NCBI RefSeq assembly: GCF_003991195.1
Contig: NZ_RCWL01000001.1
Location: 496,001 to 560,000, forward strand
Direction: 5' to 3'
Source: Gynurincola endophyticus
GTDB lineage: Bacteria; Bacteroidota; Bacteroidia; Chitinophagales; Chitinophagaceae
DNA: 64,000 nt
Position numbers and translations under genes: made by a program
The notes under the pieces: model-generated
Told to the model about the DNA's origin: nothing
The model's database searches: none
The model's input: only the letters and a program-made list of their open reading frames with translations
Part shown: positions 1 through 64,000 of the stretch, piece by piece
Layout: the number at the start of each line of letters is the position of its first letter
Position numbering within the stretch: the first letter of the stretch is position 1

Positions 1-85
1 CGGTTGTTGCATTTTTAGATTGCGCGAAAGCAAAAACAGGTATATAGCACAATGCTATAAACCATATTCTGAAAATATGTTTCAT
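1..85 (-). CDS. Exported protein, N-terminal fragment (runs off left edge)
   Basis: An ATG at 83-85 on the minus strand opens a frame that stays open to the window edge. The first 28 residues form a clear Sec signal peptide: a basic start (MKH), a hydrophobic core (IWFIALCYIPVFAF) and a likely cleavage site after AFA before QSKN. Only the leader is present, so the mature protein cannot be identified. It starts 40 bases downstream of the small His/Cys-rich protein in the same direction, with no terminator seen between them, so the two are probably co-transcribed. In Bacteroidota a small exported protein followed by a larger exported one is often a TonB-dependent receptor arrangement; here that is inference only. 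Confidence 0.6.
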   Translation of the reverse strand, partial: MKHIFRIWFIALCYIPVFAFAQSKNATT

Positions 86-125
86 TGAATACTATTGGGT
101 TACAAATTGGGAATACGATAAGTGG

Positions 126-470
126 TTATGTATGTTTTGTAACCGGCGGACCGCGCAAGCCGTATAGTTGTTCAGGAATAGTGAACCGGGAAGATAAATT
201 TTCTGAATAGTCAGCTGCTAATACAGGTGCCGCCAGGGCTGCACCAATAATCAGTTTGTTATCATATAACTGATCGAACCATGAACAAACACAGTCGCAG
301 GAAGCTGATGGCGGATCATAATGCGGATGAGCATCCGGAATGTGATAATAAGACTTATAATGATGATCGGCGAAAAGTTCATGAAATACGATCTTCGGCA
401 CCGAGCTGAAAACAAATACAGCGGTGGCAAAAACAGATAAAAAGGGTTTTATGATCGTGGAACGTATCAT
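126..470 (-). CDS. Small exported His/Cys-rich protein
   Basis: This protein has 114 residues, of which the first 25 or so are hydrophobic (IIKPFLSVFATAVFVF) and look like a signal peptide or anchor. Residues 30-65 are rich in His, Tyr and Cys: HELFADHH, YYHIPDAHPHY, then a CDCVC cluster. Such clustering suggests that the protein binds a transition metal outside the cytoplasm. A second hydrophobic patch (IIGAALAAPVLAA) follows. I do not recognise a named family with certainty. The gene lies 46 bases after the histidine kinase stop and just before another exported protein, so it could be a small partner of a metal-linked outer-membrane receptor. That role is inferred from composition and neighbourhood. 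Confidence 0.6.
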   Translation of the reverse strand: MIRSTIIKPFLSVFATAVFVFSSVPKIVFHELFADHHYKSYYHIPDAHPHYDPPSASCDCVCSWFDQLYDNKLIIGAALAAPVLAADYSENLSSRFTIPEQLYGLRGPPVTKHT

Positions 471-516
471 GAAATTTGCAACATTGTAACAAATTTACTG
501 AAAAAAGGAATCGGTT

Positions 517-2358
517 TTACTTCCTGATGACAATTATAAATGAAGTACCGTTTTCAGGGGTACTTTGGCAGGTTATGGCGCCCCCCAGTTCGTCTACCAG
601 GCGTTTTACAATAGTCAGGCCGAAACCGTTTCCATCTTCTCCATTCGTTCCCGTGGTAGATTTGTTGGCATGTTTGTCAAATAATAAGGGTAATGCATCT
701 GGTGGAATTCCTACTCCGTGGTCGTGTACGATTATTTCAATCATACCGGCTGTTTCTTCAAATTTCAGCTCGATTTTACCTTTCGGGTATGAAAACTTAA
801 TGGCATTTGAAAGCAGGTTTTCAAGAATTCTCGTGATAATCTGTACATCGGAGATCATTTTCAGGTTCTCCGGTACTACCTGAATATTTACTTCCAGCTC
901 TTTTTCGGATAACTTTTGTTTGAACGACTCTACTACCTGGTGTGCCATTGGTAAGAGTGCGATTTCTTCTAAATGGAGGTTATCTGCGCCGGTATTTTTT
1001 TCAATATCCAGAATGCGTTGAATCAGTTGTTGGCCGTAACCACAGGATTGCAGTATTTTTTTTATGGCAGTTTGCTGATCGTTTGAAAGGTTGTCGCTTT
1101 GAGAGTCTAAAATATGACTCCACATACCAATAGAAATGAACGGAGTTTTCAGGTCGTGCGAAACCATGCCGATCAGGTCATTTTTTTGCCTGTTCAGTAT
1201 TGCCAGCTGTTCATTTTTTTTAGCCATCAGCTCATTATTTAGCTGTAACTCTTTATTGGCTTTTCTTTTATAAATAAAAGCACTCAATATTACAATGATA
1301 ATGATTGCTAACCCGATAATGTAGATAATGAACGTACGGTTTTTGAAGCTTTCGGTTTTAATGGTTTCCTGTAACAATTTATTTTCCGCGATCTGTTCAT
1401 TGATATTATACTTTTCCTGCAACTCAAGAATTGTATTATAGGTTTCTAACCGGATAGAAGCTGTATCGTATTCGTACCATTTTTTCTGGTAGTCGTAGGC
1501 TCTTCTATAATCGCCTCTTTTTGCTTCCAGCGATGCTTTCAATGCGTAAATGTCTGCCAGTTTACTTTTCGACTGTAACTGGTTAGCCAGTTGTTCTGCT
1601 TTATTAATATGAAAAAGAGAACTGTCGAGCTGATTTAACTCTACAAATACATACCCTAAATTCAGGTGGGCAATCCATTTGGCGGGTAAATAAATATGGG
1701 AGGAATCGAGTTGTAATCCGTATCTGAAATGTTCTACTGCCTGGTCATACTTTTTTGTTTTAAAGTATATATTACCCAGGTTATTGTAAGTTGTATTTAA
1801 ATCGATTAATGAATCGTAAGGTTTTCCGATGCGTAAAGACTCGTTGAGGTAGTACGCCGCACTGTCGAGGTCATCGAGGCGTGAATAAACCGTACCTAAA
1901 TTAGAAAGGCAACTTACGAGCCCGCTGATACTTTTGGTTTTTTTATGGTACTCGAGTGAAATTAAAAAATTCTCTTTGGCTTTGTCCAGCTGTTTGATCG
2001 TTCCATAAGTAATGGCAATATCGGTATAGGCAGCAGAGATATAATGGTAGTTATTAAGTTTCTTGCTGATCGTTAGGGTGATCAGATAATGTTCGAGGGC
2101 TTTATCGAATTTTTCCTGCATTTCGAGGGCGATGCCGCTCAGTCTGTGAAAAAACAATTCCCCTCTGGAGAAGTTGATTTTGGCAGATTCAGTTTTAATG
2201 AAATTAGCATAATAATATAATGAGTCGACTTTATCTTCTGCAAAATCGAGGCAGCGGTCATAGAGGCGGATAATTTCGGTAGAGTCGGTTCGACCGTTTT
2301 CGGCAGAACTACCCAGATAGCCCGAGCAGCATATTAATATGGTAAGAAAATATTTCAA
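517..2358 (-). CDS. TPR-containing sensor histidine kinase
   Basis: This 613-residue membrane kinase begins with a signal-like segment (residues 1-18). A periplasmic region of about 300 residues made of tetratricopeptide repeats follows, with repeated motifs such as YNNLGNIYFKTKKYDQAVEHF. Then come a transmembrane helix near 345-365 (a run of Ile/Leu/Val), a short coiled coil, a HisKA dimerisation domain with H-box MVSHDLKTP, and a HATPase domain with N-box NLLSNAIKFS and G-boxes DHGVGIP and GFGLTIV. It is expected to autophosphorylate the H-box His and pass the phosphate to the response regulator encoded 8 bases upstream. The signal is unknown; TPR sensor regions usually bind protein or peptide partners. 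All catalytic motifs are intact. Confidence 0.9.
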   Translation of the reverse strand: MKYFLTILICCSGYLGSSAENGRTDSTEIIRLYDRCLDFAEDKVDSLYYYANFIKTESAKINFSRGELFFHRLSGIALEMQEKFDKALEHYLITLTISKKLNNYHYISAAYTDIAITYGTIKQLDKAKENFLISLEYHKKTKSISGLVSCLSNLGTVYSRLDDLDSAAYYLNESLRIGKPYDSLIDLNTTYNNLGNIYFKTKKYDQAVEHFRYGLQLDSSHIYLPAKWIAHLNLGYVFVELNQLDSSLFHINKAEQLANQLQSKSKLADIYALKASLEAKRGDYRRAYDYQKKWYEYDTASIRLETYNTILELQEKYNINEQIAENKLLQETIKTESFKNRTFIIYIIGLAIIIIVILSAFIYKRKANKELQLNNELMAKKNEQLAILNRQKNDLIGMVSHDLKTPFISIGMWSHILDSQSDNLSNDQQTAIKKILQSCGYGQQLIQRILDIEKNTGADNLHLEEIALLPMAHQVVESFKQKLSEKELEVNIQVVPENLKMISDVQIITRILENLLSNAIKFSYPKGKIELKFEETAGMIEIIVHDHGVGIPPDALPLLFDKHANKSTTGTNGEDGNGFGLTIVKRLVDELGGAITCQSTPENGTSFIIVIRK

Positions 2359-2366
2359 CGAAATGC

Positions 2367-3011
2367 TTAACTAATCAGGTTGTTTTTGATAGCAAACTTT
2401 ACCAATCCGACAGTATTACTTACGCCCAGTTTTGCAATGAGATTTTTTCTATGGGTTTCGATCGTACTGACGCTCAGGAAAAGTTTTTCTGCAATCTGAG
2501 CATTGGAATATTCCTGACAGATCAGGGTGAGTATTTCTATTTCTCTTTTTGACAAAATATCGTCGATCCGTTTGCCTTCAATAGAAATGGTTCCTCTGAA
2601 TTCCAGTGATTTATCTAAAATATTAATATCCTCAGTAAAGTAAGTACCGCCATTGTGTACGGTTCGGATAGCTTCAGACAGTTCAGTTACTTTTGTATCT
2701 TTTAAGATATACCCCTGAATCTGATATTTGGCGAGCCGGTGAATATAGCGTGTACCTCTCATTACAGAGAGATAAATAATTTTGAGGTTGGGATGTTGGG
2801 AACGGATATGTTTGAGCAATTCTTCTTCGTCATTGCCCGGCATATGAACATCTATTAACAGAATATCGATAGTGAAGTCAGACAAAGCAGCCTTTAACTG
2901 ATCTGCACTGTTTGCTGTGCCTACAACTTCGAAATCAACTTCACGATTCAAAAGGAGAGAGAGTCCTTCTGAATACAATTCGTGGTCATCGGTGATAAAT
3001 ATTCTTATCAT
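2367..3011 (-). CDS. LuxR/NarL-family response regulator
   Basis: The regulator has 214 residues: a receiver domain (1-120) with acidic residues DD 8-9, phospho-acceptor Asp54 (LLIDVHMP) and Lys104 (ILKD), then a C-terminal LuxR-type helix-turn-helix (LSKREIEILTLI and SVSTIETHRKNL). I place the start at the ATG at 3011 because the protein then begins MIRIFITDDHE, the usual receiver start. An upstream in-frame ATG at 3077 would add 22 residues that do not resemble a receiver and would overlap the preceding gene. Its stop lies 8 bases before the histidine kinase start, so the two form a two-component pair. It probably acts as a DNA-binding transcription factor; its targets cannot be read from this window. 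Confidence 0.9.
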   Translation of the reverse strand: MIRIFITDDHELYSEGLSLLLNREVDFEVVGTANSADQLKAALSDFTIDILLIDVHMPGNDEEELLKHIRSQHPNLKIIYLSVMRGTRYIHRLAKYQIQGYILKDTKVTELSEAIRTVHNGGTYFTEDINILDKSLEFRGTISIEGKRIDDILSKREIEILTLICQEYSNAQIAEKLFLSVSTIETHRKNLIAKLGVSNTVGLVKFAIKNNLIS

Positions 3012-3069
3012 AGAAAAAAGGGCAAGAGGTGGTGCAATTCTGCAATTGACTAAGATACGATGTTTTTTG

Positions 3070-4236
3070 TTAATCAATCATCGGGTGACGCTTAAATGAC
3101 TGAGATTGATCAAACAAGTAACGAAACGTAGCCAGTTTTCTGGTTTCAAAAGTATCCCCAAAATTTTTGGCGATATTAACCATCTTCGGATTGAAGTCTC
3201 CGATCCATTGCATCTCATATTGGGTATAGCTCATTTTGTTTACTTCTTTACCCGCCTCTACGATGATAAAAGAATCGATACCCAATCCCTGGTATTCAGG
3301 GGAGATACCGAATACGAGCCCTACCATTTTCGTATTGGCAACTGTGTACTTATAATATAAGAACTTCAGTTTTGATATGAGGTTGAATTTACCTCTTAGT
3401 TTTTTAAACCATTGATTTAGATCTGGTAAGTTAATGAAAATTGCTACAGGTTTATCAAAATGGTAAACAAACCATACAATTCTGGGATCAATAACGGGTT
3501 TCATCGTTTTAAACATAATGATGGCCTGCTCCACTTTCATCTCTTTTAGTCCGCCATGTTTTGCCCAGGCAGCATTATATACTTCGGCAAAGTCGGCTGC
3601 ATACTTATCTAGTTTGCTAAGTTCCATATGCTTCAGCTGGTATCCTCCCTGTTCGCTGAGCGCGCGATGGCGTTCGTAGATTTTAGGATTGAACTTTTTT
3701 GCCGGGTCAAGTCCGAAACACAATTGATAGAAAAACGGTTTAAAGCCGTAGTTTTCAAAGAGTGTCTGATAATAAGGCGGATTAAAGTTCATATTGTATA
3801 ACGGTGGCTGGTGGCCGGATATTACTAAGCCCCACCATTTATCGCGTTCTCCGAAGTTGATCGGACCGTCCATGCAAAAACATTCTTTTTGCAATAACCA
3901 GTTGCGGGCAACATCGAAGAGCAGGTCGGCGGCATTCTGATCGTTCACGCAATCGAAAAAACCGATTCCACCGGCAATACCGTCATCACCTTTATTTTTA
4001 TACTTCCTGTTCACAAAAGCTGCAATCCTGCCCAGGAAGTGATTGTTGCTGTCTACTAATATCCAGCGGATACATTCACCATGCCGGAAAGCTTTATTTT
4101 GAGCAGGATCGAATACCTTTTCAATATCGGTTTCGAGGGGTTGGATATAATTGGGGTCATCTTGAAGAAGTTTAACCGGACCGGTAACAAATCTTTTCGC
4201 GTCAGTAGTGTTTTGAATTTCAATTAGTTGCATCAT
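3070..4236 (-). CDS. YghO-like GNAT-type acyltransferase of unknown substrate
   Basis: This 388-residue soluble protein has no signal peptide. The region around residues 40-110 (GECIRWILVDSNNHFLGRIAAFVN) and a C-terminal part with FGISPEYQGLGIDSFIIVEAG look like the core of an acyl-CoA N-acyltransferase fold. In that reading, the QGLGI stretch would be the coenzyme-A pyrophosphate loop. Size and layout resemble the E. coli YghO group of putative acetyltransferases, whose substrate is not established. Two adjacent ATG codons (4236 and 4233) are possible starts. The gene is the first of a minus-strand run that continues into the response regulator and histidine kinase, 58 bases downstream of its stop. 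A functional link to that pair is possible but not shown. Confidence 0.65.
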   Translation of the reverse strand: MMQLIEIQNTTDAKRFVTGPVKLLQDDPNYIQPLETDIEKVFDPAQNKAFRHGECIRWILVDSNNHFLGRIAAFVNRKYKNKGDDGIAGGIGFFDCVNDQNAADLLFDVARNWLLQKECFCMDGPINFGERDKWWGLVISGHQPPLYNMNFNPPYYQTLFENYGFKPFFYQLCFGLDPAKKFNPKIYERHRALSEQGGYQLKHMELSKLDKYAADFAEVYNAAWAKHGGLKEMKVEQAIIMFKTMKPVIDPRIVWFVYHFDKPVAIFINLPDLNQWFKKLRGKFNLISKLKFLYYKYTVANTKMVGLVFGISPEYQGLGIDSFIIVEAGKEVNKMSYTQYEMQWIGDFNPKMVNIAKNFGDTFETRKLATFRYLFDQSQSFKRHPMID

Positions 4237-6056
<1,820 letters not shown>

Positions 6057-6117
6057 TAGATCGGGTTAACCTTGATAGTGTTATTCATCATTATTCTTAA
6101 AGCTTAATTTCAAATTT

Positions 6118-6375
6118 ATGACGCTCGAAATATTAACTCCGGAAAGAAAGCTATACAGCAATGAAGTGTATGGTGTACAGTTACCAGGTGTGAATGGTTT
6201 ATTTGAAATCTTAGACCGTCACGCTGCAATGGTAAGTGCATTAAAACCCGGTCGTTTAAAAGTGTTGAAAGATCGCAGTAATACACAGCATGAGTTCTTT
6301 ACTATCCAAGGCGGATTTGTTGAAGTTTTGAATAATAAAGTTACTGTGTTGGTAGAAGGTGCCAGCGCTATCTAA
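6118..6375 (+). CDS. atpC: ATP synthase F1 subunit epsilon, short form
   Basis: The protein has 85 residues and matches only the N-terminal beta-sandwich of the epsilon subunit (MTLEILTPERKLYSNEV, LPGVNGLFEILDRHAAMVSAL, GGFVEVLNNKVTVLVEGA). Typical bacterial epsilon subunits have about 130-140 residues with a C-terminal two-helix domain that can brake ATP hydrolysis. Here the frame ends cleanly straight after the sandwich, before a strong terminator, so this looks like a naturally short form and not a frameshift. It would still link the gamma subunit to the c-ring but should lack the inhibitory helices. It is 61 bases after atpD and surely co-transcribed. Confidence 0.93.
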   Translation: MTLEILTPERKLYSNEVYGVQLPGVNGLFEILDRHAAMVSALKPGRLKVLKDRSNTQHEFFTIQGGFVEVLNNKVTVLVEGASAI

Positions 6376-6400
6376 TGATCACTAGTTTATTACATATATG

Positions 6401-6432
6401 AAAAGGGATATCAATCTGATATCCCTTTTTTA
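6401..6432 (+). terminator. Intrinsic terminator after atpDC
   Basis: A perfect 13-bp stem (AAAAGGGATATCA at 6401-6413 with its complement at 6417-6429) encloses a 3-base loop and ends in a T-run. It sits 25 bases after the atpC stop. The A-run on the left would let it work in both directions. Confidence 0.9.
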
Positions 6433-6599
6433 TTGTACCAGTTCTATGAATTGAGTTTCGATTGTGTTAAGACTATGTATTAATAACAGTAAAGAACCGG
6501 AGATCTAAAGTATATGCGTTATATTTAAACCTTGCCGTTTTATATATGTTTAGTTTACAAAAAACCGGTATTTTGTTTCAATATCTTTAAATAATATCA

Positions 6600-7697
6600 A
6601 TGGGTTTTTTAGATAAAATTTTGAATAGAAAAGATGAACCTGTCAATACATATGAAGAATTCTGGAAATGGTTTTCAAAAGAAGCGAAGAACTTTAATCG
6701 TGTTATAAAATCGAAAGAACGTGTGTTGGAAGACTTTATTAATCCCATGAGTGAAAAATTAAATGAACTGGGTAACCAGTATTATATTCTCGTAGGGATG
6801 TTAGATGAATATACGGTAGACCTTGTTATTTCTGCAGAAGGATTTGTAAAAGGTGTTGTATTTGTAGAAGAGCTGATCAACAGTGCTCCGGTTATTGACG
6901 GATGGCAGTTCACCGCATTAAAACCGGCATTGGATATAAGGGATGTAAATATAAGTATGGATGGTTATGAATTTGTAAGTACTAAAATTAATTTCTATTC
7001 AAACGATAATCCTGATTATCCTGATGAAATCGATATTACCGTTACGCATGATGATCTTACGGAGGAAAATAAAAATATTATTGTAAACGGCTTATATCTT
7101 TATCTGGATAATTATCTGGGTGAGCTTGATTTTATTAATAAAGTAGATCAGTTAACTGTAAAGACACCTGCGGAAGCAGAACGTGATTTAATACCCATTC
7201 ACAAACTAAAAGATTTTCTGAACTGGAGAATGAAAGAATTTGTTGAAAAGTATGAAGAAGTAAAATACGATAACGAAGACGAAATGTTTACCTTACTGGA
7301 AGCCTCTCTTGAAGATGAATATCCCATCATTGCTATGGTGAATACTGAAGCATTGAAATGGGAAAGTAAAGCTTCGCATCCATGGATAGCAGTGTTAAAT
7401 GTGAAGTATCCGGGTGTTAATGAAAACGGTTTGCCCGATGAGGAAGTGCTGAATGAACTCAGTAAAATTGAAGACCAGTTATTAGAGTCGTTGAAAAATA
7501 ATGACGGTTATATTTATATGGGAAGACAAACTGCCAAAAATGAAAGAGATATATTTTTTGCCTGCAGAGAGTTCAGAAAACCTTCAAAAGTTTTTTATAA
7601 AGCAGAACAGGAGTATCAGGATGTTTGGGAAATAAATAGCAGGATTTATAAAGATAAATACTGGCAAACTTTTGAGCGGTTTAATATAGCTGAGTAG
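6600..7697 (+). CDS. DUF695 domain-containing protein
   Basis: This 365-residue soluble, acidic protein has no signal peptide. The C-terminal 125 residues contain WIAVLNVKYPG, NGLPDEEVLNELSKIEDQL, YIYMGRQTAKNERDIFFAC and KDKYWQTFERF, which match the pattern of the DUF695 family, whose function is not known. The N-terminal 230 residues (for example VDLVISAEGFVKGVVFVEEL) form a separate domain that I do not recognise. The gene stands alone between two hairpin terminators, so it is probably transcribed by itself. A weak -7-like TATCTTTA at 6582-6589 lies just before the ATG and would leave almost no leader. Other occurrences of the domain suggest a cytoplasmic role, possibly protein interaction, but nothing here settles it. 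Confidence 0.75.
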   Translation: MGFLDKILNRKDEPVNTYEEFWKWFSKEAKNFNRVIKSKERVLEDFINPMSEKLNELGNQYYILVGMLDEYTVDLVISAEGFVKGVVFVEELINSAPVIDGWQFTALKPALDIRDVNISMDGYEFVSTKINFYSNDNPDYPDEIDITVTHDDLTEENKNIIVNGLYLYLDNYLGELDFINKVDQLTVKTPAEAERDLIPIHKLKDFLNWRMKEFVEKYEEVKYDNEDEMFTLLEASLEDEYPIIAMVNTEALKWESKASHPWIAVLNVKYPGVNENGLPDEEVLNELSKIEDQLLESLKNNDGYIYMGRQTAKNERDIFFACREFRKPSKVFYKAEQEYQDVWEINSRIYKDKYWQTFERFNIAE

Positions 7698-7720
7698 TTA
7701 GTTATTAAATGAGTTGTTAT

Positions 7721-7752
7721 AAAAAAGGCTTCCGGAACAGGAAGCCTTTTTT
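7721..7752. terminator. Bidirectional intrinsic terminator
   Basis: A 13-bp perfect stem (AAAAAAGGCTTCC at 7721-7733 and GGAAGCCTTTTTT at 7740-7752) has a 6-base loop and A/T runs on both sides. It lies between the convergent DUF695 gene and the PKD-esterase gene and can serve both. Confidence 0.9.
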
Positions 7753-7851
7753 ATAGAAATAAAGTTTTAAATAAGAGCGATAGCTGGCGTCATCTGCTAT
7801 ATTTAATTAAATCAAGGCCTTTAACCACCTTGTAGTTTTTCATAAAAAGTA

Positions 7852-10731
7852 TTATTGTTTGATAAACGCAATTGTTGAACTGTTACCGGTGCTGATATTC
7901 ACCCGGGCGAAATAAGTACCGGGCGTTAATTCGGCAACATCCACAGATTGTGTTTGATAAAAGTTTGTTTTATCAAAATTAACCTGCTTTACTAAAGATC
8001 CGCTGTTAGTGAAAATGCTGATGTTTGATTTACCGGTTAAGTTATTAGACATTTCAACTTGCAGTAAACTGGTTGCCGGATTCGGATAAAGTTTTAATCC
8101 TACTACCGAAGTGGGTTCTTCTGCTGTTGCTACAGCCATTGTTCCTGCATTCGCTACTCTTGCAGCAGAACTGTTGACTTTAATAGTAACTGTATCTGAC
8201 ATAGGTACCCAATCATTATTCCAGATCGTTAATCTGAACTGGTAAGTTCCTGCGGAGAGATTCGTTACGCCGGCTACAGCTTGTGTAGCATTGCTTAAAG
8301 TAAAGTTAGCGGGTCCGCTGATTTTAGTCCATTGGTATTGTTTGATAGCTCCTCTCGGATCAACTGATTTTGAACCATCAAGCGTTACATTATTGGTGGG
8401 TAATGTAATGGTCTGGTCGTTTCCGGCACTCACTACAGGGCTGGTAGGTATTACTACGTCTTGCTCACCTGCATTCTTAACCAGTACTGTCACCGAAGTT
8501 GAATAAGGAATCCAGTTGTTATCCCAAATGGTTAATAGAAACTGATAAGTTCCTCTTACCAGATTAGATACTGTAGCTTTTGAAGTAGCTGCGTTAGCTA
8601 ATGTAAAAGAGGCTGGTCCGCTGATTTTAGTCCATTCCCAGCGTTTAATACTTCCTTTCGGATCTATAGACTTGCTACCGTCTAAAATTACAGAGTTGGT
8701 GGGCAGCGTCAATGTTTGATTAGGGCCGGCATTTACAGTTGTTTTTGTAGGTACGGGTTCCGGATTAGTACCGGGAGAGTTATTATTATCGTCGGTGATT
8801 TGTTTCACAACGATCGTAACAGTGTCTGAGTAAGGTACCCATGCATTGTCCCAGATGGTTAATCTGAATTGATAAGTTCCTACTGCTAAATTGCTGACAG
8901 TTGTTTTAGCCTGTGCAGTATTGGCAATTGTAAATGAAGCGGGTCCGCTGATTTTAGCCCATCTGTATTCTTTAATAACGCCTTTGGCATCGGATGATTT
9001 AGAACCATCTAAAGTAGTGGTGCTGGTGTTGATGCTTTGATCGGCACCGGCATCTGCTTTTGTAGATCCTGAATTATTACCGCCTGTATTTGGAAGTACG
9101 GTAATTTTTAAAGTATCGCGTTGGGGCGTCCAGCTGTTATCCCAGATCGTCAGTGTGAACTGATAAGTTCCTTCTACGAGATTGCTGATTGTTGTTTTTG
9201 CAGTCTCATAGTTGGCAATAGTATGTTGTGCTGGTCCTGAAATTCTTTTCCATTCCCATTTTTTAATATCACCTCTGGTATCAGAAGATCTGGATCCGTC
9301 TACCTGAACACTGGTGGTAGGAAGGTTGATAGTTTGGTCGCTACCGGCAATAACAGATACCTGAGGATTGGTAGAACCTCCGGCCGCTGCATTTACAGTA
9401 ATATTTACTGTTGCCTGCGCACTGGCTCCCTGGTTATCTGTAACGGTTAAACGGAAGCTGTAGCTGCCCTGTGCAAGATTGGTAATTTGTGTATTAGCTG
9501 CATTCGGGCTGGCAATAGTAGCAGTACCACCGCTTACTTTTGTCCATTCATATTTAGTAATAGAGCCGTCAGGATCATAAGAACCGCTACCATTTAATGT
9601 AGCCGAGCTCGTAGGTAAAGTAATGGTTTGATTAGAACCTGCGCTGGCAATAGGAGATTTATTCGTGGTAGTTCCTTTGGCAACTGTAACGGTTACGTTT
9701 TGAGTAACCCAGTCAGCGCGGTCGTCGATCACTTTAATTTCAAAGGTATAGGTTCCTTCTGCAAGATTGCTGATCGTAGCTTTTGCTGATTCGGCATTGG
9801 TTAAAGTGGCGGTGTTAGGACCGCTGATTTGTTTCCAGATATATTTAAGAATTTTTCCGTCGCGATCAGTGGAGCCGCTGGCATCGAGTGTTGCACTGTT
9901 GCCGGTACTGGCAGAAACATTCGGAGCGCTGATTTGAGGACGAACGTTCACTGCTCTTCCTCTGCTCTGACCGAGCATCCATTCGTAGATACTTGGATTG
10001 TTATAAGTATACTCGGGCATATATACTCTGTCCCAGATTCCGTGGCCACCGTTATCCCATATAGTCATATAAGGTTTAACAGCAGGATTCTGATTATTAA
10101 TAGCGTAGATATGGCCGGTGGTACAACCAACTCCAACCGTACCGTCGTCTTTTGCATGGAAGCCCCAAACTGCTACGTTAGCATTCGTCAGGTTTGCCCA
10201 GTTCATGCTTTGACAGGTACCGCAAATAGGAACGATGGCCGCCAGTTTTTTAGCTCTTTCGGCAGTAGATGCTGCATAGTTCCATACACCGCCTCCACCT
10301 AAGCTGAGACCTGTAAGATAAACTCTGTTTGCGTCAGCACCCAATACATTCACGGCATAATCAATCATTTCATCAATGACGAAGTTTTGCCAGTTTCCAT
10401 ATTTGCTGTTTAATTGGGGGGTAAGTACAATGAAGGATTCGGTTTTTCCATTCCAGGTGAAAGTCATCTTATCACCATTCTTAATGTCTGAAGCAATTCC
10501 GACACCTAAAACTCTGCTTACTTCGCTGGTGCCGTTACCTCTTTCGCCGATGCCGTGGAGGAAGACGATAACAGGATGCTTATTGGATTTTGAATAGCCC
10601 GCAGGTAGAAATTGATAAAAGCCGACAGTTTCTCCATTGGACGATGCCTTTAATGATTTGGGCTCATGACTTTGTGCTACTACCATCAGATGACCCAAAA
10701 CGCACACGAGGACCATTAAAAAGTTTCTCAT
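7852..10731 (-). CDS. Secreted esterase-like protein with six PKD repeats and T9SS type A tail
   Basis: The protein has 959 residues. I chose the ATG at 10731 because it gives a proper signal peptide (MRNFLMVLVCVLGHLMVVAQS); an in-frame start at 10773 adds 14 residues ahead of it. Residues 45-250 are an alpha/beta hydrolase of the PHB-depolymerase or feruloyl-esterase type. They show oxyanion region VIVFLHGIGERG, nucleophile GLSLGG (Ser143), a probable acid in HAKDDGTV (Asp195 or Asp196) and a His in GGHGIWDR (His230); CGTC follows the nucleophile. Six PKD-like beta-sandwich repeats occupy about 265-855. The last four are very alike (ISGPASFTL, GTYQFRLTIWDN). The final 85 residues are a type A sorting domain (LYPNPATS ... 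FIKQ). It should be exported through the T9SS and displayed or released. Its substrate is not known; the EPS locus starts 6 kb away. Confidence 0.85.
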   Translation of the reverse strand: MRNFLMVLVCVLGHLMVVAQSHEPKSLKASSNGETVGFYQFLPAGYSKSNKHPVIVFLHGIGERGNGTSEVSRVLGVGIASDIKNGDKMTFTWNGKTESFIVLTPQLNSKYGNWQNFVIDEMIDYAVNVLGADANRVYLTGLSLGGGGVWNYAASTAERAKKLAAIVPICGTCQSMNWANLTNANVAVWGFHAKDDGTVGVGCTTGHIYAINNQNPAVKPYMTIWDNGGHGIWDRVYMPEYTYNNPSIYEWMLGQSRGRAVNVRPQISAPNVSASTGNSATLDASGSTDRDGKILKYIWKQISGPNTATLTNAESAKATISNLAEGTYTFEIKVIDDRADWVTQNVTVTVAKGTTTNKSPIASAGSNQTITLPTSSATLNGSGSYDPDGSITKYEWTKVSGGTATIASPNAANTQITNLAQGSYSFRLTVTDNQGASAQATVNITVNAAAGGSTNPQVSVIAGSDQTINLPTTSVQVDGSRSSDTRGDIKKWEWKRISGPAQHTIANYETAKTTISNLVEGTYQFTLTIWDNSWTPQRDTLKITVLPNTGGNNSGSTKADAGADQSINTSTTTLDGSKSSDAKGVIKEYRWAKISGPASFTIANTAQAKTTVSNLAVGTYQFRLTIWDNAWVPYSDTVTIVVKQITDDNNNSPGTNPEPVPTKTTVNAGPNQTLTLPTNSVILDGSKSIDPKGSIKRWEWTKISGPASFTLANAATSKATVSNLVRGTYQFLLTIWDNNWIPYSTSVTVLVKNAGEQDVVIPTSPVVSAGNDQTITLPTNNVTLDGSKSVDPRGAIKQYQWTKISGPANFTLSNATQAVAGVTNLSAGTYQFRLTIWNNDWVPMSDTVTIKVNSSAARVANAGTMAVATAEEPTSVVGLKLYPNPATSLLQVEMSNNLTGKSNISIFTNSGSLVKQVNFDKTNFYQTQSVDVAELTPGTYFARVNISTGNSSTIAFIKQ

Positions 10732-11206
10732 AGTGAACGAGGATATTTGAATTGTTTTACAAAAAAATTCCACTTCCGCTTACACGGAAAACGCTAATAA
10801 TGTTATTAAATAATCAATGTGTGGGAGGAAGCGGTTTATATGGGTTTTGAATCCATATTGTTAATACATACGTAATCTTACATGGATTTGGTTCAAAGGA
10901 TGGTAATGAATAGTGCACATCAACTCACCAAACTTTATACCAAATTTTTACGTTTCAGAAAAATTTTTCCACTTTTTTAACAAGTCATTAAAAACTGTAA
11001 TTCTTTTGTTAACTGAATTTCTTTTAAAAAAAGCTGGATTCAAAAAAACGATTAACCATGTAATACAAGAGGGCAGCAATTGTTAAAATATTTGACTTTG
11101 ATCAAAGATATTCTAAAGTATTTTTTGAAGAATCTTTATTAATGGCCGTAAAAGATAAAGCCCCACCACAAGGGTGAGGCTGTCTTTTATAGCGGTTAAC
11201 TAATTG
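10732..11206. other. Intergenic region between two PKD-esterase genes
   Basis: This 475-base A/T-rich stretch contains the terminator of the upstream 1900-residue gene at its right end. A perfect -7 match on the minus strand (TATCTTTG, 11103-11110) would give the 959-residue gene a leader of roughly 370 bases, but no -33 element is clear. I see no ORF or other structured element. Confidence 0.5.
11150..11189 (-). terminator. Terminator of the 1900-residue PKD protein gene
   Basis: An imperfect stem of about 15 bp (GACAGCCTCACC paired with GGTGGGGCTTTATC on the minus strand, with small mismatches) begins 18 bases past the stop and is followed by TTTT. It is flanked by A and T runs on either side. 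Confidence 0.7.
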
Positions 11207-14200
11207 TTACATTTTTATGAAACGTGTTGCTGATCTGTGTTTGAGCGGAAGTACGATCTCTACTGTATAGATTCCGTTAATAAACTGATCAACAGGAATC
11301 TCCCAGAAGGATTCGTAGGTAGTAATATTAATAAATCGTTTATAAACGATTTTACCATCGTTGGCATACACATTCAATATGGCTTCTCCAAGTTCTTTAT
11401 ATTTAAAAGAAACTTTTAAAATGCCGGTGGTTATCGGATTCGGATATACTTTGAGATGTCCTTTCGTATTTGGATCAGGTAACACATGAATGTTCACCGT
11501 ATCATAAGCTACACCACCTCTGTTGTCGGTTACTTTTAATCTGAATTGGTAGTCGCCCAGTTTTAAACCGTTAATCCAGGTAATCACCTGTGTGGGTGAA
11601 AGAATAAGTGCGGGCGCTCCACTGATCAGAGACCATTCGTACGAAACAATCGTTCCGTCTTCATCGGTAGAAGCAGCGGCATCCAGTATTAATGCATTGG
11701 CAGGTTCAAACAGTACGGTGTCTTTATTGGTTCTGGCTACCGGTAATACGTTTGCTTTCTCCAATACGGTTACTGATATATCGCCTGTTGAACTTAATCC
11801 CTTGCTGTCACTTACTTTTAATCTGAATACGAAAATACCTGCCTGATTTAAGTCTGATGCATACGCATAAGCCGTATTATTATTTTGGAGGGTAGCAGTC
11901 ATCGGACCACTTACCTGTGTCCATGTATATATTAAGTCATCTCCTTCCGGATCATATGAATTTGAGCCGTCTAGCTGAACGGTATTAACGGGTAATTGTA
12001 TAGTTCTGTTGGGGCCTGCATTTGCAATCGGAGGTTTATTGGGATCCGGTTGTACAACAATGGTTACCGAAGCACTGTCTTTACCGCCAAGGTTATCGGT
12101 GACTACTAATTTAAATTCGTAGGTACCTACTATCAGGTTTCTGACATTTGCCCGCGCTATGGTAGAATCATCAAAACGGTAACCTGCCGGACCCGAAATT
12201 TTGCTCCATAAATAACCAACAATTTGTCCATCAGGATCGGATGAAGTTGATCCATTTAACACGACTGTATTTGTTGGCAGGTAAATCGTTCTGTTAGCAC
12301 CGGCATTTGCAATCGGCAATACGTTCGGTGCCGGTAATACTCTGATGGTGATCTGTTGAAAATGAATGGCATTTTCATTATCAGTTACCGTTAACCTGAA
12401 TACATAAGTACCCTCTATCAGATTATTCAGTTCTGTAATAGCAGCGCGATTGTTCTGTAAAGTGAACTGTGTGGGTCCGCTGATTCTTCTCCATTCATAT
12501 TGAACAATTTGTCCATCGGGGTCGCGCGAAGCCGACCCGTCAAGTATAATACTATTCGTAGGAAGTGTGATGATTTGATTGCCCCCTGCATTTGCCACCG
12601 GTAATTGATTGCTAGGTGCAGGTTTGGGTTGTACCGTAACAGTGATTCGCGCGCGCGCCGAGGCATTTCTATCATCAGTTACCACCAGTTCGAATACATA
12701 TATACCTTCAGTAAAGTTGGTAACTGTTACAGATTTATCAACTACGGCCGATAATGTAGGTTGATTCGGTCCGCTGATGGTGAACCATTCAACTTTAGCA
12801 ATCGTGTTTTCTCCGTCCGGATCGTAAGAGCCTGAGCCATCCAATTCAAATGAGGAAGACTCCATATTGAGTGTAAAATCATTTTCTGTAATTGCTACAG
12901 GTACCTGATTCGGTAATGGGTTTACTCTTATACGCATCGTATCGCTGCTGGAGAGCCCGTCTACATCAGTAACAGTTAATCTTACGTAATAGATTCCTTC
13001 TTCTAACTTTGAAAGGGTAGAGGATGCTTGTGTTGCATTTGAAATCTGATAATTACCGGTAGGAGGAATTACCTGCCACAGGTATTTCAGCTCTTCAACT
13101 TCACCGTCCGGATCATAAGATGCGGTACCGTTTAAGCCGATTGAATTGACCGGTAATGTGATCGTAACATTAGTACCGGCATTGGCTACCGGTGCCTGTA
13201 ATATTCTTGGTAACACAATGACGTGTACTGTATCGGTTGCTGTTGCATTTGCAGTATCTTTTACCGTTAACGCAAATACATAATTACCCTCTCTCAGGTT
13301 GGTAACTGTCGTTTGTACGTTGTTCGGTTGTTGTATGGTATATTGACCAGGACCTGAGTAAAAACTCCAATGATAACTTTCTATAGTATGATTACCGTCG
13401 GGGTCGCGCGACTGACTGCCGTTCAGCGTTACATAGTTAACGGGCAGTTGTATGGTTTGTCGGTTACCGGCGATTGCCACAGGAGGTTTATTAGCTTCTG
13501 CATATACATATATCAACACGGTATCTTTATCAGACGCTCCGGCTTCGTCTGTAACTAAAAGTTCAAACGAATGGATGCCTCTGATCAAACCGTTGATAAC
13601 GGTTGATACCTGTGATGGAGTAGTTATCTGAACGCTTGTTGCCTCGCCGAGATATTTCCAGTGATAAGTTAACTCGTCACCGGTGTTGCCATCCGTACTG
13701 GCGGCGCCACTTAATACGGCGGTATTCGTTGGTAGTTGAATATGAACATCAGCCCCTGCATTTGCTACGGGTGCAATATTCGGTTCAGGACGTACCTGTA
13801 TAATAACAGTATCTTTATCTGAGAGCCCGTCGCGGTCGGTAACCGTTAACTCAAACTCATACGTTCCCTGTTCTAAATTATTGACTACTGTTAAAGCCTG
13901 ATGAGCTGTTTCGATTGTTGCCTGAAGTGCCGTTAAGTTCTTCCAGCTGTAAGAAACAATGTCCTGGTTTCCATTCGGGTCGAAGGAGGATGTTCCGTTT
14001 AGCGAAACGGTATTATTAGGTAAAGTTATTTCCTGATCTGTTCCTGCGTTAGCTACCGGCGGTGCATTTGGTTCGGGTAGTATGGTTATTTGAATGGTAT
14101 CGTTGGTGGATTCCCATTCGTCGCCCCATACCCGTACCATGAATTGGTAAACACCTTCCTGCAGTTGTGACAGTTCTGTAACTGCTCTGTCGGCAAACTG

Positions 14201-16909
14201 AAGGTTGTAAGCGTCTGGTCCGCTGATTTTAGTCCATAAATATGCCTGCACTCTTCCAAAAGGGTCATAAGAGGCAGAGGCATCTAAAGTGAGTGAATGG
14301 TTGGGTAGTGTAATAGTGGTATCGTTTCCGGCGATTGCCACTGGTAAATAGTTATCAGTTGGGTTATGGAGCGGATAAACTGTGATATGTAAAGTATCAG
14401 AATCCTCTGCACCATGTGAATCTTTTACTGTTAACAACAGTACGAAAGTACCGGTATTGTAGGGTCTGAATTGTGCAGTGGCTGTTTCCGCATCGTTTAA
14501 TTGAAACTGCGAAGGGCCGTTAATGTGTTTCCAACTATAGGTCAGGTCATCTCCATCCGGATCGATAGAATTTTCCGCATTCAGTGTTATCCACCCGATA
14601 TTTTCAGGAACAATCTGATTGTTACCTGCATTGGCAACCGGTGGTCTGTTTTCTGTTGGAGGAGCAGCTGCTACATGGATCGTTAAAAGTTTTTCAGCCC
14701 GTCCGTTTTTATCATCTACTGCTATTACTTTAAATATATAGGTACCTACTGATAAGTTACTGATTTGTACTTTATCAGGAGTAATGTTCTGTAATTGGAA
14801 ATCATTTTTACCTTCCTCGAGTACATACAAAAACGAATTGATTGTACCGTCAGGGTCATAGGATGCTGAAGCGTCTGCTGTAATGGAGGAGACGGGTAGT
14901 TGAATGGTAAATATATCCTGCAAAAGCACGATCACAGGTAACTGATTTACAGGAGCTGCTTTAACTTCAACCTGTACATCACTACTGTTTTGTGCACCGG
15001 CATTGTCTGTTACGGTCAAAGTGAATGTATAGTTACCGGGTTGCAGATTGGTTACGCCGGTAATGGCTTGCTGTGGTGTTTCTATAACTGCCGTTGTGTT
15101 GCCTGCTGTTTGTGACCATCTGTAACTCGTAATATTACCGTCTGAGTCGTAAGAGTCAGAACCGTTTAAAATAACCTGGCTCACCGGAGCCGTGATCTGA
15201 ATATTATTACCGGCATTGGCTACAGGTGCAACGTTTGGTTGGGCTTTTACTTCAAAACTGACTGCTGTAGAATGTTCGAGGCCTTCCGGATCTTTTACTG
15301 TCAGGCGGAAAGTATAATTTCCCTGAACAAGATTGATAATTGTTGTAGTGGCACTTTGTGGTGACTGTATCTGGTATAGATCAGGCCCACTTGTTTTACT
15401 CCATTGATAACTGAGGGTTTTGCCTTCGGGATCGGACGATCCGCTACCATCGAGAAATACATTATTGTTGGGAAGTGTGATGTCTGTAACTGTCTTTATA
15501 TTGGCTATTGGCGCAATATTCGGAAGAGCCAGAAAGGTAATTTGTATGTTGGTACTGTTGGTGCTACCGGCATTGTCTGTAACGGTAACTCTGAAAGTAT
15601 AAGTACCGGTGCTTACATTTGATAAGGTGGCTTTCGCCTGATTGTTTTGTGTTAATGTGTATTGAGTAGGCCCACTTACATATGTCCATGAATAAGCTAC
15701 AATATTACCATCCGTATCGTAAGAGCCGCTGGCATCAAGCGTAATAGGAGTGGTGGGGAGTTGTATGGTTTGATTCGGATTGGCTATTACTGCTACCGGA
15801 GGAATATTTTGAGGAAGGCTTCCGGTGACTACTACTACATTAACGGTATCAAATGTCCAGTCGGCACGATCGTCAATTACTTTTAATTCGTATGAATAGG
15901 TTCCGGCAGTTGTCAGGTTCGTGACGGTCGTAATACCATTCGTACTGGTTGGTTGTTGAATAGTACCGGTGGAAGGTCCGGCTATTTTTCTCCATACATA
16001 ACGTACGATTTTTCCATCGCTGTCTGTTGATTGTGAAGCATTGAGGGTTGCTGTTGCCTGTGCTGTAGTGATATTGATATCAGCTCCTGCTTTTGCAACC
16101 GGGCGTTTGTTGATTGTTTTTTTGCTGGATTGGCCTAGCATCCATTCGTATACATTCGGATTTTGCCAGTTATGGTTGGTAGAGAAAACGCGGTCCCATA
16201 TTCCATGGCCTCCATCTGGCCAGATGGTCATATAGGGCGGTACTTCAGTTCCACAGCTGTTGATTTTATAAATATGACCGATGGTGCAGGATGCCTGAAC
16301 AGTACCGTCGTTTTGCGCGTGAAATGCCCAGGTTGGCAGATTGGCTTTGGCGATATTACAAAGATCAACTGATTGACAGGTTCCACAACTAACGACCAGA
16401 CCTGCCAGTTTTTTTGCATTTTCCGCTTTCAAACCGGCGTAGTACCAGGTTCCGCCGCCTCCTAAACTCAGCCCCGTCAGAAAAATTCTATCGGGATCTA
16501 TATTGAGATTCTTTTTTGCATATTCCATGATCTCATCTACGTAGTAGTCTTGCCACCAGCCATGCCCGGTATTTAACTGGGGGCTCAGAACGATAAATGA
16601 TTCAGAAACACCGTTCCAATCAAATTTCATGTTATGGCCGTCTCTGATATTTTTCGGAGTTCCATTGATTGCTACTTTGTAGAGATCAGTAGTTCCGTTA
16701 CCGATTTCACCAAGGCCGTGAAGGAAGATGATCAGTGGATATTTATAGGTACCGGTAGGTTTGTAATCAGTTGGTTTATATTCTAAAAAACCAATATTAC
16801 CTTTTGAGGTACTGATAGATTTTTCGACTTGTTGGGCATTGCTGAAGAAAGGCAGCATACATAACAAAACGATACACCCTAACTGGTGAAAGCCGGAGAT
16901 GTTTTTCAT
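11207..16909 (-). CDS. Giant secreted esterase-like protein with sixteen PKD repeats and T9SS type A tail
   Basis: The protein has 1900 residues. The signal peptide is residues 1-26 (FFSNAQ). Residues 40-260 are an alpha/beta hydrolase closely related to the head of the 959-residue neighbour: IIFLHGLGEIGNG, GLSLGG (Ser148), HAQNDGTV (Asp201), GGHGIWDR (His235) and a CGTC pair (Cys175, Cys178). I count sixteen PKD-type repeats from about 268 to 1805, most opening with a variant of PPVANAGxxQTIxLPTN and containing LDGSxSxDPDG. Repeats 5, 9 and 11 lack the usual SGP segment. Residues 1815-1900 are a T9SS type A domain (HLKVYPNP ... TRFIKM). The array would form a stalk of perhaps 16 beta-sandwiches holding the esterase away from the membrane. 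The PKD arrays of the two neighbours share DNA-level stretches, a sign of duplication or exchange. Confidence 0.87.
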   Translation of the reverse strand: MKNISGFHQLGCIVLLCMLPFFSNAQQVEKSISTSKGNIGFLEYKPTDYKPTGTYKYPLIIFLHGLGEIGNGTTDLYKVAINGTPKNIRDGHNMKFDWNGVSESFIVLSPQLNTGHGWWQDYYVDEIMEYAKKNLNIDPDRIFLTGLSLGGGGTWYYAGLKAENAKKLAGLVVSCGTCQSVDLCNIAKANLPTWAFHAQNDGTVQASCTIGHIYKINSCGTEVPPYMTIWPDGGHGIWDRVFSTNHNWQNPNVYEWMLGQSSKKTINKRPVAKAGADINITTAQATATLNASQSTDSDGKIVRYVWRKIAGPSTGTIQQPTSTNGITTVTNLTTAGTYSYELKVIDDRADWTFDTVNVVVVTGSLPQNIPPVAVIANPNQTIQLPTTPITLDASGSYDTDGNIVAYSWTYVSGPTQYTLTQNNQAKATLSNVSTGTYTFRVTVTDNAGSTNSTNIQITFLALPNIAPIANIKTVTDITLPNNNVFLDGSGSSDPEGKTLSYQWSKTSGPDLYQIQSPQSATTTIINLVQGNYTFRLTVKDPEGLEHSTAVSFEVKAQPNVAPVANAGNNIQITAPVSQVILNGSDSYDSDGNITSYRWSQTAGNTTAVIETPQQAITGVTNLQPGNYTFTLTVTDNAGAQNSSDVQVEVKAAPVNQLPVIVLLQDIFTIQLPVSSITADASASYDPDGTINSFLYVLEEGKNDFQLQNITPDKVQISNLSVGTYIFKVIAVDDKNGRAEKLLTIHVAAAPPTENRPPVANAGNNQIVPENIGWITLNAENSIDPDGDDLTYSWKHINGPSQFQLNDAETATAQFRPYNTGTFVLLLTVKDSHGAEDSDTLHITVYPLHNPTDNYLPVAIAGNDTTITLPNHSLTLDASASYDPFGRVQAYLWTKISGPDAYNLQFADRAVTELSQLQEGVYQFMVRVWGDEWESTNDTIQITILPEPNAPPVANAGTDQEITLPNNTVSLNGTSSFDPNGNQDIVSYSWKNLTALQATIETAHQALTVVNNLEQGTYEFELTVTDRDGLSDKDTVIIQVRPEPNIAPVANAGADVHIQLPTNTAVLSGAASTDGNTGDELTYHWKYLGEATSVQITTPSQVSTVINGLIRGIHSFELLVTDEAGASDKDTVLIYVYAEANKPPVAIAGNRQTIQLPVNYVTLNGSQSRDPDGNHTIESYHWSFYSGPGQYTIQQPNNVQTTVTNLREGNYVFALTVKDTANATATDTVHVIVLPRILQAPVANAGTNVTITLPVNSIGLNGTASYDPDGEVEELKYLWQVIPPTGNYQISNATQASSTLSKLEEGIYYVRLTVTDVDGLSSSDTMRIRVNPLPNQVPVAITENDFTLNMESSSFELDGSGSYDPDGENTIAKVEWFTISGPNQPTLSAVVDKSVTVTNFTEGIYVFELVVTDDRNASARARITVTVQPKPAPSNQLPVANAGGNQIITLPTNSIILDGSASRDPDGQIVQYEWRRISGPTQFTLQNNRAAITELNNLIEGTYVFRLTVTDNENAIHFQQITIRVLPAPNVLPIANAGANRTIYLPTNTVVLNGSTSSDPDGQIVGYLWSKISGPAGYRFDDSTIARANVRNLIVGTYEFKLVVTDNLGGKDSASVTIVVQPDPNKPPIANAGPNRTIQLPVNTVQLDGSNSYDPEGDDLIYTWTQVSGPMTATLQNNNTAYAYASDLNQAGIFVFRLKVSDSKGLSSTGDISVTVLEKANVLPVARTNKDTVLFEPANALILDAAASTDEDGTIVSYEWSLISGAPALILSPTQVITWINGLKLGDYQFRLKVTDNRGGVAYDTVNIHVLPDPNTKGHLKVYPNPITTGILKVSFKYKELGEAILNVYANDGKIVYKRFINITTYESFWEIPVDQFINGIYTVEIVLPLKHRSATRFIKM

Positions 16910-17178
16910 TAGGATATAGGGGTATTAATGGAATAATTAACATCGCTTGCGAACAAGCAATAAATAAACTTAATATGTGAATAACGCACGGGTGGTAGAG
17001 TTTGGTACATCTGAGCAGTTGTTTTTATCTTTTGGTTGAAAAGAAATGGCAGGCAATAGCTCTTTTTACGGTTCGGGAGATGATCCGCAAAATAAATACC
17101 AAAACATTATTAATACAGCATGAAAGATAGCTGTGGAAAATTAATTTCCGCTTGCGAAAGAAAATACATTGATAATGA

Positions 17179-18381
17179 CTACTTATTGTGCGGGTCTTCT
17201 GTAAAAGTTTTTGGAGTGTGAACAAATTCTTTTCTACTTACTTTCATATTAATGACTGCTTTTACTGCACTCCATACCAGTACAGGTACGTAGAATAGCG
17301 CTTTAACCGTACTCCAGCGGTAAAATTTATTAGGAATTGCAATCGCAAAAGTTACAGCAAATAATAAGATGAGGCCGTACCAATAAACAGGGGCGGGTGC
17401 TATCCAGTGAATTTTAAACAAGTCATTGATAATAGCAAATCCTCCACCGATCATTAAGCCGAGAATAATGAGCAGGCGCGGGGGGATAAGATTGACCCAA
17501 AGTTTATTATAATAATCTTTGGTGTGGGGAATAGGTTGTTCTTTAGGATCAAAGAATAGTTTCAGGTGAATAATTTGTGATTCGAACCAGCGGGTTCTTT
17601 GTTTTTCGTAAACAGCTTTTTGAGCTACTTTTTCATCATATACGTTTGCGTTATCAATAAATTCAATACAAACGTCACGTTTCATTATTTCGAAATCCAC
17701 TTCCCGGTCGCAGGCGGGGTTACCCAAAATTCCGGGCTTATTATAAATGGCTTTCAATGTTTTAAATTCGAATGCCATACCTGATCCGATGGTGTTTGAA
17801 GCAAAACCTAAGGCTCTTTGTCCTTTTCTGAACAAGTGATTGTTAATACCTTCACTCAGTCCGTCAAGAATAGCAACTGTCGTATTTTGATTTTTAGCAG
17901 TTCTGTTTGATTGAGCTGCTTTAAAGCCATTTTGAAACGAATGGTTTATTTTCTCGAGCACACCGGCTTCCATTACATTATCAGCATCAAGAATCAGTGC
18001 TATGTCCCAGGCATTTTCATCAATATGATTCAGTAGCTGGTTGAGAGATCTGGCTTTGGAACTGATTTCAAACTTTACAGGTAATACTTCAATTGGTAAA
18101 GTGCGAAGTTGTTCAATCGTAGAAGCCTGTAATTGGTCGGCAGCTACAAATACTTTAAAAATGCCGGAGTATTGATGCTCACTGGCCTTTTTAGCGGTAG
18201 ATAAAATAATTTGATCTTCTTTATAAGTCGGAACAAGTACTGCAATTCTTTTTTTATCGGGATGTACCTGATATTTCGGTGAAGAATAGATTTTTCCCGC
18301 AATACTTACGATAAAAAAATAGACAGTGATACTTGCTAACACTACAAAGAGTACCCAGAATATAATATGTAAGATGAGCAT
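17179..18381 (-). CDS. Processive GT2 glycosyltransferase of the EPS locus
   Basis: This 400-residue membrane glycosyltransferase has an N-terminal helix (3-27) and a GT-A catalytic domain with VLVPTYKEDQ, KARSLNQLLNHI, the metal-binding DADN motif and, before the membrane region, QRTRW (the QxxRW motif of processive beta-glycan synthases). About three further helices follow near the C-terminus. The usual TED motif is modified to CDREVDFE, so the catalytic base needs checking. It would move a sugar from a nucleotide sugar onto a growing chain at the cytoplasmic face of the inner membrane. Its start is 10 bases after the upstream GT2 gene, so it is the last gene of the minus-strand EPS operon. 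Sugar specificity cannot be read from the sequence. Confidence 0.82.
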   Translation of the reverse strand: MLILHIIFWVLFVVLASITVYFFIVSIAGKIYSSPKYQVHPDKKRIAVLVPTYKEDQIILSTAKKASEHQYSGIFKVFVAADQLQASTIEQLRTLPIEVLPVKFEISSKARSLNQLLNHIDENAWDIALILDADNVMEAGVLEKINHSFQNGFKAAQSNRTAKNQNTTVAILDGLSEGINNHLFRKGQRALGFASNTIGSGMAFEFKTLKAIYNKPGILGNPACDREVDFEIMKRDVCIEFIDNANVYDEKVAQKAVYEKQRTRWFESQIIHLKLFFDPKEQPIPHTKDYYNKLWVNLIPPRLLIILGLMIGGGFAIINDLFKIHWIAPAPVYWYGLILLFAVTFAIAIPNKFYRWSTVKALFYVPVLVWSAVKAVINMKVSRKEFVHTPKTFTEDPHNK

Positions 18382-18391
18382 TGTTGAATAG

Positions 18392-19300
18392 TTATACTTT
18401 AGAATAACTGCTGTTTTTCAAGTTCCAGAAAGTTCCCTTTAAAAAATTTCTCAAGTGTTCTTTTTGGCCTTTGAGTAAATAAGTTAAAGTGTTTTTAGGG
18501 AAGGTGAACGCAGTAAAGAATGCGGCAAAACAAACTCTTTCAAAGAAATTTCCATTTCTTCTCATGTAAAGAATTCTGTTTCGGGTGTGGTAATAAACTT
18601 TCATCGGATTGTCTTTACCAACACTCATAGATTCTTTATGATAAATAGTGGCAGTAGGGGTATACCAGATTTTATAGCCGGCTTTTCTGATTCTGGTGCT
18701 CCAATCCCATTCTTCATAATATAAAAAGAAGAGTTCCGGAAACATACCTACTTTTTCGATCACTTCTCTTTTGACCATCATTGCACAACCGTGTGCGCCG
18801 AAGGTAGAAAAGGGGGTATCGTGTTGTCCGAGATCTTTTTCGTAATTACCAATGGTATCGGTACGTCCGGTAATCGGATTCATTTTTTCAAACCCTGCGT
18901 ATTGAATGGTATCGGGTTGATCGAAGTATTTTATTTTCGGACAGGTTACACCAATTGTTGGATCTTGTTGAAATGGTTCCAGCAGTTTATCCAATAAATC
19001 AGGAGTTACTTCAGTATCATTATTAACGATGAAGATAAAATCACCTTTAGCTTGTTTCATTCCCCAGTTGTTGCCTCCTGCAAAGCCTAAGTTTTGTTTT
19101 GCCAACAGGAGCGTCGTTTGGGGGTATTGCCCTTTAGAAATTTCTTCGGTAGGATCTATTTTGGAGTCCATATCGCAAACCAGAATCTCGAAGTTTCTAT
19201 ACGTCAACGATTTAGTGGATTCCAGAAAATCGCAGGTAACGCTGGTTTGGTTGTAATTCAGGGTAATAATAGAAATGAAAGGCTGAAAATCCTTTCCCAT
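18392..19300 (-). CDS. GT2 glycosyltransferase, rhamnosyltransferase-like
   Basis: This 302-residue GT-A enzyme resembles the WbbL/rhamnosyltransferase group. It has ISIITLNYNQ at the N-terminus, GGNNWGMKQAKGDFIFIVNND (NND is the DxD-like metal site), AHGCAMMVKREV, and EEWDWSTRIRKAG carrying the catalytic acidic pair, followed by HKESMSVG. Unlike its neighbour it has no strong multi-helix membrane part; a basic C-terminus may bind the membrane. It should add one sugar to the lipid-linked repeat unit. It lies 79 bases after the phosphoglycosyl transferase and 10 bases before the processive GT2 gene. Donor and acceptor are unknown; rhamnose is only the commonest donor in this group. Confidence 0.85.
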   Translation of the reverse strand: MGKDFQPFISIITLNYNQTSVTCDFLESTKSLTYRNFEILVCDMDSKIDPTEEISKGQYPQTTLLLAKQNLGFAGGNNWGMKQAKGDFIFIVNNDTEVTPDLLDKLLEPFQQDPTIGVTCPKIKYFDQPDTIQYAGFEKMNPITGRTDTIGNYEKDLGQHDTPFSTFGAHGCAMMVKREVIEKVGMFPELFFLYYEEWDWSTRIRKAGYKIWYTPTATIYHKESMSVGKDNPMKVYYHTRNRILYMRRNGNFFERVCFAAFFTAFTFPKNTLTYLLKGQKEHLRNFLKGTFWNLKNSSYSKV

Positions 19301-19379
19301 AGGAAGTTCTTTTAAATATAAATATAGGCCAAATAAATGATATTGCTACCATTTACTCAGCCTATTATGGTTGGTTGTA

Positions 19380-20576
19380 TTAAGCGTTTGATTTCTGGAT
19401 TAAGGCAGAAGGAGTGTTTGCCATGATCCATAGGTCGTATAAGAAGTTGTATTTATCAGCATAGTTGATATCCAGGCTGATACGTTCTTCGATTGACATT
19501 TCAGACTGACCTCTTTTTTTGATCTGCCACAAACCTGTAATACCGGCCGGTGCCATGAAACGTTTAGCCCACTCGTCGGTAGTTAATGAAGCAGCTTCAT
19601 AAAGTGGTAAAGGTCTGTTTCCTACTAAAGACATATCTCCAATCAATACGTTGATTAACTGAGGAATTTCGTCGATAGAAGTATTTCTTAAGAACTTTCC
19701 TACTTTGGTAATTCTCGGGTCGTTGTCAATTTTGAAGAAAACAGGACCATTATCATTGGTTTGATACTGATTTAAGTGTTGAAGTTCTTTCACGCGTTTA
19801 TCAGCATCTTTGTACATGGTTCTAAACTTGAAGAAATTAAAGATTTCATAACCTTTACCTGCGCGTTTAGAGATATAGAAGATTGGTCCTCTTGATTCTA
19901 ATCTGATCGCCAATGCGATGATTAAAAGTACCGGAGATAAAAGCAATAAAGCTGTTCCGGATGCAACGATATCAAAAGCGCGCTTAGCCGGAGAAATTTT
20001 TACACTTTGTTTCGGTAAGTTGGCTTCGATTGAATTAACCGGAGGGTTAGCTACAATTGCCTTTTTAATTTTATTAAGGAAGTTGATTTTGTTTTTCAGC
20101 TTAGTTTCAGTGTAATCTGCTAAACAAATAATATCATCAACAAACTTGAATTTCTTTAAAGTATTTTTTTGAGCCGGATTAGCTGCACTTACTTCTACTA
20201 CAAACGGAATAGCTGCCAATGTGGGTTGTTCGGATAAGAAACGGGCCATATCGAACAGTTGGTCTGTAGGAATGTTTGACTCAATAATAATTACGGTAGG
20301 AAGGTGTTGAGCGTTGCTGCCAGACATTAATCTGCGTAAAATTGATTTAGCATTATTAATAGATTCTGCTGCGTAGCCGCCCGCAAAGTATTTGATCAGT
20401 GTGTCTATATTATGCGATTTATTGCCAATATAGAAAAACTCGTTTTTAGGTTGTTGGGTAGTTACAGTACTGGGAGCGGTAAGGCTATATTTCCTGTAAG
20501 TCTTTTTAGTTTCAATATTTCTTTCTGTGGTAAAATTCGTAATGTTCATAAAGTAAGATTTAATGAGTAAACTCAT
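19380..20576 (-). CDS. Phosphoglycosyl transferase (bacterial sugar transferase) with receiver-like N-terminus
   Basis: The protein has 398 residues. Residues 200-390 are a monotopic sugar transferase that moves a sugar-1-phosphate onto undecaprenyl phosphate, the first step of EPS repeat-unit assembly. They hold membrane hairpin FDIVASGTALLLLSPVLL (201-218), KFRTMY (250-255), the catalytic Asp-Glu pair in SIDEIPQL (302-303), RPLP (321-324) and PAGITGLWQ (343-351). Residues 46-175 do not form the membrane helices of WbaP-type enzymes. They alternate strands and helices like a receiver domain (TVIIIESN, IPFVVEVS, VDDIICLADY), with Glu99 near the normal phospho-Asp position and no conserved Lys. 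A start at 20549 is also possible and would remove nine residues. It begins 10 bases after the stand-alone receiver gene. Confidence 0.88.
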   Translation of the reverse strand: MSLLIKSYFMNITNFTTERNIETKKTYRKYSLTAPSTVTTQQPKNEFFYIGNKSHNIDTLIKYFAGGYAAESINNAKSILRRLMSGSNAQHLPTVIIIESNIPTDQLFDMARFLSEQPTLAAIPFVVEVSAANPAQKNTLKKFKFVDDIICLADYTETKLKNKINFLNKIKKAIVANPPVNSIEANLPKQSVKISPAKRAFDIVASGTALLLLSPVLLIIALAIRLESRGPIFYISKRAGKGYEIFNFFKFRTMYKDADKRVKELQHLNQYQTNDNGPVFFKIDNDPRITKVGKFLRNTSIDEIPQLINVLIGDMSLVGNRPLPLYEAASLTTDEWAKRFMAPAGITGLWQIKKRGQSEMSIEERISLDINYADKYNFLYDLWIMANTPSALIQKSNA

Positions 20577-20586
20577 TTTTCAAAGG

Positions 20587-20979
20587 TTAAGCAAGCACTG
20601 ACTGTTCTTTCTTTACAGCGGTGAAGCGTTTAATAGCTTCAATCAGGTCGATCGGGTTGAAAGGCTTATTAAAGTAAGCTTCAACGCCTAATTCTAAACA
20701 TTTTACTTGAGCAAGATCTTTGTCTAGCGAAGACAATACTATTACTGGAATATCACTATAAATACCATTTGATTTAAGTTGTTCAATCAATTCCCAATCT
20801 TCCATGTCGGGTAATTGAACATCAGCGATAATCAGGTCGGGTAAGTTTTTGTTTGACAAATAGTACATAGCTGAACAAGCATCAGGAGCAGTGATTACCT
20901 GATAATCTTTGCTAAGAACTGTTTGTAATAAAAAGCGTATTGCTTTGCTGTCATCAATTGCGAGAATCTGTTTTTTCAT
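20587..20979 (-). CDS. Stand-alone receiver (CheY-like) protein
   Basis: The protein has 130 residues and consists of a single receiver domain without an output domain. Acidic residues DD 9-10, phospho-acceptor Asp53 (LIIADVQLPD), Ser83 and Lys105 (FNKPF) are all in place, so it should be phosphorylated by some histidine kinase; none lies next to it. It is the first gene of the minus-strand EPS operon and is followed after 10 bases by the phosphoglycosyl transferase, whose N-terminus looks like a degenerate receiver. A direct receiver-to-pseudo-receiver contact that turns EPS initiation on or off is a reasonable inference. Expression probably starts from the promoter at 21388-21417, leaving a leader of about 400 bases. 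Confidence 0.92.
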   Translation of the reverse strand: MKKQILAIDDSKAIRFLLQTVLSKDYQVITAPDACSAMYYLSNKNLPDLIIADVQLPDMEDWELIEQLKSNGIYSDIPVIVLSSLDKDLAQVKCLELGVEAYFNKPFNPIDLIEAIKRFTAVKKEQSVLA

Positions 20980-21463
20980 TCTTTCTAATTTGTGCTTTGA
21001 TATAATCGCAATTTTTCAACAGGTAAAATGGACTAATTTAAAAGTTAGTCTTACATAGAATTGGCTTGGAATAAATATATATACTGACTGAACAGATATA
21101 TTAAACTGTTAAATAGGAGGATTGGAAAAAAATAAGATACTTTAATCAGAGGGGTATTCTTAGGATCGGTGGTGAGGCGGCAATCGGAGTCGTTCGTAAG
21201 AATATTGAGGATTTAAATTCTATGGGGTAAAATTAATAACAAAAATCAATTATGCAAACTCTTCATATATATTTTCTGACTAATACCACTAAAATTACCC
21301 TTTTGCATTATGTAGAAAGACGCTTTATGAACTACATATGATGATTTTTTATCAACTGTCGTGATTCCTTCAAGCATAATTCCGGTACAAATGTATAAAT
21401 GATTTTGGTTTATACAAGTACTAACTCACTAACTATTTGTTAAGACGTAGTTTACATTTTTTA
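20980..21463. other. Long leader or intergenic region before the EPS minus operon
   Basis: This 484-base non-coding stretch lies between the receiver gene and the upstream GT2 gene. Its right end carries a good minus-strand promoter (21388-21417). The rest would be an untranslated leader of about 400 bases, or would encode a small RNA. A short hairpin with stem GACTAA/TTAGTC lies at 21031-21050, about 50 bases before the receiver start. I recognise no known riboswitch and no ORF. Confidence 0.5.
21388..21417 (-). promoter_or_regulatory. Putative promoter of the minus-strand EPS operon
   Basis: Read on the minus strand, TTG (21417-21415) is followed by 19 bases and then TACATTTG (21395-21388). 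This fits the Bacteroidota -33/-7 pattern with normal spacing. The nearest start codon downstream is that of the receiver protein, about 400 bases away. Confidence 0.5.
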
Positions 21464-22642
21464 TCACGCTGCTTTCCGGGCAGCTTTGTCCCATAATACA
21501 GATTGATTTCCTTTAATAAATCGTTTGAAGCCCATGAAAACAGCCATATTCATGAATAGGAAATAAAAAGGGATAAAGAATATTTTCATCTTTATATCCT
21601 TATTTGCATAGATCCAGCCGGTTATTCCCATTACATAAAAGATCACCTGTGCAATCAGTATCATTAAGTAAAAGGCGCTCCCTGAGCTGATTACAATCAG
21701 AATATTACTGATCAACAACAATATTAATGCAATCGGACAAAGCGTCCAGCGTAAAATTCTATGTGATATAAACTGAAAACTTACCACCGGGTATTTAAAG
21801 AAATTAAATAATGGTTTGAGTAAAAGCATGGCCTGAAAGGCTCCGGCACAGATCCGTACTTTTCTCTTCATTTCTTCTTTAATGGAGGCTGATGGCAGTT
21901 CCGCAGCGTAGGCCTCCGGCTCGTAACGTACTACATAGCCATTGATACATAGCTTGAGCGATTGTACAAAATCTTCAATAATGGTATTGGTGGGTGCTTT
22001 TTCGAACAAAGTGGTTCTTACGGAGAATAGTTCTCCCGCAGCTCCAACGGTTGTATACAGGTCAGAGTCCAGTTTCTTCAGAAATGATTCATACTTCCAG
22101 TAAAGTCCCTCACCTGCAGCAGCTGCAGCATCTTTGTTGGATAGTAATATTCTCTTTTCGCCGGCTACGCCACCTACTTTGGGGTTGCTATAATGAGCGG
22201 CAATTTTTTTCACTGAAGCTTTACTTAATAATGTATTGGCGTCACAAAAAATAACGATTTCGTTCTTTACGAAGTCTATCGCACGATTCATGGCGGCTAC
22301 TTTTCCCTGGCGTTGTGGCTGGTGTAGCAGTTCTATATTATTATATTGTTCTACAATAGAAGGAGTCGCATCACTGGATCCGTCAGTGATAAAGATGATT
22401 TGTAACTTATCCTTAGGGTAATCAAGCTCAAAAGTATTTTTTATTTTTTCTTCAATAAAGTCAGCTTCGTTAAAGGCTGCTACCACTAAAGTTACCGGCG
22501 GTTCGAAGTCAGTCGGCACGGGTTTAGCTTTCTTAAATATATTTTTAATTTTTACTAAAGCCCAAAGCAGTATGCCATATCCGACATAGCTATAAAATAC
22601 AATGGCCAAAGAAGCCCAGAAGAGAATTTTGAAAAATATCAT
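21464..22642 (-). CDS. Membrane GT2 glycosyltransferase of the EPS locus
   Basis: The protein has 392 residues from the ATG at 22642. An in-frame TTG at 22690 would add 16 residues, but the ATG start puts the first membrane helix (FFKILFWASLAIVFYSYVGY) at the very N-terminus, as is usual. The GT-A domain shows VTLVVAAFNEADFIEEKI, FITDGSSD, the metal-site DAN, IIEDF (the TED-like acid) and, after it, RKVRICAG in place of QxxRW. Three or four C-terminal helices follow. The shape fits GT2 enzymes of the hyaluronan or poly-N-acetylglucosamine synthase type, with a variant processivity motif. It is transcribed apart from the downstream minus-strand operon, which has its own promoter 70 bases past this stop. 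Confidence 0.83.
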   Translation of the reverse strand: MIFFKILFWASLAIVFYSYVGYGILLWALVKIKNIFKKAKPVPTDFEPPVTLVVAAFNEADFIEEKIKNTFELDYPKDKLQIIFITDGSSDATPSIVEQYNNIELLHQPQRQGKVAAMNRAIDFVKNEIVIFCDANTLLSKASVKKIAAHYSNPKVGGVAGEKRILLSNKDAAAAAGEGLYWKYESFLKKLDSDLYTTVGAAGELFSVRTTLFEKAPTNTIIEDFVQSLKLCINGYVVRYEPEAYAAELPSASIKEEMKRKVRICAGAFQAMLLLKPLFNFFKYPVVSFQFISHRILRWTLCPIALILLLISNILIVISSGSAFYLMILIAQVIFYVMGITGWIYANKDIKMKIFFIPFYFLFMNMAVFMGFKRFIKGNQSVLWDKAARKAA

Positions 22643-23277
22643 CTTTTGCAGGTTAAGGTAAACAGCTAAACGGCCCCAAAGGAACAACAATTTTTTAGAA
22701 ACTATTGCAACAATGATTGTTAATTAGTGATTCTCCTGTTAATCGGCACGTCACTAATCAATAAGCCGGAAGCTCATCTTAAACGTAAATTCTGATAAAT
22801 TGTTATTGATCTGTACCGGTTATTCTATAGCGCTTTTTGTATACCTTATTATATGTATACCTTTTTGCTAAGCTCTTAACAGCTGGAAAACATTTGTATT
22901 TAAATACTCTTTATACTATTGCAGAAGATTATCAGACCAGGAAGAAAGTAAGGGCGAATGGGTAAAATAGATATACATGGAACGGTATTTTTTTTTAACT
23001 GTAATAAGCTGGTAACTAACAAAATGAAAGGTAGAAGTAACGCCTCCGGATCAAAATAAGCAGTAAAAACCGTTCAGGTATTTTGCTTTTTGAGAAATAG
23101 TATTAATTTTGATTCGAAATTACGCTTACCTCGTCCAATCTCTCTGTGATAAAATCACCTCCTATCTCCGTGCAGAAACCACAAATTCAATTAACTCAGC
23201 TAATAGCTGATTATATCCTCTTTAAGACCGCTTAACGTCCGGTTGGACACACTTATCCATTGACAATAAATTTGTTT
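22643..23277. other. Divergent intergenic region in the middle of the EPS locus
   Basis: These 635 bases separate the two arms of the EPS locus. A plausible plus-strand promoter for the 2393-residue protein lies at 23082-23111. I see no convincing minus-strand -7 match near the GT2 start, no ORF and no strong hairpin. Its size leaves room for regulator binding sites, but I cannot name any. Confidence 0.5.
23082..23111 (+). promoter_or_regulatory. Putative promoter of the 2393-residue T9SS protein
   Basis: TTTG at 23082-23085 and TAATTTTG at 23104-23111 are 18 bases apart, close to the usual Bacteroidota spacing. The leader to the ATG at 23278 would be about 160 bases. Confidence 0.4.
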
Positions 23278-26200
23278 ATGAAACGAATTTTACTTCTTAC
23301 CACAATTAGTCTGTTGGTGAATTTGGTAGTTAATGCCCAAAACGTATTTAACCCGAATGATCCTTTGGTTCGCTATAATGCGAATGCATCTGTAGGTACT
23401 GCTCAAAAGCCCGATCCGAATATTAACGGATTACAAAAATGGGTGGCTGACTCTATGAGTAGTATCTCTAACTCTTACTCTACTCAGTCGTACAAGGCAT
23501 ACTACATGAACATTAACGGAGTACAAATGCCTTTCCGTCTTAAATACCCGAAAAGTTATAACAACCCCGACAGTGCAGGAAAAAAATATCCTGTGATGAT
23601 GTTTTTCCACGGTACGGGAGAAGCGGCTTGTAATACCAATGGTGGTGTTTATAATAATGAAAAACAATTATTGCATGGTGGCAGATTATTCAGAGACCAT
23701 GTAGATAATGACCGTTTCGACGGATTCTTATTATATCCTCAGGTAGTTAACTTCAGTACTAACTGTAGTGGTAACTGGGGAGTGGCTCCGGCTTCAGGTT
23801 ATTATGCCGGACTAATTCGTTTGGTAGACAGTTTAGGAAAATATGTACGTGCAGACGTTGACCGTTTGATCGTAACAGGTTTATCGAATGGTGGTGGTGC
23901 CGCGTGGTCAATGGCCGCAGCATTTCCTGCAAGAGTAGCGGCAGTTGCTCCATCAGCAGCTGCTACCGGCCAGACTAACTATTCAGATTATGTTCACGTT
24001 CCTGTTTATTTCGCAAGTGGGGGTACTGACAACAATCCGACACCTGCATTTTCAGAGTCTGTTTACAATGCTTTGAAAAACTTAGGAGCTGACATTAAAT
24101 ATATTTTATATCCAACATTAGGACACTCTATGTGGAATAACCACTGGAATGAACCTGATTTTGTTCCTTTTATGAACAGAGGGCATAAAGCTAACCCGCT
24201 GGTGTTTTTTCAAAGAGACGAATGGTGTCCGGAAGATGTTATCTCTGCAAAACTGGGCATTACAGCAGGATTTGCAGCGTATGAGTGGGAAAAAGACGGA
24301 GTGGTCATTGCCCGTCGTCAAAGTGGGTCGAATACTATTTTAGACGGTTCCAGCATTGTTTCGTTTGGTGCAGGTGGAAATGAAATTACCGTTAAAAGCT
24401 ATGGTGTTTATAAAGTTCGTTTCAGACGTACAGCTACCAGTGACTGGAGTGCATGGAGCCCGAGACCGGCTGTTATTCGTCAGAAAGCGGTTACGCAAAC
24501 CCCTAACATTCAGGTACAAGGTGTTCAATCGCATGTATTACCAGGGATTGATGGTAAAAATTCAGTTACACTAACTTTACCTGAAGGTTTCTATGCTTAC
24601 GAATGGTATAATGCAGAAAATAATCAATTGATCGGAAGCGGTAGAACTTATAACGCTTCTGTAGGAAAATATAAAGCACGGGTGGTAGAGCAGTATGGTT
24701 GCGGAACGTTGTTTTCGCCTGTGTTTGAAGTTGTATCGGCAAGCGGTGCTATCAAACCCGATCCGGCCAAAACATTAGTTGCAATGGCCAGTTCTCTGAC
24801 CAGTGTTCAACTTGACTGGAACGAAAATCCGAATGCAGGTGAAAATGAAACAGGATTTGAAATTTACCGTGCAACCAATGCCGGTGGCCCATATTCCTTA
24901 ATACATATCACAGCCCCGGATGTTGTATCTTATTTAGATGCAGGTTTAACCACCAATACACAATATTATTATGTGGTAAGAGCTGTAGGCCGTTCAGGTG
25001 CAGCAGCCAATTCTAACGAAGCATCTGTAATAACAGCTGCTGACGTAACTCCTCCGACTGCGCCGACTAATCTCAGATTAGTAAGCAGCGGTAAAAACTT
25101 TGCAACAATTGCATGGAATGCTTCTACCGATGACGCTGGTGTTGACCGTTATGATATTTTTATCAACAATCAGAAATCATTTACAACAACTGCTACTAAT
25201 TTCAGTATTCCTGATCTGGAAGAAGAGAGTCTTTATACAATTGTTGTAAAAGCCCGTGATAAAGCGGGTAATATCTCGAATCCGTCAAACCAGGTAACAG
25301 CAAGTACTAGTTATGACCAGAATGGTTTGAATTACAAATACTACGAAGGTTCATGGAGTAACTTACCTGATTTTTCATTGTTAACACCTCTTAAAACAGG
25401 CATTGCACCTACTCCGGATATTGCAGCACGTCTGGTTGAAAATAATTACGCATTCCTTTGGGAAGGATTGCTGAAAGTTGATGTAGCAGCAAATTATACT
25501 TTTGAAATATGCTCTGATGATGGTTCTCGTTTATGGATAGGATCGGGTTATACGCATGGAACTTCCACTATTAACAATGATGGAGCGCATGGAAACCAGT
25601 GTCGTACTGCAACTGTTCAACTGGCAGTAGGCCTACACCCTATCGCCGCAGGATATTTTCAGGCAACCGGAGGACAGTCATTTAGTCTTTCATGGCAGAA
25701 TAACGCAGGTTTATCGAAACAAACTATTCCTCAATCGAATTTACTGGCAATAGGTGTAAATCCGTCATTATTACCCGCTGCACCAACAGCTTTACAAGCT
25801 ACTAAAGTTGATTATAAAACAGTAGAACTTACATGGGAAAACTCAGGTTCTGCAACCGGGTATGAAGTAGTAAGATCTACTACTGAAAACGGTGTGTATG
25901 AGCAGGTAGCTTCAGTAAACGGATTCAGTTACAGTGATAGCACTTTAACACCTAATACGACTTATTTCTATAAAGTGAGAAGCATCGGTTTAAGCGGAGA
26001 GTCTGCTTATACTTCTGCTTACACCGGTATTTATTATTCCTTAGACAGTACTTTGGTGAATGCCTGGAATACAACAGGTGGTACCAATACCAATCTTACA
26101 CAGAATGGTACACTTACTCAATATTGGAATAAAACAGATAAAAAGTATGGTACTTTCGGTGTTCAGATGAATGGTACTTCACATTACTTCACAATTAACG

Positions 26201-29200
26201 GTTCTTCAGCTAATCAATACCCGAACATCGGTGGTTATTCGCAAAGAACAGTGGCAATGTGGATTAAACCTACTACTATTGCTAACAGAAAAGTACTTTT
26301 TGATATTGGTAACAGCACAAATGGTATAGCATTGCGCTTCAATAATACCAATAATGCTTTAGAAGCAGGTATTGCTTCAGCGGGTGTAAGATTCACAGCA
26401 GCAGCGAATAATTTCCAAACCGGTGGTCATTGGATTGCCAACGGATGGAACCACGTAGCTGTTGTTTATAATACCAGCTCACTTCAGATTTTCTTAAACG
26501 GCGTATTAGTCGCTTCCAATAATAACCTGAGTTTTGTTCGAATCGCAGCTAATGCCGGAAATAACTCAAGATTCGGTTACTCCGGCACCGCTGCTGGTGA
26601 CAATGCCTTCAACCAGGCGTCAGCAAGTACTGATTTTTATGCAGGTTTAATGGATGAAATTTACATTCTCAATGGTGCGTTAAGCGCCAGTGAAATAGTA
26701 AAAGTAATGAACAATGAATTTGTTCCTTCTAATACAAAAACGGATGTTGCTCCTGCTCCTCCTGCAGCCCCTGCTAATTTAACGGCTACTGTAGTAAACA
26801 GTAACTCGATTCAGTTAGCCTGGAATGATAACAGTACTAACGAAACTGGTTTTGAAATCTGGAGATCTGTATCTAACAATCAAACTTTCAGATTGGTACA
26901 CACCGTACCAGCCAACGCTTCAGGTAATGTAACTTTCACAGATACCGAGCTGTTTGCAAATTCCAGATACTATTATAAAATACTGGCAAAAGGAGATATT
27001 CAGAATTCTGGTTTCTCAAATGAAGCAGATGCGACTACTCCGAATACCAAACCGGTAATTTCTAAAATAGAAGATGCAACCGTAAAATATGGTAACAGCC
27101 ATAATATTAAAGTAGAAGCAACAGATCCTGACGGAGACGTACTGACTTTCTCTGCTATTAACCTTCCTTATTTCGTAACGATCGAACCGGTAAGTAACGG
27201 TGTTGCTAATCTGGTAGTAAATGCTGAAATATGGGATATCGGTTATTACGAATCTTATGTTATTGTAAGTGATGCACTGGGTGCAAAGGATACGACTTAT
27301 TTCACCTTAGTGATTAATGATAATAATGTACCTGTATTTAATCAGGTTACTACTACTAACATGACTGAAGGTCAGTTGTTGAATATTCCTATTCAGGTAG
27401 TGGATGAAGAGAATACAGGATTATTAATTATCCGTCCGGTGAAATTACCTACCTGGGCTACGTTAACGACCGACTCTACCAATGGTAGCGGTAATATTCA
27501 ACTGGTTCCTGGTTTTGATGCGGCCGGTTCTCATCAGATTAAATTATCTGTTGAAGATGAATACGGAGCCATTAATTACCTCGATTTTATGGTGAATGTA
27601 ACCGATGTGGATCCTAACGAAAGTTATAAACTGAACTTCGTGGCATGGGGCCCGCAGGAGTCTGGCTGGAATACTGTAAACGTTTCTAACAATACGATCA
27701 ACCAAAGCAATCTTAGAAATCATAAAAATGAAGTAACCAATGTAAGAGTTCAACTTACAAAAGGTACTATCAGTAGTGGCGGTAGCGGAATGAATACCGG
27801 TTCCGGTGTTTACCCTGCAAACGTTCGTTATGATATGATTAACTGGGGTTACTTCAATGGCGGAAGCAATAGCGCAGATACGATTGAAGTTACCATCAGC
27901 GGATTGTCTGCCGGTAAAAAATACAACCTCATTTTCTATGCAGGTACAAACTGTAACTATTGTTCTTTAAATAATAATAGTGTAACCACTTTCAAAGCAG
28001 GTGATCAGATTGCTCAGGTAAGAATGTTCAATAACCTGAATATGACTGATACTTTAGTGAAGGTTACTCCGAATGCATCAGGAAGTATCGTTGTAACAAT
28101 GATTGGTGATGCAAACACAGCAGTAGGTGGTAACTTAAACGCAATGGTTATCGAATCTAATCAGGATGATGGTACCACTCCTTTGAAACCATTGAACCTC
28201 ACTGCAACTCAAAGAGATAAAGGTGTAAGATTAACATGGGTTGATCAGGCTTACAATGAAGATGCTTACAATGTTTATCGCGCTACCGCTAAAACCGGTC
28301 CTTATACATTATTAAATCCTGGTGCATCTAACAGAGACAGTACCGGATATAATGACGAAAACCTGGCTCCTTTCACTAATTACTATTATTATGTAAAAGG
28401 TATGAACAACCATGGTTTAGGTATTTCGAGTGATACGGTTTTAGTTCAAACATTAAATAATAATCCTACCGTTACTTCTGTTGCAGGTTTCAGCGTGAAA
28501 GCAGAAAGCTCAGCAACTGCAAACTTTACAGTAGGAGATGATCCGGGTGATGTAATTACTGTTTCTTTACAGGATGCACCGGCATTCATTACGTTAACCA
28601 AATTATCAGCTACCAGCTACCGCATCAATGCAAATCCAACAGCCTCTAACGTGGGTAAACATACGTTCGAAGTAGTTGTACTGGATGATAAAGGCGGAAG
28701 AACGACTACCATGGTTACTGTGTCTGTTGCTGATAAAAACACACGATCAGTTTATGTGAACTTCGCACCAACCGGTTATGCAGCCCCGGCTCCATGGAAT
28801 AATTTGTTAGGATATGGAGGACAGGGTAATACATTAAGTAACCTGTTGGACGAAAATGGAGCTAACACCAGTTACAGCGTAACGCTTGTTAATAAATGGG
28901 CAGGACTGGTAATGAACGGTCAGATAACCGGTGATAATTCAGGAACTTATCCTGATGCGGTATTGAACTACGGATGGTGGGATAATGATGAAGCTGCCCG
29001 TCAGATCAGATTTAATAACCTCAATAATAATAAGGTTTACAACATCGTAATTATGGCCAGCAGATCTGATGGTGTTCGTTCTGCAATGAGATTCAGTGTT
29101 GGTTCTGTAGCTGATACGTTAGACGGAAGTTATAACTCTTATTACACAGCGAACCTGAACAGATTAGTACCGACCGGCGGAGCCATCACGATAGATATCT

Positions 29201-30459
29201 TAAAATTATATGGTGCACCTTATACTGTAATTAACGCCATCCAGATTGAAGAACTGGATAATGCGATCACATTAGCACCAAACAATTTACATGTGGAAGC
29301 TGTAGGAAGAGACGCTGCAAACATTACCTGGAGCGACAGAAATCATAATGAAACAGCCTTCCAGTTACAGGTAGCTTCTGATGCAAACTTCAGTACTATC
29401 CTGACCAGCCAGACTTTACCGGCTAATACGGTTAGCTACAAAGCCACCGGCTTACCGATCAATAAACGTGTATGGGCAAGAGTGAGAACTGTTGTAGGGG
29501 GAGAAAACTCTGAGTGGAGTAACGTAGCATTCGCTAATACTTCATTATCTCAGGTATTTGTAAACTTTAACATCGCTGAGTTAAATGTAGCGAGCCCATG
29601 GAACAATTTGGAATCTAACCCGACCGAAGCATTTACTAAATCGGGTCTGGTGAATCAAAGCGGTCTTCCGAGCGGTGTATCTGTTGAGTTCTTAACACCA
29701 ATGAACGGTGATAATAACTTCGGTATGAGCACCGGTAATAATAGCGGAGTTGTTCCGGATAATGCGCTGAGATCAAACTACTGGATTGATAAAAATCAAA
29801 AATCTCAGGTTAAACTGACCGGATTAAACCAGGCTAAAAAATACCGTATCGGTTTCTTTGGTTCGATGAGTACCGATGGCTGGTTCTCCGGAAACTATAC
29901 CGGAACTTATACCGTAAACGGTGTTACAGTATTGCTGAACTCATGGTTAAATGACCGTAAAGTGGTATTTATCGAGAACATTTTGCCAAATTCAGACGGA
30001 GAAGTTTTAATGGAGTTCTCTACAATTGATGAAGCACAATGGGCGTTTAATGGAGGATTGATTATTGAATCTTATGATATCATCGGCGTTTCGGAAAATC
30101 CTGACCAGGGTCCTTTAAGAATAGCTACCGTGGTTGAGCCTGAGTTAAAAGCGAGCGTGGTAGAAGTGAAAGAACTGGCAGAAATTCAGATCGGAAATGC
30201 TGAAATCTATCCGAATCCGTTCAAAGATCAACTGAATATCCAGTTTACTTCATTAAAAGCGAACCAAAATGTTGTGGTGAACGTGTATAACATGAACGGA
30301 AGTTTGGTACACACACAGCAAATGAATAATAGACCTGCAGGTAAACAATTGATTACCTTGAATTTAGGAAATTCCAGATTAGTTCAGGGATATTATTTGG
30401 TAACTGTTGTTGTAAACGGAAAAGTAGAAAGCACTAAAAAAGTAATGAAATCAAATTAA
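23278..30459 (+). CDS. Giant esterase-headed multidomain T9SS protein in the EPS locus
   Basis: The protein has 2393 residues. The start is the ATG at 23278, giving signal peptide MKRILLLTTISLLVNLVVNA; an in-frame TTG at 23260 is less likely. Residues 75-300 are an alpha/beta hydrolase: VMMFFHGTGEAA, GLSNGGG (Ser203), Asp251 in SGGTDNNP, LGHSMW (His283). Then come two FN3 domains (about 493-680), a PA14-like domain (682-826, FEICSDDGSRLWIGS), FN3 (835-918), a LamG-like domain (922-1149), FN3 (1161-1254) and cadherin-like Ig segments. Three copies of an unassigned beta-rich domain (1449-1627, 1824-1992, 2091-2267) are separated by FN3 and Ig domains. The tail is a T9SS type A domain (IYPNPFKDQL ... 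KVMKSN). PA14 and LamG domains often bind glycans, so a surface enzyme acting on or holding the EPS is likely, though inferred. It is the first plus-strand EPS gene. Confidence 0.87.
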   Translation: MKRILLLTTISLLVNLVVNAQNVFNPNDPLVRYNANASVGTAQKPDPNINGLQKWVADSMSSISNSYSTQSYKAYYMNINGVQMPFRLKYPKSYNNPDSAGKKYPVMMFFHGTGEAACNTNGGVYNNEKQLLHGGRLFRDHVDNDRFDGFLLYPQVVNFSTNCSGNWGVAPASGYYAGLIRLVDSLGKYVRADVDRLIVTGLSNGGGAAWSMAAAFPARVAAVAPSAAATGQTNYSDYVHVPVYFASGGTDNNPTPAFSESVYNALKNLGADIKYILYPTLGHSMWNNHWNEPDFVPFMNRGHKANPLVFFQRDEWCPEDVISAKLGITAGFAAYEWEKDGVVIARRQSGSNTILDGSSIVSFGAGGNEITVKSYGVYKVRFRRTATSDWSAWSPRPAVIRQKAVTQTPNIQVQGVQSHVLPGIDGKNSVTLTLPEGFYAYEWYNAENNQLIGSGRTYNASVGKYKARVVEQYGCGTLFSPVFEVVSASGAIKPDPAKTLVAMASSLTSVQLDWNENPNAGENETGFEIYRATNAGGPYSLIHITAPDVVSYLDAGLTTNTQYYYVVRAVGRSGAAANSNEASVITAADVTPPTAPTNLRLVSSGKNFATIAWNASTDDAGVDRYDIFINNQKSFTTTATNFSIPDLEEESLYTIVVKARDKAGNISNPSNQVTASTSYDQNGLNYKYYEGSWSNLPDFSLLTPLKTGIAPTPDIAARLVENNYAFLWEGLLKVDVAANYTFEICSDDGSRLWIGSGYTHGTSTINNDGAHGNQCRTATVQLAVGLHPIAAGYFQATGGQSFSLSWQNNAGLSKQTIPQSNLLAIGVNPSLLPAAPTALQATKVDYKTVELTWENSGSATGYEVVRSTTENGVYEQVASVNGFSYSDSTLTPNTTYFYKVRSIGLSGESAYTSAYTGIYYSLDSTLVNAWNTTGGTNTNLTQNGTLTQYWNKTDKKYGTFGVQMNGTSHYFTINGSSANQYPNIGGYSQRTVAMWIKPTTIANRKVLFDIGNSTNGIALRFNNTNNALEAGIASAGVRFTAAANNFQTGGHWIANGWNHVAVVYNTSSLQIFLNGVLVASNNNLSFVRIAANAGNNSRFGYSGTAAGDNAFNQASASTDFYAGLMDEIYILNGALSASEIVKVMNNEFVPSNTKTDVAPAPPAAPANLTATVVNSNSIQLAWNDNSTNETGFEIWRSVSNNQTFRLVHTVPANASGNVTFTDTELFANSRYYYKILAKGDIQNSGFSNEADATTPNTKPVISKIEDATVKYGNSHNIKVEATDPDGDVLTFSAINLPYFVTIEPVSNGVANLVVNAEIWDIGYYESYVIVSDALGAKDTTYFTLVINDNNVPVFNQVTTTNMTEGQLLNIPIQVVDEENTGLLIIRPVKLPTWATLTTDSTNGSGNIQLVPGFDAAGSHQIKLSVEDEYGAINYLDFMVNVTDVDPNESYKLNFVAWGPQESGWNTVNVSNNTINQSNLRNHKNEVTNVRVQLTKGTISSGGSGMNTGSGVYPANVRYDMINWGYFNGGSNSADTIEVTISGLSAGKKYNLIFYAGTNCNYCSLNNNSVTTFKAGDQIAQVRMFNNLNMTDTLVKVTPNASGSIVVTMIGDANTAVGGNLNAMVIESNQDDGTTPLKPLNLTATQRDKGVRLTWVDQAYNEDAYNVYRATAKTGPYTLLNPGASNRDSTGYNDENLAPFTNYYYYVKGMNNHGLGISSDTVLVQTLNNNPTVTSVAGFSVKAESSATANFTVGDDPGDVITVSLQDAPAFITLTKLSATSYRINANPTASNVGKHTFEVVVLDDKGGRTTTMVTVSVADKNTRSVYVNFAPTGYAAPAPWNNLLGYGGQGNTLSNLLDENGANTSYSVTLVNKWAGLVMNGQITGDNSGTYPDAVLNYGWWDNDEAARQIRFNNLNNNKVYNIVIMASRSDGVRSAMRFSVGSVADTLDGSYNSYYTANLNRLVPTGGAITIDILKLYGAPYTVINAIQIEELDNAITLAPNNLHVEAVGRDAANITWSDRNHNETAFQLQVASDANFSTILTSQTLPANTVSYKATGLPINKRVWARVRTVVGGENSEWSNVAFANTSLSQVFVNFNIAELNVASPWNNLESNPTEAFTKSGLVNQSGLPSGVSVEFLTPMNGDNNFGMSTGNNSGVVPDNALRSNYWIDKNQKSQVKLTGLNQAKKYRIGFFGSMSTDGWFSGNYTGTYTVNGVTVLLNSWLNDRKVVFIENILPNSDGEVLMEFSTIDEAQWAFNGGLIIESYDIIGVSENPDQGPLRIATVVEPELKASVVEVKELAEIQIGNAEIYPNPFKDQLNIQFTSLKANQNVVVNVYNMNGSLVHTQQMNNRPAGKQLITLNLGNSRLVQGYYLVTVVVNGKVESTKKVMKSN
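27622..30078 (+). repeat. Three copies of an unassigned domain of 169-179 residues
   Basis: Copies lie at 27622-28158, 28747-29253 and 29548-30078, each separated by an FN3 domain or an Ig plus FN3 pair. Shared landmarks are an opening VNF-like strand, then (A)PWNN or SGWN, a middle segment of the type G.YPD....Y.WW or G.VPDNALRSNYW, then L..GKKYNLIFYAG or L.QAKKYRIGFFGS, and a closing AxxIES/E strand. The copies are diverged at DNA level, so the duplication is old. Confidence 0.6.
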
Positions 30460-30480
30460 AACATTCATAAGGCTTACTTA

Positions 30481-30516
30481 AAATCCGGGAGCCTACTCTA
30501 GGGTCCCGGATTTTTA
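30481..30516 (+). terminator. Terminator after the 2393-residue protein
   Basis: AAATCCGGGA at 30481-30490 pairs with TCCCGGATTT at 30504-30513, and the inner CCTA/TAGG pair extends the stem past a single mismatch to a CTC loop. T-runs follow. It separates the giant gene from the wzc-like gene, which therefore needs read-through or its own promoter. Confidence 0.88.
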
Positions 30517-30552
30517 TTATAACTTTACTCTGAAACACAAAACTCTATCCTA

Positions 30553-32769
30553 ATGGATCTTAACTATTTGCTACAGGTGCTGCTAAGGAAAAAATGGATG
30601 ATCTTTTTTTTCACAACAGTAGCCTTGGTTGCGGGATTTGCTTTTACCTTTTTTCTCCCTAAAAAATATGTTTCACTGGCTCAGTATTCCACCGGTTTTA
30701 CGATGGAACAAAAAGTGAAAATCTCAGAAGAAGCTACCTTTAATATCTATGAGATCGATATGCGTTTTGCAAACGTAATCGAAACTTTCAGATCTCCTAA
30801 GGTAATGGCAATGTTGTCATATAGCCTGCTTTTGCATGATATCGATAATGTTAAGCCGTTCAGAGCCTTAACCGAAGACAAAAAAAATAGCCCGGAATAT
30901 ACAGCTGTTAATATAGAGAAAGCTAAACAGATTCTGAAGTCGAAAATTTTCGACATGAATCTGCTGAATCCGTATGATCCCGAAGAGAAAAAAGTGTTTG
31001 ACCTGTTGACACTTTATGCTTACAGAGGTGAAGATTTATATACCGGATTACGTTTTGAACGTGTTGACAGATCAGACTTTATTAACATATTTTTCAGCTC
31101 TGAAAATCCGGAGCTTTCAGCATATGTTGTAAATACTATCGGAGAACAATTTATCCGTTTCTTTAATAATCTTTACGGAACGAGAGATCTCGAGTCTGCA
31201 CAGAAATTAGATTCTCTGATTCAGACTCAAAAACTGGTAGTGGATAGTTTAAATGGAAAACTAAAAGATTTCAGAGAAAGAATCGGAACACCAAATATCA
31301 ATGACAGAGCTTCCGGAGCTATGGTGATGGTGCAGGATCTTACTGTAAACATTCAGGCGGAACAAAAAACTTTAAACCAGTATAAGGCCGACCTCAGAAC
31401 TGTAGAAGCGCAGTTGAGTACGTTAAATGCAAGAGCCGGTGGATCCGGTAGTCCGAGTAATAATAACCAAAGTATCCGCTTATTGCAAAATGAGAACGGA
31501 GACCTCGAAGTTAAAAAAATCGGAAAAACTGAAAAAGAGATAAAAGACATTGATAAGCAGATTCAGGCGAATCTTGAAAGAATTGAAACGCTAAAGAGAA
31601 ATACGGTGAATCCCGGTGTAAGAGATCGGCAGGCTGAACGTACTGCGATTCAGATAGATGACCTCGAGGCCAAGAGAATTTCTCTCGAAAACTCTATCAG
31701 AGCATCTAATGACCTGATTAAAGATTATGAAAGACAACGTGGCGGCTATGAGCGCCTTACCTCTTCAGGTGGTGGCGATGAAGTAGTGCTGAAAGCAAAA
31801 GAAGCAGAACTGAACCTGGCTACCGATGAATATGAAATGCTGAGGAAAAGAATGCACGCTTCTTTAGGCCTTGATGTAAACCCTATCAATAACTTCAAAC
31901 CTACCATTTTAGGCATACCGGCTTACAAACCTGAACCTTCTAAAAAAGTAATTTTGATGGGACTTTGTGGGTTCCTCGGGTTTTTCTTCTCAACTTTTGC
32001 AGTTTTAGGAGTAGAAATCATAGATTCTTCTTATAAAACACCCTCTATTTTCAGACGTAATAGTAAGTTACCACAGTTGGGTGTATTAAATAAAGTAGAC
32101 CTGCACGGGGGCAATATTAACGAGTTTATTCAGGAAAGTGTAAGTAATAAAGAGGGGAGAGTTGGTAATATTTATATCGAGAACCTGAGAAAAATCAGGT
32201 ATGAAATCGATAAAAAGAATGCTCAGTCAATACTAATCACCAGTTCAAGAGCAAAGGAAGGTAAAACTTTTGTTACGCAAAGTCTGGCTTCTATACTGGC
32301 ATTGGCAGGTAAAAAAGTGCTTATGATTGATGCTAATCTGTCGAATAATGAACTTACTCAGATATATGATGCAAAACCGAATTTAGATCAGATTGATCTT
32401 TCGAAGATTGCTACTAATGACAGATTGTGGACTTATATCCAACCTACTACCATTAAAGGAGTAAGTATAGTTGGTACAAGATCTGCCGATGCAACGCCTT
32501 TAGAATTATTACCTCAGAATAGTTTATTAAAGAACCTGAATTCATTAAAAGATCAATACGATTATATATTAATTGAAGCATCTGCGTTGAATTACTATGC
32601 AGATTCAAAAGAAATTTCCTTATATGTTGACGGTATCGTTAACGTTGTTTCTGCAAAGTCTTCCGCAGCATTAGAGGATAAAGAATCATATCAGTTTTTG
32701 TCAGATCAGAAAGGAAAATATTTAGGAGCTGTGTTAAATCAGGTTGACACACTAAATATGAGTTTATAA
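30553..32769 (+). CDS. Wzz/Wzc-like EPS chain-length protein with degenerate tyrosine-kinase domain
   Basis: The 738-residue inner-membrane protein has a transmembrane helix at about 16-36, a long periplasmic Wzz/GumC-like region with coiled coils (about 60-450), and a second helix near 461-485. The cytoplasmic part (about 540-738) resembles BY-kinases of the Wzc/CapB type. The P-loop SSRAKEGKT (564-572) keeps Gly-Lys-Thr, but Walker A-prime reads MIDANL where DxDxR is usual. Walker B reads LIEAS (Glu675) where an Asp followed by S/TP is usual. No tyrosine cluster ends the protein (DQVDTLNMSL region). It may bind nucleotide but is unlikely to be a normal autokinase. It should control EPS chain length or export. 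The acyltransferase gene starts one base after its stop. Confidence 0.85.
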   Translation: MDLNYLLQVLLRKKWMIFFFTTVALVAGFAFTFFLPKKYVSLAQYSTGFTMEQKVKISEEATFNIYEIDMRFANVIETFRSPKVMAMLSYSLLLHDIDNVKPFRALTEDKKNSPEYTAVNIEKAKQILKSKIFDMNLLNPYDPEEKKVFDLLTLYAYRGEDLYTGLRFERVDRSDFINIFFSSENPELSAYVVNTIGEQFIRFFNNLYGTRDLESAQKLDSLIQTQKLVVDSLNGKLKDFRERIGTPNINDRASGAMVMVQDLTVNIQAEQKTLNQYKADLRTVEAQLSTLNARAGGSGSPSNNNQSIRLLQNENGDLEVKKIGKTEKEIKDIDKQIQANLERIETLKRNTVNPGVRDRQAERTAIQIDDLEAKRISLENSIRASNDLIKDYERQRGGYERLTSSGGGDEVVLKAKEAELNLATDEYEMLRKRMHASLGLDVNPINNFKPTILGIPAYKPEPSKKVILMGLCGFLGFFFSTFAVLGVEIIDSSYKTPSIFRRNSKLPQLGVLNKVDLHGGNINEFIQESVSNKEGRVGNIYIENLRKIRYEIDKKNAQSILITSSRAKEGKTFVTQSLASILALAGKKVLMIDANLSNNELTQIYDAKPNLDQIDLSKIATNDRLWTYIQPTTIKGVSIVGTRSADATPLELLPQNSLLKNLNSLKDQYDYILIEASALNYYADSKEISLYVDGIVNVVSAKSSAALEDKESYQFLSDQKGKYLGAVLNQVDTLNMSL

Positions 32770-32770
32770 G

Positions 32771-33886
32771 ATGCTCAATTTTTTATTCAACAAGGATGTT
32801 ATATTAAAAGAAAGTAGATACCCTTGGATCGATTATGCCAGGGGTATCTGTATCATATTAGTAGTATACAGGCATGTGTATGAAGCGTTAGAAATTGTAG
32901 GCGAAGGAACTGATAGTTTTTTGTTATTACGGGTGTTGAATGCAGCACTGTTTAGTTTCAGAATGCCTTTGTTTTTTGTGGTGTCAGGACTTTTTTTTGC
33001 TGCCAGTTTTTTGCGGAAAGGATTAGGCGAATACATCAATAACCGTGTGCAAACCATTTTGTATCCTTTATTGGTATGGGGCGGAATTCAGGTAACACTA
33101 CAATTAGTATTTGCCGGCAGCGTTAATGTACAGAGAGAACCGATCGATTATCTGAATTTACTAATCGAACCGCGTAGAATTGAGCAGTTCTGGTATTTAA
33201 ACGCTTTGTTTTCGGTAGGCTGCTTATATGCTTTGGTACATTATTACTGTAAAGTATCCAATAAAACACAGTTGATTATAGGACTGGTTTTATATGCGGC
33301 GGCAGCTATTGTATACCACTATGGGTGGAATATAGGATTCTTGATTGACGTATTGTTTTATTATATATTTTTTGCAGTAGGTGATTATTTCAGCAAATTT
33401 ATTTTTGCAGAAAAAACAGTGCAGAATATAGGTAAAGGGAAAACGATTTTATTGCTTTTGCCCTTGTTTGTAGCTGCACAGGCTGTATTTGTTTATCAAA
33501 GTTTTTCAACCGGTGATGATTACTATGTACATCATAAAAATTCATTTTTGTATCTGGTAATCGCTTTAGTAGGTTGTTTATTTATAATTGCGTTATCGTT
33601 TTTTTTAGAGCGTAAAAATATCCTGAGATTTTTAAGAGTTGTAGGATATCACTCTTTGTATATCTACGTGATGCACCTGATGATTGCTGCCGGAACCAGA
33701 GTGTTTTTTGTAAAAGTGTTAGGCTATGAAGAGGTAATACCATTGATGTTGATTTGTATTACACTGGGAATTGTGATTCCGATGATTGCCTACAACTTTG
33801 CTGCTAAAATGGGTATGTGGTGGCTGTTTTCGTTAAAAAAAGATCCGTTGAGACGTAAAAAAGTGAATAATGGAACAAAAACCTAA
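32771..33886 (+). CDS. Acyltransferase family 3 membrane protein
   Basis: This 371-residue polytopic inner-membrane protein is of the acyltransferase-3 type (fucose-4-O-acetylase-like). The N-terminus carries WIDYARGICIILVVYRHV with the conserved Asp, Arg and catalytic His, followed by FRMPLFFVVSGLFF, typical of the family. About ten hydrophobic segments follow, plus a basic C-terminal tail. Members move acetyl or other short acyl groups from the cytoplasm onto extracytoplasmic sugars, so it probably O-acylates the EPS. It is joined to the wzc-like gene (1-base gap), and its end overlaps the small peptide gene at 33870. A second enzyme of this family lies further on in the operon; the two may modify different positions. 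Confidence 0.88.
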   Translation: MLNFLFNKDVILKESRYPWIDYARGICIILVVYRHVYEALEIVGEGTDSFLLLRVLNAALFSFRMPLFFVVSGLFFAASFLRKGLGEYINNRVQTILYPLLVWGGIQVTLQLVFAGSVNVQREPIDYLNLLIEPRRIEQFWYLNALFSVGCLYALVHYYCKVSNKTQLIIGLVLYAAAAIVYHYGWNIGFLIDVLFYYIFFAVGDYFSKFIFAEKTVQNIGKGKTILLLLPLFVAAQAVFVYQSFSTGDDYYVHHKNSFLYLVIALVGCLFIIALSFFLERKNILRFLRVVGYHSLYIYVMHLMIAAGTRVFFVKVLGYEEVIPLMLICITLGIVIPMIAYNFAAKMGMWWLFSLKKDPLRRKKVNNGTKT

Positions 33887-33968
33887 CTTAAAAAATTTTG
33901 AGATTATCAGTACTTTATTTGCCCTGGCATTTTGTGCTGCGATGTTCTTTAAGTTTATGTTTTTTTAA
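33870..33968 (+). CDS. 32-residue single-helix membrane peptide in the EPS operon
   Basis: A short frame starts at an ATG inside the last codons of the acyltransferase gene and ends 8 bases before the wzy-like gene. The peptide begins MEQKPNLKNFEII, runs into a hydrophobic helix (STLFALAFCAAMFF) and ends KFMFF. The tight fit between neighbours (17-base overlap upstream, 8-base gap downstream) and the clean N-in helix with positive residues on both sides argue that it is a real gene. Without it there would be a 90-base gap in an otherwise packed operon. Small one-helix peptides often stabilise membrane complexes; here the partner could be the polymerase or the Wzz/Wzc-like protein. The function is unknown and expression unproven. 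Confidence 0.55.
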   Translation: MEQKPNLKNFEIISTLFALAFCAAMFFKFMFF

Positions 33969-33976
33969 ATTGATCG

Positions 33977-35482
33977 ATGAAGCAATTCGTACAAAATATT
34001 GAAAATAAAATTGTTCAGAATCTTCGTTACCATACGATAGAGAAAAAACTGATGACGCCCAGTGCCATCCTGATGTTACTGCTGGTTTGTATCGGTATCT
34101 CTTATCTTACCGTATTGGTCAGCTCCTTTGCCGGAGTAGGGCTGCTGGCGGGGGTAATCGGAATTCTGGTTTGCGTGGGTTGTATTAAATCTCCCACTTT
34201 CGGATTCTATTTCCCTTTTCTCGTATCCTTGTTTTTGATGTTACCGGGAAGGTTGAGTAATGCGGCGGGTCAGATTCCTACCGGAATGATTCCCGAATAT
34301 TTGTCGTACCTGGCACTTATCGGAATTGTAACACACCAGGCATACAGAGCTGATAATAATAGTAAGTTCTGGACGAATATGCTTACCATCTGGATGTTGT
34401 TGCAACTGGGATATTATGCATTTCAGCTTTTTAATCCAAACATGTTTAATAAGCTGGGATGGTTTAACTTCTTTCGTAAGCAGGTGAGTTTTGTGGCGTT
34501 CTTTTATTTATCCTACCTTTTCTTTAATAAGAAAGAAGCTATTTTCAGGTTTAATAAATTCTGGATTATTTATTCAACGGTGAATGCGCTCTATGCCTGT
34601 AAACAACAATGGCTGGGCTTTTTTAATTTTGAATATGTATGGCTGATCAGTGATGAAAAAAGATATAACCTCTATGTTAACGGTGGGTTTATGAGACGTT
34701 TCGGACTACTGTCTGATCCGGCTTCTGCAGGCATTCTCTATGCGATGGGTACCGTTTTGTTACTGGTGATGATGTTAAGGTCTAAAGACAGAATGAAACA
34801 GATCGTATACGGTATCCTGATGATAATACATTTTCTGGCCACCAGTTATACCGGTACCAGAACCGCCACCTTAATGATTGTTGCCGGCGCTGTATTCTAT
34901 TGCGTTTTAACCTTATACGAAAAAAGAACCCTCATATTTTCTGGCGTATTCGGTTTTATGTTATTGTTTTTATTGTTTGCGCCCATTTATAATAACATGG
35001 TTATTAACAGGCTGCGGTCAACTTTTGAAGGTTCAAAAGACCCGTCGGCTAAAGTAAGAGATATTAATAGGGCAATTGTTCAACCCTATGTATATTCGCA
35101 CCCGATTGGAGGAGGAGTAAATACGGCCGGGATTGTAGGGAAAATGTATAACCCCGGACACTTCCTATCGATGATTCCACCGGATAGTGCTTATATGCAA
35201 ACAATGATGGAACAAGGATTTATAGGTCTGGCCATTATGTTGATCTTTTATTACCTCATTATGCGAGTCGGTATTAAACACTTCTACCGGGTGTACGATG
35301 ATGATATAAAAACGATCTATACCGCCTATCTGGTGACCATTTTTACACTCTTCGTTGCCCAGTATTCACAGTTGGCAATCGGACAGTACCCGGGAATCTT
35401 ATTTTATCTCGCAGCACTCGCAATATTTATGCGATTGCATGAGTTTGACAGCAGTAATACGAAAAAATTAAATCATTCATAA
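33977..35482 (+). CDS. Wzy/O-antigen-ligase-like EPS polymerase
   Basis: This 501-residue protein has about eleven hydrophobic helices and belongs to the O-antigen ligase/polymerase group. The segment HFLATSYTGTRTATLMIVAG is the typical Wzy_C core, and the large loop after it (VRDINRAIVQPYVYSHPIGGGVNTAG) holds the conserved Arg and His region. The C-terminal helices follow PPDSAYMQTMMEQGFIGLAIML, also common in the family. It should polymerise lipid-linked repeat units, or transfer finished chains, at the periplasmic face of the inner membrane. Its start lies 8 bases after the small peptide and its stop 9 bases before the TolC-like gene, so it sits in the core of the plus-strand EPS operon. 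Polymerase and ligase activities cannot be told apart from sequence alone. Confidence 0.85.
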   Translation: MKQFVQNIENKIVQNLRYHTIEKKLMTPSAILMLLLVCIGISYLTVLVSSFAGVGLLAGVIGILVCVGCIKSPTFGFYFPFLVSLFLMLPGRLSNAAGQIPTGMIPEYLSYLALIGIVTHQAYRADNNSKFWTNMLTIWMLLQLGYYAFQLFNPNMFNKLGWFNFFRKQVSFVAFFYLSYLFFNKKEAIFRFNKFWIIYSTVNALYACKQQWLGFFNFEYVWLISDEKRYNLYVNGGFMRRFGLLSDPASAGILYAMGTVLLLVMMLRSKDRMKQIVYGILMIIHFLATSYTGTRTATLMIVAGAVFYCVLTLYEKRTLIFSGVFGFMLLFLLFAPIYNNMVINRLRSTFEGSKDPSAKVRDINRAIVQPYVYSHPIGGGVNTAGIVGKMYNPGHFLSMIPPDSAYMQTMMEQGFIGLAIMLIFYYLIMRVGIKHFYRVYDDDIKTIYTAYLVTIFTLFVAQYSQLAIGQYPGILFYLAALAIFMRLHEFDSSNTKKLNHS

Positions 35483-35491
35483 TCATTCAAG

Positions 35492-36235
35492 ATGAAACCA
35501 ATTGTATTGATTTTAGCTTTATTCTCTTTTGTAACAGTAAAAGCTCAGGACCCAACAGGAAGAACGCAGCAGGAAGGCGTGAATGCGCTTGACTCCATTA
35601 CAAAAGAAGATGCGAAGAAATTATTGGTAGCGATGGCGTTGAAAAATCCTAACTACGAAATTTCTTTAGCAAAAATCAGATCAGCTAAATGGGATGTTGC
35701 TAAAGCGAAAGGAGCATGGTTAGGTATGTTCGAAGCTACCGGTAACTTGAATGAGTATACACTGAAAGGTTCCGGAACAGGAGCTGTTGACCCTGTAACA
35801 GGATTAGCTACCAACAATAGTCTCTTCTTTCCGCGTTACAACTTCAGCTTACGTATTCCGTTGGATATGTTTACCGGGAAAGCAAATGATGTAAAAATCA
35901 AAAAAGAAGCTTTAACCATTGCCGAAAGAGAAAAAGAAGTAAAAGAAAGAGAAATTAAAAAAGAAATCCTCATCCGCTTTGAAGACTTATTAATGCATAA
36001 AGAAAAACTGGAAATTCAGGCCCGTATCTTACAGGTAGAGTTAAGCGATTATACCTTTGCTGAAAATGAATTTAAGCTTGAAAGAATCTCAAGCGAAGAA
36101 TTTAAACAGGCAGAGTCAGGATACTTCGAGTTAAGAATGCGTTATGCTGAATTGAACAGAAACTATAATGTGGCGAAAATAGAACTGGAAGAACTCGTTG
36201 GATCAGAGTTAGATAACATACTTAGAAGATTATAA
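35492..36235 (+). CDS. Half-length TolC-family outer-membrane protein
   Basis: The protein has 247 residues with a signal peptide (residues 1-18, FSFVTVKAQ). The mature part begins with a helix (EDAKKLLVAMALKNPNYEI), passes through a segment that looks like an outer-membrane strand (NFSLRIPLDMFTGKAND) and ends in two long charged helices. This is the order seen in one half of a TolC protomer. Full TolC-type proteins contain two such halves and usually exceed 400 residues, so this is half size; the reading frame is intact and neither end looks broken. It is packed between the wzy-like and acyltransferase genes. It may form the outer-membrane channel of this export system, since no Wza-type gene is present here, but that is inference. 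Confidence 0.72.
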   Translation: MKPIVLILALFSFVTVKAQDPTGRTQQEGVNALDSITKEDAKKLLVAMALKNPNYEISLAKIRSAKWDVAKAKGAWLGMFEATGNLNEYTLKGSGTGAVDPVTGLATNNSLFFPRYNFSLRIPLDMFTGKANDVKIKKEALTIAEREKEVKEREIKKEILIRFEDLLMHKEKLEIQARILQVELSDYTFAENEFKLERISSEEFKQAESGYFELRMRYAELNRNYNVAKIELEELVGSELDNILRRL

Positions 36236-36244
36236 TTATAACGC

Positions 36245-37402
36245 ATGGCCTCGCAAGAAAAAGTAAAGATATTTTTCCCTAACCTCGACGGATTGAGATT
36301 TTTCTCATTCTTTGTGGTGTATCTACACCATTGTTACTTATCTTTTTTCACTTATCTGGAGAATAACGAACCTACTGCATTTAAGGTGCAATCCTTTTTG
36401 TTTCAGTATGGAACATTAGGCGTTAATTTTTTCTTTGTATTAAGTGGTTTCCTGATCACTTATCTGTTGATTAAAGAAAAAGAATTAAACGGTACCATCC
36501 ATGTTGGAAAATTTTATGTAAGAAGGATTCTGCGTATCTGGCCACTTTATTACCTGTGCTTAGCAATAGGATTTATTGTTTTTCCACTCATTAAACAATA
36601 TACCGGAGAAACCAGTACTGAATCAGCAGGGCCATTGTCATATGTATTTTTTCTTGCTAATTTTGATTATATGCAAACCTGGCCTGAAAAACCATCAGCA
36701 ATTTTATTGTCGGTTTTATGGTCTGTGGCTGTAGAAGAACAATTTTATCTGTTATGGCCTGTTATATTGAAATTCGTGCCTACCAAATATTTCAAATACC
36801 TGTTTCTGTTAATAATGGGTGGCTCATTGTTATTCAGGTCGTTCTATACGGCCGGTACCGATAGTGATCATGCCGTTAGATATTTTCATACACTCTCTTT
36901 AATCGGTGATATGGCTTTAGGTGGATTGATCGCCTGGTTCTGTTCCTATGAATCGAAATTCAAACAATGGATTACACATCTGCCCAAAGCAGCTATCTTA
37001 TTTTTATACCTCTTTACAATCAGTGTTTGTTTATTTAAAGGAATCATTTTCTCTTACGGTTGGCCGATTGTTTTTGAACGACTGGTGATTGGCGTTTGTT
37101 TCGGCTTAATTATAGCTGAGCAAAACTACGCACTACACTCACCTTTTAAAATGTCAAAATTCAAGATCGTTTCGAAGTTAGGTGTATATACTTATGGGCT
37201 TTATTGTCTTCATCTTTTAGCCATGTATATTACCGTTAAAATCGTAGTTAAGCTTGGATGGTTCGAGGGTAACATTTTAGTAGCAATTGGCTCAGCAATC
37301 ATTGGTTTGATTTTATCGATTGTTATAAGTTTACTATCTTATCACTTGTTTGAAAAATGGTTCTTGAAGTTTAAAGATAGATTCGCCTTTATTGTCAAAT
37401 AA
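36245..37402 (+). CDS. Acyltransferase family 3 membrane protein (second copy)
   Basis: This 385-residue polytopic protein is of the acyltransferase-3 family, nearer to the OafA/YrhL type than the first copy. It shows FPNLDGLRFFSFFVVYLHHC with the conserved Asp, Arg and His, then GVNFFFVLSGFLITYLL, FYVRRILRIWPLYYL, and SVLWSVAVEEQFYLLWP, which carries a conserved Glu. About ten helices are present. It should acylate sugars of the EPS at the periplasmic face. It starts 9 bases after the TolC-like gene, in the same operon. The two copies differ enough that they are not a recent duplication, and together they suggest that the polymer is acylated at more than one site. Confidence 0.9.
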   Translation: MASQEKVKIFFPNLDGLRFFSFFVVYLHHCYLSFFTYLENNEPTAFKVQSFLFQYGTLGVNFFFVLSGFLITYLLIKEKELNGTIHVGKFYVRRILRIWPLYYLCLAIGFIVFPLIKQYTGETSTESAGPLSYVFFLANFDYMQTWPEKPSAILLSVLWSVAVEEQFYLLWPVILKFVPTKYFKYLFLLIMGGSLLFRSFYTAGTDSDHAVRYFHTLSLIGDMALGGLIAWFCSYESKFKQWITHLPKAAILFLYLFTISVCLFKGIIFSYGWPIVFERLVIGVCFGLIIAEQNYALHSPFKMSKFKIVSKLGVYTYGLYCLHLLAMYITVKIVVKLGWFEGNILVAIGSAIIGLILSIVISLLSYHLFEKWFLKFKDRFAFIVK

Positions 37403-37448
37403 AAGGTTATAAATTATCAATTAGAATAGGGTAAACTTACTTTGAAGG

Positions 37449-39020
37449 ATGCAGAGAATAAGCAAATATTTAGGTGATTTTATGGTGTTTTTGGTGGCGT
37501 TTGCTTTGTTCCTCCAAACACTCGTGGCTAACTTTTCAGGGCCCCACGATGCTATTAATTACTTGAACGGAATTGTTAACGGGAGAGATTTATTTCATCA
37601 ACATCACTTGTTGTATCATGCCTCCGCACATGTGTGGTATTTGTGGTGGAGTAAAATATTTTCAGGTGTTGAATCTTTTTACCTTGTAGAATCTTTTACA
37701 GCTTTTTTCGGTGCATTAAACGTTTGGATACTGTACAGGATTTTTAGAGACCGTTTTCAGGTTTCTCTTTTACATAATATCGTTTTCCTTCTGGTAATTG
37801 TCTTTACTTATGGAATGTGGTTGTATAGCACGAATGTAGAAGTTTATGCCCCACCTATCTTTTTCTTATTATGTACACTGTACTTTCTGAGTAATAATAA
37901 TATCAGGAAAGATATTGTATGGATTGCCCTCTTTCATTCACTGGCGATTCTTTACCATCAGGTTCATATTATTTTCGCTATCGTTGTGTTATGGAAACTC
38001 GTACAACAAAAATCTTTAAAAACATTTTTTGTTTACGCAGGTATAGGAACCATTCTTGTTGGTACCGTCTATTTATCTATCGGGTACTTTGTTGAAGGTA
38101 ATCATACCACAGAGGATATGTGGAAATGGTTAAGCGGTTATACGAACTCTGACTTCTACTGGCAAACACCGGGCCTCGAAATGTTGGTAAAAGTATTTAC
38201 CGGATTCACACATGCTTATATCGGAGGACATTTTGTATTTCAGTTACAACCGGTGCAGGATCTTTTAAAAGATTATACAGGACACTCTCTGGCCGACGAA
38301 ATGTACCTGGTAAGAAATATGCCTTCATCCATCGCTGTTATTCTATCTGCCTTATGCATATTTTTCGCCTTCCTGTTCGTATACCTGAATGTTCAGCTGG
38401 TTAAAAATTTTAAGAAAATAAATATTGCCAGAAGAGAAGTGATCTATCCTTTCCTTATTGCTACAGTTTGTTACTCCATATTCTTCTGTTTCTGGATGCC
38501 GGAGATTCTGGAATTCTGGATTTTTCAAACCATCACTATCTGGATTATCTTATTAGGAAGCGCACACCTTTACGGCTTCTTTAAGAAAAAAATACACACT
38601 TACTTAGTATATGCATTGGTAATTACTTTGTTCTCTATCAACTGGTGGGGAAGCATGAAGTATATGCGCGATCTTAATAATGACTTATATTATGTTCAGG
38701 TAAAACAATTAGACCGGCATTTAACTGAAAACACCCTGGCTGTGTTTCAGGATGGCTGGATATTGAAAGACTTCATCGATTATTTTACACCGGCTGACAT
38801 TATCGTATCTCCTCAGGATAGTGTAAGCCATATTACTGTAGATGCCGCTATTCAACAGGCAATATCAACGGGTAAACAATTGTTAGTATTTCCTGAAAAG
38901 AATAATTATGGCCTCGTTCAATCTACCCATTACTTAGATTCCTTACTTTTGCAGTATCAGTCTCAATGGACCATTATCAACGAAGCAAAACCCAGAGTAT
39001 TACTTCTAAAAACTCCGTGA
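37449..39020 (+). CDS. GT-C-like multispanning glycosyltransferase or related membrane protein
   Basis: This 523-residue protein has about eleven hydrophobic helices. A short luminal loop near the N-terminus (SGPHDAINYLNGIVNGRDLFHQHH) carries an Asp and several His, and STNVEVYAPPIFF follows. Both resemble the first loop and the EVYA motif of PMT/DUF2723-type GT-C enzymes, which take sugars from polyprenyl phosphate donors. The last 110 residues are soluble (DRHLTENTLAVFQDGWILK) and may lie outside the membrane. It could add side sugars to the EPS or to exported proteins. It starts 46 bases after the acyltransferase and is probably the last gene of the EPS operon. The family assignment rests on pattern only. 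Confidence 0.6.
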   Translation: MQRISKYLGDFMVFLVAFALFLQTLVANFSGPHDAINYLNGIVNGRDLFHQHHLLYHASAHVWYLWWSKIFSGVESFYLVESFTAFFGALNVWILYRIFRDRFQVSLLHNIVFLLVIVFTYGMWLYSTNVEVYAPPIFFLLCTLYFLSNNNIRKDIVWIALFHSLAILYHQVHIIFAIVVLWKLVQQKSLKTFFVYAGIGTILVGTVYLSIGYFVEGNHTTEDMWKWLSGYTNSDFYWQTPGLEMLVKVFTGFTHAYIGGHFVFQLQPVQDLLKDYTGHSLADEMYLVRNMPSSIAVILSALCIFFAFLFVYLNVQLVKNFKKINIARREVIYPFLIATVCYSIFFCFWMPEILEFWIFQTITIWIILLGSAHLYGFFKKKIHTYLVYALVITLFSINWWGSMKYMRDLNNDLYYVQVKQLDRHLTENTLAVFQDGWILKDFIDYFTPADIIVSPQDSVSHITVDAAIQQAISTGKQLLVFPEKNNYGLVQSTHYLDSLLLQYQSQWTIINEAKPRVLLLKTP

Positions 39021-39075
39021 TTCTGAATGTTGCTTGCACCGACAGAATACTCTTAGTGTTTAACTAGAATCTATC

Positions 39076-40485
39076 ATGCAAAAAATGGAGCGATTAACAG
39101 CTGAAATTATTGATCAATTTCGCACAATTGTAGGAGACGAATACATTTCAGTAGACCCTGAAGTGTTGAATGAATTCGGAAAAGATCAGACTGAACACCT
39201 TTTATATCTTCCCGATATTGTTTTAAGGCCTTCTTCTGCACTCGAAATCAGTGAGATTTTTAAAATTTGTAACGAACATCACATCCCTGTTACTCCGAGA
39301 GGAGGAGGTACCGGTTTAAGCGGTGGCGCTTTGCCTCAATTGGGTGGAGTGGTAATAGCCACCAGCCGGTTGAATAAAATACTGCAGATTGACGAACGAA
39401 ATTTACAAGTGGTCACCGAACCCGGTGTAATTACTGAAGTATTGCAGGATGCAGTAAAAGAAAAAGGACTTTTTTATCCTCCCGATCCCAGCTCTAAAGG
39501 ATCCTGTTTCATTGGAGGTAATATTTCAGAAAACTCCGGTGGCCCCAAAGCCGTAAAATATGGCGTGGTGAAAGATTATGTGTTGAATCTCGAAGTGGTT
39601 TTACCCAATGGTGAAATTATATGGACGGGTGCCAATGTATTAAAGAATGCTACCGGTTATAATTTAACTCAACTGATAGTAGGCTCTGAAGGAACACTCG
39701 GTATCGTTACCAAAATCGTATTGCGGTTAATTCCACTGCCAAAATATGATCTACTCATGCTGGTTCCCTTTAAATCTTTAGAAAAAGCAGGAGATGCTGT
39801 TTCTGCTATTTTCAGAGCAGGCTTTACACCCTCAGCACTTGAACTGGTGGAAGTGGATGCACTGAAAATTACCAGTGCTTTTGTAGATAGTTCTATCGTA
39901 CCGGTGGCAGACGATGATGAAGCGCATCTGATTATTGAAGTAGATGGAAATCATCTCGATACACTGATGCTGGAAATGGAGGCTATCGGGCATTTGCTGT
40001 CTGAATATGAAATCGGCGAAATCTATTTTGCCGATGATAACCAGCAAAAAAATGAACTCTGGAAATTAAGACGCCGTGCAGCTGAAGCAGTAAAAGTAAA
40101 CGGTTATACCATTGAAGAAGATACCGTTGTGCCGAGAGCTGAATTGCCTGCATTGATCAGGGGAGTAAAAGAAATTGCTAAAACATATGATTTTAAAGTA
40201 GTTTGTTACGGACATGCCGGTGATGGTAATTTGCATATCAGAATCAAAAAAGAAGGAGTTGCAAATTCGAACGACGACCCTTCTGTAATTGAGGGTATCA
40301 AAGAATTGTTCAGACTGGTTTATAAGCTTGGTGGTACCATTTCAGGTGAGCACGGCATCGGTTTGCTGCAAAAGAGCTATATCGACATTGTATTTAACAA
40401 TACCCAACTGGAATTGATGCGTGGTATTAAAAAAACTTTCGATCCGAATAATATCCTCAACGCAGGTAAAATATTCGATTTATAA
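39076..40485 (+). CDS. FAD-linked oxidase, GlcD / D-lactate dehydrogenase type
   Basis: This 469-residue soluble flavoprotein belongs to the vanillyl-alcohol oxidase superfamily. The FAD-binding domain shows TPRGGGTGLSGGALPQLGG, FYPPDPSSKGSCFIGGNISEN, GGPKAVKYGVVKDYVL and GSEGTLGIVTKIVLRL. The C-terminal cap shows CYGHAGDGNLHIRIK and the family signature GTISGEHGIGLLQ. Such enzymes oxidise glycolate or D-lactate (or other 2-hydroxy acids) and pass electrons to quinone or a partner protein. No GlcE, GlcF or iron-sulphur partner is adjacent, so D-lactate may be the more likely substrate, but the choice is open. It starts about 55 bases after the EPS operon and is probably unrelated to it in function. 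Confidence 0.88.
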   Translation: MQKMERLTAEIIDQFRTIVGDEYISVDPEVLNEFGKDQTEHLLYLPDIVLRPSSALEISEIFKICNEHHIPVTPRGGGTGLSGGALPQLGGVVIATSRLNKILQIDERNLQVVTEPGVITEVLQDAVKEKGLFYPPDPSSKGSCFIGGNISENSGGPKAVKYGVVKDYVLNLEVVLPNGEIIWTGANVLKNATGYNLTQLIVGSEGTLGIVTKIVLRLIPLPKYDLLMLVPFKSLEKAGDAVSAIFRAGFTPSALELVEVDALKITSAFVDSSIVPVADDDEAHLIIEVDGNHLDTLMLEMEAIGHLLSEYEIGEIYFADDNQQKNELWKLRRRAAEAVKVNGYTIEEDTVVPRAELPALIRGVKEIAKTYDFKVVCYGHAGDGNLHIRIKKEGVANSNDDPSVIEGIKELFRLVYKLGGTISGEHGIGLLQKSYIDIVFNNTQLELMRGIKKTFDPNNILNAGKIFDL

Positions 40486-40815
40486 ACATTGTAACCTGGT
40501 CGGAAAATGTAAGTGATTGTTTATTAATTATTTAGTTTGCGGCCAAAGTAAATTGTTGAATATAATAAAAAAAGCCCCTGCTTGTGATTATAAGCAGGGG
40601 CTTCTTATATAAACTACAATAACCTCGATTTTTATTGGATGAAAAAATGCTGCCGAAACCATAAAACCGGCTGTTAAAGTTTTATTAATATAAGCTGAAT
40701 GGTCTAAAAAAGAAGAACTTATCGAACTTCCTGAATGGTAGATTTTTGTTAATAATGGATTCAGTCACTTTCCGCTTCGCTCTATTTTACCTATTTTTAA
40801 CAAAACCAATGATAT
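40486..40815. other. Intergenic region after the GlcD-like gene
   Basis: These 330 bases hold the hairpin terminator at 40572-40603 and A/T-rich sequence before the barrel protein gene. I see no clear TAnnTTTG promoter element and no ORF. Confidence 0.5.
40572..40603. terminator. Hairpin terminator
   Basis: AAGCCCCTGCTT (40572-40583) pairs perfectly with AAGCAGGGGCTT (40592-40603) around an 8-base loop. A long A-run precedes it and a weak T-rich stretch follows. It ends the GlcD-like transcript, although its tail looks stronger on the minus strand. Confidence 0.8.
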
Positions 40816-41370
40816 ATGAAAAATATTATCACGATTTTTTTTCTCAGTCTTATTTCAGTGCAATTAATGGCTCAGGACGATGATAGGGGGATGGGAGGCT
40901 TCAAAAGAGAAAATCTATTTGTGGGTGGAAACTTCGGGTTTTCATTTGGTAGTAATGTTACACATCTGAATCTTTCTCCGCAAATAGGTTACCGCGTTAG
41001 CCGCTTTTTTGCTGCCGGTGCCGGAGTGAATGGTATTTACACTTCTTTTAAAAGAGGTGGATACAAAGAAAATTACGGCGTTGCCGGCTTAAATGTATTT
41101 GGCCGGGTATTTCCCATCGAAAATATTATTCTTCAGTTACAGCCCGAAATGAACTATACCTGGGGTACTCTGAAGTATGATGACAGTCGTGCAGACGTTA
41201 AATTAGACGGAAAAGTAGTGCCTTCTTTAATAGGAGGAGTAGGAGCCGTATTGCCAACAGGCGGACGGGGCGGTTTTATGATTATGTTGCAATACGATAT
41301 CCTCCAAAATGCGCGATCACCTTATAGCAATCGCCCATTTGTGAATATCGGATATGTAGTAGGTTTATAA
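40816..41370 (+). CDS. Small outer-membrane beta-barrel protein
   Basis: The protein has 184 residues with a signal peptide of 19 residues (FFLSLISVQLMAQ). The mature part alternates aromatic and glycine-rich strands (ENLFVGGNFGFSFGS, IGYRVSRFFAAGAGV, NYGVAGLNVFGRVF, GFMIMLQYDIL) and ends with FVNIGYVVGL, an aromatic/hydrophobic final strand as in outer-membrane proteins. It fits the porin-like small barrel families common in Bacteroidota. Its size allows about eight strands, so it is more likely an OmpA/OmpW-like barrel of unknown role than a large pore. It overlaps the 3' end of the convergent LOG gene by six bases. Confidence 0.8.
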   Translation: MKNIITIFFLSLISVQLMAQDDDRGMGGFKRENLFVGGNFGFSFGSNVTHLNLSPQIGYRVSRFFAAGAGVNGIYTSFKRGGYKENYGVAGLNVFGRVFPIENIILQLQPEMNYTWGTLKYDDSRADVKLDGKVVPSLIGGVGAVLPTGGRGGFMIMLQYDILQNARSPYSNRPFVNIGYVVGL

Positions 41371-41910
41371 ACTTAACTTGTTAAAAATCTCCTGCGGGGT
41401 ACTGCAAATAACCATCTGATGTGTGAGGGCTGTATACAAAAAGCCTTCATGCTCCATCGTGTGAATCTGAGCAATCAGATGATCATAAAATCCACTGGTA
41501 TTTAAAACATATATTTTTTTGTCGTGGATCTTTAACTGATTCCAGGTGGTTACTTCAAACAATTCATCCATTGTACCAAATCCTCCGGGAAGAATGATGA
41601 CAGCATCGCTCATCTCATACATCAGCTTTTTTCGTGTATGCATATCATCCACTACAATTAATTCGGTGAGTCCTTCATGTTGACGCTCATGCTCTACTAA
41701 AATTTTAGGCATAACTCCCATCACTTTACCGCCATATTTTAAAACTCCTTCTGCAACGGCGCCCATGATACCCACATTACCGCCGCCATAAACCATTTTC
41801 ACATTCAACATAGCCAGTAATCTGCCCAGTTCTGCCGCATGTTCCATATAGATCGGATGTTTGCCCGGACGTGATCCGCAGAAAACCGCTACTGATTCTA
41901 AAGCGTTCAT
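41365..41910 (-). CDS. LOG family protein (TIGR00730-type nucleotide phosphoribohydrolase)
   Basis: The protein has 181 residues with a Rossmann-like fold. Diagnostic motifs are YGGGNVGIMG (41-50), DMHTRKKLMYEMSDA (the Arg-Lys pair at 93-94) and PGGFGTMDE (108-116), which holds the catalytic Glu. The family releases free base and ribose 5-phosphate from nucleoside 5'-monophosphates; some members activate cytokinins, while in most bacteria the physiological substrate is unsettled. The length is typical. The gene converges with the barrel protein gene, sharing six bases at the two stops, and is divergent from the symporter gene, with 145 bases between starts. Confidence 0.93.
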   Translation of the reverse strand: MNALESVAVFCGSRPGKHPIYMEHAAELGRLLAMLNVKMVYGGGNVGIMGAVAEGVLKYGGKVMGVMPKILVEHERQHEGLTELIVVDDMHTRKKLMYEMSDAVIILPGGFGTMDELFEVTTWNQLKIHDKKIYVLNTSGFYDHLIAQIHTMEHEGFLYTALTHQMVICSTPQEIFNKLSL

Positions 41911-42055
41911 ATTTTTCTTATTTTCTTTAAAAACTTTAAAGATTGCACTAAGATAATACAGCCTGGATTGCTATAAAGACAATTTTTTTTTAATACCTTC
42001 AATCCTGTATTATATTTAAGCATAGGTATTTAAGAATCAATACTAACTACAGTTT

Positions 42056-43576
42056 ATGTCACCCACATTACTTTTTTCCTTTGTAATCGGTTATTTCGTT
42101 TTGTTATTAGTAGTTGCTTTCTGGGCATCCAGAAATTCGAATAACGACTCCTTTTTTATCGGAAACAAAAATTCAAACTGGATGCTGGTAGCATTTGGTA
42201 TGATTGGAACCTCACTCAGTGGAGTAACCTTTGTTTCTGTACCAGGACTGGTCGGAACCAACGGTTTTGAATATTTCCAGGTAGTGATCGGTTACCTCAT
42301 CGGTTATGCTCTTATCGCCTTTATATTGCTTCCGCTTTATTATAAAATGAACCTCACCTCTATTTACAATTATTTGTTGACAAGGTTTGGTGTTACTTCT
42401 TATAAAACAGGTGCACTCTTCTTTATTATTTCTAGAACGTTGGGTGCTACCGGAAGATTGTATCTGGTAATTAATGTTATCCAGATTTTCATTCTGGATC
42501 AATTAGGGGTTCCTTTCGTAGTTACGACCCTCGTTTTGTTACTGATGGTACTACTGTATACTTTTGAAGGAGGAGTAAAAACCATCGTAATTACCGATAC
42601 TTTACAAACCTCTTTCATGCTGATTGGTTTGTCAGTTTGTACCTGGTATATTCTGAAAAGCCTCGATTTATCACTTGTTACAGCTTTTCAGGAGTTTGAT
42701 CAGCGAAACTTTTCACGTGTTTTCAACTTCGATATAAATGCCAGTTCAAATATCTTTAAACATATTCTGGGAGGAGCTTTTATTACTGTAGCCATGACAG
42801 GATTGGATCAGGAAATGATGCAGAAAAATATCAGTGTAAAAAACCTGAAAGATTCTCAAAAAAATATGATGACTTTCAGCGTAATAATGGCTTTAGTAAA
42901 CTTATTATTTCTGATTCTGGGAGGTCTTCTATACATATTCGCCAGTCAGCATGCGATTGATGTAAAAGGTGACGACTTGTTTCCAACCATTGCCCTGAAC
43001 TATTTACCACCGGTTATTTCTATTGTATTTATTATCGGATTAATATCGGCTCTATTCCCTTCAGCCGATGGTGCTTTAACAGCTTTAACTTCTTCTTTCT
43101 GTATTGATATTATCGGACTTAAAAGAAAACCTGAATGGAGCGAAAAGAAACAACGGAAAGTTCGCTTAACCGTTCACTTCCTGTTTGCTTTTGTGTTTTT
43201 TCTGGCAGTGCTGTTTTTTAAATGGTTAGACAATAAATCTATTATTGACATTATTTTGAAAGTGGCCGGCTTCACCTATGGACCATTATTAGGGCTTTTC
43301 GCCTTTGGTATTTTAACAAAACGTCAGATCAAAGACAAACTCTCTATTTACGTTTGCATAATAGCTCCGATGCTGATTCTGGGCATTGACTTTTTAAGTA
43401 ATGTACAATTTTATGCGAATGTTTTCAGGTTGGAGGAGGCTACAGTAGCTAACTGGAAGGCGATCTCGCACTCTATCTTCGGGAACTTTAAAATGGGTTA
43501 TGAAATCTTAATTTACAATGGGTTAATTACCTTTTTAGGGCTTTGGATGATTTCCAAAAAACCAGCTAACGCTTAA
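42056..43576 (+). CDS. Sodium:solute symporter (SSS family)
   Basis: This 506-residue protein has about thirteen hydrophobic helices and follows the SSS family pattern: LLLVVAFWASRNSNNDSFFIGNKN at the N-terminus, FGMIGTSLSGVTFVSVPG, TLGATGRLYLVINV, LYTFEGGVKTIVITDTLQT and GLISALFPSADGALTALTSSF, the last carrying the Ser-rich sodium site. It should bring an organic solute into the cell with sodium. The substrate (sugar, amino acid, sialic acid or other) cannot be told from these motifs, and no catabolic genes lie next to it. A strong terminator follows 24 bases after the stop, so it is transcribed alone. Confidence 0.92.
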   Translation: MSPTLLFSFVIGYFVLLLVVAFWASRNSNNDSFFIGNKNSNWMLVAFGMIGTSLSGVTFVSVPGLVGTNGFEYFQVVIGYLIGYALIAFILLPLYYKMNLTSIYNYLLTRFGVTSYKTGALFFIISRTLGATGRLYLVINVIQIFILDQLGVPFVVTTLVLLLMVLLYTFEGGVKTIVITDTLQTSFMLIGLSVCTWYILKSLDLSLVTAFQEFDQRNFSRVFNFDINASSNIFKHILGGAFITVAMTGLDQEMMQKNISVKNLKDSQKNMMTFSVIMALVNLLFLILGGLLYIFASQHAIDVKGDDLFPTIALNYLPPVISIVFIIGLISALFPSADGALTALTSSFCIDIIGLKRKPEWSEKKQRKVRLTVHFLFAFVFFLAVLFFKWLDNKSIIDIILKVAGFTYGPLLGLFAFGILTKRQIKDKLSIYVCIIAPMLILGIDFLSNVQFYANVFRLEEATVANWKAISHSIFGNFKMGYEILIYNGLITFLGLWMISKKPANA

Positions 43577-43600
43577 AAAAATCATCATATTCATAAACTT

Positions 43601-43634
43601 ATCCCCCTGCCGGGTAGTGGCAGGGGGATTTTTA
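43601..43634 (+). terminator. Terminator after the symporter gene
   Basis: An 11-bp perfect stem (ATCCCCCTGCC at 43601-43611, GGCAGGGGGAT at 43619-43629) has a 7-base loop followed by TTTTATT. Confidence 0.92.
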
Positions 43635-43662
43635 TTCGTGCTTAGCAGCCAAAAAATCGTTG

Positions 43663-43670
43663 TATCTTTG
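43663..43670 (+). promoter_or_regulatory. Putative -7 element for the O-methyltransferase operon
   Basis: TATCTTTG is a perfect TAnnTTTG match. It lies 28 bases before the ATG at 43699 and 19 bases before the in-frame GTG at 43690, so the leader is short. A -33 element is not evident. Confidence 0.55.
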
Positions 43671-43698
43671 CCGGTAAAATAGTTAACTTGTGGAATGG

Positions 43699-44328
43699 AT
43701 GTCAGGACTTTTACAGTCATACGCGGCAAAGTTTACCGGAACCTCGTCTGAGCTGTTAGAAAAAGTTTATCAGCATACGCTTGAAAATCATGCCCATGCT
43801 CATATGATCAGCGGGCACGAACAAGGGCGCTTTTTGGCAGGGATCAGTAAGATTAAACAGGCTGAAAGAATTCTTGAGATCGGCACTTTCACAGGATACA
43901 GCGCGCTCTGTTTATTAGAAGGATTGTCAGAAGATGGTGTATTACACACTTTAGAGTTAAGAGAAGAAGACGCAAAAACAGCACAAATATTTTTTAACGA
44001 GCATCCGCAGGGAGATAAAATTAAAATACACCTGGGCGATGCGAAAGAAATTATACCGACTCTGAATGAGTTATGGGATATTGTATTTATCGATGCCGAC
44101 AAAGTGAGTTATGTAGACTACTATGAACTGGTAGTACCCGCACTGGCTCCCGGTGGCGTCATCATTGCCGATAATGTTTTATTTCATGGTCAGGTTCTGG
44201 AAGATCCTATTACCGGAAAAAATGCAAAAGCAATTCACCATTTTAACGAATGGGTAAAACAAGATCCAAGAACAGATCAGGTTTTATTGACACTCAGAGA
44301 CGGACTATTATTGATATGGAAAAAATAA
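43699..44328 (+). CDS. Class I SAM-dependent O-methyltransferase (family 3)
   Basis: The protein has 209 residues from the ATG at 43699; a GTG at 43690 would add three residues and cannot be excluded. The SAM-binding motif is ILEIGTFTGYSALCL, followed by LHTLELREEDAK, then IHLGDAKEIIP and DIVFIDADKVSYVDYYE, which carries the divalent-metal Asp pair, and GGVIIADNVLFHG. This is the pattern of cation-dependent catechol or caffeoyl-CoA-type O-methyltransferases. The acceptor in this organism is unknown. The glucosaminidase gene starts six bases after its stop and hpt follows, so the three genes probably form one operon without an obvious common pathway. Confidence 0.9.
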   Translation: MSGLLQSYAAKFTGTSSELLEKVYQHTLENHAHAHMISGHEQGRFLAGISKIKQAERILEIGTFTGYSALCLLEGLSEDGVLHTLELREEDAKTAQIFFNEHPQGDKIKIHLGDAKEIIPTLNELWDIVFIDADKVSYVDYYELVVPALAPGGVIIADNVLFHGQVLEDPITGKNAKAIHHFNEWVKQDPRTDQVLLTLRDGLLLIWKK

Positions 44329-44333
44329 AAGGG

Positions 44334-45521
44334 ATGAAAAAAGCATTCTTCTTATTACTGGCAACTTTATGGTTTCAACCGGGATGGAGTCAGCAACTGC
44401 ATCCTGATGTGTTACGATACATCGATGAGTATAAAGAAATAGCGATCAGTGAAATGCGCAGAACGGGTGTTCCGGCTGCTATAAAACTTGCGCAGGGTAT
44501 TCATGAAACAATGGCCGGAAAAAGCCCGTTGGTACTAAAATCGAATAATCATTTCGGTATTAAGTGTAAAACAAACTGGGACGGTTCAAAGTTTTATCAC
44601 GATGATGATGCTAAGAATGAATGTTTCAGAGGTTATGCCAATGCTGAATCTTCTTATAAAGATCATTCTGACTTTTTAAGAAATTCATCGCGTTATCATT
44701 TTTTGTTTGAACTGGATCCTTCGGATTATAAAGGGTGGGCAAACGGCTTAAAAAGCGCGGGTTATGCTACCAATCCCAAATATCCGGTATTGTTGATCAA
44801 TCTTATTGAGACGTATAACCTTCAGGAATATACGTATATTGGAATGGCGGATATAAAAATTCCTCCGGTCGATAAGAAAGCTGAATATCATGTGAAACCT
44901 CCGCGTAAAACTGATGTTGCAAAAAATAATACGATTGAAGAATCTAAAACTGATTTTTCTAATTCATATGCTTTCGGTGAACAAAAGGTAAACGAAACCC
45001 GTGCTATTTATGTAGAAGCGGGAACAAGTTTGTTAGCTTTAGCTCAAAACTACGGAATACCTTTACGCCGCTTACTTGATTTTAATGATTTTGAGCGCGA
45101 AGCACATCTTGAAACAGACCAGCTCGTCTATCTGCAAAGAAAAAGAAAACATAGCCACCGGAACTTTCATATAGTGAAAGAAGGTGAAACTCTACATGAT
45201 ATCGCCCAAATCAATGCGATTCGGTTAGAAAGTGTAAAAGAGCTCAACCATTTACAATATAATCAGATACCCGCAGTAGGAGAGCAGCTCTACCTTAAAA
45301 CCAAAGCACCGGTTCGGCCGTTACTGATAGAAGAAGCACGCGCGAAACAGGAAGCTCTTTCTGTTCCTGAAAATACTGTACTGAACCATACGATTAAAAA
45401 GGGTGAAACATTATCGAGTGTGGCCAGAGATTATAACGTAACTGTAGAACAACTCAAAGATTGGAACAGTTTGAAATCAAATCAACTGGCTATCGGACAA
45501 AAGCTCATTATAAAAAAATAG
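44334..45521 (+). CDS. Exported glucosaminidase with three LysM domains
   Basis: The protein has 395 residues from the ATG at 44334, which starts a good signal peptide (MKKAFFLLLATLWFQPGWSQ); upstream in-frame ATGs lie inside or at the end of the methyltransferase gene. Residues 30-170 form a glucosaminidase domain, with AAIKLAQGIHETMAGKS carrying the catalytic Glu and SNNHFGIKCK. Three LysM-type segments follow: YVEAGTSLLALAQNYGI, HIVKEGETLHDIAQ and HTIKKGETLSSVARDYNV. The last two are clear and the first is diverged. It should cut N-acetylglucosamine bonds in peptidoglycan while held to the wall by LysM, for example in cell separation or wall remodelling. Confidence 0.93.
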   Translation: MKKAFFLLLATLWFQPGWSQQLHPDVLRYIDEYKEIAISEMRRTGVPAAIKLAQGIHETMAGKSPLVLKSNNHFGIKCKTNWDGSKFYHDDDAKNECFRGYANAESSYKDHSDFLRNSSRYHFLFELDPSDYKGWANGLKSAGYATNPKYPVLLINLIETYNLQEYTYIGMADIKIPPVDKKAEYHVKPPRKTDVAKNNTIEESKTDFSNSYAFGEQKVNETRAIYVEAGTSLLALAQNYGIPLRRLLDFNDFEREAHLETDQLVYLQRKRKHSHRNFHIVKEGETLHDIAQINAIRLESVKELNHLQYNQIPAVGEQLYLKTKAPVRPLLIEEARAKQEALSVPENTVLNHTIKKGETLSSVARDYNVTVEQLKDWNSLKSNQLAIGQKLIIKK

Positions 45522-45525
45522 GATT

Positions 45526-46059
45526 ATGTCTCAAATTCAGGTGCACGATAAGTACTTTAAGCCTTATATTGACGAGAATACATTACAAGAACGGATTACA
45601 GCTATAGCAGCTCAGCTAAGTGAAGATTATAAAGGCAAAAAACCTTTATTTGTGGCAATATTGAATGGTTCGTTTATGTTTGCCGCAGATCTTTTTAAAC
45701 GTATGACTATTGATGTGGAACTTTGTTTTATAAAACTTGCCAGTTATAAGGGAACAAAATCTACAGGTAATGTGATCACAGCTATCGGTATGGATACCGA
45801 TATATTCAGTAGAGATGTTATTATTATCGAAGACATTGTAGATACCGGAAAAACATTGAGTGAATTTTTACCGCAATTAGAACATCAGCAACCGGCCTCT
45901 TTGTCTATTGTTTCTTTATTGCATAAACCGGATGCTACCGTTTTCCCTATCGATATTAAGTACCTTGGATTCTCTATTCCTAATAAGTTTGTGGTTGGAT
46001 ACGGATTAGACTATGACGGCTTGGGAAGGAATCTGCCCGCGATTTATCAACTTGCATAA
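45526..46059 (+). CDS. hpt: Hypoxanthine phosphoribosyltransferase
   Basis: This 177-residue purine-salvage enzyme converts hypoxanthine (and usually guanine) plus PRPP to the 5'-nucleotide. The PRPP-binding motif IIIEDIVDTGKTL lies at 99-111, the flexible loop SYKGTKSTG at 73-81, and VAILNGSFMFAADL near the N-terminus is typical. FVVGYGLDYDGLGRNLP at the C-terminus is the conserved region that contacts base and metal. Length and motifs are complete. The start is 4 bases after the glucosaminidase stop, and a terminator follows. Confidence 0.95.
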   Translation: MSQIQVHDKYFKPYIDENTLQERITAIAAQLSEDYKGKKPLFVAILNGSFMFAADLFKRMTIDVELCFIKLASYKGTKSTGNVITAIGMDTDIFSRDVIIIEDIVDTGKTLSEFLPQLEHQQPASLSIVSLLHKPDATVFPIDIKYLGFSIPNKFVVGYGLDYDGLGRNLPAIYQLA

Positions 46060-46076
46060 ATGAAATTAACCATATG

Positions 46077-46116
46077 AAGCACTGTTCCGTGAAAATAATG
46101 GAGATAGTGCTTTTTT
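46077..46116 (+). terminator. Terminator after hpt
   Basis: AAGCACT (46077-46083) pairs with AGTGCTT (46106-46112), with a further CC/GG pair inside the loop. Four more T residues follow the stem. Confidence 0.7.
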
Positions 46117-46212
46117 CTAAACAGGCATTCATACTTTTTCTGAATTTATTACGTTAATTGGTTTGGCTATGATATAAGCTGTTGTTTGTTTTTACTTATT
46201 GATTACCATTCC

Positions 46213-47967
46213 TTGAAGAACATTCTTTCCATATTAACCTTATTATTTATTCATTTCTCTGCTGAAGCTCAATACTATTTTCGGGGAGAGGTGAAGAACT
46301 CTTTGCAGCAGCCCATTACGAATGCTAAGATTACATTGTTATCAAGTTCCATATTATACTCTTCCGGTTCGGGTGGGAAGTTTGGCTTTTACTCTACACT
46401 CAAAGCTGATACGATTCTGATTGAAGTAGCCGGATATGAGCGCTTGAAGATTGGAATCGAATACTCTGATTACCATCAGTTGGTATTACAAAAAATAGGA
46501 ACTCCTTTAAGTGCTGCTCCTAAATTGATCTCATCGGTAAGAGGTTATTCAGCCAAAGATAAAACGGAACAGATTATACGTTCAGAGTCTTACTCTTCAT
46601 TAGCTGAAAACATGTTTGTAAATGCCCGATCACATGCTGCCACATCGGTTGCCTTACATACCGACAAAGCCTCGTATAGTAATATCAGAAGATTTTTGAA
46701 TAAGAATATGCTGATTCCGCCTGATGCGATCAGAACGGATGAAGTGCTGAACTATTTCAATCTGGCTTATCGGACGCCTGAAGAAGGACACGATTTTCAT
46801 TTTGAATATCAGTTAACGGAATGCCCCTGGAACGAAAAGAACCACCTTTTGTGGTTGAGCTTATCTTCCCGTAAAATACCTGATTCGGCTATTCCACCCA
46901 GTAACCTTGTGTTTCTGGTGGATGTATCAGGTTCTATGGATATGCCGAACCGGTTACCAATGTTGAAAATTGCATTTAAACAACTGATTGATAATCTCAG
47001 AGAAAAAGATACAATCTCTATGGTTGTTTACGGAAGTTTTGTAGGTCTGTGGATTCCTCCAACCAGTGGTATTGAAAAAGATAAAATAAAAAAACGTATT
47101 GACGAATTAGAGCCCGGTGGAGCAACCCCCGGTGAGTCTGGTATTGTAACTGCTTATCAGGTAGCAAAGAACCAGTTTATTGAAGGCGGAAACAATCGTG
47201 TGATTATAGCAACAGACGGCGATTTTAACGTTGGTCAAAAAAATGAAAAGTCACTCGAAACACTGATCGGAGAACACCGTGATCTGGGCATTTACCTGAG
47301 TTGCCTGGGGGTAGGCATGGGTAATTATAAAGATTCAAAACTGGATGCCCTCAGTAAAATGGGAAATGGAAATTTTGCCTACCTGGATAACCTGAAAGAA
47401 GCTGAAAAGGTATTGGTGAAAGAACTTACCAAAACATTATATACTATTGGTGATAATGCAGCTTTAACGATAGAATTTAATGCAGATCAGGTAGCTGATT
47501 ACCGTTTAATCGGATATGAAAACAGAGAAAGAATTTTAAAAGATACACAAGCTGTTTTTGAAGGTGGTGAAATAGGGCCCGGACATACTTCGCTCGTTGT
47601 TTTTGAGCTTACTCTTGATGATCATACAAAAGATTCTAAGTTGCCATTGGCAGAAGTGAATTTTCAATATATGCTTCCTTATGATTCTACTGTTTTATAC
47701 AATAAATACCCGGTTAGTAACCAGGTAGTCGCGTTTAACAAAATTCCCAGAGAGTATCAGCTATTAACCAATCTTACCATATTCACTCAACTACTGAAAC
47801 AGAATAAATACGTACCGCGTATGAAGTGGAACGATATATACAAAATGGCTGAGCCTTTAATTGACAAAGAAGATCAAACGGAAGTGGAGTATCTGTTTCT
47901 GCTAGATAAAACCCGCAAAATTTATAACAGATATAAAGGTGATCTTAGAAAACACTGGAATAAATAA
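46213..47967 (+). CDS. Exported von Willebrand A protein, YfbK-like, probable TTG start
   Basis: No ATG starts this frame at a sensible place. A TTG at 46213 gives MKNILSILTLLFIHFSAEAQ, a typical signal peptide, and 584 residues; a TTG at 46186 would add nine. Residues 20-95 resemble a carboxypeptidase-regulatory-like beta domain (FRGEVKNSLQQPITNAKITL). A VWA N-terminal segment (SYSNIRRFLNKN) follows. The VWA domain (about 230-410) has an intact MIDAS site DVSGS (237-241) and ATDGDFNVG. A C-terminal DUF3520-type part ends the protein. The layout matches E. coli YfbK and its Bacteroidota relatives. A metal-dependent, protein-binding role in the periplasm or at the outer membrane is likely; the partner is not known. 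Confidence 0.85.
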   Translation: MKNILSILTLLFIHFSAEAQYYFRGEVKNSLQQPITNAKITLLSSSILYSSGSGGKFGFYSTLKADTILIEVAGYERLKIGIEYSDYHQLVLQKIGTPLSAAPKLISSVRGYSAKDKTEQIIRSESYSSLAENMFVNARSHAATSVALHTDKASYSNIRRFLNKNMLIPPDAIRTDEVLNYFNLAYRTPEEGHDFHFEYQLTECPWNEKNHLLWLSLSSRKIPDSAIPPSNLVFLVDVSGSMDMPNRLPMLKIAFKQLIDNLREKDTISMVVYGSFVGLWIPPTSGIEKDKIKKRIDELEPGGATPGESGIVTAYQVAKNQFIEGGNNRVIIATDGDFNVGQKNEKSLETLIGEHRDLGIYLSCLGVGMGNYKDSKLDALSKMGNGNFAYLDNLKEAEKVLVKELTKTLYTIGDNAALTIEFNADQVADYRLIGYENRERILKDTQAVFEGGEIGPGHTSLVVFELTLDDHTKDSKLPLAEVNFQYMLPYDSTVLYNKYPVSNQVVAFNKIPREYQLLTNLTIFTQLLKQNKYVPRMKWNDIYKMAEPLIDKEDQTEVEYLFLLDKTRKIYNRYKGDLRKHWNK

Positions 47968-48011
47968 ATTAATAATTGAGAGTACTGTAGTTGTTAATTA
48001 TTAATTCTCAA
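47965..48011. repeat. Intergenic palindromic repeat, copy A
   Basis: The stretch contains AATTAATAATTGAGAG and, inverted, AATTATTAATTCTCAA. On the minus strand it includes TTGAGAATTAATAATTAA (48011-47994), identical over 18 bases to copy B at 51164-51181. It lies between the convergent VWA and dnaJ genes. Confidence 0.6.
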
Positions 48012-48020
48012 GTTTTAATT

Positions 48021-48054
48021 GAAAGAGCTATTCGAATCAACGAATAGCTCTTTC
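48021..48054. terminator. Bidirectional terminator between VWA gene and dnaJ
   Basis: A perfect 14-bp stem (GAAAGAGCTATTCG at 48021-48034, complement at 48041-48054) encloses a 6-base loop. It lies between two convergent genes. Confidence 0.85.
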
Positions 48055-48069
48055 AGTAATATCATTTAT

Positions 48070-49227
48070 TTATGAAAACCGTTCTTTTATTCTGTCAAAA
48101 AAACCTTTTGAATTTTTTTCACCCTGCGGTTTAAAATTCTCAGCTTCTTTTAATTGCTCTAGCATTTCTTTCTCACTGGCCGATAAAGTTTGCGGTGTCC
48201 ATACATTTATATAAATCAACTGATCGCCTTTTTCGTAAGAGTTAATGGCCGGGAAACCTTTTCCTTTCAGTCTGAGTATGCTGCCTCCCTGTGTTCCGGG
48301 TTGTATTTTTATTTTAGCTTTACCATCGATGGTAGGTACTTCTAAGGAAATACCTAAACATGCATCAGGGAACGATAAGTTTAATTCGTAGGCAACGTTG
48401 AGTCCGTCGCGTACTAATTCTTTGTGTGGTTCTTCTTCAATGAGAATCAGTAAATCGCCGTAAGCGCCGCCTCTTTCTCCTGCATTCCCTTTTCCACTAA
48501 CGCTTAACTGCATTCCTTCCTGAACTCCAGGTGGAATATCAATGCTTACAGTTTCTTCACCGTAAACACGTCCTTCTCCTTTACAGGATGTACATTTTGC
48601 TGTGATAACAGATCCTTCACCGTTACAGGTAGAACAGGTTGTAACGGTCTGCATTTGCCCAAGGAAAGTAGAGGTTACTTTTCTTACCTGGCCGCTACCG
48701 CCGCAGGTAGAACAGGTTTGAACACTGTTACTATCTTTTGCACCGGAACCACTACAGGTTTGGCAACCTACATATTTTTTTACTTTGATCTGTTTGTTTA
48801 CGCCTTTGGCAATATCTTCAAAAGTAAGCTTGATTTTTACACGGATATTTGATCCGCGTGTGCCGCGTGCGCGTTGTTGACTTCTGCCACCTCTTCCGCC
48901 GCCGCCAAAGAAACTTCCGAAAATATCATCGCCAAAAATATCACCAAACTGACTGAAAATATCTTCCATGTTCGGACCACCGGCGCCTCTTCTGCCACCT
49001 GCTCCTCCAACTCCGGCATGCCCGAATCGATCGTACTGCGCTCTCTTATCAGCATCGCTCAATACCTCGTACGCCTCTGCTGCTTCTTTAAATTTCTCTT
49101 CGGCTGCTTTGTCACCAGGATTGCGGTCAGGGTGATACTGCATCGCTACTTTGCGATAAGATTTTTTAATCTCATCGGCTGTAGCTGTTTTAGATACGCC
49201 TAATATTTCGTAGTAGTCTCTTTTCAT
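48070..49227 (-). CDS. dnaJ: Molecular chaperone DnaJ
   Basis: The protein has 385 residues with the full class I DnaJ layout. The J domain has HPD at 32-34, which stimulates DnaK ATPase. A Gly-rich region (about 75-125) includes two FGGGGRGG-like stretches. Four zinc-finger motifs follow: [24 protein letters not shown] and CTSCKGEG. The C-terminal substrate-binding domains come after GIQEGMQL-type sequence (here [14 protein letters not shown]). It delivers unfolded proteins to DnaK in the cytoplasm. It lies 16 bases downstream of grpE in one operon; dnaK itself is not in the window. Confidence 0.98.
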
Positions 49228-49243
49228 ATAATAATTTCAATGA

Positions 49244-49801
49244 TTATTTACCCACTACCACTTTTGCGTAGCGAATAATCTTGTCATTTAAGTAATACCC
49301 TTTTACCACCTGATCAATTACTTTTCCCTGTAACGCTTCGGTTGGAGCCGGAATTTCTGTAATTGCTTCGTGAAGGTCCGGATTAAAATCTTCACCCTCT
49401 GCTTCCATCGGTTTCAAACCTTTGGCGCTTAAAATATTTCTTAGTTTTGCGAAGATTAATTTCGAGCCTTCTTTTAATGCCTCTACATCGGTAGAGTTTT
49501 CCATTTGTTTCTCTGCACGTTCGTAATCGTCCAATACTTCTAATAACTCCGTTACCAGGTCTTTGCTGGCTGTTTGAATCAATTCGATTCTTTCTTTTGC
49601 CGTTCTTCTTCTAAAGTTATCAAACTCAGCAGCCTGACGTAAATATTTATCTTTTAATTCTTCTACTTCCTTTTGTAAAGCAATAACTGTTTCTTCCTGA
49701 GCATTTACAGCTGCTGTATCGTTCGTCGTTGAATTAGTGTCAACATTCTCAGGTTGTTGCGTCTGTTCATTCATTCCAGATTCTTGATTTTTATCCTGCA
49801 T
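49244..49801 (-). CDS. grpE: Nucleotide exchange factor GrpE
   Basis: The protein has 185 residues. An acidic, Gln/Asn/Thr-rich N-terminal tail is followed by a long coiled coil (VIALQKEVEELKDKYLRQAAEFDNFRRRTAKE) and the C-terminal beta domain with FNPDLHEAITEIPAP and GKVIDQVVKGYYLNDKIIRYAKVVV, all standard for GrpE. It releases ADP from DnaK. A second ATG nine codons in is possible, but the first is well placed after the promoter. The gene leads the grpE-dnaJ operon and is read from a good -33/-7 promoter at 49850-49880; I see no CIRCE-type heat-shock operator. Confidence 0.97.
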   Translation of the reverse strand: MQDKNQESGMNEQTQQPENVDTNSTTNDTAAVNAQEETVIALQKEVEELKDKYLRQAAEFDNFRRRTAKERIELIQTASKDLVTELLEVLDDYERAEKQMENSTDVEALKEGSKLIFAKLRNILSAKGLKPMEAEGEDFNPDLHEAITEIPAPTEALQGKVIDQVVKGYYLNDKIIRYAKVVVGK

Positions 49802-49849
49802 AACTGAAAATTTGTCGGTACATAAGATTGCCTATTGGCAACAAAGTCG

Positions 49850-49880
49850 CAAATATACCTATTTTAATAGGTTCTCTCAA
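49850..49880 (-). promoter_or_regulatory. Putative grpE-dnaJ promoter
   Basis: On the minus strand TTG (49880-49878), 20 bases, then TATATTTG (49857-49850) match the Bacteroidota -33/-7 pattern. The leader to the grpE ATG would be about 40 bases. Confidence 0.6.
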
Positions 49881-49965
49881 GTAGAACAACTAATAAGCCA
49901 ATACGTTTTTGCAGTCAATTTGACCTGGATTGGTATTTTCATCGTGTTTTTTGTCAGCCAATCAC

Positions 49966-49973
49966 TACTTTTG
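49966..49973 (+). promoter_or_regulatory. Putative -7 element abutting the RlmI-like start codon
   Basis: TACTTTTG is a perfect TAnnTTTG match that ends only five bases before the ATG at 49979. If it is used, transcription would start at or within the start codon region, giving a leaderless or nearly leaderless mRNA. Confidence 0.5.
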
Positions 49974-49978
49974 CGCCC

Positions 49979-51151
49979 ATGAATATCGTATTATTAAAAA
50001 AGAAAATTGGCCATCGGGTGCTAAACGGTCACCCGTGGATTTTTGCAAATGAAGTTGCCAGTGTAACAGAAGGGGCACAAGCAGGCGACATCGTTACCGT
50101 TCAGACATTTGACGGAAAGTTTTTGGGAAAAGGATATTTTAATCCGCAATCACAAATTGCAGTACGTTTACTCACCCGGAATGCACAGGTTGAAGTAAAC
50201 GAGCAGTTTTTTTTCAATAAAATTCAGGAAGCCTGGGCTTATCGCCAACAGATCGGGTATGTTGAAAACTGCCGTTTGATTTTTGGAGAAGCCGACGATT
50301 TGCCTCAGTTAATCATTGATAAGTTCAATGACTACTTTGTGATTCAAACACTTGCCCTGGGTATTGATAAGTGGAAACCTGCTATTGTGGATGCTTTGCA
50401 AAAGATTTTCAATCCGAAAGGAATTTTTGAACGCAACGATGTTCCGGTGCGTGAACTGGAAGGATTGGCACAACAAAAAGGTTTTTTATCAGCACCGTTT
50501 GATACTAAAATCCGGATAGTGGAAAATGGGTTACAGTTCAATGTAGACGTGGAAAACGGCCAGAAAACCGGTTATTTTCTTGATCAGCAGGATAACAGAA
50601 GAGCAATTCAGCATATTGTAAAAGGAGCAGATGTATTAGGAGCTTTTACTTATACAGGTACTTTTGAAATTCACGCTGCGCATTATGGTGCTAAGTCTGT
50701 ATTAGGACTGGATATTTCTGAATCTGCTGTTGCTCAGGCAAATGCCAATGCGGCGCTCAACGGATATCAGGATATCTGTAAGTTTGAATGTGTGAATGCT
50801 TTTGATGTATTAAAACAATGGGCAAAAGATCAGAAGAAATATGATGTAGTGATGTTAGATCCGCCGTCTTTTACCAAAACACGAAGTAATATTCAGAAAG
50901 CGATTACTGGTTATAAAGAAATCAATTTGCGTGGAATGAAGCTGGTAAAACCGGGTGGTTTTCTGGTAACTTCGAGCTGTACCAATCTGATTCAACCGGA
51001 AATGTTTCTGGAAACCATTCAGATGGCGGCAAAAGATGCAAGGAGGAAGTTGCGTCAGGTAACCTTTCAAACACAGGCTGCCGATCACCCGATTGTATGG
51101 GGATGGGAAAATACAAACTATTTGAAATTCTTAATAGTACAAGTACTTTAA
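49979..51151 (+). CDS. Class I SAM-dependent rRNA methyltransferase, RlmI/RlmCD-like
   Basis: The protein has 390 residues. An N-terminal PUA domain (about 1-75) includes GHPWIFANEVASVTEG and GDIVTVQTFDGKFLGKGYFN. A middle domain is followed by a Rossmann methyltransferase domain with QKTGYFLDQQDNRRAI, VLGAFTYTGTFEIHAA and DVVMLDPPSFTKTRSNI. The layout fits enzymes that methylate C5 of 23S rRNA cytosines, such as RlmI (m5C1962). No catalytic Cys motif typical of Nop2-type enzymes is needed in this group; GGFLVTSSCTNLI holds the conserved Cys. It is divergent from grpE, and its -7 element touches the start codon. A palindromic repeat fills the gap to the next gene. Confidence 0.9.
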   Translation: MNIVLLKKKIGHRVLNGHPWIFANEVASVTEGAQAGDIVTVQTFDGKFLGKGYFNPQSQIAVRLLTRNAQVEVNEQFFFNKIQEAWAYRQQIGYVENCRLIFGEADDLPQLIIDKFNDYFVIQTLALGIDKWKPAIVDALQKIFNPKGIFERNDVPVRELEGLAQQKGFLSAPFDTKIRIVENGLQFNVDVENGQKTGYFLDQQDNRRAIQHIVKGADVLGAFTYTGTFEIHAAHYGAKSVLGLDISESAVAQANANAALNGYQDICKFECVNAFDVLKQWAKDQKKYDVVMLDPPSFTKTRSNIQKAITGYKEINLRGMKLVKPGGFLVTSSCTNLIQPEMFLETIQMAAKDARRKLRQVTFQTQAADHPIVWGWENTNYLKFLIVQVL

Positions 51152-51156
51152 TTAAG

Positions 51157-51198
51157 TTAAGAGTTGAGAATTAATAATTAAGAATTCTCAGCTCTTAA
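51157..51198. repeat. Intergenic palindromic repeat, copy B
   Basis: A 16-bp stem with one T-G pair (51157-51172 with 51183-51198) encloses a 10-base loop. It shares the 18-base core TTGAGAATTAATAATTAA with copy A. The repeat exactly fills the gap between the RlmI-like gene and the stop codon at 51199, so it may also act as a two-way terminator. Confidence 0.7.
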
Positions 51199-51534
51199 TT
51201 ATTTAGATACCTGGAATTTACCGGTAGTAATTAATTTACCGCTTTTGTCTTTTAACTGATAGATATACATCCCTCTGTAAAAATCGCCTAATTGAATGGT
51301 CATTCTGGGTGACATTTTCTTCTCTTCAAATACGATTTTTCCTAAAAGATTGAAAATCACAAGGCTGTAATTCTCTTGGGGAGTTAAGTCGAGTGTAAAT
51401 GTAATTTGTGAAGTAGCGGGGTTGGGGAAGCAATTGATCACCTTTACCGGATCTTTTGATACCGGAATGCTCTGGCCAATGCAATAATTGGCTGATATAC
51501 AGAACAATAAGATTAAGGTGTAAAATTTCTTCAT
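51199..51534 (-). CDS. Small protein made almost only of a T9SS type A sorting domain
   Basis: The protein has 111 residues. Residues 1-20 are a signal peptide (FYTLILLFCISANYCIGQ). Apart from about ten linker residues, the rest is a type A C-terminal sorting domain: VINCFPNPATSQITFTL, a middle VIFNLLGKIVFEEK, and GMYIYQLKDKSGKLITTGKFQVSK. In normal T9SS cargo this domain follows a large functional domain; here there is none. The frame is intact, with its own -7 element just upstream, so it does not look like the remnant of a longer gene, though loss of an N-terminal cargo cannot be excluded. It could occupy or probe the T9SS, or be a minimal surface protein. Confidence 0.8.
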   Translation of the reverse strand: MKKFYTLILLFCISANYCIGQSIPVSKDPVKVINCFPNPATSQITFTLDLTPQENYSLVIFNLLGKIVFEEKKMSPRMTIQLGDFYRGMYIYQLKDKSGKLITTGKFQVSK

Positions 51535-51545
51535 ACGCGTCTATA

Positions 51546-51553
51546 CAAATGTA
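51546..51553 (-). promoter_or_regulatory. Putative -7 element for the sorting-domain-only protein
   Basis: On the minus strand TACATTTG matches TAnnTTTG and ends 11 bases before the ATG, so the leader would be only a few bases. No -33 partner is clear. Confidence 0.45.
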
Positions 51554-51593
51554 AAAATAAAACGCTTTTGAAAGGTTTTTTATTGGTCAAAAG

Positions 51594-51640
51594 AGCCATC
51601 AAAGACCTATATTTTTTGTTAAATAGGCCTTTGACGGGCT
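51594..51640 (-). terminator. Terminator after the peroxiredoxin gene
   Basis: AGCC.TCAAAG.CCTAT (51594-51610) pairs with ATAGG.CTTTGA..GGCT (51623-51640) with three small interruptions. On the minus strand a T-rich stretch follows the stem, just past the peroxiredoxin stop. Confidence 0.7.
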
Positions 51641-51647
51641 AATTTTT

Positions 51648-52106
51648 TTATAATGCGGCTTTAATCGCATCGAAATCAGGCAGATCGCCGGCAGATTCTA
51701 ATACTTCTGCGTAAGCAATTTTACCGTTTTCGTCGATCACAAAAGCACTTCTTTTAGATACCCCTTTCATATCGAAAACGAAAGTATCATATAGCGCACC
51801 GTAAGCAGCTGAAACTTCTTTATTGAAATCGCTTAGCAAAGGAAAGTTTAATTTTTGCTCTTCTTTGAATTTTGCTAAAGTGAAAATAGAATCTACACTT
51901 ACTCCAACAACAGCTGCATTCACATTGTTATATAAGCTGATGTTATCACGTACATTACATAATTCCGTAGTACAAACTCCTGTAAATGCCTGTGGGAAAA
52001 ATAGTATTACTAATTTTTTTCCGGCAAAGTCTTTCAAAGAAACTTTGTTTTTATCACTATCGTAAAGTGAAAAATCAGGCGCAACTTGTCCGATCTCTAA
52101 TTTCAT
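51648..52106 (-). CDS. Peroxiredoxin, AhpE/BCP-like
   Basis: The protein has 152 residues with a thioredoxin fold. It starts with APDFSLYDSDKNKVSLKDF and has the peroxidatic cysteine in FFPQAFTGVCTTELC (Cys45, with Thr42 of the TxxC motif), a second Cys at 50, and a downstream RSAFVIDENGKIAYAEV with the conserved Arg. It reduces hydrogen peroxide and organic peroxides in the cytoplasm using thiol donors. The CxxxxC spacing of Cys45 and Cys50 is like that of BCP-type enzymes, where the second Cys can act as resolving residue. A perfect -7 element (TATATTTG) lies 20 bases upstream, so it is transcribed on its own. Confidence 0.92.
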   Translation of the reverse strand: MKLEIGQVAPDFSLYDSDKNKVSLKDFAGKKLVILFFPQAFTGVCTTELCNVRDNISLYNNVNAAVVGVSVDSIFTLAKFKEEQKLNFPLLSDFNKEVSAAYGALYDTFVFDMKGVSKRSAFVIDENGKIAYAEVLESAGDLPDFDAIKAAL

Positions 52107-52125
52107 ATTGATGATTTTTGTACTA

Positions 52126-52133
52126 CAAATATA
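52126..52133 (-). promoter_or_regulatory. Putative -7 element for the peroxiredoxin gene
   Basis: TATATTTG on the minus strand matches TAnnTTTG and lies 20 bases before the ATG. A -33 element at normal spacing is not clear. Confidence 0.5.
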
Positions 52134-52144
52134 AGACTTGATGA

Positions 52145-53167
52145 TTAGAATTTAGGACATAACAGGCTGCTAAGTGATCTTCCTGTACGATTGATCCAGC
52201 CGGTATATACAATGCTCAATTCAAATCCGCCACGGCCCTGGCTTACGGTTTTGAGTGTTGAGATATTTACATCATAACTGATTGAAACGGTTAAAGGACG
52301 TTTATAAATCTGAATAACGGGAATAATGGCGTCTTCAGACCTGAAATACAAACCGCCGGCTATTTTAAATTCCGGGTCTTCATTATAATCATCGAGTGTA
52401 TGAATAAATGAACCTCCTACAAGAATCTGCTGAAAACTTCCCTGTGTTGAATAATCGGCCTGAAATACCAGATGATTACTGTAATTTAACTCAACATTGA
52501 TTCCTCCGGAGGCAACATATTTAGGTGATAATTCTATAGCTGCATTTCTGTAAAAACTGTTTTTAGGACGGTTGAGGTGATGATAGGCAAAGCCTATAAA
52601 GAATCTTGATCCTTCATCCGGGCCCCATGCTCCGTTTAAGCTCATACCTACATTTGCATCCCATTGGTTAAAGTTGGGATACAAGTTGTATTCGCCGGTA
52701 GGCATACTGGGGTCAAATCCACCACCGCCCCATTGTTCATCAGTAGTGATACGTGACAAATCGATGCGTTTATGAATCAAACCTCCTGACATACCCAGTG
52801 ACAAAAACAATGTTCTCTGATCACTCAATGATTTATGATAATTAAATGCAGGTAGCAACTGGGTTTGAGTTAATCCGGCAGTACCGGCTTTATCAAATAA
52901 AGCCTGTAGTGCTACCGTCATGTAGTCATTTCCTCTTCCGATAGGCATTTTGTACTCACCATTAAAGGAGCCGGTTCTGTAGGCATTCGTAATGTTATTC
53001 CATTGATCCCGGTATACACCCTGTAATCTGAAATCGCCTTCAAAAATGCCTGCAAGGGCCGGATTTCTTAATAAGGGGGTTTCATAGAATTGAGAAAAAT
53101 GGACATCCTGTGCATACGAAAATAAGCATCCATATAATAGTACTATCGTTGTTAATAGTTTTCTCAT
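52145..53167 (-). CDS. PorP/SprF family T9SS-associated outer-membrane protein
   Basis: The protein has 340 residues with a signal peptide of 19 residues (LLYGCLFSYAQ). The mature start, DVHFSQFYETPLLRNPALAGIFEGDFRLQGVYRDQW, is the hallmark of the PorP/SprF family, which forms 14-stranded outer-membrane barrels. Later strands (GMSLNGAWGPDEGSRFFIGFAYHHL, FKIAGGLYFRSED) continue the pattern. These proteins serve as partners and anchors for type B T9SS cargo, and usually sit next to genes for large CHU_C proteins. That is the case here: its ATG overlaps the stop of the 1438-residue gene by four bases, so translation of the two is coupled. Confidence 0.93.
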   Translation of the reverse strand: MRKLLTTIVLLYGCLFSYAQDVHFSQFYETPLLRNPALAGIFEGDFRLQGVYRDQWNNITNAYRTGSFNGEYKMPIGRGNDYMTVALQALFDKAGTAGLTQTQLLPAFNYHKSLSDQRTLFLSLGMSGGLIHKRIDLSRITTDEQWGGGGFDPSMPTGEYNLYPNFNQWDANVGMSLNGAWGPDEGSRFFIGFAYHHLNRPKNSFYRNAAIELSPKYVASGGINVELNYSNHLVFQADYSTQGSFQQILVGGSFIHTLDDYNEDPEFKIAGGLYFRSEDAIIPVIQIYKRPLTVSISYDVNISTLKTVSQGRGGFELSIVYTGWINRTGRSLSSLLCPKF

Positions 53168-56100
53168 CGCAATAAGGTTACGTTTCCTGTATATGGAATG
53201 GTTGCTCCGTTTTCACATACCAGTTCAATAGTATATATGTATACGTCAGGTGATGCCGGCTTTCCGTTAAATGTTCCATCCCATCCGGCGCTGGCGTCAT
53301 TGACAGGAATATTCATTTTCTGAAAAACAACCTGGCCCCAGCGATTGAATATCCTGAATGACTTCACCATCGTCATCGCTCTTCCTCTCGGAAAAAATAC
53401 ATCATTCTTACCATCACCATTTGGAGAGAAAGTATTTGGAATGAAAAAGTTTAAATCATTACAAACTACTTTTACGGCGATGTCTTCTGAGCTTCTGCAG
53501 CCAAACTCATCCGTTGCTGTTACGTGATAGGTGATATCAGCTTTGGTGGAGGTGATCGGTACTGCACAATCATTACAACTTAATCCAAAATTCGGTGTCC
53601 AGTTGTACGTTAGATTTTGTTTATCGTATACTACCGGTAAGTTGGCTTCCGACCCTAACAGTAGTGTAAGCGGATTCGGTTGAAAGGTAATTTCAGGTAG
53701 CGCAATCACCTCTATTTCTTTCTGGGTTTCGCCGGTACATTCGTTTTCGGTAGAAGCTGTCAACCGCACACTCACTCTGCCCGGTTGATTGAAATTTTGT
53801 AAAGTGCTTTGTTCGTTACTGGTAAGGTTATTATTGACAGCCCATGTCCAGCTGATAGCTGTATCAGCAATTGCCAGGTTACCATCAAAACGGATATTGT
53901 TATTTAAACAAACGAAATCTGCACTCTCAATAACAGGAGTTGGCGTGCGGAATACTCTTACAGTATCTCTTTCAATATTTTCACATCTGTCTGTATAAAC
54001 ATATTTTGTTACAACGTAAGTTCCGGGGTTGGTATAGGTATGGGTGGCAGATTTGCCTTCATAGGTATTTCCATCGCCGAAGTCCCAGACATGGCGGTTT
54101 AACCTGTCTAGTGATGAAACCAGTGAAAAATCACTGAATAGAACCTCTCCATTATCACATAAAAGGTCTCTGTTCATATCGAATAGAACTCTTGAGCCTA
54201 ATACCTGTATTCGTTCTCTGCCATTAACGGTGCGTGTACAACCGATCGAGTCGGTTAAAGCAATTGAAGGAACATAGTTGCCTGGGTTTCTGAACTGATG
54301 CTCGAATGATAAAATATTTTCATAACGTGTGCCACCAACATTCCATGCATAAGTAGTACCTGAAGTTACCGTACCGTTAAAATTCACCACCATATCGCCA
54401 CATCCCTGTAAAGGATCATAATTCAAACGGGTATCAGTGATATCAACAAGGTTGATTTCTACAGAGTCGGATGTTGAACAGCCATATCCCTCTGCAGTTA
54501 ATTTGGCTTTATACGTGTTATAAGAGTTATAAAAATGGTTTGGATTTTCAACGGTCGACTGCTGCCCATCGCCAAAGTCCCACAAAAGACTTCTGTAATT
54601 CGCTGCGTTCTGTTGGAAGAATGTTTCGAGAGGGGGGCAGATCGAATGTTTTTGAATAGCGCTGATATCCACTGTAGGTTTCTGAATAGTAATAGTACGC
54701 TGACTGGTTGATTCGCAACCTGTTTCATCACTAACGGTTAATCTTACCTGATAACTGCTTTGTGCTTCACTGAAACTATGAACAGGGTTCGCTTCATTAC
54801 TGGTTTGCTGATCACCAAAATTCCATGCATAATTCACATTGTTACCTACTGTTTCAGAGGTAAACTGTAAGGGTGCATCCGGACAAGTGATTGCAGAAGC
54901 AGGAGAAAACGCTGATTGTAATCCTGAGATAGCCACTACATTCGGTAACTGGAAAGTATTCTGACAGAGTTTATCATCTGAAACGGTTAATCTTACATTG
55001 TAGTTTCCTGAATTTCTGTAAATATGGGTAGGATTAGCATTGGTAGAAGTTGTACCGTCGCCAAAATTCCATAAATAGCTGATGATATTACTGTTGGCAC
55101 TGCTGCTGTTGTTGGTAAATGAAACATCAAGTCCCTGACAGCCGCTTAGTACATCTGCTGTGAAATTACTCAATGGCTGATAGGAGGTGATATTATCAAG
55201 GCTCGCTTCAGACCTGCAACCGTTAACATCGGTAACACGGAGTTGAACGGAGGGGTTTGCTGTTGTAAACGTGCGGGTATAAGTTCTGTCGCCTTCAGTA
55301 TATGAACTGCTGTTAAATGCCCATTCATAGCGACTGAAATGATCGGCTCTTCCGGTAGCTGTGAAGTTTGTTGGCTGATTAAGGCAAAGGAAAGGAGTGG
55401 TCATTTCAATATTTGCCTTATCGTATACCATCGTTACAGTTTGTGTTTCAGAATGACTACAACTATTGGCATCAATCGAAACTGTTAATTTTACCTGATA
55501 ATCGCCCGGTTGGTTAAAAGTGATCAGCGGAGGATTTTTATCGGTACTGGTAGAAATATTTGCATTCGGACCAAATTCCCAGAGATAAGTTGCATCATCA
55601 GTATTTCTGACCAGGGAAGTATTGGTAAATACGAATCCATTTCGTACACAATCAAAGGTAGAATTGAATTTTGCAAAAGGCGTTTTTACAAAAACAGAGG
55701 TAACTGATGGCGTTGTGGCCGGACAGAAATTATGCATTGGAGTCAGTTCGATGGTTACGGCGCCTGTATCAGTTAAGTTAATATTTAAAGGATTGCGTGT
55801 ATGGGTTACGCCGTTGATAACCCATGAAAAACCATGTTCGCCACCGGGCGGATCGGTAATTTCACCTTCAATCTGAAGTGTAGTGCTGGCGCAGATGGTG
55901 TCGGGTAAGGCTTTAATGCTGCCGGTAGGAGGCGTTCCGACCAACACTTCTCTGGTTGTACTTACTTCACAGCCCTGTTCGGTTCTGGCAGTTGCAGTGA
56001 GTGTATAGCGACCAACAGTATTAAAAGTAAAAGTTGGGTTAGCACCCTGTGCTGAACCTCCGTTACTGGTACTCCAGGTAATCTGGGTAACCGCATCTAA

Positions 56101-57480
56101 ACTATTCACCACTGCATTCGGACGAACGGTCAGATCTGCACATCCGCCCTGAGGCAGGTTCTCAATGTTTATAACCGGAGGTTGTATTTTGATATAATTC
56201 TGTTTGGTGACAATTGTTTCACAACCGTTTTCATTAAAAATCGTCAGTGAAACTGTATAAGTACCGGTACTTTGATACGTATGGGTTGGGTTTGCAGAAG
56301 CTGATGTGTTGCCATCACCAAAATCCCATAAATAGCTTGCTCCGGTACCGGTAGTTTGAAACTCAGTAGTAAAGGGGGCAGAACAGCTGTTAAGATTATT
56401 AACACTGAAATCAAAATCAGGTAACGGGGATACTGTAATTGTTTTCGTTATAGAACCCAAACAGTTTTCATAGGAATTATTTAAAGTTATTTCATATTGC
56501 CCTGGTTGGCTAAAAGTAACAGTTCCGTTAGTTTCCACAGAACTGGCTCCATTACCGAAATCCCATAAAGTATTCGTCAATACACCACCAGGTTGATTAA
56601 TAAAAGTTACCGGTTTGCCAACGCAGATATTATCAGGCACCGTAAAGTCGGTTGATGTAGCATTAATGGTGATTGTTTTTTGCAGTACCTGAGAACAGCC
56701 ATAATCTGAATTGACAGTTAATGAAACATTATGAGTTCCTCCCCGCGAAAAACCATGAGTCGGATTTTTTTCATTGGAGGTGGTTCCATCGCCGAAATCC
56801 CATAAGTAGGTTAAATTACCCGGAGCACTCGTTTGATCGGTAAATTGAACATTCAGCGGAGGTGTGCATGATAAAGGGTCAGAATGAATGAAATTAGGAG
56901 TAACTCCATTGAGAATTCTGATATAATTGTTCACTGTTCTTGACGCTGCACAGTTGTTCTCGGAGTAAACTCTCAGACTGGTCGTGTAGAATCCTGCTTC
57001 TGAATAGCTTACTACCGGATTTCTCTCATTACTCGTTACGCCATTGCCAAAATCCCATTCCCAACGTGTAATAGCACCGCCATTTGGATGTGGCTGTGAC
57101 AGATCGTTGAACTGGATATTGGAAGGAAGGCAGCTGATAGGGGAGGCAGTATTGAAAGAAGCGGTAGGTGAAGCGTCTATTTTGATCACTCCGGTTAAAA
57201 TTTTTTCTGAAGTTCCTCTGGAGTTTCTTACTACCAGGTGAACGTCAAAAGTACCGGGCTGGTTAAAAGTAATGCTGGGATTTCTTTGTTCGGAGAAATC
57301 TCCATTTCCGAAACTCCAGTAAAACTCTGTTGGATTGCCGGTAGAAGTATTTGTAAACCTTACAGTGAATGGTGCACATCCTTCAGTAGCAGATATAGTG
57401 AAGTCTGCTACGGGAGCCTGCGCCTGTGTGGATAGGATACTTACGATAGATACGGTTACAATAAAGAGAAACCTCATCAT
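53164..57480 (-). CDS. Giant PKD-repeat protein with CHU_C (T9SS type B) tail
   Basis: The protein has 1438 residues with a signal peptide (residues 1-20, IVSILSTQAQ). A second ATG at 57477 is equally possible. About fifteen PKD domains of some 85 residues follow, many with the full WDFGDGxTS motif and a pair of Cys (for example SCTPPLNVQFTD and DYGCSQ) that probably form disulfides. Several (the sixth, seventh, ninth, thirteenth) lack the DFGDG core. An Ig-like segment (about 1255-1340, NWTPNFGLSCNDC) precedes the C-terminal domain: FFIPNTFSPNGDGKNDVFF, FRIFNRWGQVVF and PDVYIYTIELV. It should leave by the T9SS and stay on the surface with the PorP/SprF-like partner, perhaps as an adhesin or gliding-related protein. 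No enzymatic domain is seen. Confidence 0.9.
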   Translation of the reverse strand: MMRFLFIVTVSIVSILSTQAQAPVADFTISATEGCAPFTVRFTNTSTGNPTEFYWSFGNGDFSEQRNPSITFNQPGTFDVHLVVRNSRGTSEKILTGVIKIDASPTASFNTASPISCLPSNIQFNDLSQPHPNGGAITRWEWDFGNGVTSNERNPVVSYSEAGFYTTSLRVYSENNCAASRTVNNYIRILNGVTPNFIHSDPLSCTPPLNVQFTDQTSAPGNLTYLWDFGDGTTSNEKNPTHGFSRGGTHNVSLTVNSDYGCSQVLQKTITINATSTDFTVPDNICVGKPVTFINQPGGVLTNTLWDFGNGASSVETNGTVTFSQPGQYEITLNNSYENCLGSITKTITVSPLPDFDFSVNNLNSCSAPFTTEFQTTGTGASYLWDFGDGNTSASANPTHTYQSTGTYTVSLTIFNENGCETIVTKQNYIKIQPPVINIENLPQGGCADLTVRPNAVVNSLDAVTQITWSTSNGGSAQGANPTFTFNTVGRYTLTATARTEQGCEVSTTREVLVGTPPTGSIKALPDTICASTTLQIEGEITDPPGGEHGFSWVINGVTHTRNPLNINLTDTGAVTIELTPMHNFCPATTPSVTSVFVKTPFAKFNSTFDCVRNGFVFTNTSLVRNTDDATYLWEFGPNANISTSTDKNPPLITFNQPGDYQVKLTVSIDANSCSHSETQTVTMVYDKANIEMTTPFLCLNQPTNFTATGRADHFSRYEWAFNSSSYTEGDRTYTRTFTTANPSVQLRVTDVNGCRSEASLDNITSYQPLSNFTADVLSGCQGLDVSFTNNSSSANSNIISYLWNFGDGTTSTNANPTHIYRNSGNYNVRLTVSDDKLCQNTFQLPNVVAISGLQSAFSPASAITCPDAPLQFTSETVGNNVNYAWNFGDQQTSNEANPVHSFSEAQSSYQVRLTVSDETGCESTSQRTITIQKPTVDISAIQKHSICPPLETFFQQNAANYRSLLWDFGDGQQSTVENPNHFYNSYNTYKAKLTAEGYGCSTSDSVEINLVDITDTRLNYDPLQGCGDMVVNFNGTVTSGTTYAWNVGGTRYENILSFEHQFRNPGNYVPSIALTDSIGCTRTVNGRERIQVLGSRVLFDMNRDLLCDNGEVLFSDFSLVSSLDRLNRHVWDFGDGNTYEGKSATHTYTNPGTYVVTKYVYTDRCENIERDTVRVFRTPTPVIESADFVCLNNNIRFDGNLAIADTAISWTWAVNNNLTSNEQSTLQNFNQPGRVSVRLTASTENECTGETQKEIEVIALPEITFQPNPLTLLLGSEANLPVVYDKQNLTYNWTPNFGLSCNDCAVPITSTKADITYHVTATDEFGCRSSEDIAVKVVCNDLNFFIPNTFSPNGDGKNDVFFPRGRAMTMVKSFRIFNRWGQVVFQKMNIPVNDASAGWDGTFNGKPASPDVYIYTIELVCENGATIPYTGNVTLLR

Positions 57481-57549
57481 GATGCTAAGGGGAATGTTTA
57501 GAAAAAGTTAAACTAATTTTATGCCATTCTGCTTATTATAAGCATAAAA

Positions 57550-57578
57550 AAATGCTTTATTCAAATAATAAAGCATTT
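57550..57578 (-). terminator. Terminator after the lipoprotein gene
   Basis: A 12-bp perfect stem (AAATGCTTTATT at 57550-57561, AATAAAGCATTT at 57567-57578) has a 5-base loop. On the minus strand a T-run follows. A second small hairpin (57601-57622) overlaps the stop codon. Confidence 0.85.
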
Positions 57579-57617
57579 GAAAAGAAAATATATGTAAAAT
57601 ACTGACAGTTAGACCTG

Positions 57618-58022
57618 TCAGTTGATTCGATATAATGTCATTTGATAGTTGTTATTACCAACTATAGTGCTGGCCCTTACACTGGTGGTCGTAGTGCCTA
57701 ATATTGACCACGTATTCGTGAGTAGTTGTAGGGGTTTTAATTCCTCATTAAATGCCGATGCTATCGTCAGAGCATTCACGTTTGCCACCCAGTTACCTGT
57801 AAAAGATTGGTTATTGACGTAGGCTACTACTTTGTCATTCTTCTGAAAGTCGAACCGATAGTTATCAAATAATGAAGTACTGTCTTTACCGTTTATTTTG
57901 AACGAGTGTACATACCAGTCATAATTGATAATAAGATCGGTAATCATTGATTCAGCTACTTTTTCTACCGTTTTTTTACAGCTGCAGGTTAGTAAAACTA
58001 CTAATACGAGTAACCAACGCAT
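57618..58022 (-). CDS. Small putative lipoprotein
   Basis: The protein has 134 residues. The N-terminus MRWLLVLVVLLTCSCKK looks like a lipoprotein signal, with Cys15 (or Cys13) as the lipidated residue, followed by two Lys. The mature part of about 120 residues has beta-rich segments: DWYVHSFKINGKDSTSLF, YRFDFQKNDKVVAYVN, SFTGNWVANVNALTI and NNYQMTLYRI. This resembles the lipocalin-like or DUF-type small lipoproteins common in Bacteroidota, but I cannot assign a family. It starts five bases after the M32 carboxypeptidase stop and is probably co-transcribed with it, without a clear functional link. Confidence 0.7.
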   Translation of the reverse strand: MRWLLVLVVLLTCSCKKTVEKVAESMITDLIINYDWYVHSFKINGKDSTSLFDNYRFDFQKNDKVVAYVNNQSFTGNWVANVNALTIASAFNEELKPLQLLTNTWSILGTTTTSVRASTIVGNNNYQMTLYRIN

Positions 58023-58027
58023 TCGTT

Positions 58028-59530
58028 TCAGGATTTAAGGTTCGAAAACTTTTGGCGGGCATAATCGAGGAAATACGCTATGTTTAAGCCTTCACCGGTT
58101 ACCTGGCGACAGATTTCTTCGCTGGTATATTGGCGCCCGTAACAGTGTATTTCTTTATTAAGCCATAATAATAACGGTTCAAACTCACCTTGTGATATGT
58201 GTTGATTTAAATTTTCGACAGACTTTTCTGCAAAATGATGAAATTGAGCTGCATAAAAGCTTCCGATGCTGTAAGTTGGGAAGTAACCAAAACTGCCATG
58301 GCTCCAGTGTACATCCTGTAAGCATCCCTGATCATCACCGGGTACGTCAATTTCAAGATATTTTTTATATGCTTCATTCCAATAGGCCGGAATATCCTCT
58401 ACCTGCAGTTCGCCGGTGATCAGCAATTTTTCTAATTCATAGCGGATCATGATATGAAAGTGATAAGTTAATTCATCCGCTTCAGTTCTGATAAAAGAAG
58501 GTGATACCCGGTTAATAGCTTCATAAAAGTGATCTGTTTCTACTTCTTTAAATACCGTGGGAAAGTAGAATCGAAGATGTGGTAAAAGAAAATCACAGAA
58601 GGCTTTGCTTCTGCCCACATGGTTTTCCCACAAACGGGATTGTGATTCATGAATAGAGTAAGACGCCGGTTCTCCGAGTGGTAATCCATATTGTTCAATT
58701 GGTAAACCCTGTTCATAAAGAGCATGCCCCAACTCATGTATACTGCTCCATAACATATTACTGAAGTCGTGTTCATCAACACGGGTGGTGATACGTACAT
58801 CACGGGCATTGAAGTTAACGGTAAAAGGATGTGCAGATAAATCCTGGCGCCCGGCTCCAAAATCATAGCCCATTTTTTTCAGCAGGTCAATGCCTGCATC
58901 CCATTGTTGTGTTTTCTCCATGAAAGCATTCATGAAAGCGGGTGGTTCATGTTTAGCTTTTACTTCCTGAATCAGGTCGTGCAGTGGTTTCTTTAAATTA
59001 TTAAAAATGGTATCGCACAAAGCTACTGTAGCACCTTTGTCGTGGTCGTTCAACAATGCATTGTATGGATGATCTTTATAACCCAGGATGTCTGCTTCTT
59101 TTTGTTTTAAGAGTACTATCTTTTTTAAAGCAGGAGAGAAAAGTTTGAAGTTGTTGTTTTCCCGTGCTTTTACCCAGGCGTGAAATGCTTCATGCGTAGT
59201 CATTGTTAATTCATGAATAAAAGATGCTTCAAAGAGTGTATTACGTTGATAATCTTCCCATGATCTTTCCACATTGTTTTTTTCGGTGGCTGATAAAGTA
59301 GCCAGAGAACGGAGGTTTTCAATCAGCGCGCCCATTTTTTCGTGTGTAAACAATTCATGCGCCATGGTACTCAGGGTGGCAATTTGCTGACTTCTGATGG
59401 CAGCTCCTTTTTCAGGAAGATACGTCTCCTGGTCCCACTGCAATACAGCACTGGCATATCTCAAATCGGCTATTTTTCTCATTTCAGCAACATAGGCCTG
59501 GTATTGCGGTGCACTGGTTGTAAGCGTCAT
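58028..59530 (-). CDS. M32 family metallocarboxypeptidase
   Basis: The protein has 500 residues, the usual length of the family, and no signal peptide. The zinc site is HELGH (265-269), with the third ligand Glu in SIHESQSRLWENHVG. Other family landmarks are VLQWDQETYLPEKGAAIR near the N-terminus, DVRITTRVDEHDF before the zinc motif, and IRTEADELTYHFHIMIRYELEKLL, GDDQGCLQDVHWSHGSFGYFPTYSIGSFYAAQ towards the end. It removes C-terminal residues from peptides in the cytoplasm. It is preceded by a -7 element at 59568-59575 and followed directly by the lipoprotein gene. Confidence 0.95.
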   Translation of the reverse strand: MTLTTSAPQYQAYVAEMRKIADLRYASAVLQWDQETYLPEKGAAIRSQQIATLSTMAHELFTHEKMGALIENLRSLATLSATEKNNVERSWEDYQRNTLFEASFIHELTMTTHEAFHAWVKARENNNFKLFSPALKKIVLLKQKEADILGYKDHPYNALLNDHDKGATVALCDTIFNNLKKPLHDLIQEVKAKHEPPAFMNAFMEKTQQWDAGIDLLKKMGYDFGAGRQDLSAHPFTVNFNARDVRITTRVDEHDFSNMLWSSIHELGHALYEQGLPIEQYGLPLGEPASYSIHESQSRLWENHVGRSKAFCDFLLPHLRFYFPTVFKEVETDHFYEAINRVSPSFIRTEADELTYHFHIMIRYELEKLLITGELQVEDIPAYWNEAYKKYLEIDVPGDDQGCLQDVHWSHGSFGYFPTYSIGSFYAAQFHHFAEKSVENLNQHISQGEFEPLLLWLNKEIHCYGRQYTSEEICRQVTGEGLNIAYFLDYARQKFSNLKS

Positions 59531-59567
59531 AGGAATAATATTTAGATGTTATTACTTCTTAAAATAC

Positions 59568-59575
59568 CAAATTTA
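59568..59575 (-). promoter_or_regulatory. Putative -7 element for the M32 carboxypeptidase gene
   Basis: TAAATTTG on the minus strand matches TAnnTTTG and lies 37 bases before the ATG. No -33 partner is evident. Confidence 0.45.
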
Positions 59576-59657
59576 CAGTTTTCAGACTATTAAAATTTTG
59601 TGATATTCTGTTTAAAAAAGATTGTGTTACGTATCTTAGTAGGATAAACAGTACTGC

Positions 59658-62069
59658 ATGAAAAGAGTATTATTTTGTTTTTTTATATTAGTGGCGGGGA
59701 GTGCGATCGATTCAAAAGCACAGGTAGCGGTAGATAGCATGATAAATTTGTACGGCCAGTTTTTTCCGCAGGAAAAATTGCATTTGCATATGGATAAACC
59801 TGTGTACAGCGCCGGAGAGTCGATTTGGTTTAAATCTTATATATTTTCGGGAATTTATCCCAGTAAATACAGCACTAATTTTTATATCGAAATGATTAAT
59901 CCCAACACGGGGGATGTGCTGCAACGTAAAATGTATCCGATTTATGAGGGTACATCATCAGGTAATCTGGATATTCCGGCTGATTTTAAATTGCCGGCTG
60001 TAATCATCCGGGCTTACACGCCGTGGATGCTGAATTTTGACGAAGGATTTGTATACAACAAAAGAGTGAAAATTATCTCTCCTGAGATTCCGCTTACTAC
60101 GGATACCGCTTCATTACCACCAACGATTGATTTTTTACCGGAAGGAGGAAACTTTGTAGCAGGAATGGTTAACAATATTGCATTTAAAGCAACGGATCAT
60201 TTCGGAGATCCTATTCAGGCAATAGGGGAAGTGAAAGATAGTAAAGGCAGTATTGTTGCTGAATTTATGCCTGACCATGACGGTATGGGTAAATTTGAGT
60301 TAACCCCGGTGGCAGGAGAAAAATATACGGCAACCTGGCGTGACGATAAGAAAAAAACACATACCAAAGCTTTACCTGCAGTTCAACCGGTTGGAGTGAC
60401 TCTTAAATTAGGATTGATCGACGGCGCTCTTCCATTTGTACTGGAGCGATCAAAAAATGCGCCGGCTAATCTGCAAACCTTGAATGTAATCGCTCACTTT
60501 AATCAACAGGTAGTTTACAAAGCCCGTATAAACTTAACTTCTATCGCTGTTATCAGCGGAAAAATTCCGGTTGAAAATATTCCTACCGGTATTATTACTG
60601 TAACGGTTTTCGATAATAACTGGAATGCAATTGCAGAGCGGATTGCTTTTGTAAATGCAGAAGATTATAACTTTAATATTCAGGTAAATCCGATAGATAA
60701 AGATTTACGTAAAAGAGCATATAATTCGGTAGTTGTAGAAGTGCCGGATGAAATCAGTGCCAATATGTCGATTGCAATCACTGATGCTGATGCATCGGCA
60801 ACCAATCCGGATGATGATAATATTTTGTCGAGACTATTACTGACGGGAGACCTGAAAGGGAAAATCTATTCACCTTATTATTATTTTCTGGGCAACGATG
60901 AATATATGAAATCACAGCTTGATCTGGTAATGTTAACCAATGGATGGAGAAAATATAACTGGGAAAAATTAACAAAGGGCGGATTACCCGAAATAAAAGT
61001 ATCCAATGAAAATTACCTTTCATTAAAAGCTACCATTACAGGACTTTTACCTAGTCAGGTTCCAAAACAGGCTCAGTTAAATGTATTTATGGTATTGCCT
61101 GATTCCAGTAAACAGATGTTTGCGATGCCTTATCAAAACGAACAGTTTATTGAAAAAGAACTGGTATTTTATGATACGGTGAAATTGTATTATCAATTCA
61201 ATAAAGACGAGTCGTTAGCAGCCCGCGGTACGGTGAATTTCAGCACCAATACACTTCGTCCGCCTATGAAAATGGCAAAAGATAGTGCATGGTTTGTTCC
61301 ACTGCCATTGGATACTGCATTATTGAATAGAAATAAATTCTTCGCTGATGAGCTGGCGCGTATAACAAAGGATTCTAAAAAAGGACAGGTTTTACAAACC
61401 GTAACCGTAACCGCTCAACGTAAAACAAAAGTGCAGGAACTGGATGAGCAGTATACGAATGGTTTATTTAAAGGTGGAGACAGTTATCAGTTTGATATGG
61501 AAAATGAAGTAGCTGCCGCAGGTATGCAAAGTATTTTTCAGTTTTTACAAGGTCGTGTGGCTGGTTTACAAATTACCACTGCCGGTGGCGGTGTGAATAT
61601 GACCTGGAGAGGGCAAACACCAATTGTATTTATCGATGAGATGCAAATGGATGCACAAAGTGTGATGAATATTCCGGTGAATGATATCGCCTATGTAAAA
61701 GTATTACGTCCTCCATTCTTCGGTGCTCCGGGAGGCGGTGCCGGCGGTGCCATTGCCATCTATACCAAAAGAGGAAAAGCATCCACTGCAGATATTCCAA
61801 GCCACTTGAGCCAGGCCGTATTATACGGATACAACTCAGCGAAAGTGTTTTATTCTCCGAATTATGCAGAGAAATCAGATGCCCATGCAGCAGAAGATTT
61901 ACGTTCAACTCTTTACTGGAACCCTTATGTTTTAACCGACAGTAATAGTAAAAGAGTAAAAATCGAATTCTTTAATAATGATATTACTAAAAAGTACAGA
62001 ATTATCGTAGAGGGAATGACTCCCGAAGGTAAACTGGCACGTGTAGAAAAATTGGTAAATGCACAATAA
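59658..62069 (+). CDS. MG2-like protein with an orphan TonB-receptor plug domain
   Basis: The protein has 803 residues with a signal peptide (residues 1-21, VAGSAIDSKAQ). The next part (FPQEKLHLHMDKPVYSAGESIWFKSYIF ... IIRAYTPWMLNF) has the pattern of the MG2 domain of alpha-2-macroglobulin-like proteins. Further beta-sandwich domains follow up to about 580. Residues 590-710 are a TonB-receptor plug: VLQTVTVTAQRK, IFQFLQGRVAGLQIT, TPIVFIDEMQMDA, VLRPPFFGAPGGGAGGAIAIYTKRG. No 22-strand barrel follows; the protein ends after about 90 more residues. So the plug cannot close a barrel in the same chain. It may bind the TonB system or cap a separate barrel. A terminator follows two bases after the stop. 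Confidence 0.82.
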   Translation: MKRVLFCFFILVAGSAIDSKAQVAVDSMINLYGQFFPQEKLHLHMDKPVYSAGESIWFKSYIFSGIYPSKYSTNFYIEMINPNTGDVLQRKMYPIYEGTSSGNLDIPADFKLPAVIIRAYTPWMLNFDEGFVYNKRVKIISPEIPLTTDTASLPPTIDFLPEGGNFVAGMVNNIAFKATDHFGDPIQAIGEVKDSKGSIVAEFMPDHDGMGKFELTPVAGEKYTATWRDDKKKTHTKALPAVQPVGVTLKLGLIDGALPFVLERSKNAPANLQTLNVIAHFNQQVVYKARINLTSIAVISGKIPVENIPTGIITVTVFDNNWNAIAERIAFVNAEDYNFNIQVNPIDKDLRKRAYNSVVVEVPDEISANMSIAITDADASATNPDDDNILSRLLLTGDLKGKIYSPYYYFLGNDEYMKSQLDLVMLTNGWRKYNWEKLTKGGLPEIKVSNENYLSLKATITGLLPSQVPKQAQLNVFMVLPDSSKQMFAMPYQNEQFIEKELVFYDTVKLYYQFNKDESLAARGTVNFSTNTLRPPMKMAKDSAWFVPLPLDTALLNRNKFFADELARITKDSKKGQVLQTVTVTAQRKTKVQELDEQYTNGLFKGGDSYQFDMENEVAAAGMQSIFQFLQGRVAGLQITTAGGGVNMTWRGQTPIVFIDEMQMDAQSVMNIPVNDIAYVKVLRPPFFGAPGGGAGGAIAIYTKRGKASTADIPSHLSQAVLYGYNSAKVFYSPNYAEKSDAHAAEDLRSTLYWNPYVLTDSNSKRVKIEFFNNDITKKYRIIVEGMTPEGKLARVEKLVNAQ

Positions 62070-62070
62070 A

Positions 62071-62106
62071 AAAAGCGCCCCCAATCACATTTGGGGCGCT
62101 TTTTAT
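62071..62106 (+). terminator. Terminator after the MG2/plug gene
   Basis: AAAAGCGCCCC pairs with GGGGCGCTTTT, continued by CAA/TTG around one bulged C, with a 5- to 6-base loop. A-runs and T-runs flank it, so it may also serve the convergent gene at 62140. Confidence 0.9.
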
Positions 62107-62139
62107 TAGTGTAAATATTTTCAATAATGACTTTGTTTT

Positions 62140-62700
62140 TTATAAGGCTAAAGAATCTTTGATGGTGGTGCTGTCTTCTATAAGAGGCTCTTCAATGACT
62201 CTGATATTCCGGTGCTGTTGATCTTTGATATACATTTCAAATTTGTTGTACATCGGCATCATAGAACCGTTCATTAAAAGATAAGCTTTATTGCTTTTCT
62301 TTAAAACAGCTTCAAGGTATTGAGTGTCGTCTGCCTCTGTGGTGATCTTAAAGTCAATCCGGTAACCGGTTCCGTTCTCGCTTTTTGTAAGCGGTACATC
62401 ATAAAACCATTTATCCTGATAGGTTAAAACGATCGAATTCTGAACAGCTAAAGTGCATGACAGGCGTCCGGAAGCCGGTACTGCATATTCTTTAAACATT
62501 TTGTAATTTCTGCCGTAAAAATTGCCTTCATTGTAATAAATGCTGTCGGTTAAATCACTAATATACACTTTGTAATCGCCATTAGTCGCCTGATCTATAT
62601 TGATCTGATCAATTTTATTATTCGGAAATTCAAAAAGAATAAAAAACATGGCTGTGCCAGCTATTATTGTAAAAATCAGTATATACCAGTGTGTTTTCAT
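62140..62700 (-). CDS. Membrane-anchored protein of unknown function
   Basis: The protein has 186 residues from the ATG at 62700. That start puts a hydrophobic helix (WYILIFTIIAGTAMFFILF) at the N-terminus; an in-frame ATG at 62742 would add 14 residues before it. The part outside the membrane, about 155 residues, is beta-rich (DYKVYISDLTDSIYYNEGNFYG, VPASGRLSCTLAVQNSIVLTY, YRIDFKITTEADDTQYLEAVLK). It carries no motif I recognise. It converges with the MG2/plug gene, sharing the terminator region, and diverges from the Nif3-like gene with 141 bases between starts. No function can be given. Confidence 0.65.
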   Translation of the reverse strand: MKTHWYILIFTIIAGTAMFFILFEFPNNKIDQINIDQATNGDYKVYISDLTDSIYYNEGNFYGRNYKMFKEYAVPASGRLSCTLAVQNSIVLTYQDKWFYDVPLTKSENGTGYRIDFKITTEADDTQYLEAVLKKSNKAYLLMNGSMMPMYNKFEMYIKDQQHRNIRVIEEPLIEDSTTIKDSLAL

Positions 62701-62841
62701 AATTATAATTTTGCACTTTGGCATTGCCAAAAATCTTGCCATCCGTAGAAAACTGCAATATATTAAAATAATCTAATTCATTATTAATACCTTAGCTAAT
62801 GAGTCAGTTAAAAGTTATTGCAGACCAGATAAATCAGATTT

Positions 62842-63939
62842 ATGGAAATAGCCGCTATCATACAAGTTTTGGAAGCTTTTGCTCCACCCGTTTTGCAAGA
62901 GGATTATGATAATGCAGGGTTAATTACCGGTCATCAGTCAATGGAATGTACCGGTGTTGTTTGTACGTTAGATTGTACCGAGGCTGTCGTAGATGAAGCT
63001 ATTGAAAGAGGTTTTAATCTTATAGTAGCGCATCACCCGATCATTTTTAAGGGGTTAAAACAGTTGAATGGGAAAAATTATGTGGAGCGTACAATCATAA
63101 AGGCTATCAGGAACGATATCGCTATTTATGCCATTCATACCAATCTTGATCATGTATGGGATGGTGTGAACGGAATGTTTGCCAGTAAGTTAGGAGCGGT
63201 TCCTGTTGAAATATTATCTGTAAAAAGCGGTACTTTGTCAAAAATGTATACCTATGTACCACATGACCATGTAGAAAAAGTACAGGCGGCTTTGTTTGCG
63301 GCAGGAGCAGGGGAGATCGGAAATTATAAGGAATGCTCATTTTCAACACATGGCGTCGGCACTTTTCAGCCGGTTCCTGGAGCAGCACCTTTTGTCGGAC
63401 AGGTTGGAACACGTCATCATGAGCCCGAAACCAAACTGGAAGTTATTTTTCCGGCCTATGCGGCCAACCCGATTATTCAGGCCTTAAAAGCATCCCACCC
63501 ATACGAAGAAGTTGCATATGAAATTATTGAAGTGCAAAATAATCATCCTCAAATAGGTGCTGGTTTAATTGCTGAGTTTTCAGAACCGATTGAAGCAGAA
63601 GAATTTATAAAGTCTGTGAAACAAATAATGAAAGTACCCTGTATCAAACATACAGGTATTCCGGCCAAAAAAATAAAACGGATTGCTCTTTGTGGCGGAG
63701 CTGGTAGTTTCTTGATTCATAAAGCATTACGAGCAAAAGTGGATGCATATATTACTGCAGATCTGAAGTATCACGAGTATTTTGATGCAGAAGATCAATT
63801 GTGGCTGATGGATATCGGGCATTTTGAAAGTGAGCAATATACTATAGATTTACTGTTTGAAATTTTGCACAAAAAATTTCCTACCTTTGCCGTCCTTAAA
63901 TCTGTAATTCCGACCAATCCGGTTCAGTATTATATTTAA
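62842..63939 (+). CDS. Nif3-like dinuclear metal-centre protein (DUF34)
   Basis: The protein has 365 residues, the long form of the family. The two halves that bind the metal pair carry PVLQEDYDNAGLITG, LIVAHHPIIFKGLKQL and IYAIHTNLDHVWDGVN in the N-terminal half and CGGAGSF, ITADLKYHEYF and LMDIGHFESEQY in the C-terminal half. Between them lies a PII/CutA-like insert (YVPHDHVEKVQAALFAAGAGEIGNY ... SHPYEEVAYEI). The family forms hexameric rings; links to GTP cyclohydrolase I and metal handling are reported, but the reaction is uncertain. Its last codons contain a strong promoter match for the next gene. Confidence 0.95.
   Translation: MEIAAIIQVLEAFAPPVLQEDYDNAGLITGHQSMECTGVVCTLDCTEAVVDEAIERGFNLIVAHHPIIFKGLKQLNGKNYVERTIIKAIRNDIAIYAIHTNLDHVWDGVNGMFASKLGAVPVEILSVKSGTLSKMYTYVPHDHVEKVQAALFAAGAGEIGNYKECSFSTHGVGTFQPVPGAAPFVGQVGTRHHEPETKLEVIFPAYAANPIIQALKASHPYEEVAYEIIEVQNNHPQIGAGLIAEFSEPIEAEEFIKSVKQIMKVPCIKHTGIPAKKIKRIALCGGAGSFLIHKALRAKVDAYITADLKYHEYFDAEDQLWLMDIGHFESEQYTIDLLFEILHKKFPTFAVLKSVIPTNPVQYYI
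63856..63889 (+). promoter_or_regulatory. Putative promoter inside the Nif3-like gene
   Basis: TTTG (63856-63859), 22 bases, then TACCTTTG (63882-63889) match the -33/-7 pattern and lie within the last 30 codons of the Nif3-like gene. The next start codon is about 95 bases further on. Confidence 0.55.
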
Positions 63940-63984
63940 GGTAAAAGTAAATAGACTATATAAAAAATAAACCATCACATTCAT

Positions 63985-64000
63985 ATGGCTATCCAAAAAG
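63985..64000 (+). CDS. N-terminal codons of a downstream gene (cut by right edge)
   Basis: An ATG at 63985 opens a frame reading MAIQK to the window end, 45 bases after the Nif3-like stop. In Bacteroidota the Nif3/DUF34 gene is often followed by a C4-type zinc-ribbon coiled-coil protein with a similar start, so this is a guess at its identity. Too little is present to confirm it. Confidence 0.45.

Follow-up and report, generated by a model that had tools for sequence, protein, structure and literature searches.

Organization of the locus

The window is a stretch of 64,000 nt from Gynurincola endophyticus (Chitinophagaceae; assembly GCF_003991195.1, contig NZ_RCWL01000001.1, positions 496,001–560,000, forward strand). 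It encodes three large esterase-headed proteins, P1, P2 and P3, together with the features listed in Table 1. Judged by gene families, they lie in an exopolysaccharide (EPS) locus of the Wzy type, in which the initiating transferase, Wzy and the Wzc co-polymerase have all been found. Pfam scans of genes in the window gave no Wzx flippase family member, and the multi-spanning X523 has no match in Pfam or NCBIfam. The start of P2 is located 269 bp past the end of a same-strand GT2 gene of the EPS locus, and therefore P2 and P1 adjoin its minus-strand half. Two O-acyltransferases had been reported in a preliminary description of this DNA, and AT1 and AT2 both match the AT3 profile PF01757 above the cut-off. 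At E up to 0.001 it is their sole match and no SGNH domain was found in either; thus, neither is an AT3-SGNH fusion.

Table 1. Features of the locus, with positions given in the window
Feature	Position	Strand	Details
P1: serine-esterase head (GLSLGG), PKD stalk, predicted T9SS type A tail	7852–10731	-	959 aa from its ATG
P2: serine-esterase head (GLSLGG), long PKD stalk, predicted T9SS type A tail	11207–16909	-	1900 aa
GT2a glycosyltransferase	17179–18381	-	PF13641; conserved in P3 loci
GT2b glycosyltransferase	18392–19300	-	PF00535; conserved in P3 loci
Bac_transf initiating sugar transferase	19380–20576	-	PF02397, 202.5 bits
Response-regulator-like protein	20587–20979	-	Sequence and conservation; conserved beside the sugar transferase
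GT2c, GT2-like glycosyltransferase, divergent from P3	21464–22690	-	Sequence; conserved beside P3
P3: serine-esterase head (GLSNGG; S203, D251, H283), fn3/PA14/LamG stalk, predicted T9SS type A tail	23278–30459	+	2393 aa
Terminator-like hairpin, then T-run, between P3 and wzc	30480–30514	+	-23.1 kcal/mol, z -5.7
Wzc-like protein	30553–32769	+	Pfam: Wzz (PF02706) and AAA_31
AT1, Acyl_transf_3	32771–33886	+	PF01757, 122.2 bits (cut-off 31), 371 aa
Wzy_C polymerase/ligase	33977–35482	+	PF04932
OEP outer-membrane protein	35492–36235	+	PF02321, 247 aa
AT2, Acyl_transf_3	36245–37402	+	PF01757, 91.1 bits (cut-off 31), 385 aa
X523, multi-spanning membrane protein	37449–39020	+	Homologues in loci of close relatives

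Heads, stalks and tails

As described earlier, each of the three proteins has a signal-like N-terminus, a GLSxGG alpha/beta-hydrolase head, a long array and a T9SS tail (Por_Secre_tail, 55.9 bits in P1, 33.5 in P2 and 45.5 in P3; cut-off 27). The hydrophobic N-terminal segment is visible by eye in all three, while a simple hydropathy scan marks it in P1 and P2 but not in P3. A gene for the T9SS sortase PorU is present in the genome (934 bits against a cut-off of 420), along with 29 Por_Secre_tail matches, 27 of which are above the cut-off. P1, P2 and P3 are thus predicted T9SS type A cargo, a prediction based on the sorting domain and the genomic PorU.

The preliminary description had given all three proteins a shared esterase head and one array layout. 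This holds for P1 and P2, whose heads are 51% identical and which, by sequence, are sister proteins on PKD stalks, with six K319L-like PKD stretches in P1 and 16 in P2 (Pfam). P3 also has a long stalk, but it is built of fn3, PA14 and LamG domains, sugar-binding types among them, and its head is only 23–27% identical to those of P1 or P2 over the aligned parts. The P3 head belongs to a lineage of its own, which rules out a single esterase family for the three proteins.

Every one of the 37 P3 heads examined retains the Ser, Asp and His of the catalytic triad; in P1-type heads, Ser and His are found in 21 of 21 and Asp in 18 of 21. The models of the P1 and P3 heads have pLDDT values of 93.7 and 91.5, and the P3 model has the order strand-Ser, strand-Asp, strand-His. 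With their nucleophile elbow, triad and predicted fold order, the P3 and P1-type heads are alpha/beta-hydrolase serine esterases as far as sequence and models can assign them. The CE1-like esterase profile PF00756 (cut-off 22) gives 29.9 bits for P1, 20.0 bits for P2 and no listed match for P3. The scores for the PHB-depolymerase profiles NF050058 and TIGR01840 (cut-offs 150 and 107.85) are 35.8 and 32.7 bits for P3 and 36.0 and 19.7 bits for P1. Being far under the cut-offs, these values reject a PHB depolymerase identity for P1 and P3, which does not in itself show an EPS substrate.

The best PDB profile matches are 3doh for P3 (E 7e-28) and 4q82 for the P1 type (E 7e-39). Among the best Foldseek matches, at 19–29% identity, are the thermostable esterase 3doh/3doi from Thermotoga, the C-terminal esterase domain of LC-Est1 (3wyd) and the Haliangium carboxylesterase 4q82. 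These share the alpha/beta-hydrolase esterase fold with the heads described here but, unlike P1–P3, are chains of 228–380 aa with neither a giant stalk nor a T9SS tail. The nearest solved enzymes of the heads are general carboxylesterases and give no pointer to a polysaccharide.

The stalk of P3 is conserved along with its head, as the median identity to the window P3 over 83 others is 35% for the stalk and 43% for the head (P3 proteins of 2000–2500 aa only; n = 84). In 20 members scanned, fn3 has been found in 20, PA14 in 19 and LamG in nine. Such a stalk would suit a matrix scaffold or adhesin that ties EPS to the cell, with the head as a binding or accessory module, and matrix proteins encoded next to EPS genes have precedent in RbmA and Bap1 (VPS) and CdrA (Psl). 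That P3 acts mainly in this way is nevertheless unlikely, since the invariant triad would be needless for binding alone and an AT3 gene adjoins P3 in 10 of the 29 P3 stretches that lack EPS genes.

Linkage of P3 to the EPS locus in relatives

Conservation of the linkage in relatives had been set beforehand as a check, and it has been surveyed in 117 Chitinophagaceae genomes, with a P3 head within 25 kb of Wzc on the same contig counted as linked. P3 is linked in 25 of the 29 genomes with a window-type Wzc and in none of the 20 with a divergent Wzc, which rules out proximity by chance. The outcome that the preliminary description had named as refuting, a lack of conserved linkage, is not seen for P3. 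In two of the remaining four genomes, G053 and G075, P3 pieces lie at contig ends and adjoin wzc. The unbiased frequency of P3 is taken from this survey. The named loci, the best 80 of 85, were picked by P3 similarity and are therefore uninformative on the share of EPS loci with a P3. The neighbourhood table covers P3 proteins longer than 900 aa with a head E better than 1e-50, and merging the unnamed and named sets by head segment reduced the P3 stretches from 118 to 107.

The gene immediately following P3 is wzc in 58 of 72 rows (duplicates unmerged). One gene order is common to many P3 loci, and P3 is near-constant across the EPS loci of many genera. Exceptions are G103, in which the EPS locus and AT3 occur without P3, and G062, in which a relative of AT0 is present and the P3 giant is absent. 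Among 395 genomes drawn from the whole phylum, five have P3 giants, all of them Chitinophagaceae, and there is one distant 2566-aa frame in addition. P3 is a near-constant part of one EPS locus type in Chitinophagaceae, a soil bacterial family. Literature searches in an open-access collection turned up no paper describing this head-stalk-tail layout.

The common gene order would also be expected if P3 had simply been inherited in one locus by descent and its association with EPS had no functional meaning. This is most improbable, as gene order and strand vary with P3 kept in G083, G090 and G035, and the C87 stretch of G080 retains P3 and both AT3 genes without wzc, wzy or oep. Relocated P3 genes, moreover, adjoin AT3 genes of differing lineage, as observed within one relocated P3 clade (FastTree trees with long-branch warnings; AT3 proteins outside 280–480 aa left out).

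For P1 and P2 the linkage is weaker. Of the 22 genomes with a P1-type match at E up to 1e-30, nine have one no more than 25 kb from a P3 head. P1-type esterases occur in 27 of the 78 P3 stretches that contain EPS genes, and 11 control EPS loci without P3, drawn from the 20 divergent-Wzc genomes, gave a single weak P1-head match (G076, 3e-4). P1-type proteins are also common outside the EPS locus, with seven-head arrays in G009 and in G108, and together with the nine linked of 22 this rules out P1 and P2 as partners fixed like P3.

The arrays away from EPS loci are also consistent with a role in nutrition, in which the heads would be surface carbohydrate esterases deacylating foreign plant or microbial polysaccharides and the EPS linkage would be historical only. 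The fold neighbours do include ferulic acid and acetylxylan esterases from Bacteroides and others. On the other hand, no SusC/SusD family member was found among the window ORFs scanned in Pfam, P3 is near-constant in the EPS loci of many genera, and its giants are confined to five of 395 phylum-wide genomes apart from the one distant frame. This role is improbable for the system, and it is more plausible for P1 and P2 than for P3.

Association of P3 with AT3 acyltransferases

Of the 66 distinct P3 loci linked to Wzc, 63 contain AT3, and the three loci without it are on short contigs of 10–18 kb. In the control loci, none of 176 ORFs matched an AT3 profile, even at E 10; one of these P3-less loci (G113) encodes an MBOAT acyltransferase. 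The association extends to some of the 29 EPS-free P3 stretches, defined as lacking any match to GT2, sugar transferase, Wzc, Wzy or OEP at E <1e-20; some of these stretches are short or at contig edges. AT3 is present in 12 of the 29, and adjacent and co-directional in 10, against ~0.44 AT3 genes expected from 0.98 AT3 per Mb (a lower bound). Six AT3-like neighbours were scanned, and each matches PF01757 above the cut-off. In the other 17, AT3 is absent from the examined flanks, and several of these are short P3 paralogues of the MAG G080. Ten of the 12 AT3-bearing stretches belong to one P3 clade and are therefore not independent. Since AT1 and Wzc share an ancestral locus, some of the link between AT3 and P3 may also reflect hitch-hiking.

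Proposed mechanism

The near-constant presence of P3 in the EPS locus, usually near AT3, suggests that these cells edit the acyl groups of their own slime on the outside. Acyl addition at the inner membrane with editing outside is the best reading of the three-protein locus. It draws on the gene layout, the predicted fold, the triad conservation, the T9SS tail with PorU and the AT3 association, all of which have been observed. We put at about even the chance that P3 serves a Wzy-type EPS system as its dedicated serine esterase, attached to the surface and trimming outside the acyl groups added inside.

The AT3 proteins in the inner membrane would load acyl groups, probably acetyl or short acyl, onto the repeat unit or the growing chain, and Wzc, Wzy and OEP would polymerize and export the acylated chain. 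P3 would pass through the T9SS and be retained at the surface via its type A tail, where the stalk, with PA14, fn3 and sometimes a LamG lectin-type domain, may hold or reach the polymer. The Ser-Asp-His head would then strip some of the acyl esters, tuning solubility, gelling and cell binding of the slime. P1 and P2 may act as a second, independent esterase type on the same or neighbouring esters. Secretion, the role of EPS as substrate, the nature of the acyl group and the reaction direction are the parts that we infer. An acyl-editing system had been proposed before for all three proteins; the P3 linkage, the invariant triad and the AT3 genes beside P3 favour it, while the two stalk types and head lineages and the occurrence of P1/P2-type proteins elsewhere speak against the form in which it was put.

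In a further reading, the head would be a transacylase, transferring acyl groups to extracellular glycans or from one such glycan to another, as an outer counterpart of the SGNH domain in AT3-SGNH proteins. P3 is commonly accompanied by AT3-only proteins, and an AT3 review states that the esterase-like SGNH domains of AT3-SGNH proteins are required for transfer and asks if AT3-only proteins, too, depend on a partner (PMC9558356). The P3 head, however, is a GLSxGG alpha/beta hydrolase and not an SGNH domain, its nearest solved relatives are hydrolases, and the T9SS would place it past the outer membrane, away from AT3. A transacylase is hence very unlikely. The same very low probability is given to P3 and AT3 being a two-compartment acyl-editing pair separable from any one polysaccharide, with AT3 loading acyl groups in the inner membrane and the stalked enzyme past the outer membrane moving or removing them, the boldest form of which has the transacylase head rewriting surface-glycan acylation outside, as the candidate partner of AT3-only proteins.

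Comparison with known systems

Whether a bacterial slime forms a gel, sticks or goes into solution depends on its acyl groups. AT3 O-acyltransferases are also found in the xanthan and succinoglycan loci, and the EPS locus of the window, with its two AT3 genes, resembles such AT3-bearing surface-glycan loci. We know of no cell-tethered giant esterase encoded alongside AT3 in the O-antigen, xanthan or succinoglycan systems. AT3 acylation of surface glycans such as O-antigen is itself treated as established in the AT3 review (PMC9558356).

In the proposal for P3, an EPS-encoded enzyme deacylates the polymer, a likeness to PelA (Pel) and Agd3 (galactosaminogalactan). Agd3, however, is a metal-dependent deacetylase, while P3 combines a T9SS stalk with a head of the serine O-esterase type. 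PgaB and IcaB (PNAG) are EPS-encoded deacetylases and, like PelA, N-deacetylases. To our knowledge, the built-in EPS deacylases are N-deacetylases.

Known T9SS type A cargo, such as the gingipains, shares with P1–P3 a signal-like segment and a type A sorting domain, but P3 differs from it in the esterase head, the linkage to an EPS locus and the association with AT3. RbmA, Bap1 and CdrA are large secreted glycan-binding proteins, each tied to one EPS and secreted by other routes; unlike P3, they have no conserved serine-esterase triad that we know of.

If the preferred reading, external acyl editing by P3, is true, a near-constant giant T9SS-type O-esterase would let these Bacteroidota edit their slime externally, and AT3 with the esterase would provide ready test pairs for finding the targets of AT3-only proteins. 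As P3 is paired with AT3 in some stretches without EPS genes, the acyl acceptor becomes a testable question.

Transcription of P3 and wzc

Sigma-70-like promoter scans gave fewer hits than the shuffled background (44 vs 52.6; 46 vs 62.3) and have been left unused. The hairpin between P3 and wzc is not listed by a generic terminator scan, probably owing to the loop and stem limits of the scan. A similar terminator-like hairpin is found between P3 and wzc in 41 of 52 loci. P3 had been regarded as the first plus-strand gene of the EPS operon; it does precede wzc, but the conserved hairpin weakens its place as a simple first gene of a wzc operon, and the strong hairpin and T-run suggest that P3 may be its own transcript.

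The three giant proteins and the EPS locus

The genes for P1, P2 and P3, three giant proteins with an esterase head, a stalk and a type A tail, lie where the preliminary description placed them, and each protein carries the reported GLSxGG nucleophile motif and a Por_Secre_tail match over the cut-off. The T9SS sortase PorU is encoded in the same genome (934 bits). The proposed common esterase head is only partly borne out, since the P1 and P2 heads are 51% identical but the P3 head shares just 23–27% identity with each of them where the sequences align. Similarly, all three proteins have long stalks but of different types, with K319L-like PKD stretches in P1 (6) and P2 (16) and fn3, PA14 and LamG domains in P3.

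The minus strand carries, in reading order, a response-regulator-like gene (RR), Bac_transf, two GT2 glycosyltransferase genes, P2 and P1. An additional GT2-like gene on this strand is divergent from P3. As previously described, P3 is the first plus-strand gene of the EPS locus and is followed by Wzc, AT1, Wzy_C, OEP, AT2 and X523. The two O-acyltransferases, AT1 and AT2, are both PF01757 (Acyl_transf_3, AT3) proteins, and no second domain has been found in either. The OEP protein has a single OEP stretch and is about half the size of a TolC-type protein. X523, a multi-spanning membrane protein without a family match, is kept in the loci of close relatives and is possibly a flippase or a glycan-modifying enzyme. 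Elsewhere in the window, a 1438-aa PKD protein with a CHU_C tail adjoins a PorP/SprF gene, and a nearby ORF of 111 aa carries a sorting tail.

Features of the window with their positions
Feature	Position	Strand	Size or score
P1	ATG at 10731	minus	959 aa
P2		minus	1900 aa
P3	ATG at 23278	plus	2393 aa
Terminator-like hairpin and T-run, P3–wzc gap	30480-30514		-23.1 kcal/mol, z -5.7
OEP protein	35492-36235	plus	247 aa
X523	37449-39020	plus	
PKD/CHU_C protein and PorP/SprF gene	51199-57480		

A hairpin similar to the one in the P3–wzc gap is found in 41 of 52 distinct gaps in which the two genes remain adjacent, as counted by a simple rule defined after the window hairpin was seen, versus 0.9 expected from shuffled gaps. 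By the same rule, hairpins occur in 0/27 RR-to-sugar-transferase gaps and 6/20 AT1-to-Wzy gaps. Based on this conservation, the cell may produce more P3 than export machinery.

Heads as predicted enzymes

Ser, Asp and His are kept in all 37 P3-type heads, while the P1-type heads (n = 21) keep Ser and His in 21 and Asp in 18. AlphaFold2 models of the P3 and P1 heads have mean pLDDT values of 91.5 and 93.7, respectively, and the nearest solved chains are the esterases 3doh, 3wyd and 4q82. None of these features of the predicted esterases points to a particular substrate. A PHB depolymerase identity for P1 and P3 has been rejected, as the PHB-depolymerase models score far under their own cut-offs.

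Linkage of P3 to EPS loci in relatives

P3-type heads (E <= 1e-37) are present in 30 of 117 sampled genomes of the window's family, its own genome included. By the strength of the Wzc match, 29 genomes make up a first set (E <= 1.5e-71) and 20 a second (E >= 7.5e-63). The expected linkage is recovered in the first set, where a P3 head lies within 25 kb of Wzc on the same contig in 25/29 genomes. Two more have P3 pieces beside wzc at contig ends (G053, G075), one has a 347-aa P3-stalk remnant adjoining wzc (G038), and no P3 has been found in G103. In the second, divergent set, a P3 head is near Wzc in 0/20 genomes; 11 of these loci were fetched as control EPS loci.

Contig C87 of G080 (L148; L131 + L132) keeps a PKD esterase, GTs, a sugar transferase, P3, AT1, AT2 and X523. 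Wzc, Wzy and OEP are absent from the fetched stretch, and no Wzc match at 1e-30 has been found anywhere in the genome. This locus is a natural deletion.

The best 80 of 85 named relatives, chosen by P3 similarity, mostly have titles of Chitinophagaceae or its genera, including Chitinophaga, Pseudoflavitalea, Paraflavitalea, Pseudobacter, Niastella, Ferruginibacter and Parafilimonas, and some MAGs are titled just Bacteroidetes, Bacteroidota, Sphingobacteriales or Chitinophagales. Two titles fall outside the family, L188 (Cyclobacteriaceae) and L208 ('Thalassovita'). L188, a MAG in which a P1-type esterase, PKD proteins, P3 and AT3 occur in one stretch, possibly reflects transfer beyond Chitinophagaceae or MAG contamination. 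In a phylum-wide draw of 395 genomes, the head profile matched 10 at 1e-40; P3 giants occur in five, every one Chitinophagaceae, and the remaining matches are mostly 250–300-aa frames plus one distant 2566-aa frame (G296). The affiliations of these relatives indicate that the window itself comes from Chitinophagaceae.

P1 and P2 as optional partners

P1-type heads (E <= 1e-30) occur in 22 genomes, and the linkage proposed for P1 and P2 holds in nine of them (G000, G002, G006, G029, G053, G076, G080, G084 and G101), where a P1-type head and a P3 head share a contig at a distance of 25 kb or less. P1-type esterases, counted with some short esterases without a PKD stalk, are present in 27/78 EPS-containing P3 stretches versus 4/29 EPS-free ones (no GT2, sugar transferase, Wzc, Wzy or OEP at E < 1e-20 in the fetched DNA). 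The 11 control loci gave one weak match. Seven-head P1-type arrays lie on contigs other than that of the EPS locus in G009 (C2:374372-397048) and G108 (C11:2620921-2641742). P1 and P2 are therefore optional partners of the P3 locus.

AT3 acyltransferases beside P3

Among 107 distinct P3 heads, duplicates merged, Wzc is in the fetched stretch for 66, and AT3 in 63 of those 66 (ACYLTRANSFERASES); the exceptions (G030, L143, L163) are on contigs of 10–18 kb. All six AT3-like neighbours scanned in Pfam are PF01757 over the cut-off. None of the 176 ORFs of the 11 control EPS loci matched an AT3 profile at E 10, and a Pfam scan of eight ORFs from three of them gave one MBOAT acyltransferase. AT3 is also present in 12 of the 29 EPS-free P3 stretches, adjacent and on the same strand in 10, while a density of at least 0.98 AT3 per Mb gives a chance expectation of at least about 0.44 in 450 kb. 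However, AT3 is missing in the other 17, which counts against the association.

A FastTree of 125 AT3 proteins places 18 in one supported group (AT0), 14 of which directly adjoin P3, in both EPS loci and EPS-free stretches. The AT0 profile (A5) has six matches in the 117 genomes, four within P3 loci, although one of these four (G028) was among the sequences that make up the profile. Against this pairing, the G030 match is on another contig and the G062 match is without a P3 giant. Eleven relocated P3 cluster together as a single clade of the P3 tree, and ten of them have AT3 in the stretch. Their AT3 neighbours fall into three different groups of the AT3 tree. Since these cases are related, they represent few independent events. 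In L201, a member of this clade, P3 also adjoins a priA-like gene.

A possible acyl cycle

The best reading of the locus is an acyl cycle, in which AT3 would add acyl groups at the inner membrane and P3 would edit them outside the cell. The position of the genes, the predicted fold, the triad and the tail are observed features, while P3 would presumably be secreted, and the acceptor and the reaction are likewise presumed. An AT3 review leaves open whether AT3-only proteins need a partner (PMC9558356). P3 could be such a partner, but as a hydrolase located outside the outer membrane it would more probably act as an eraser than in that role. Taken singly, the deacylation of EPS, acylation by AT3 and surface enzymes of the T9SS are already known; an open-access literature search found no conserved locus joining them with a giant stalked O-esterase.

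Conservation of the P3 stalk

Across 84 distinct P3 proteins, selected by a length of 2000–2500 aa, the median identity to the window P3 is 43% for the head, 35% for the stalk and 27% for the tail. Of 20 members scanned for domains, all have fn3, 19 have PA14, 18 have the sorting tail and 9 have LamG. The LamG region (residues 901–1140) has the lowest alignment occupancy, 56–74% of rows, which is consistent with P3 size classes near 2100 and 2250–2400 aa. Scans of the window P3 and the 20 members gave no Pfam name for a repeated domain, whose TGNNSGVYPD-like motif occurs three times in the P3 consensus, at about residues 1510, 1890 and 2155 of the window P3.
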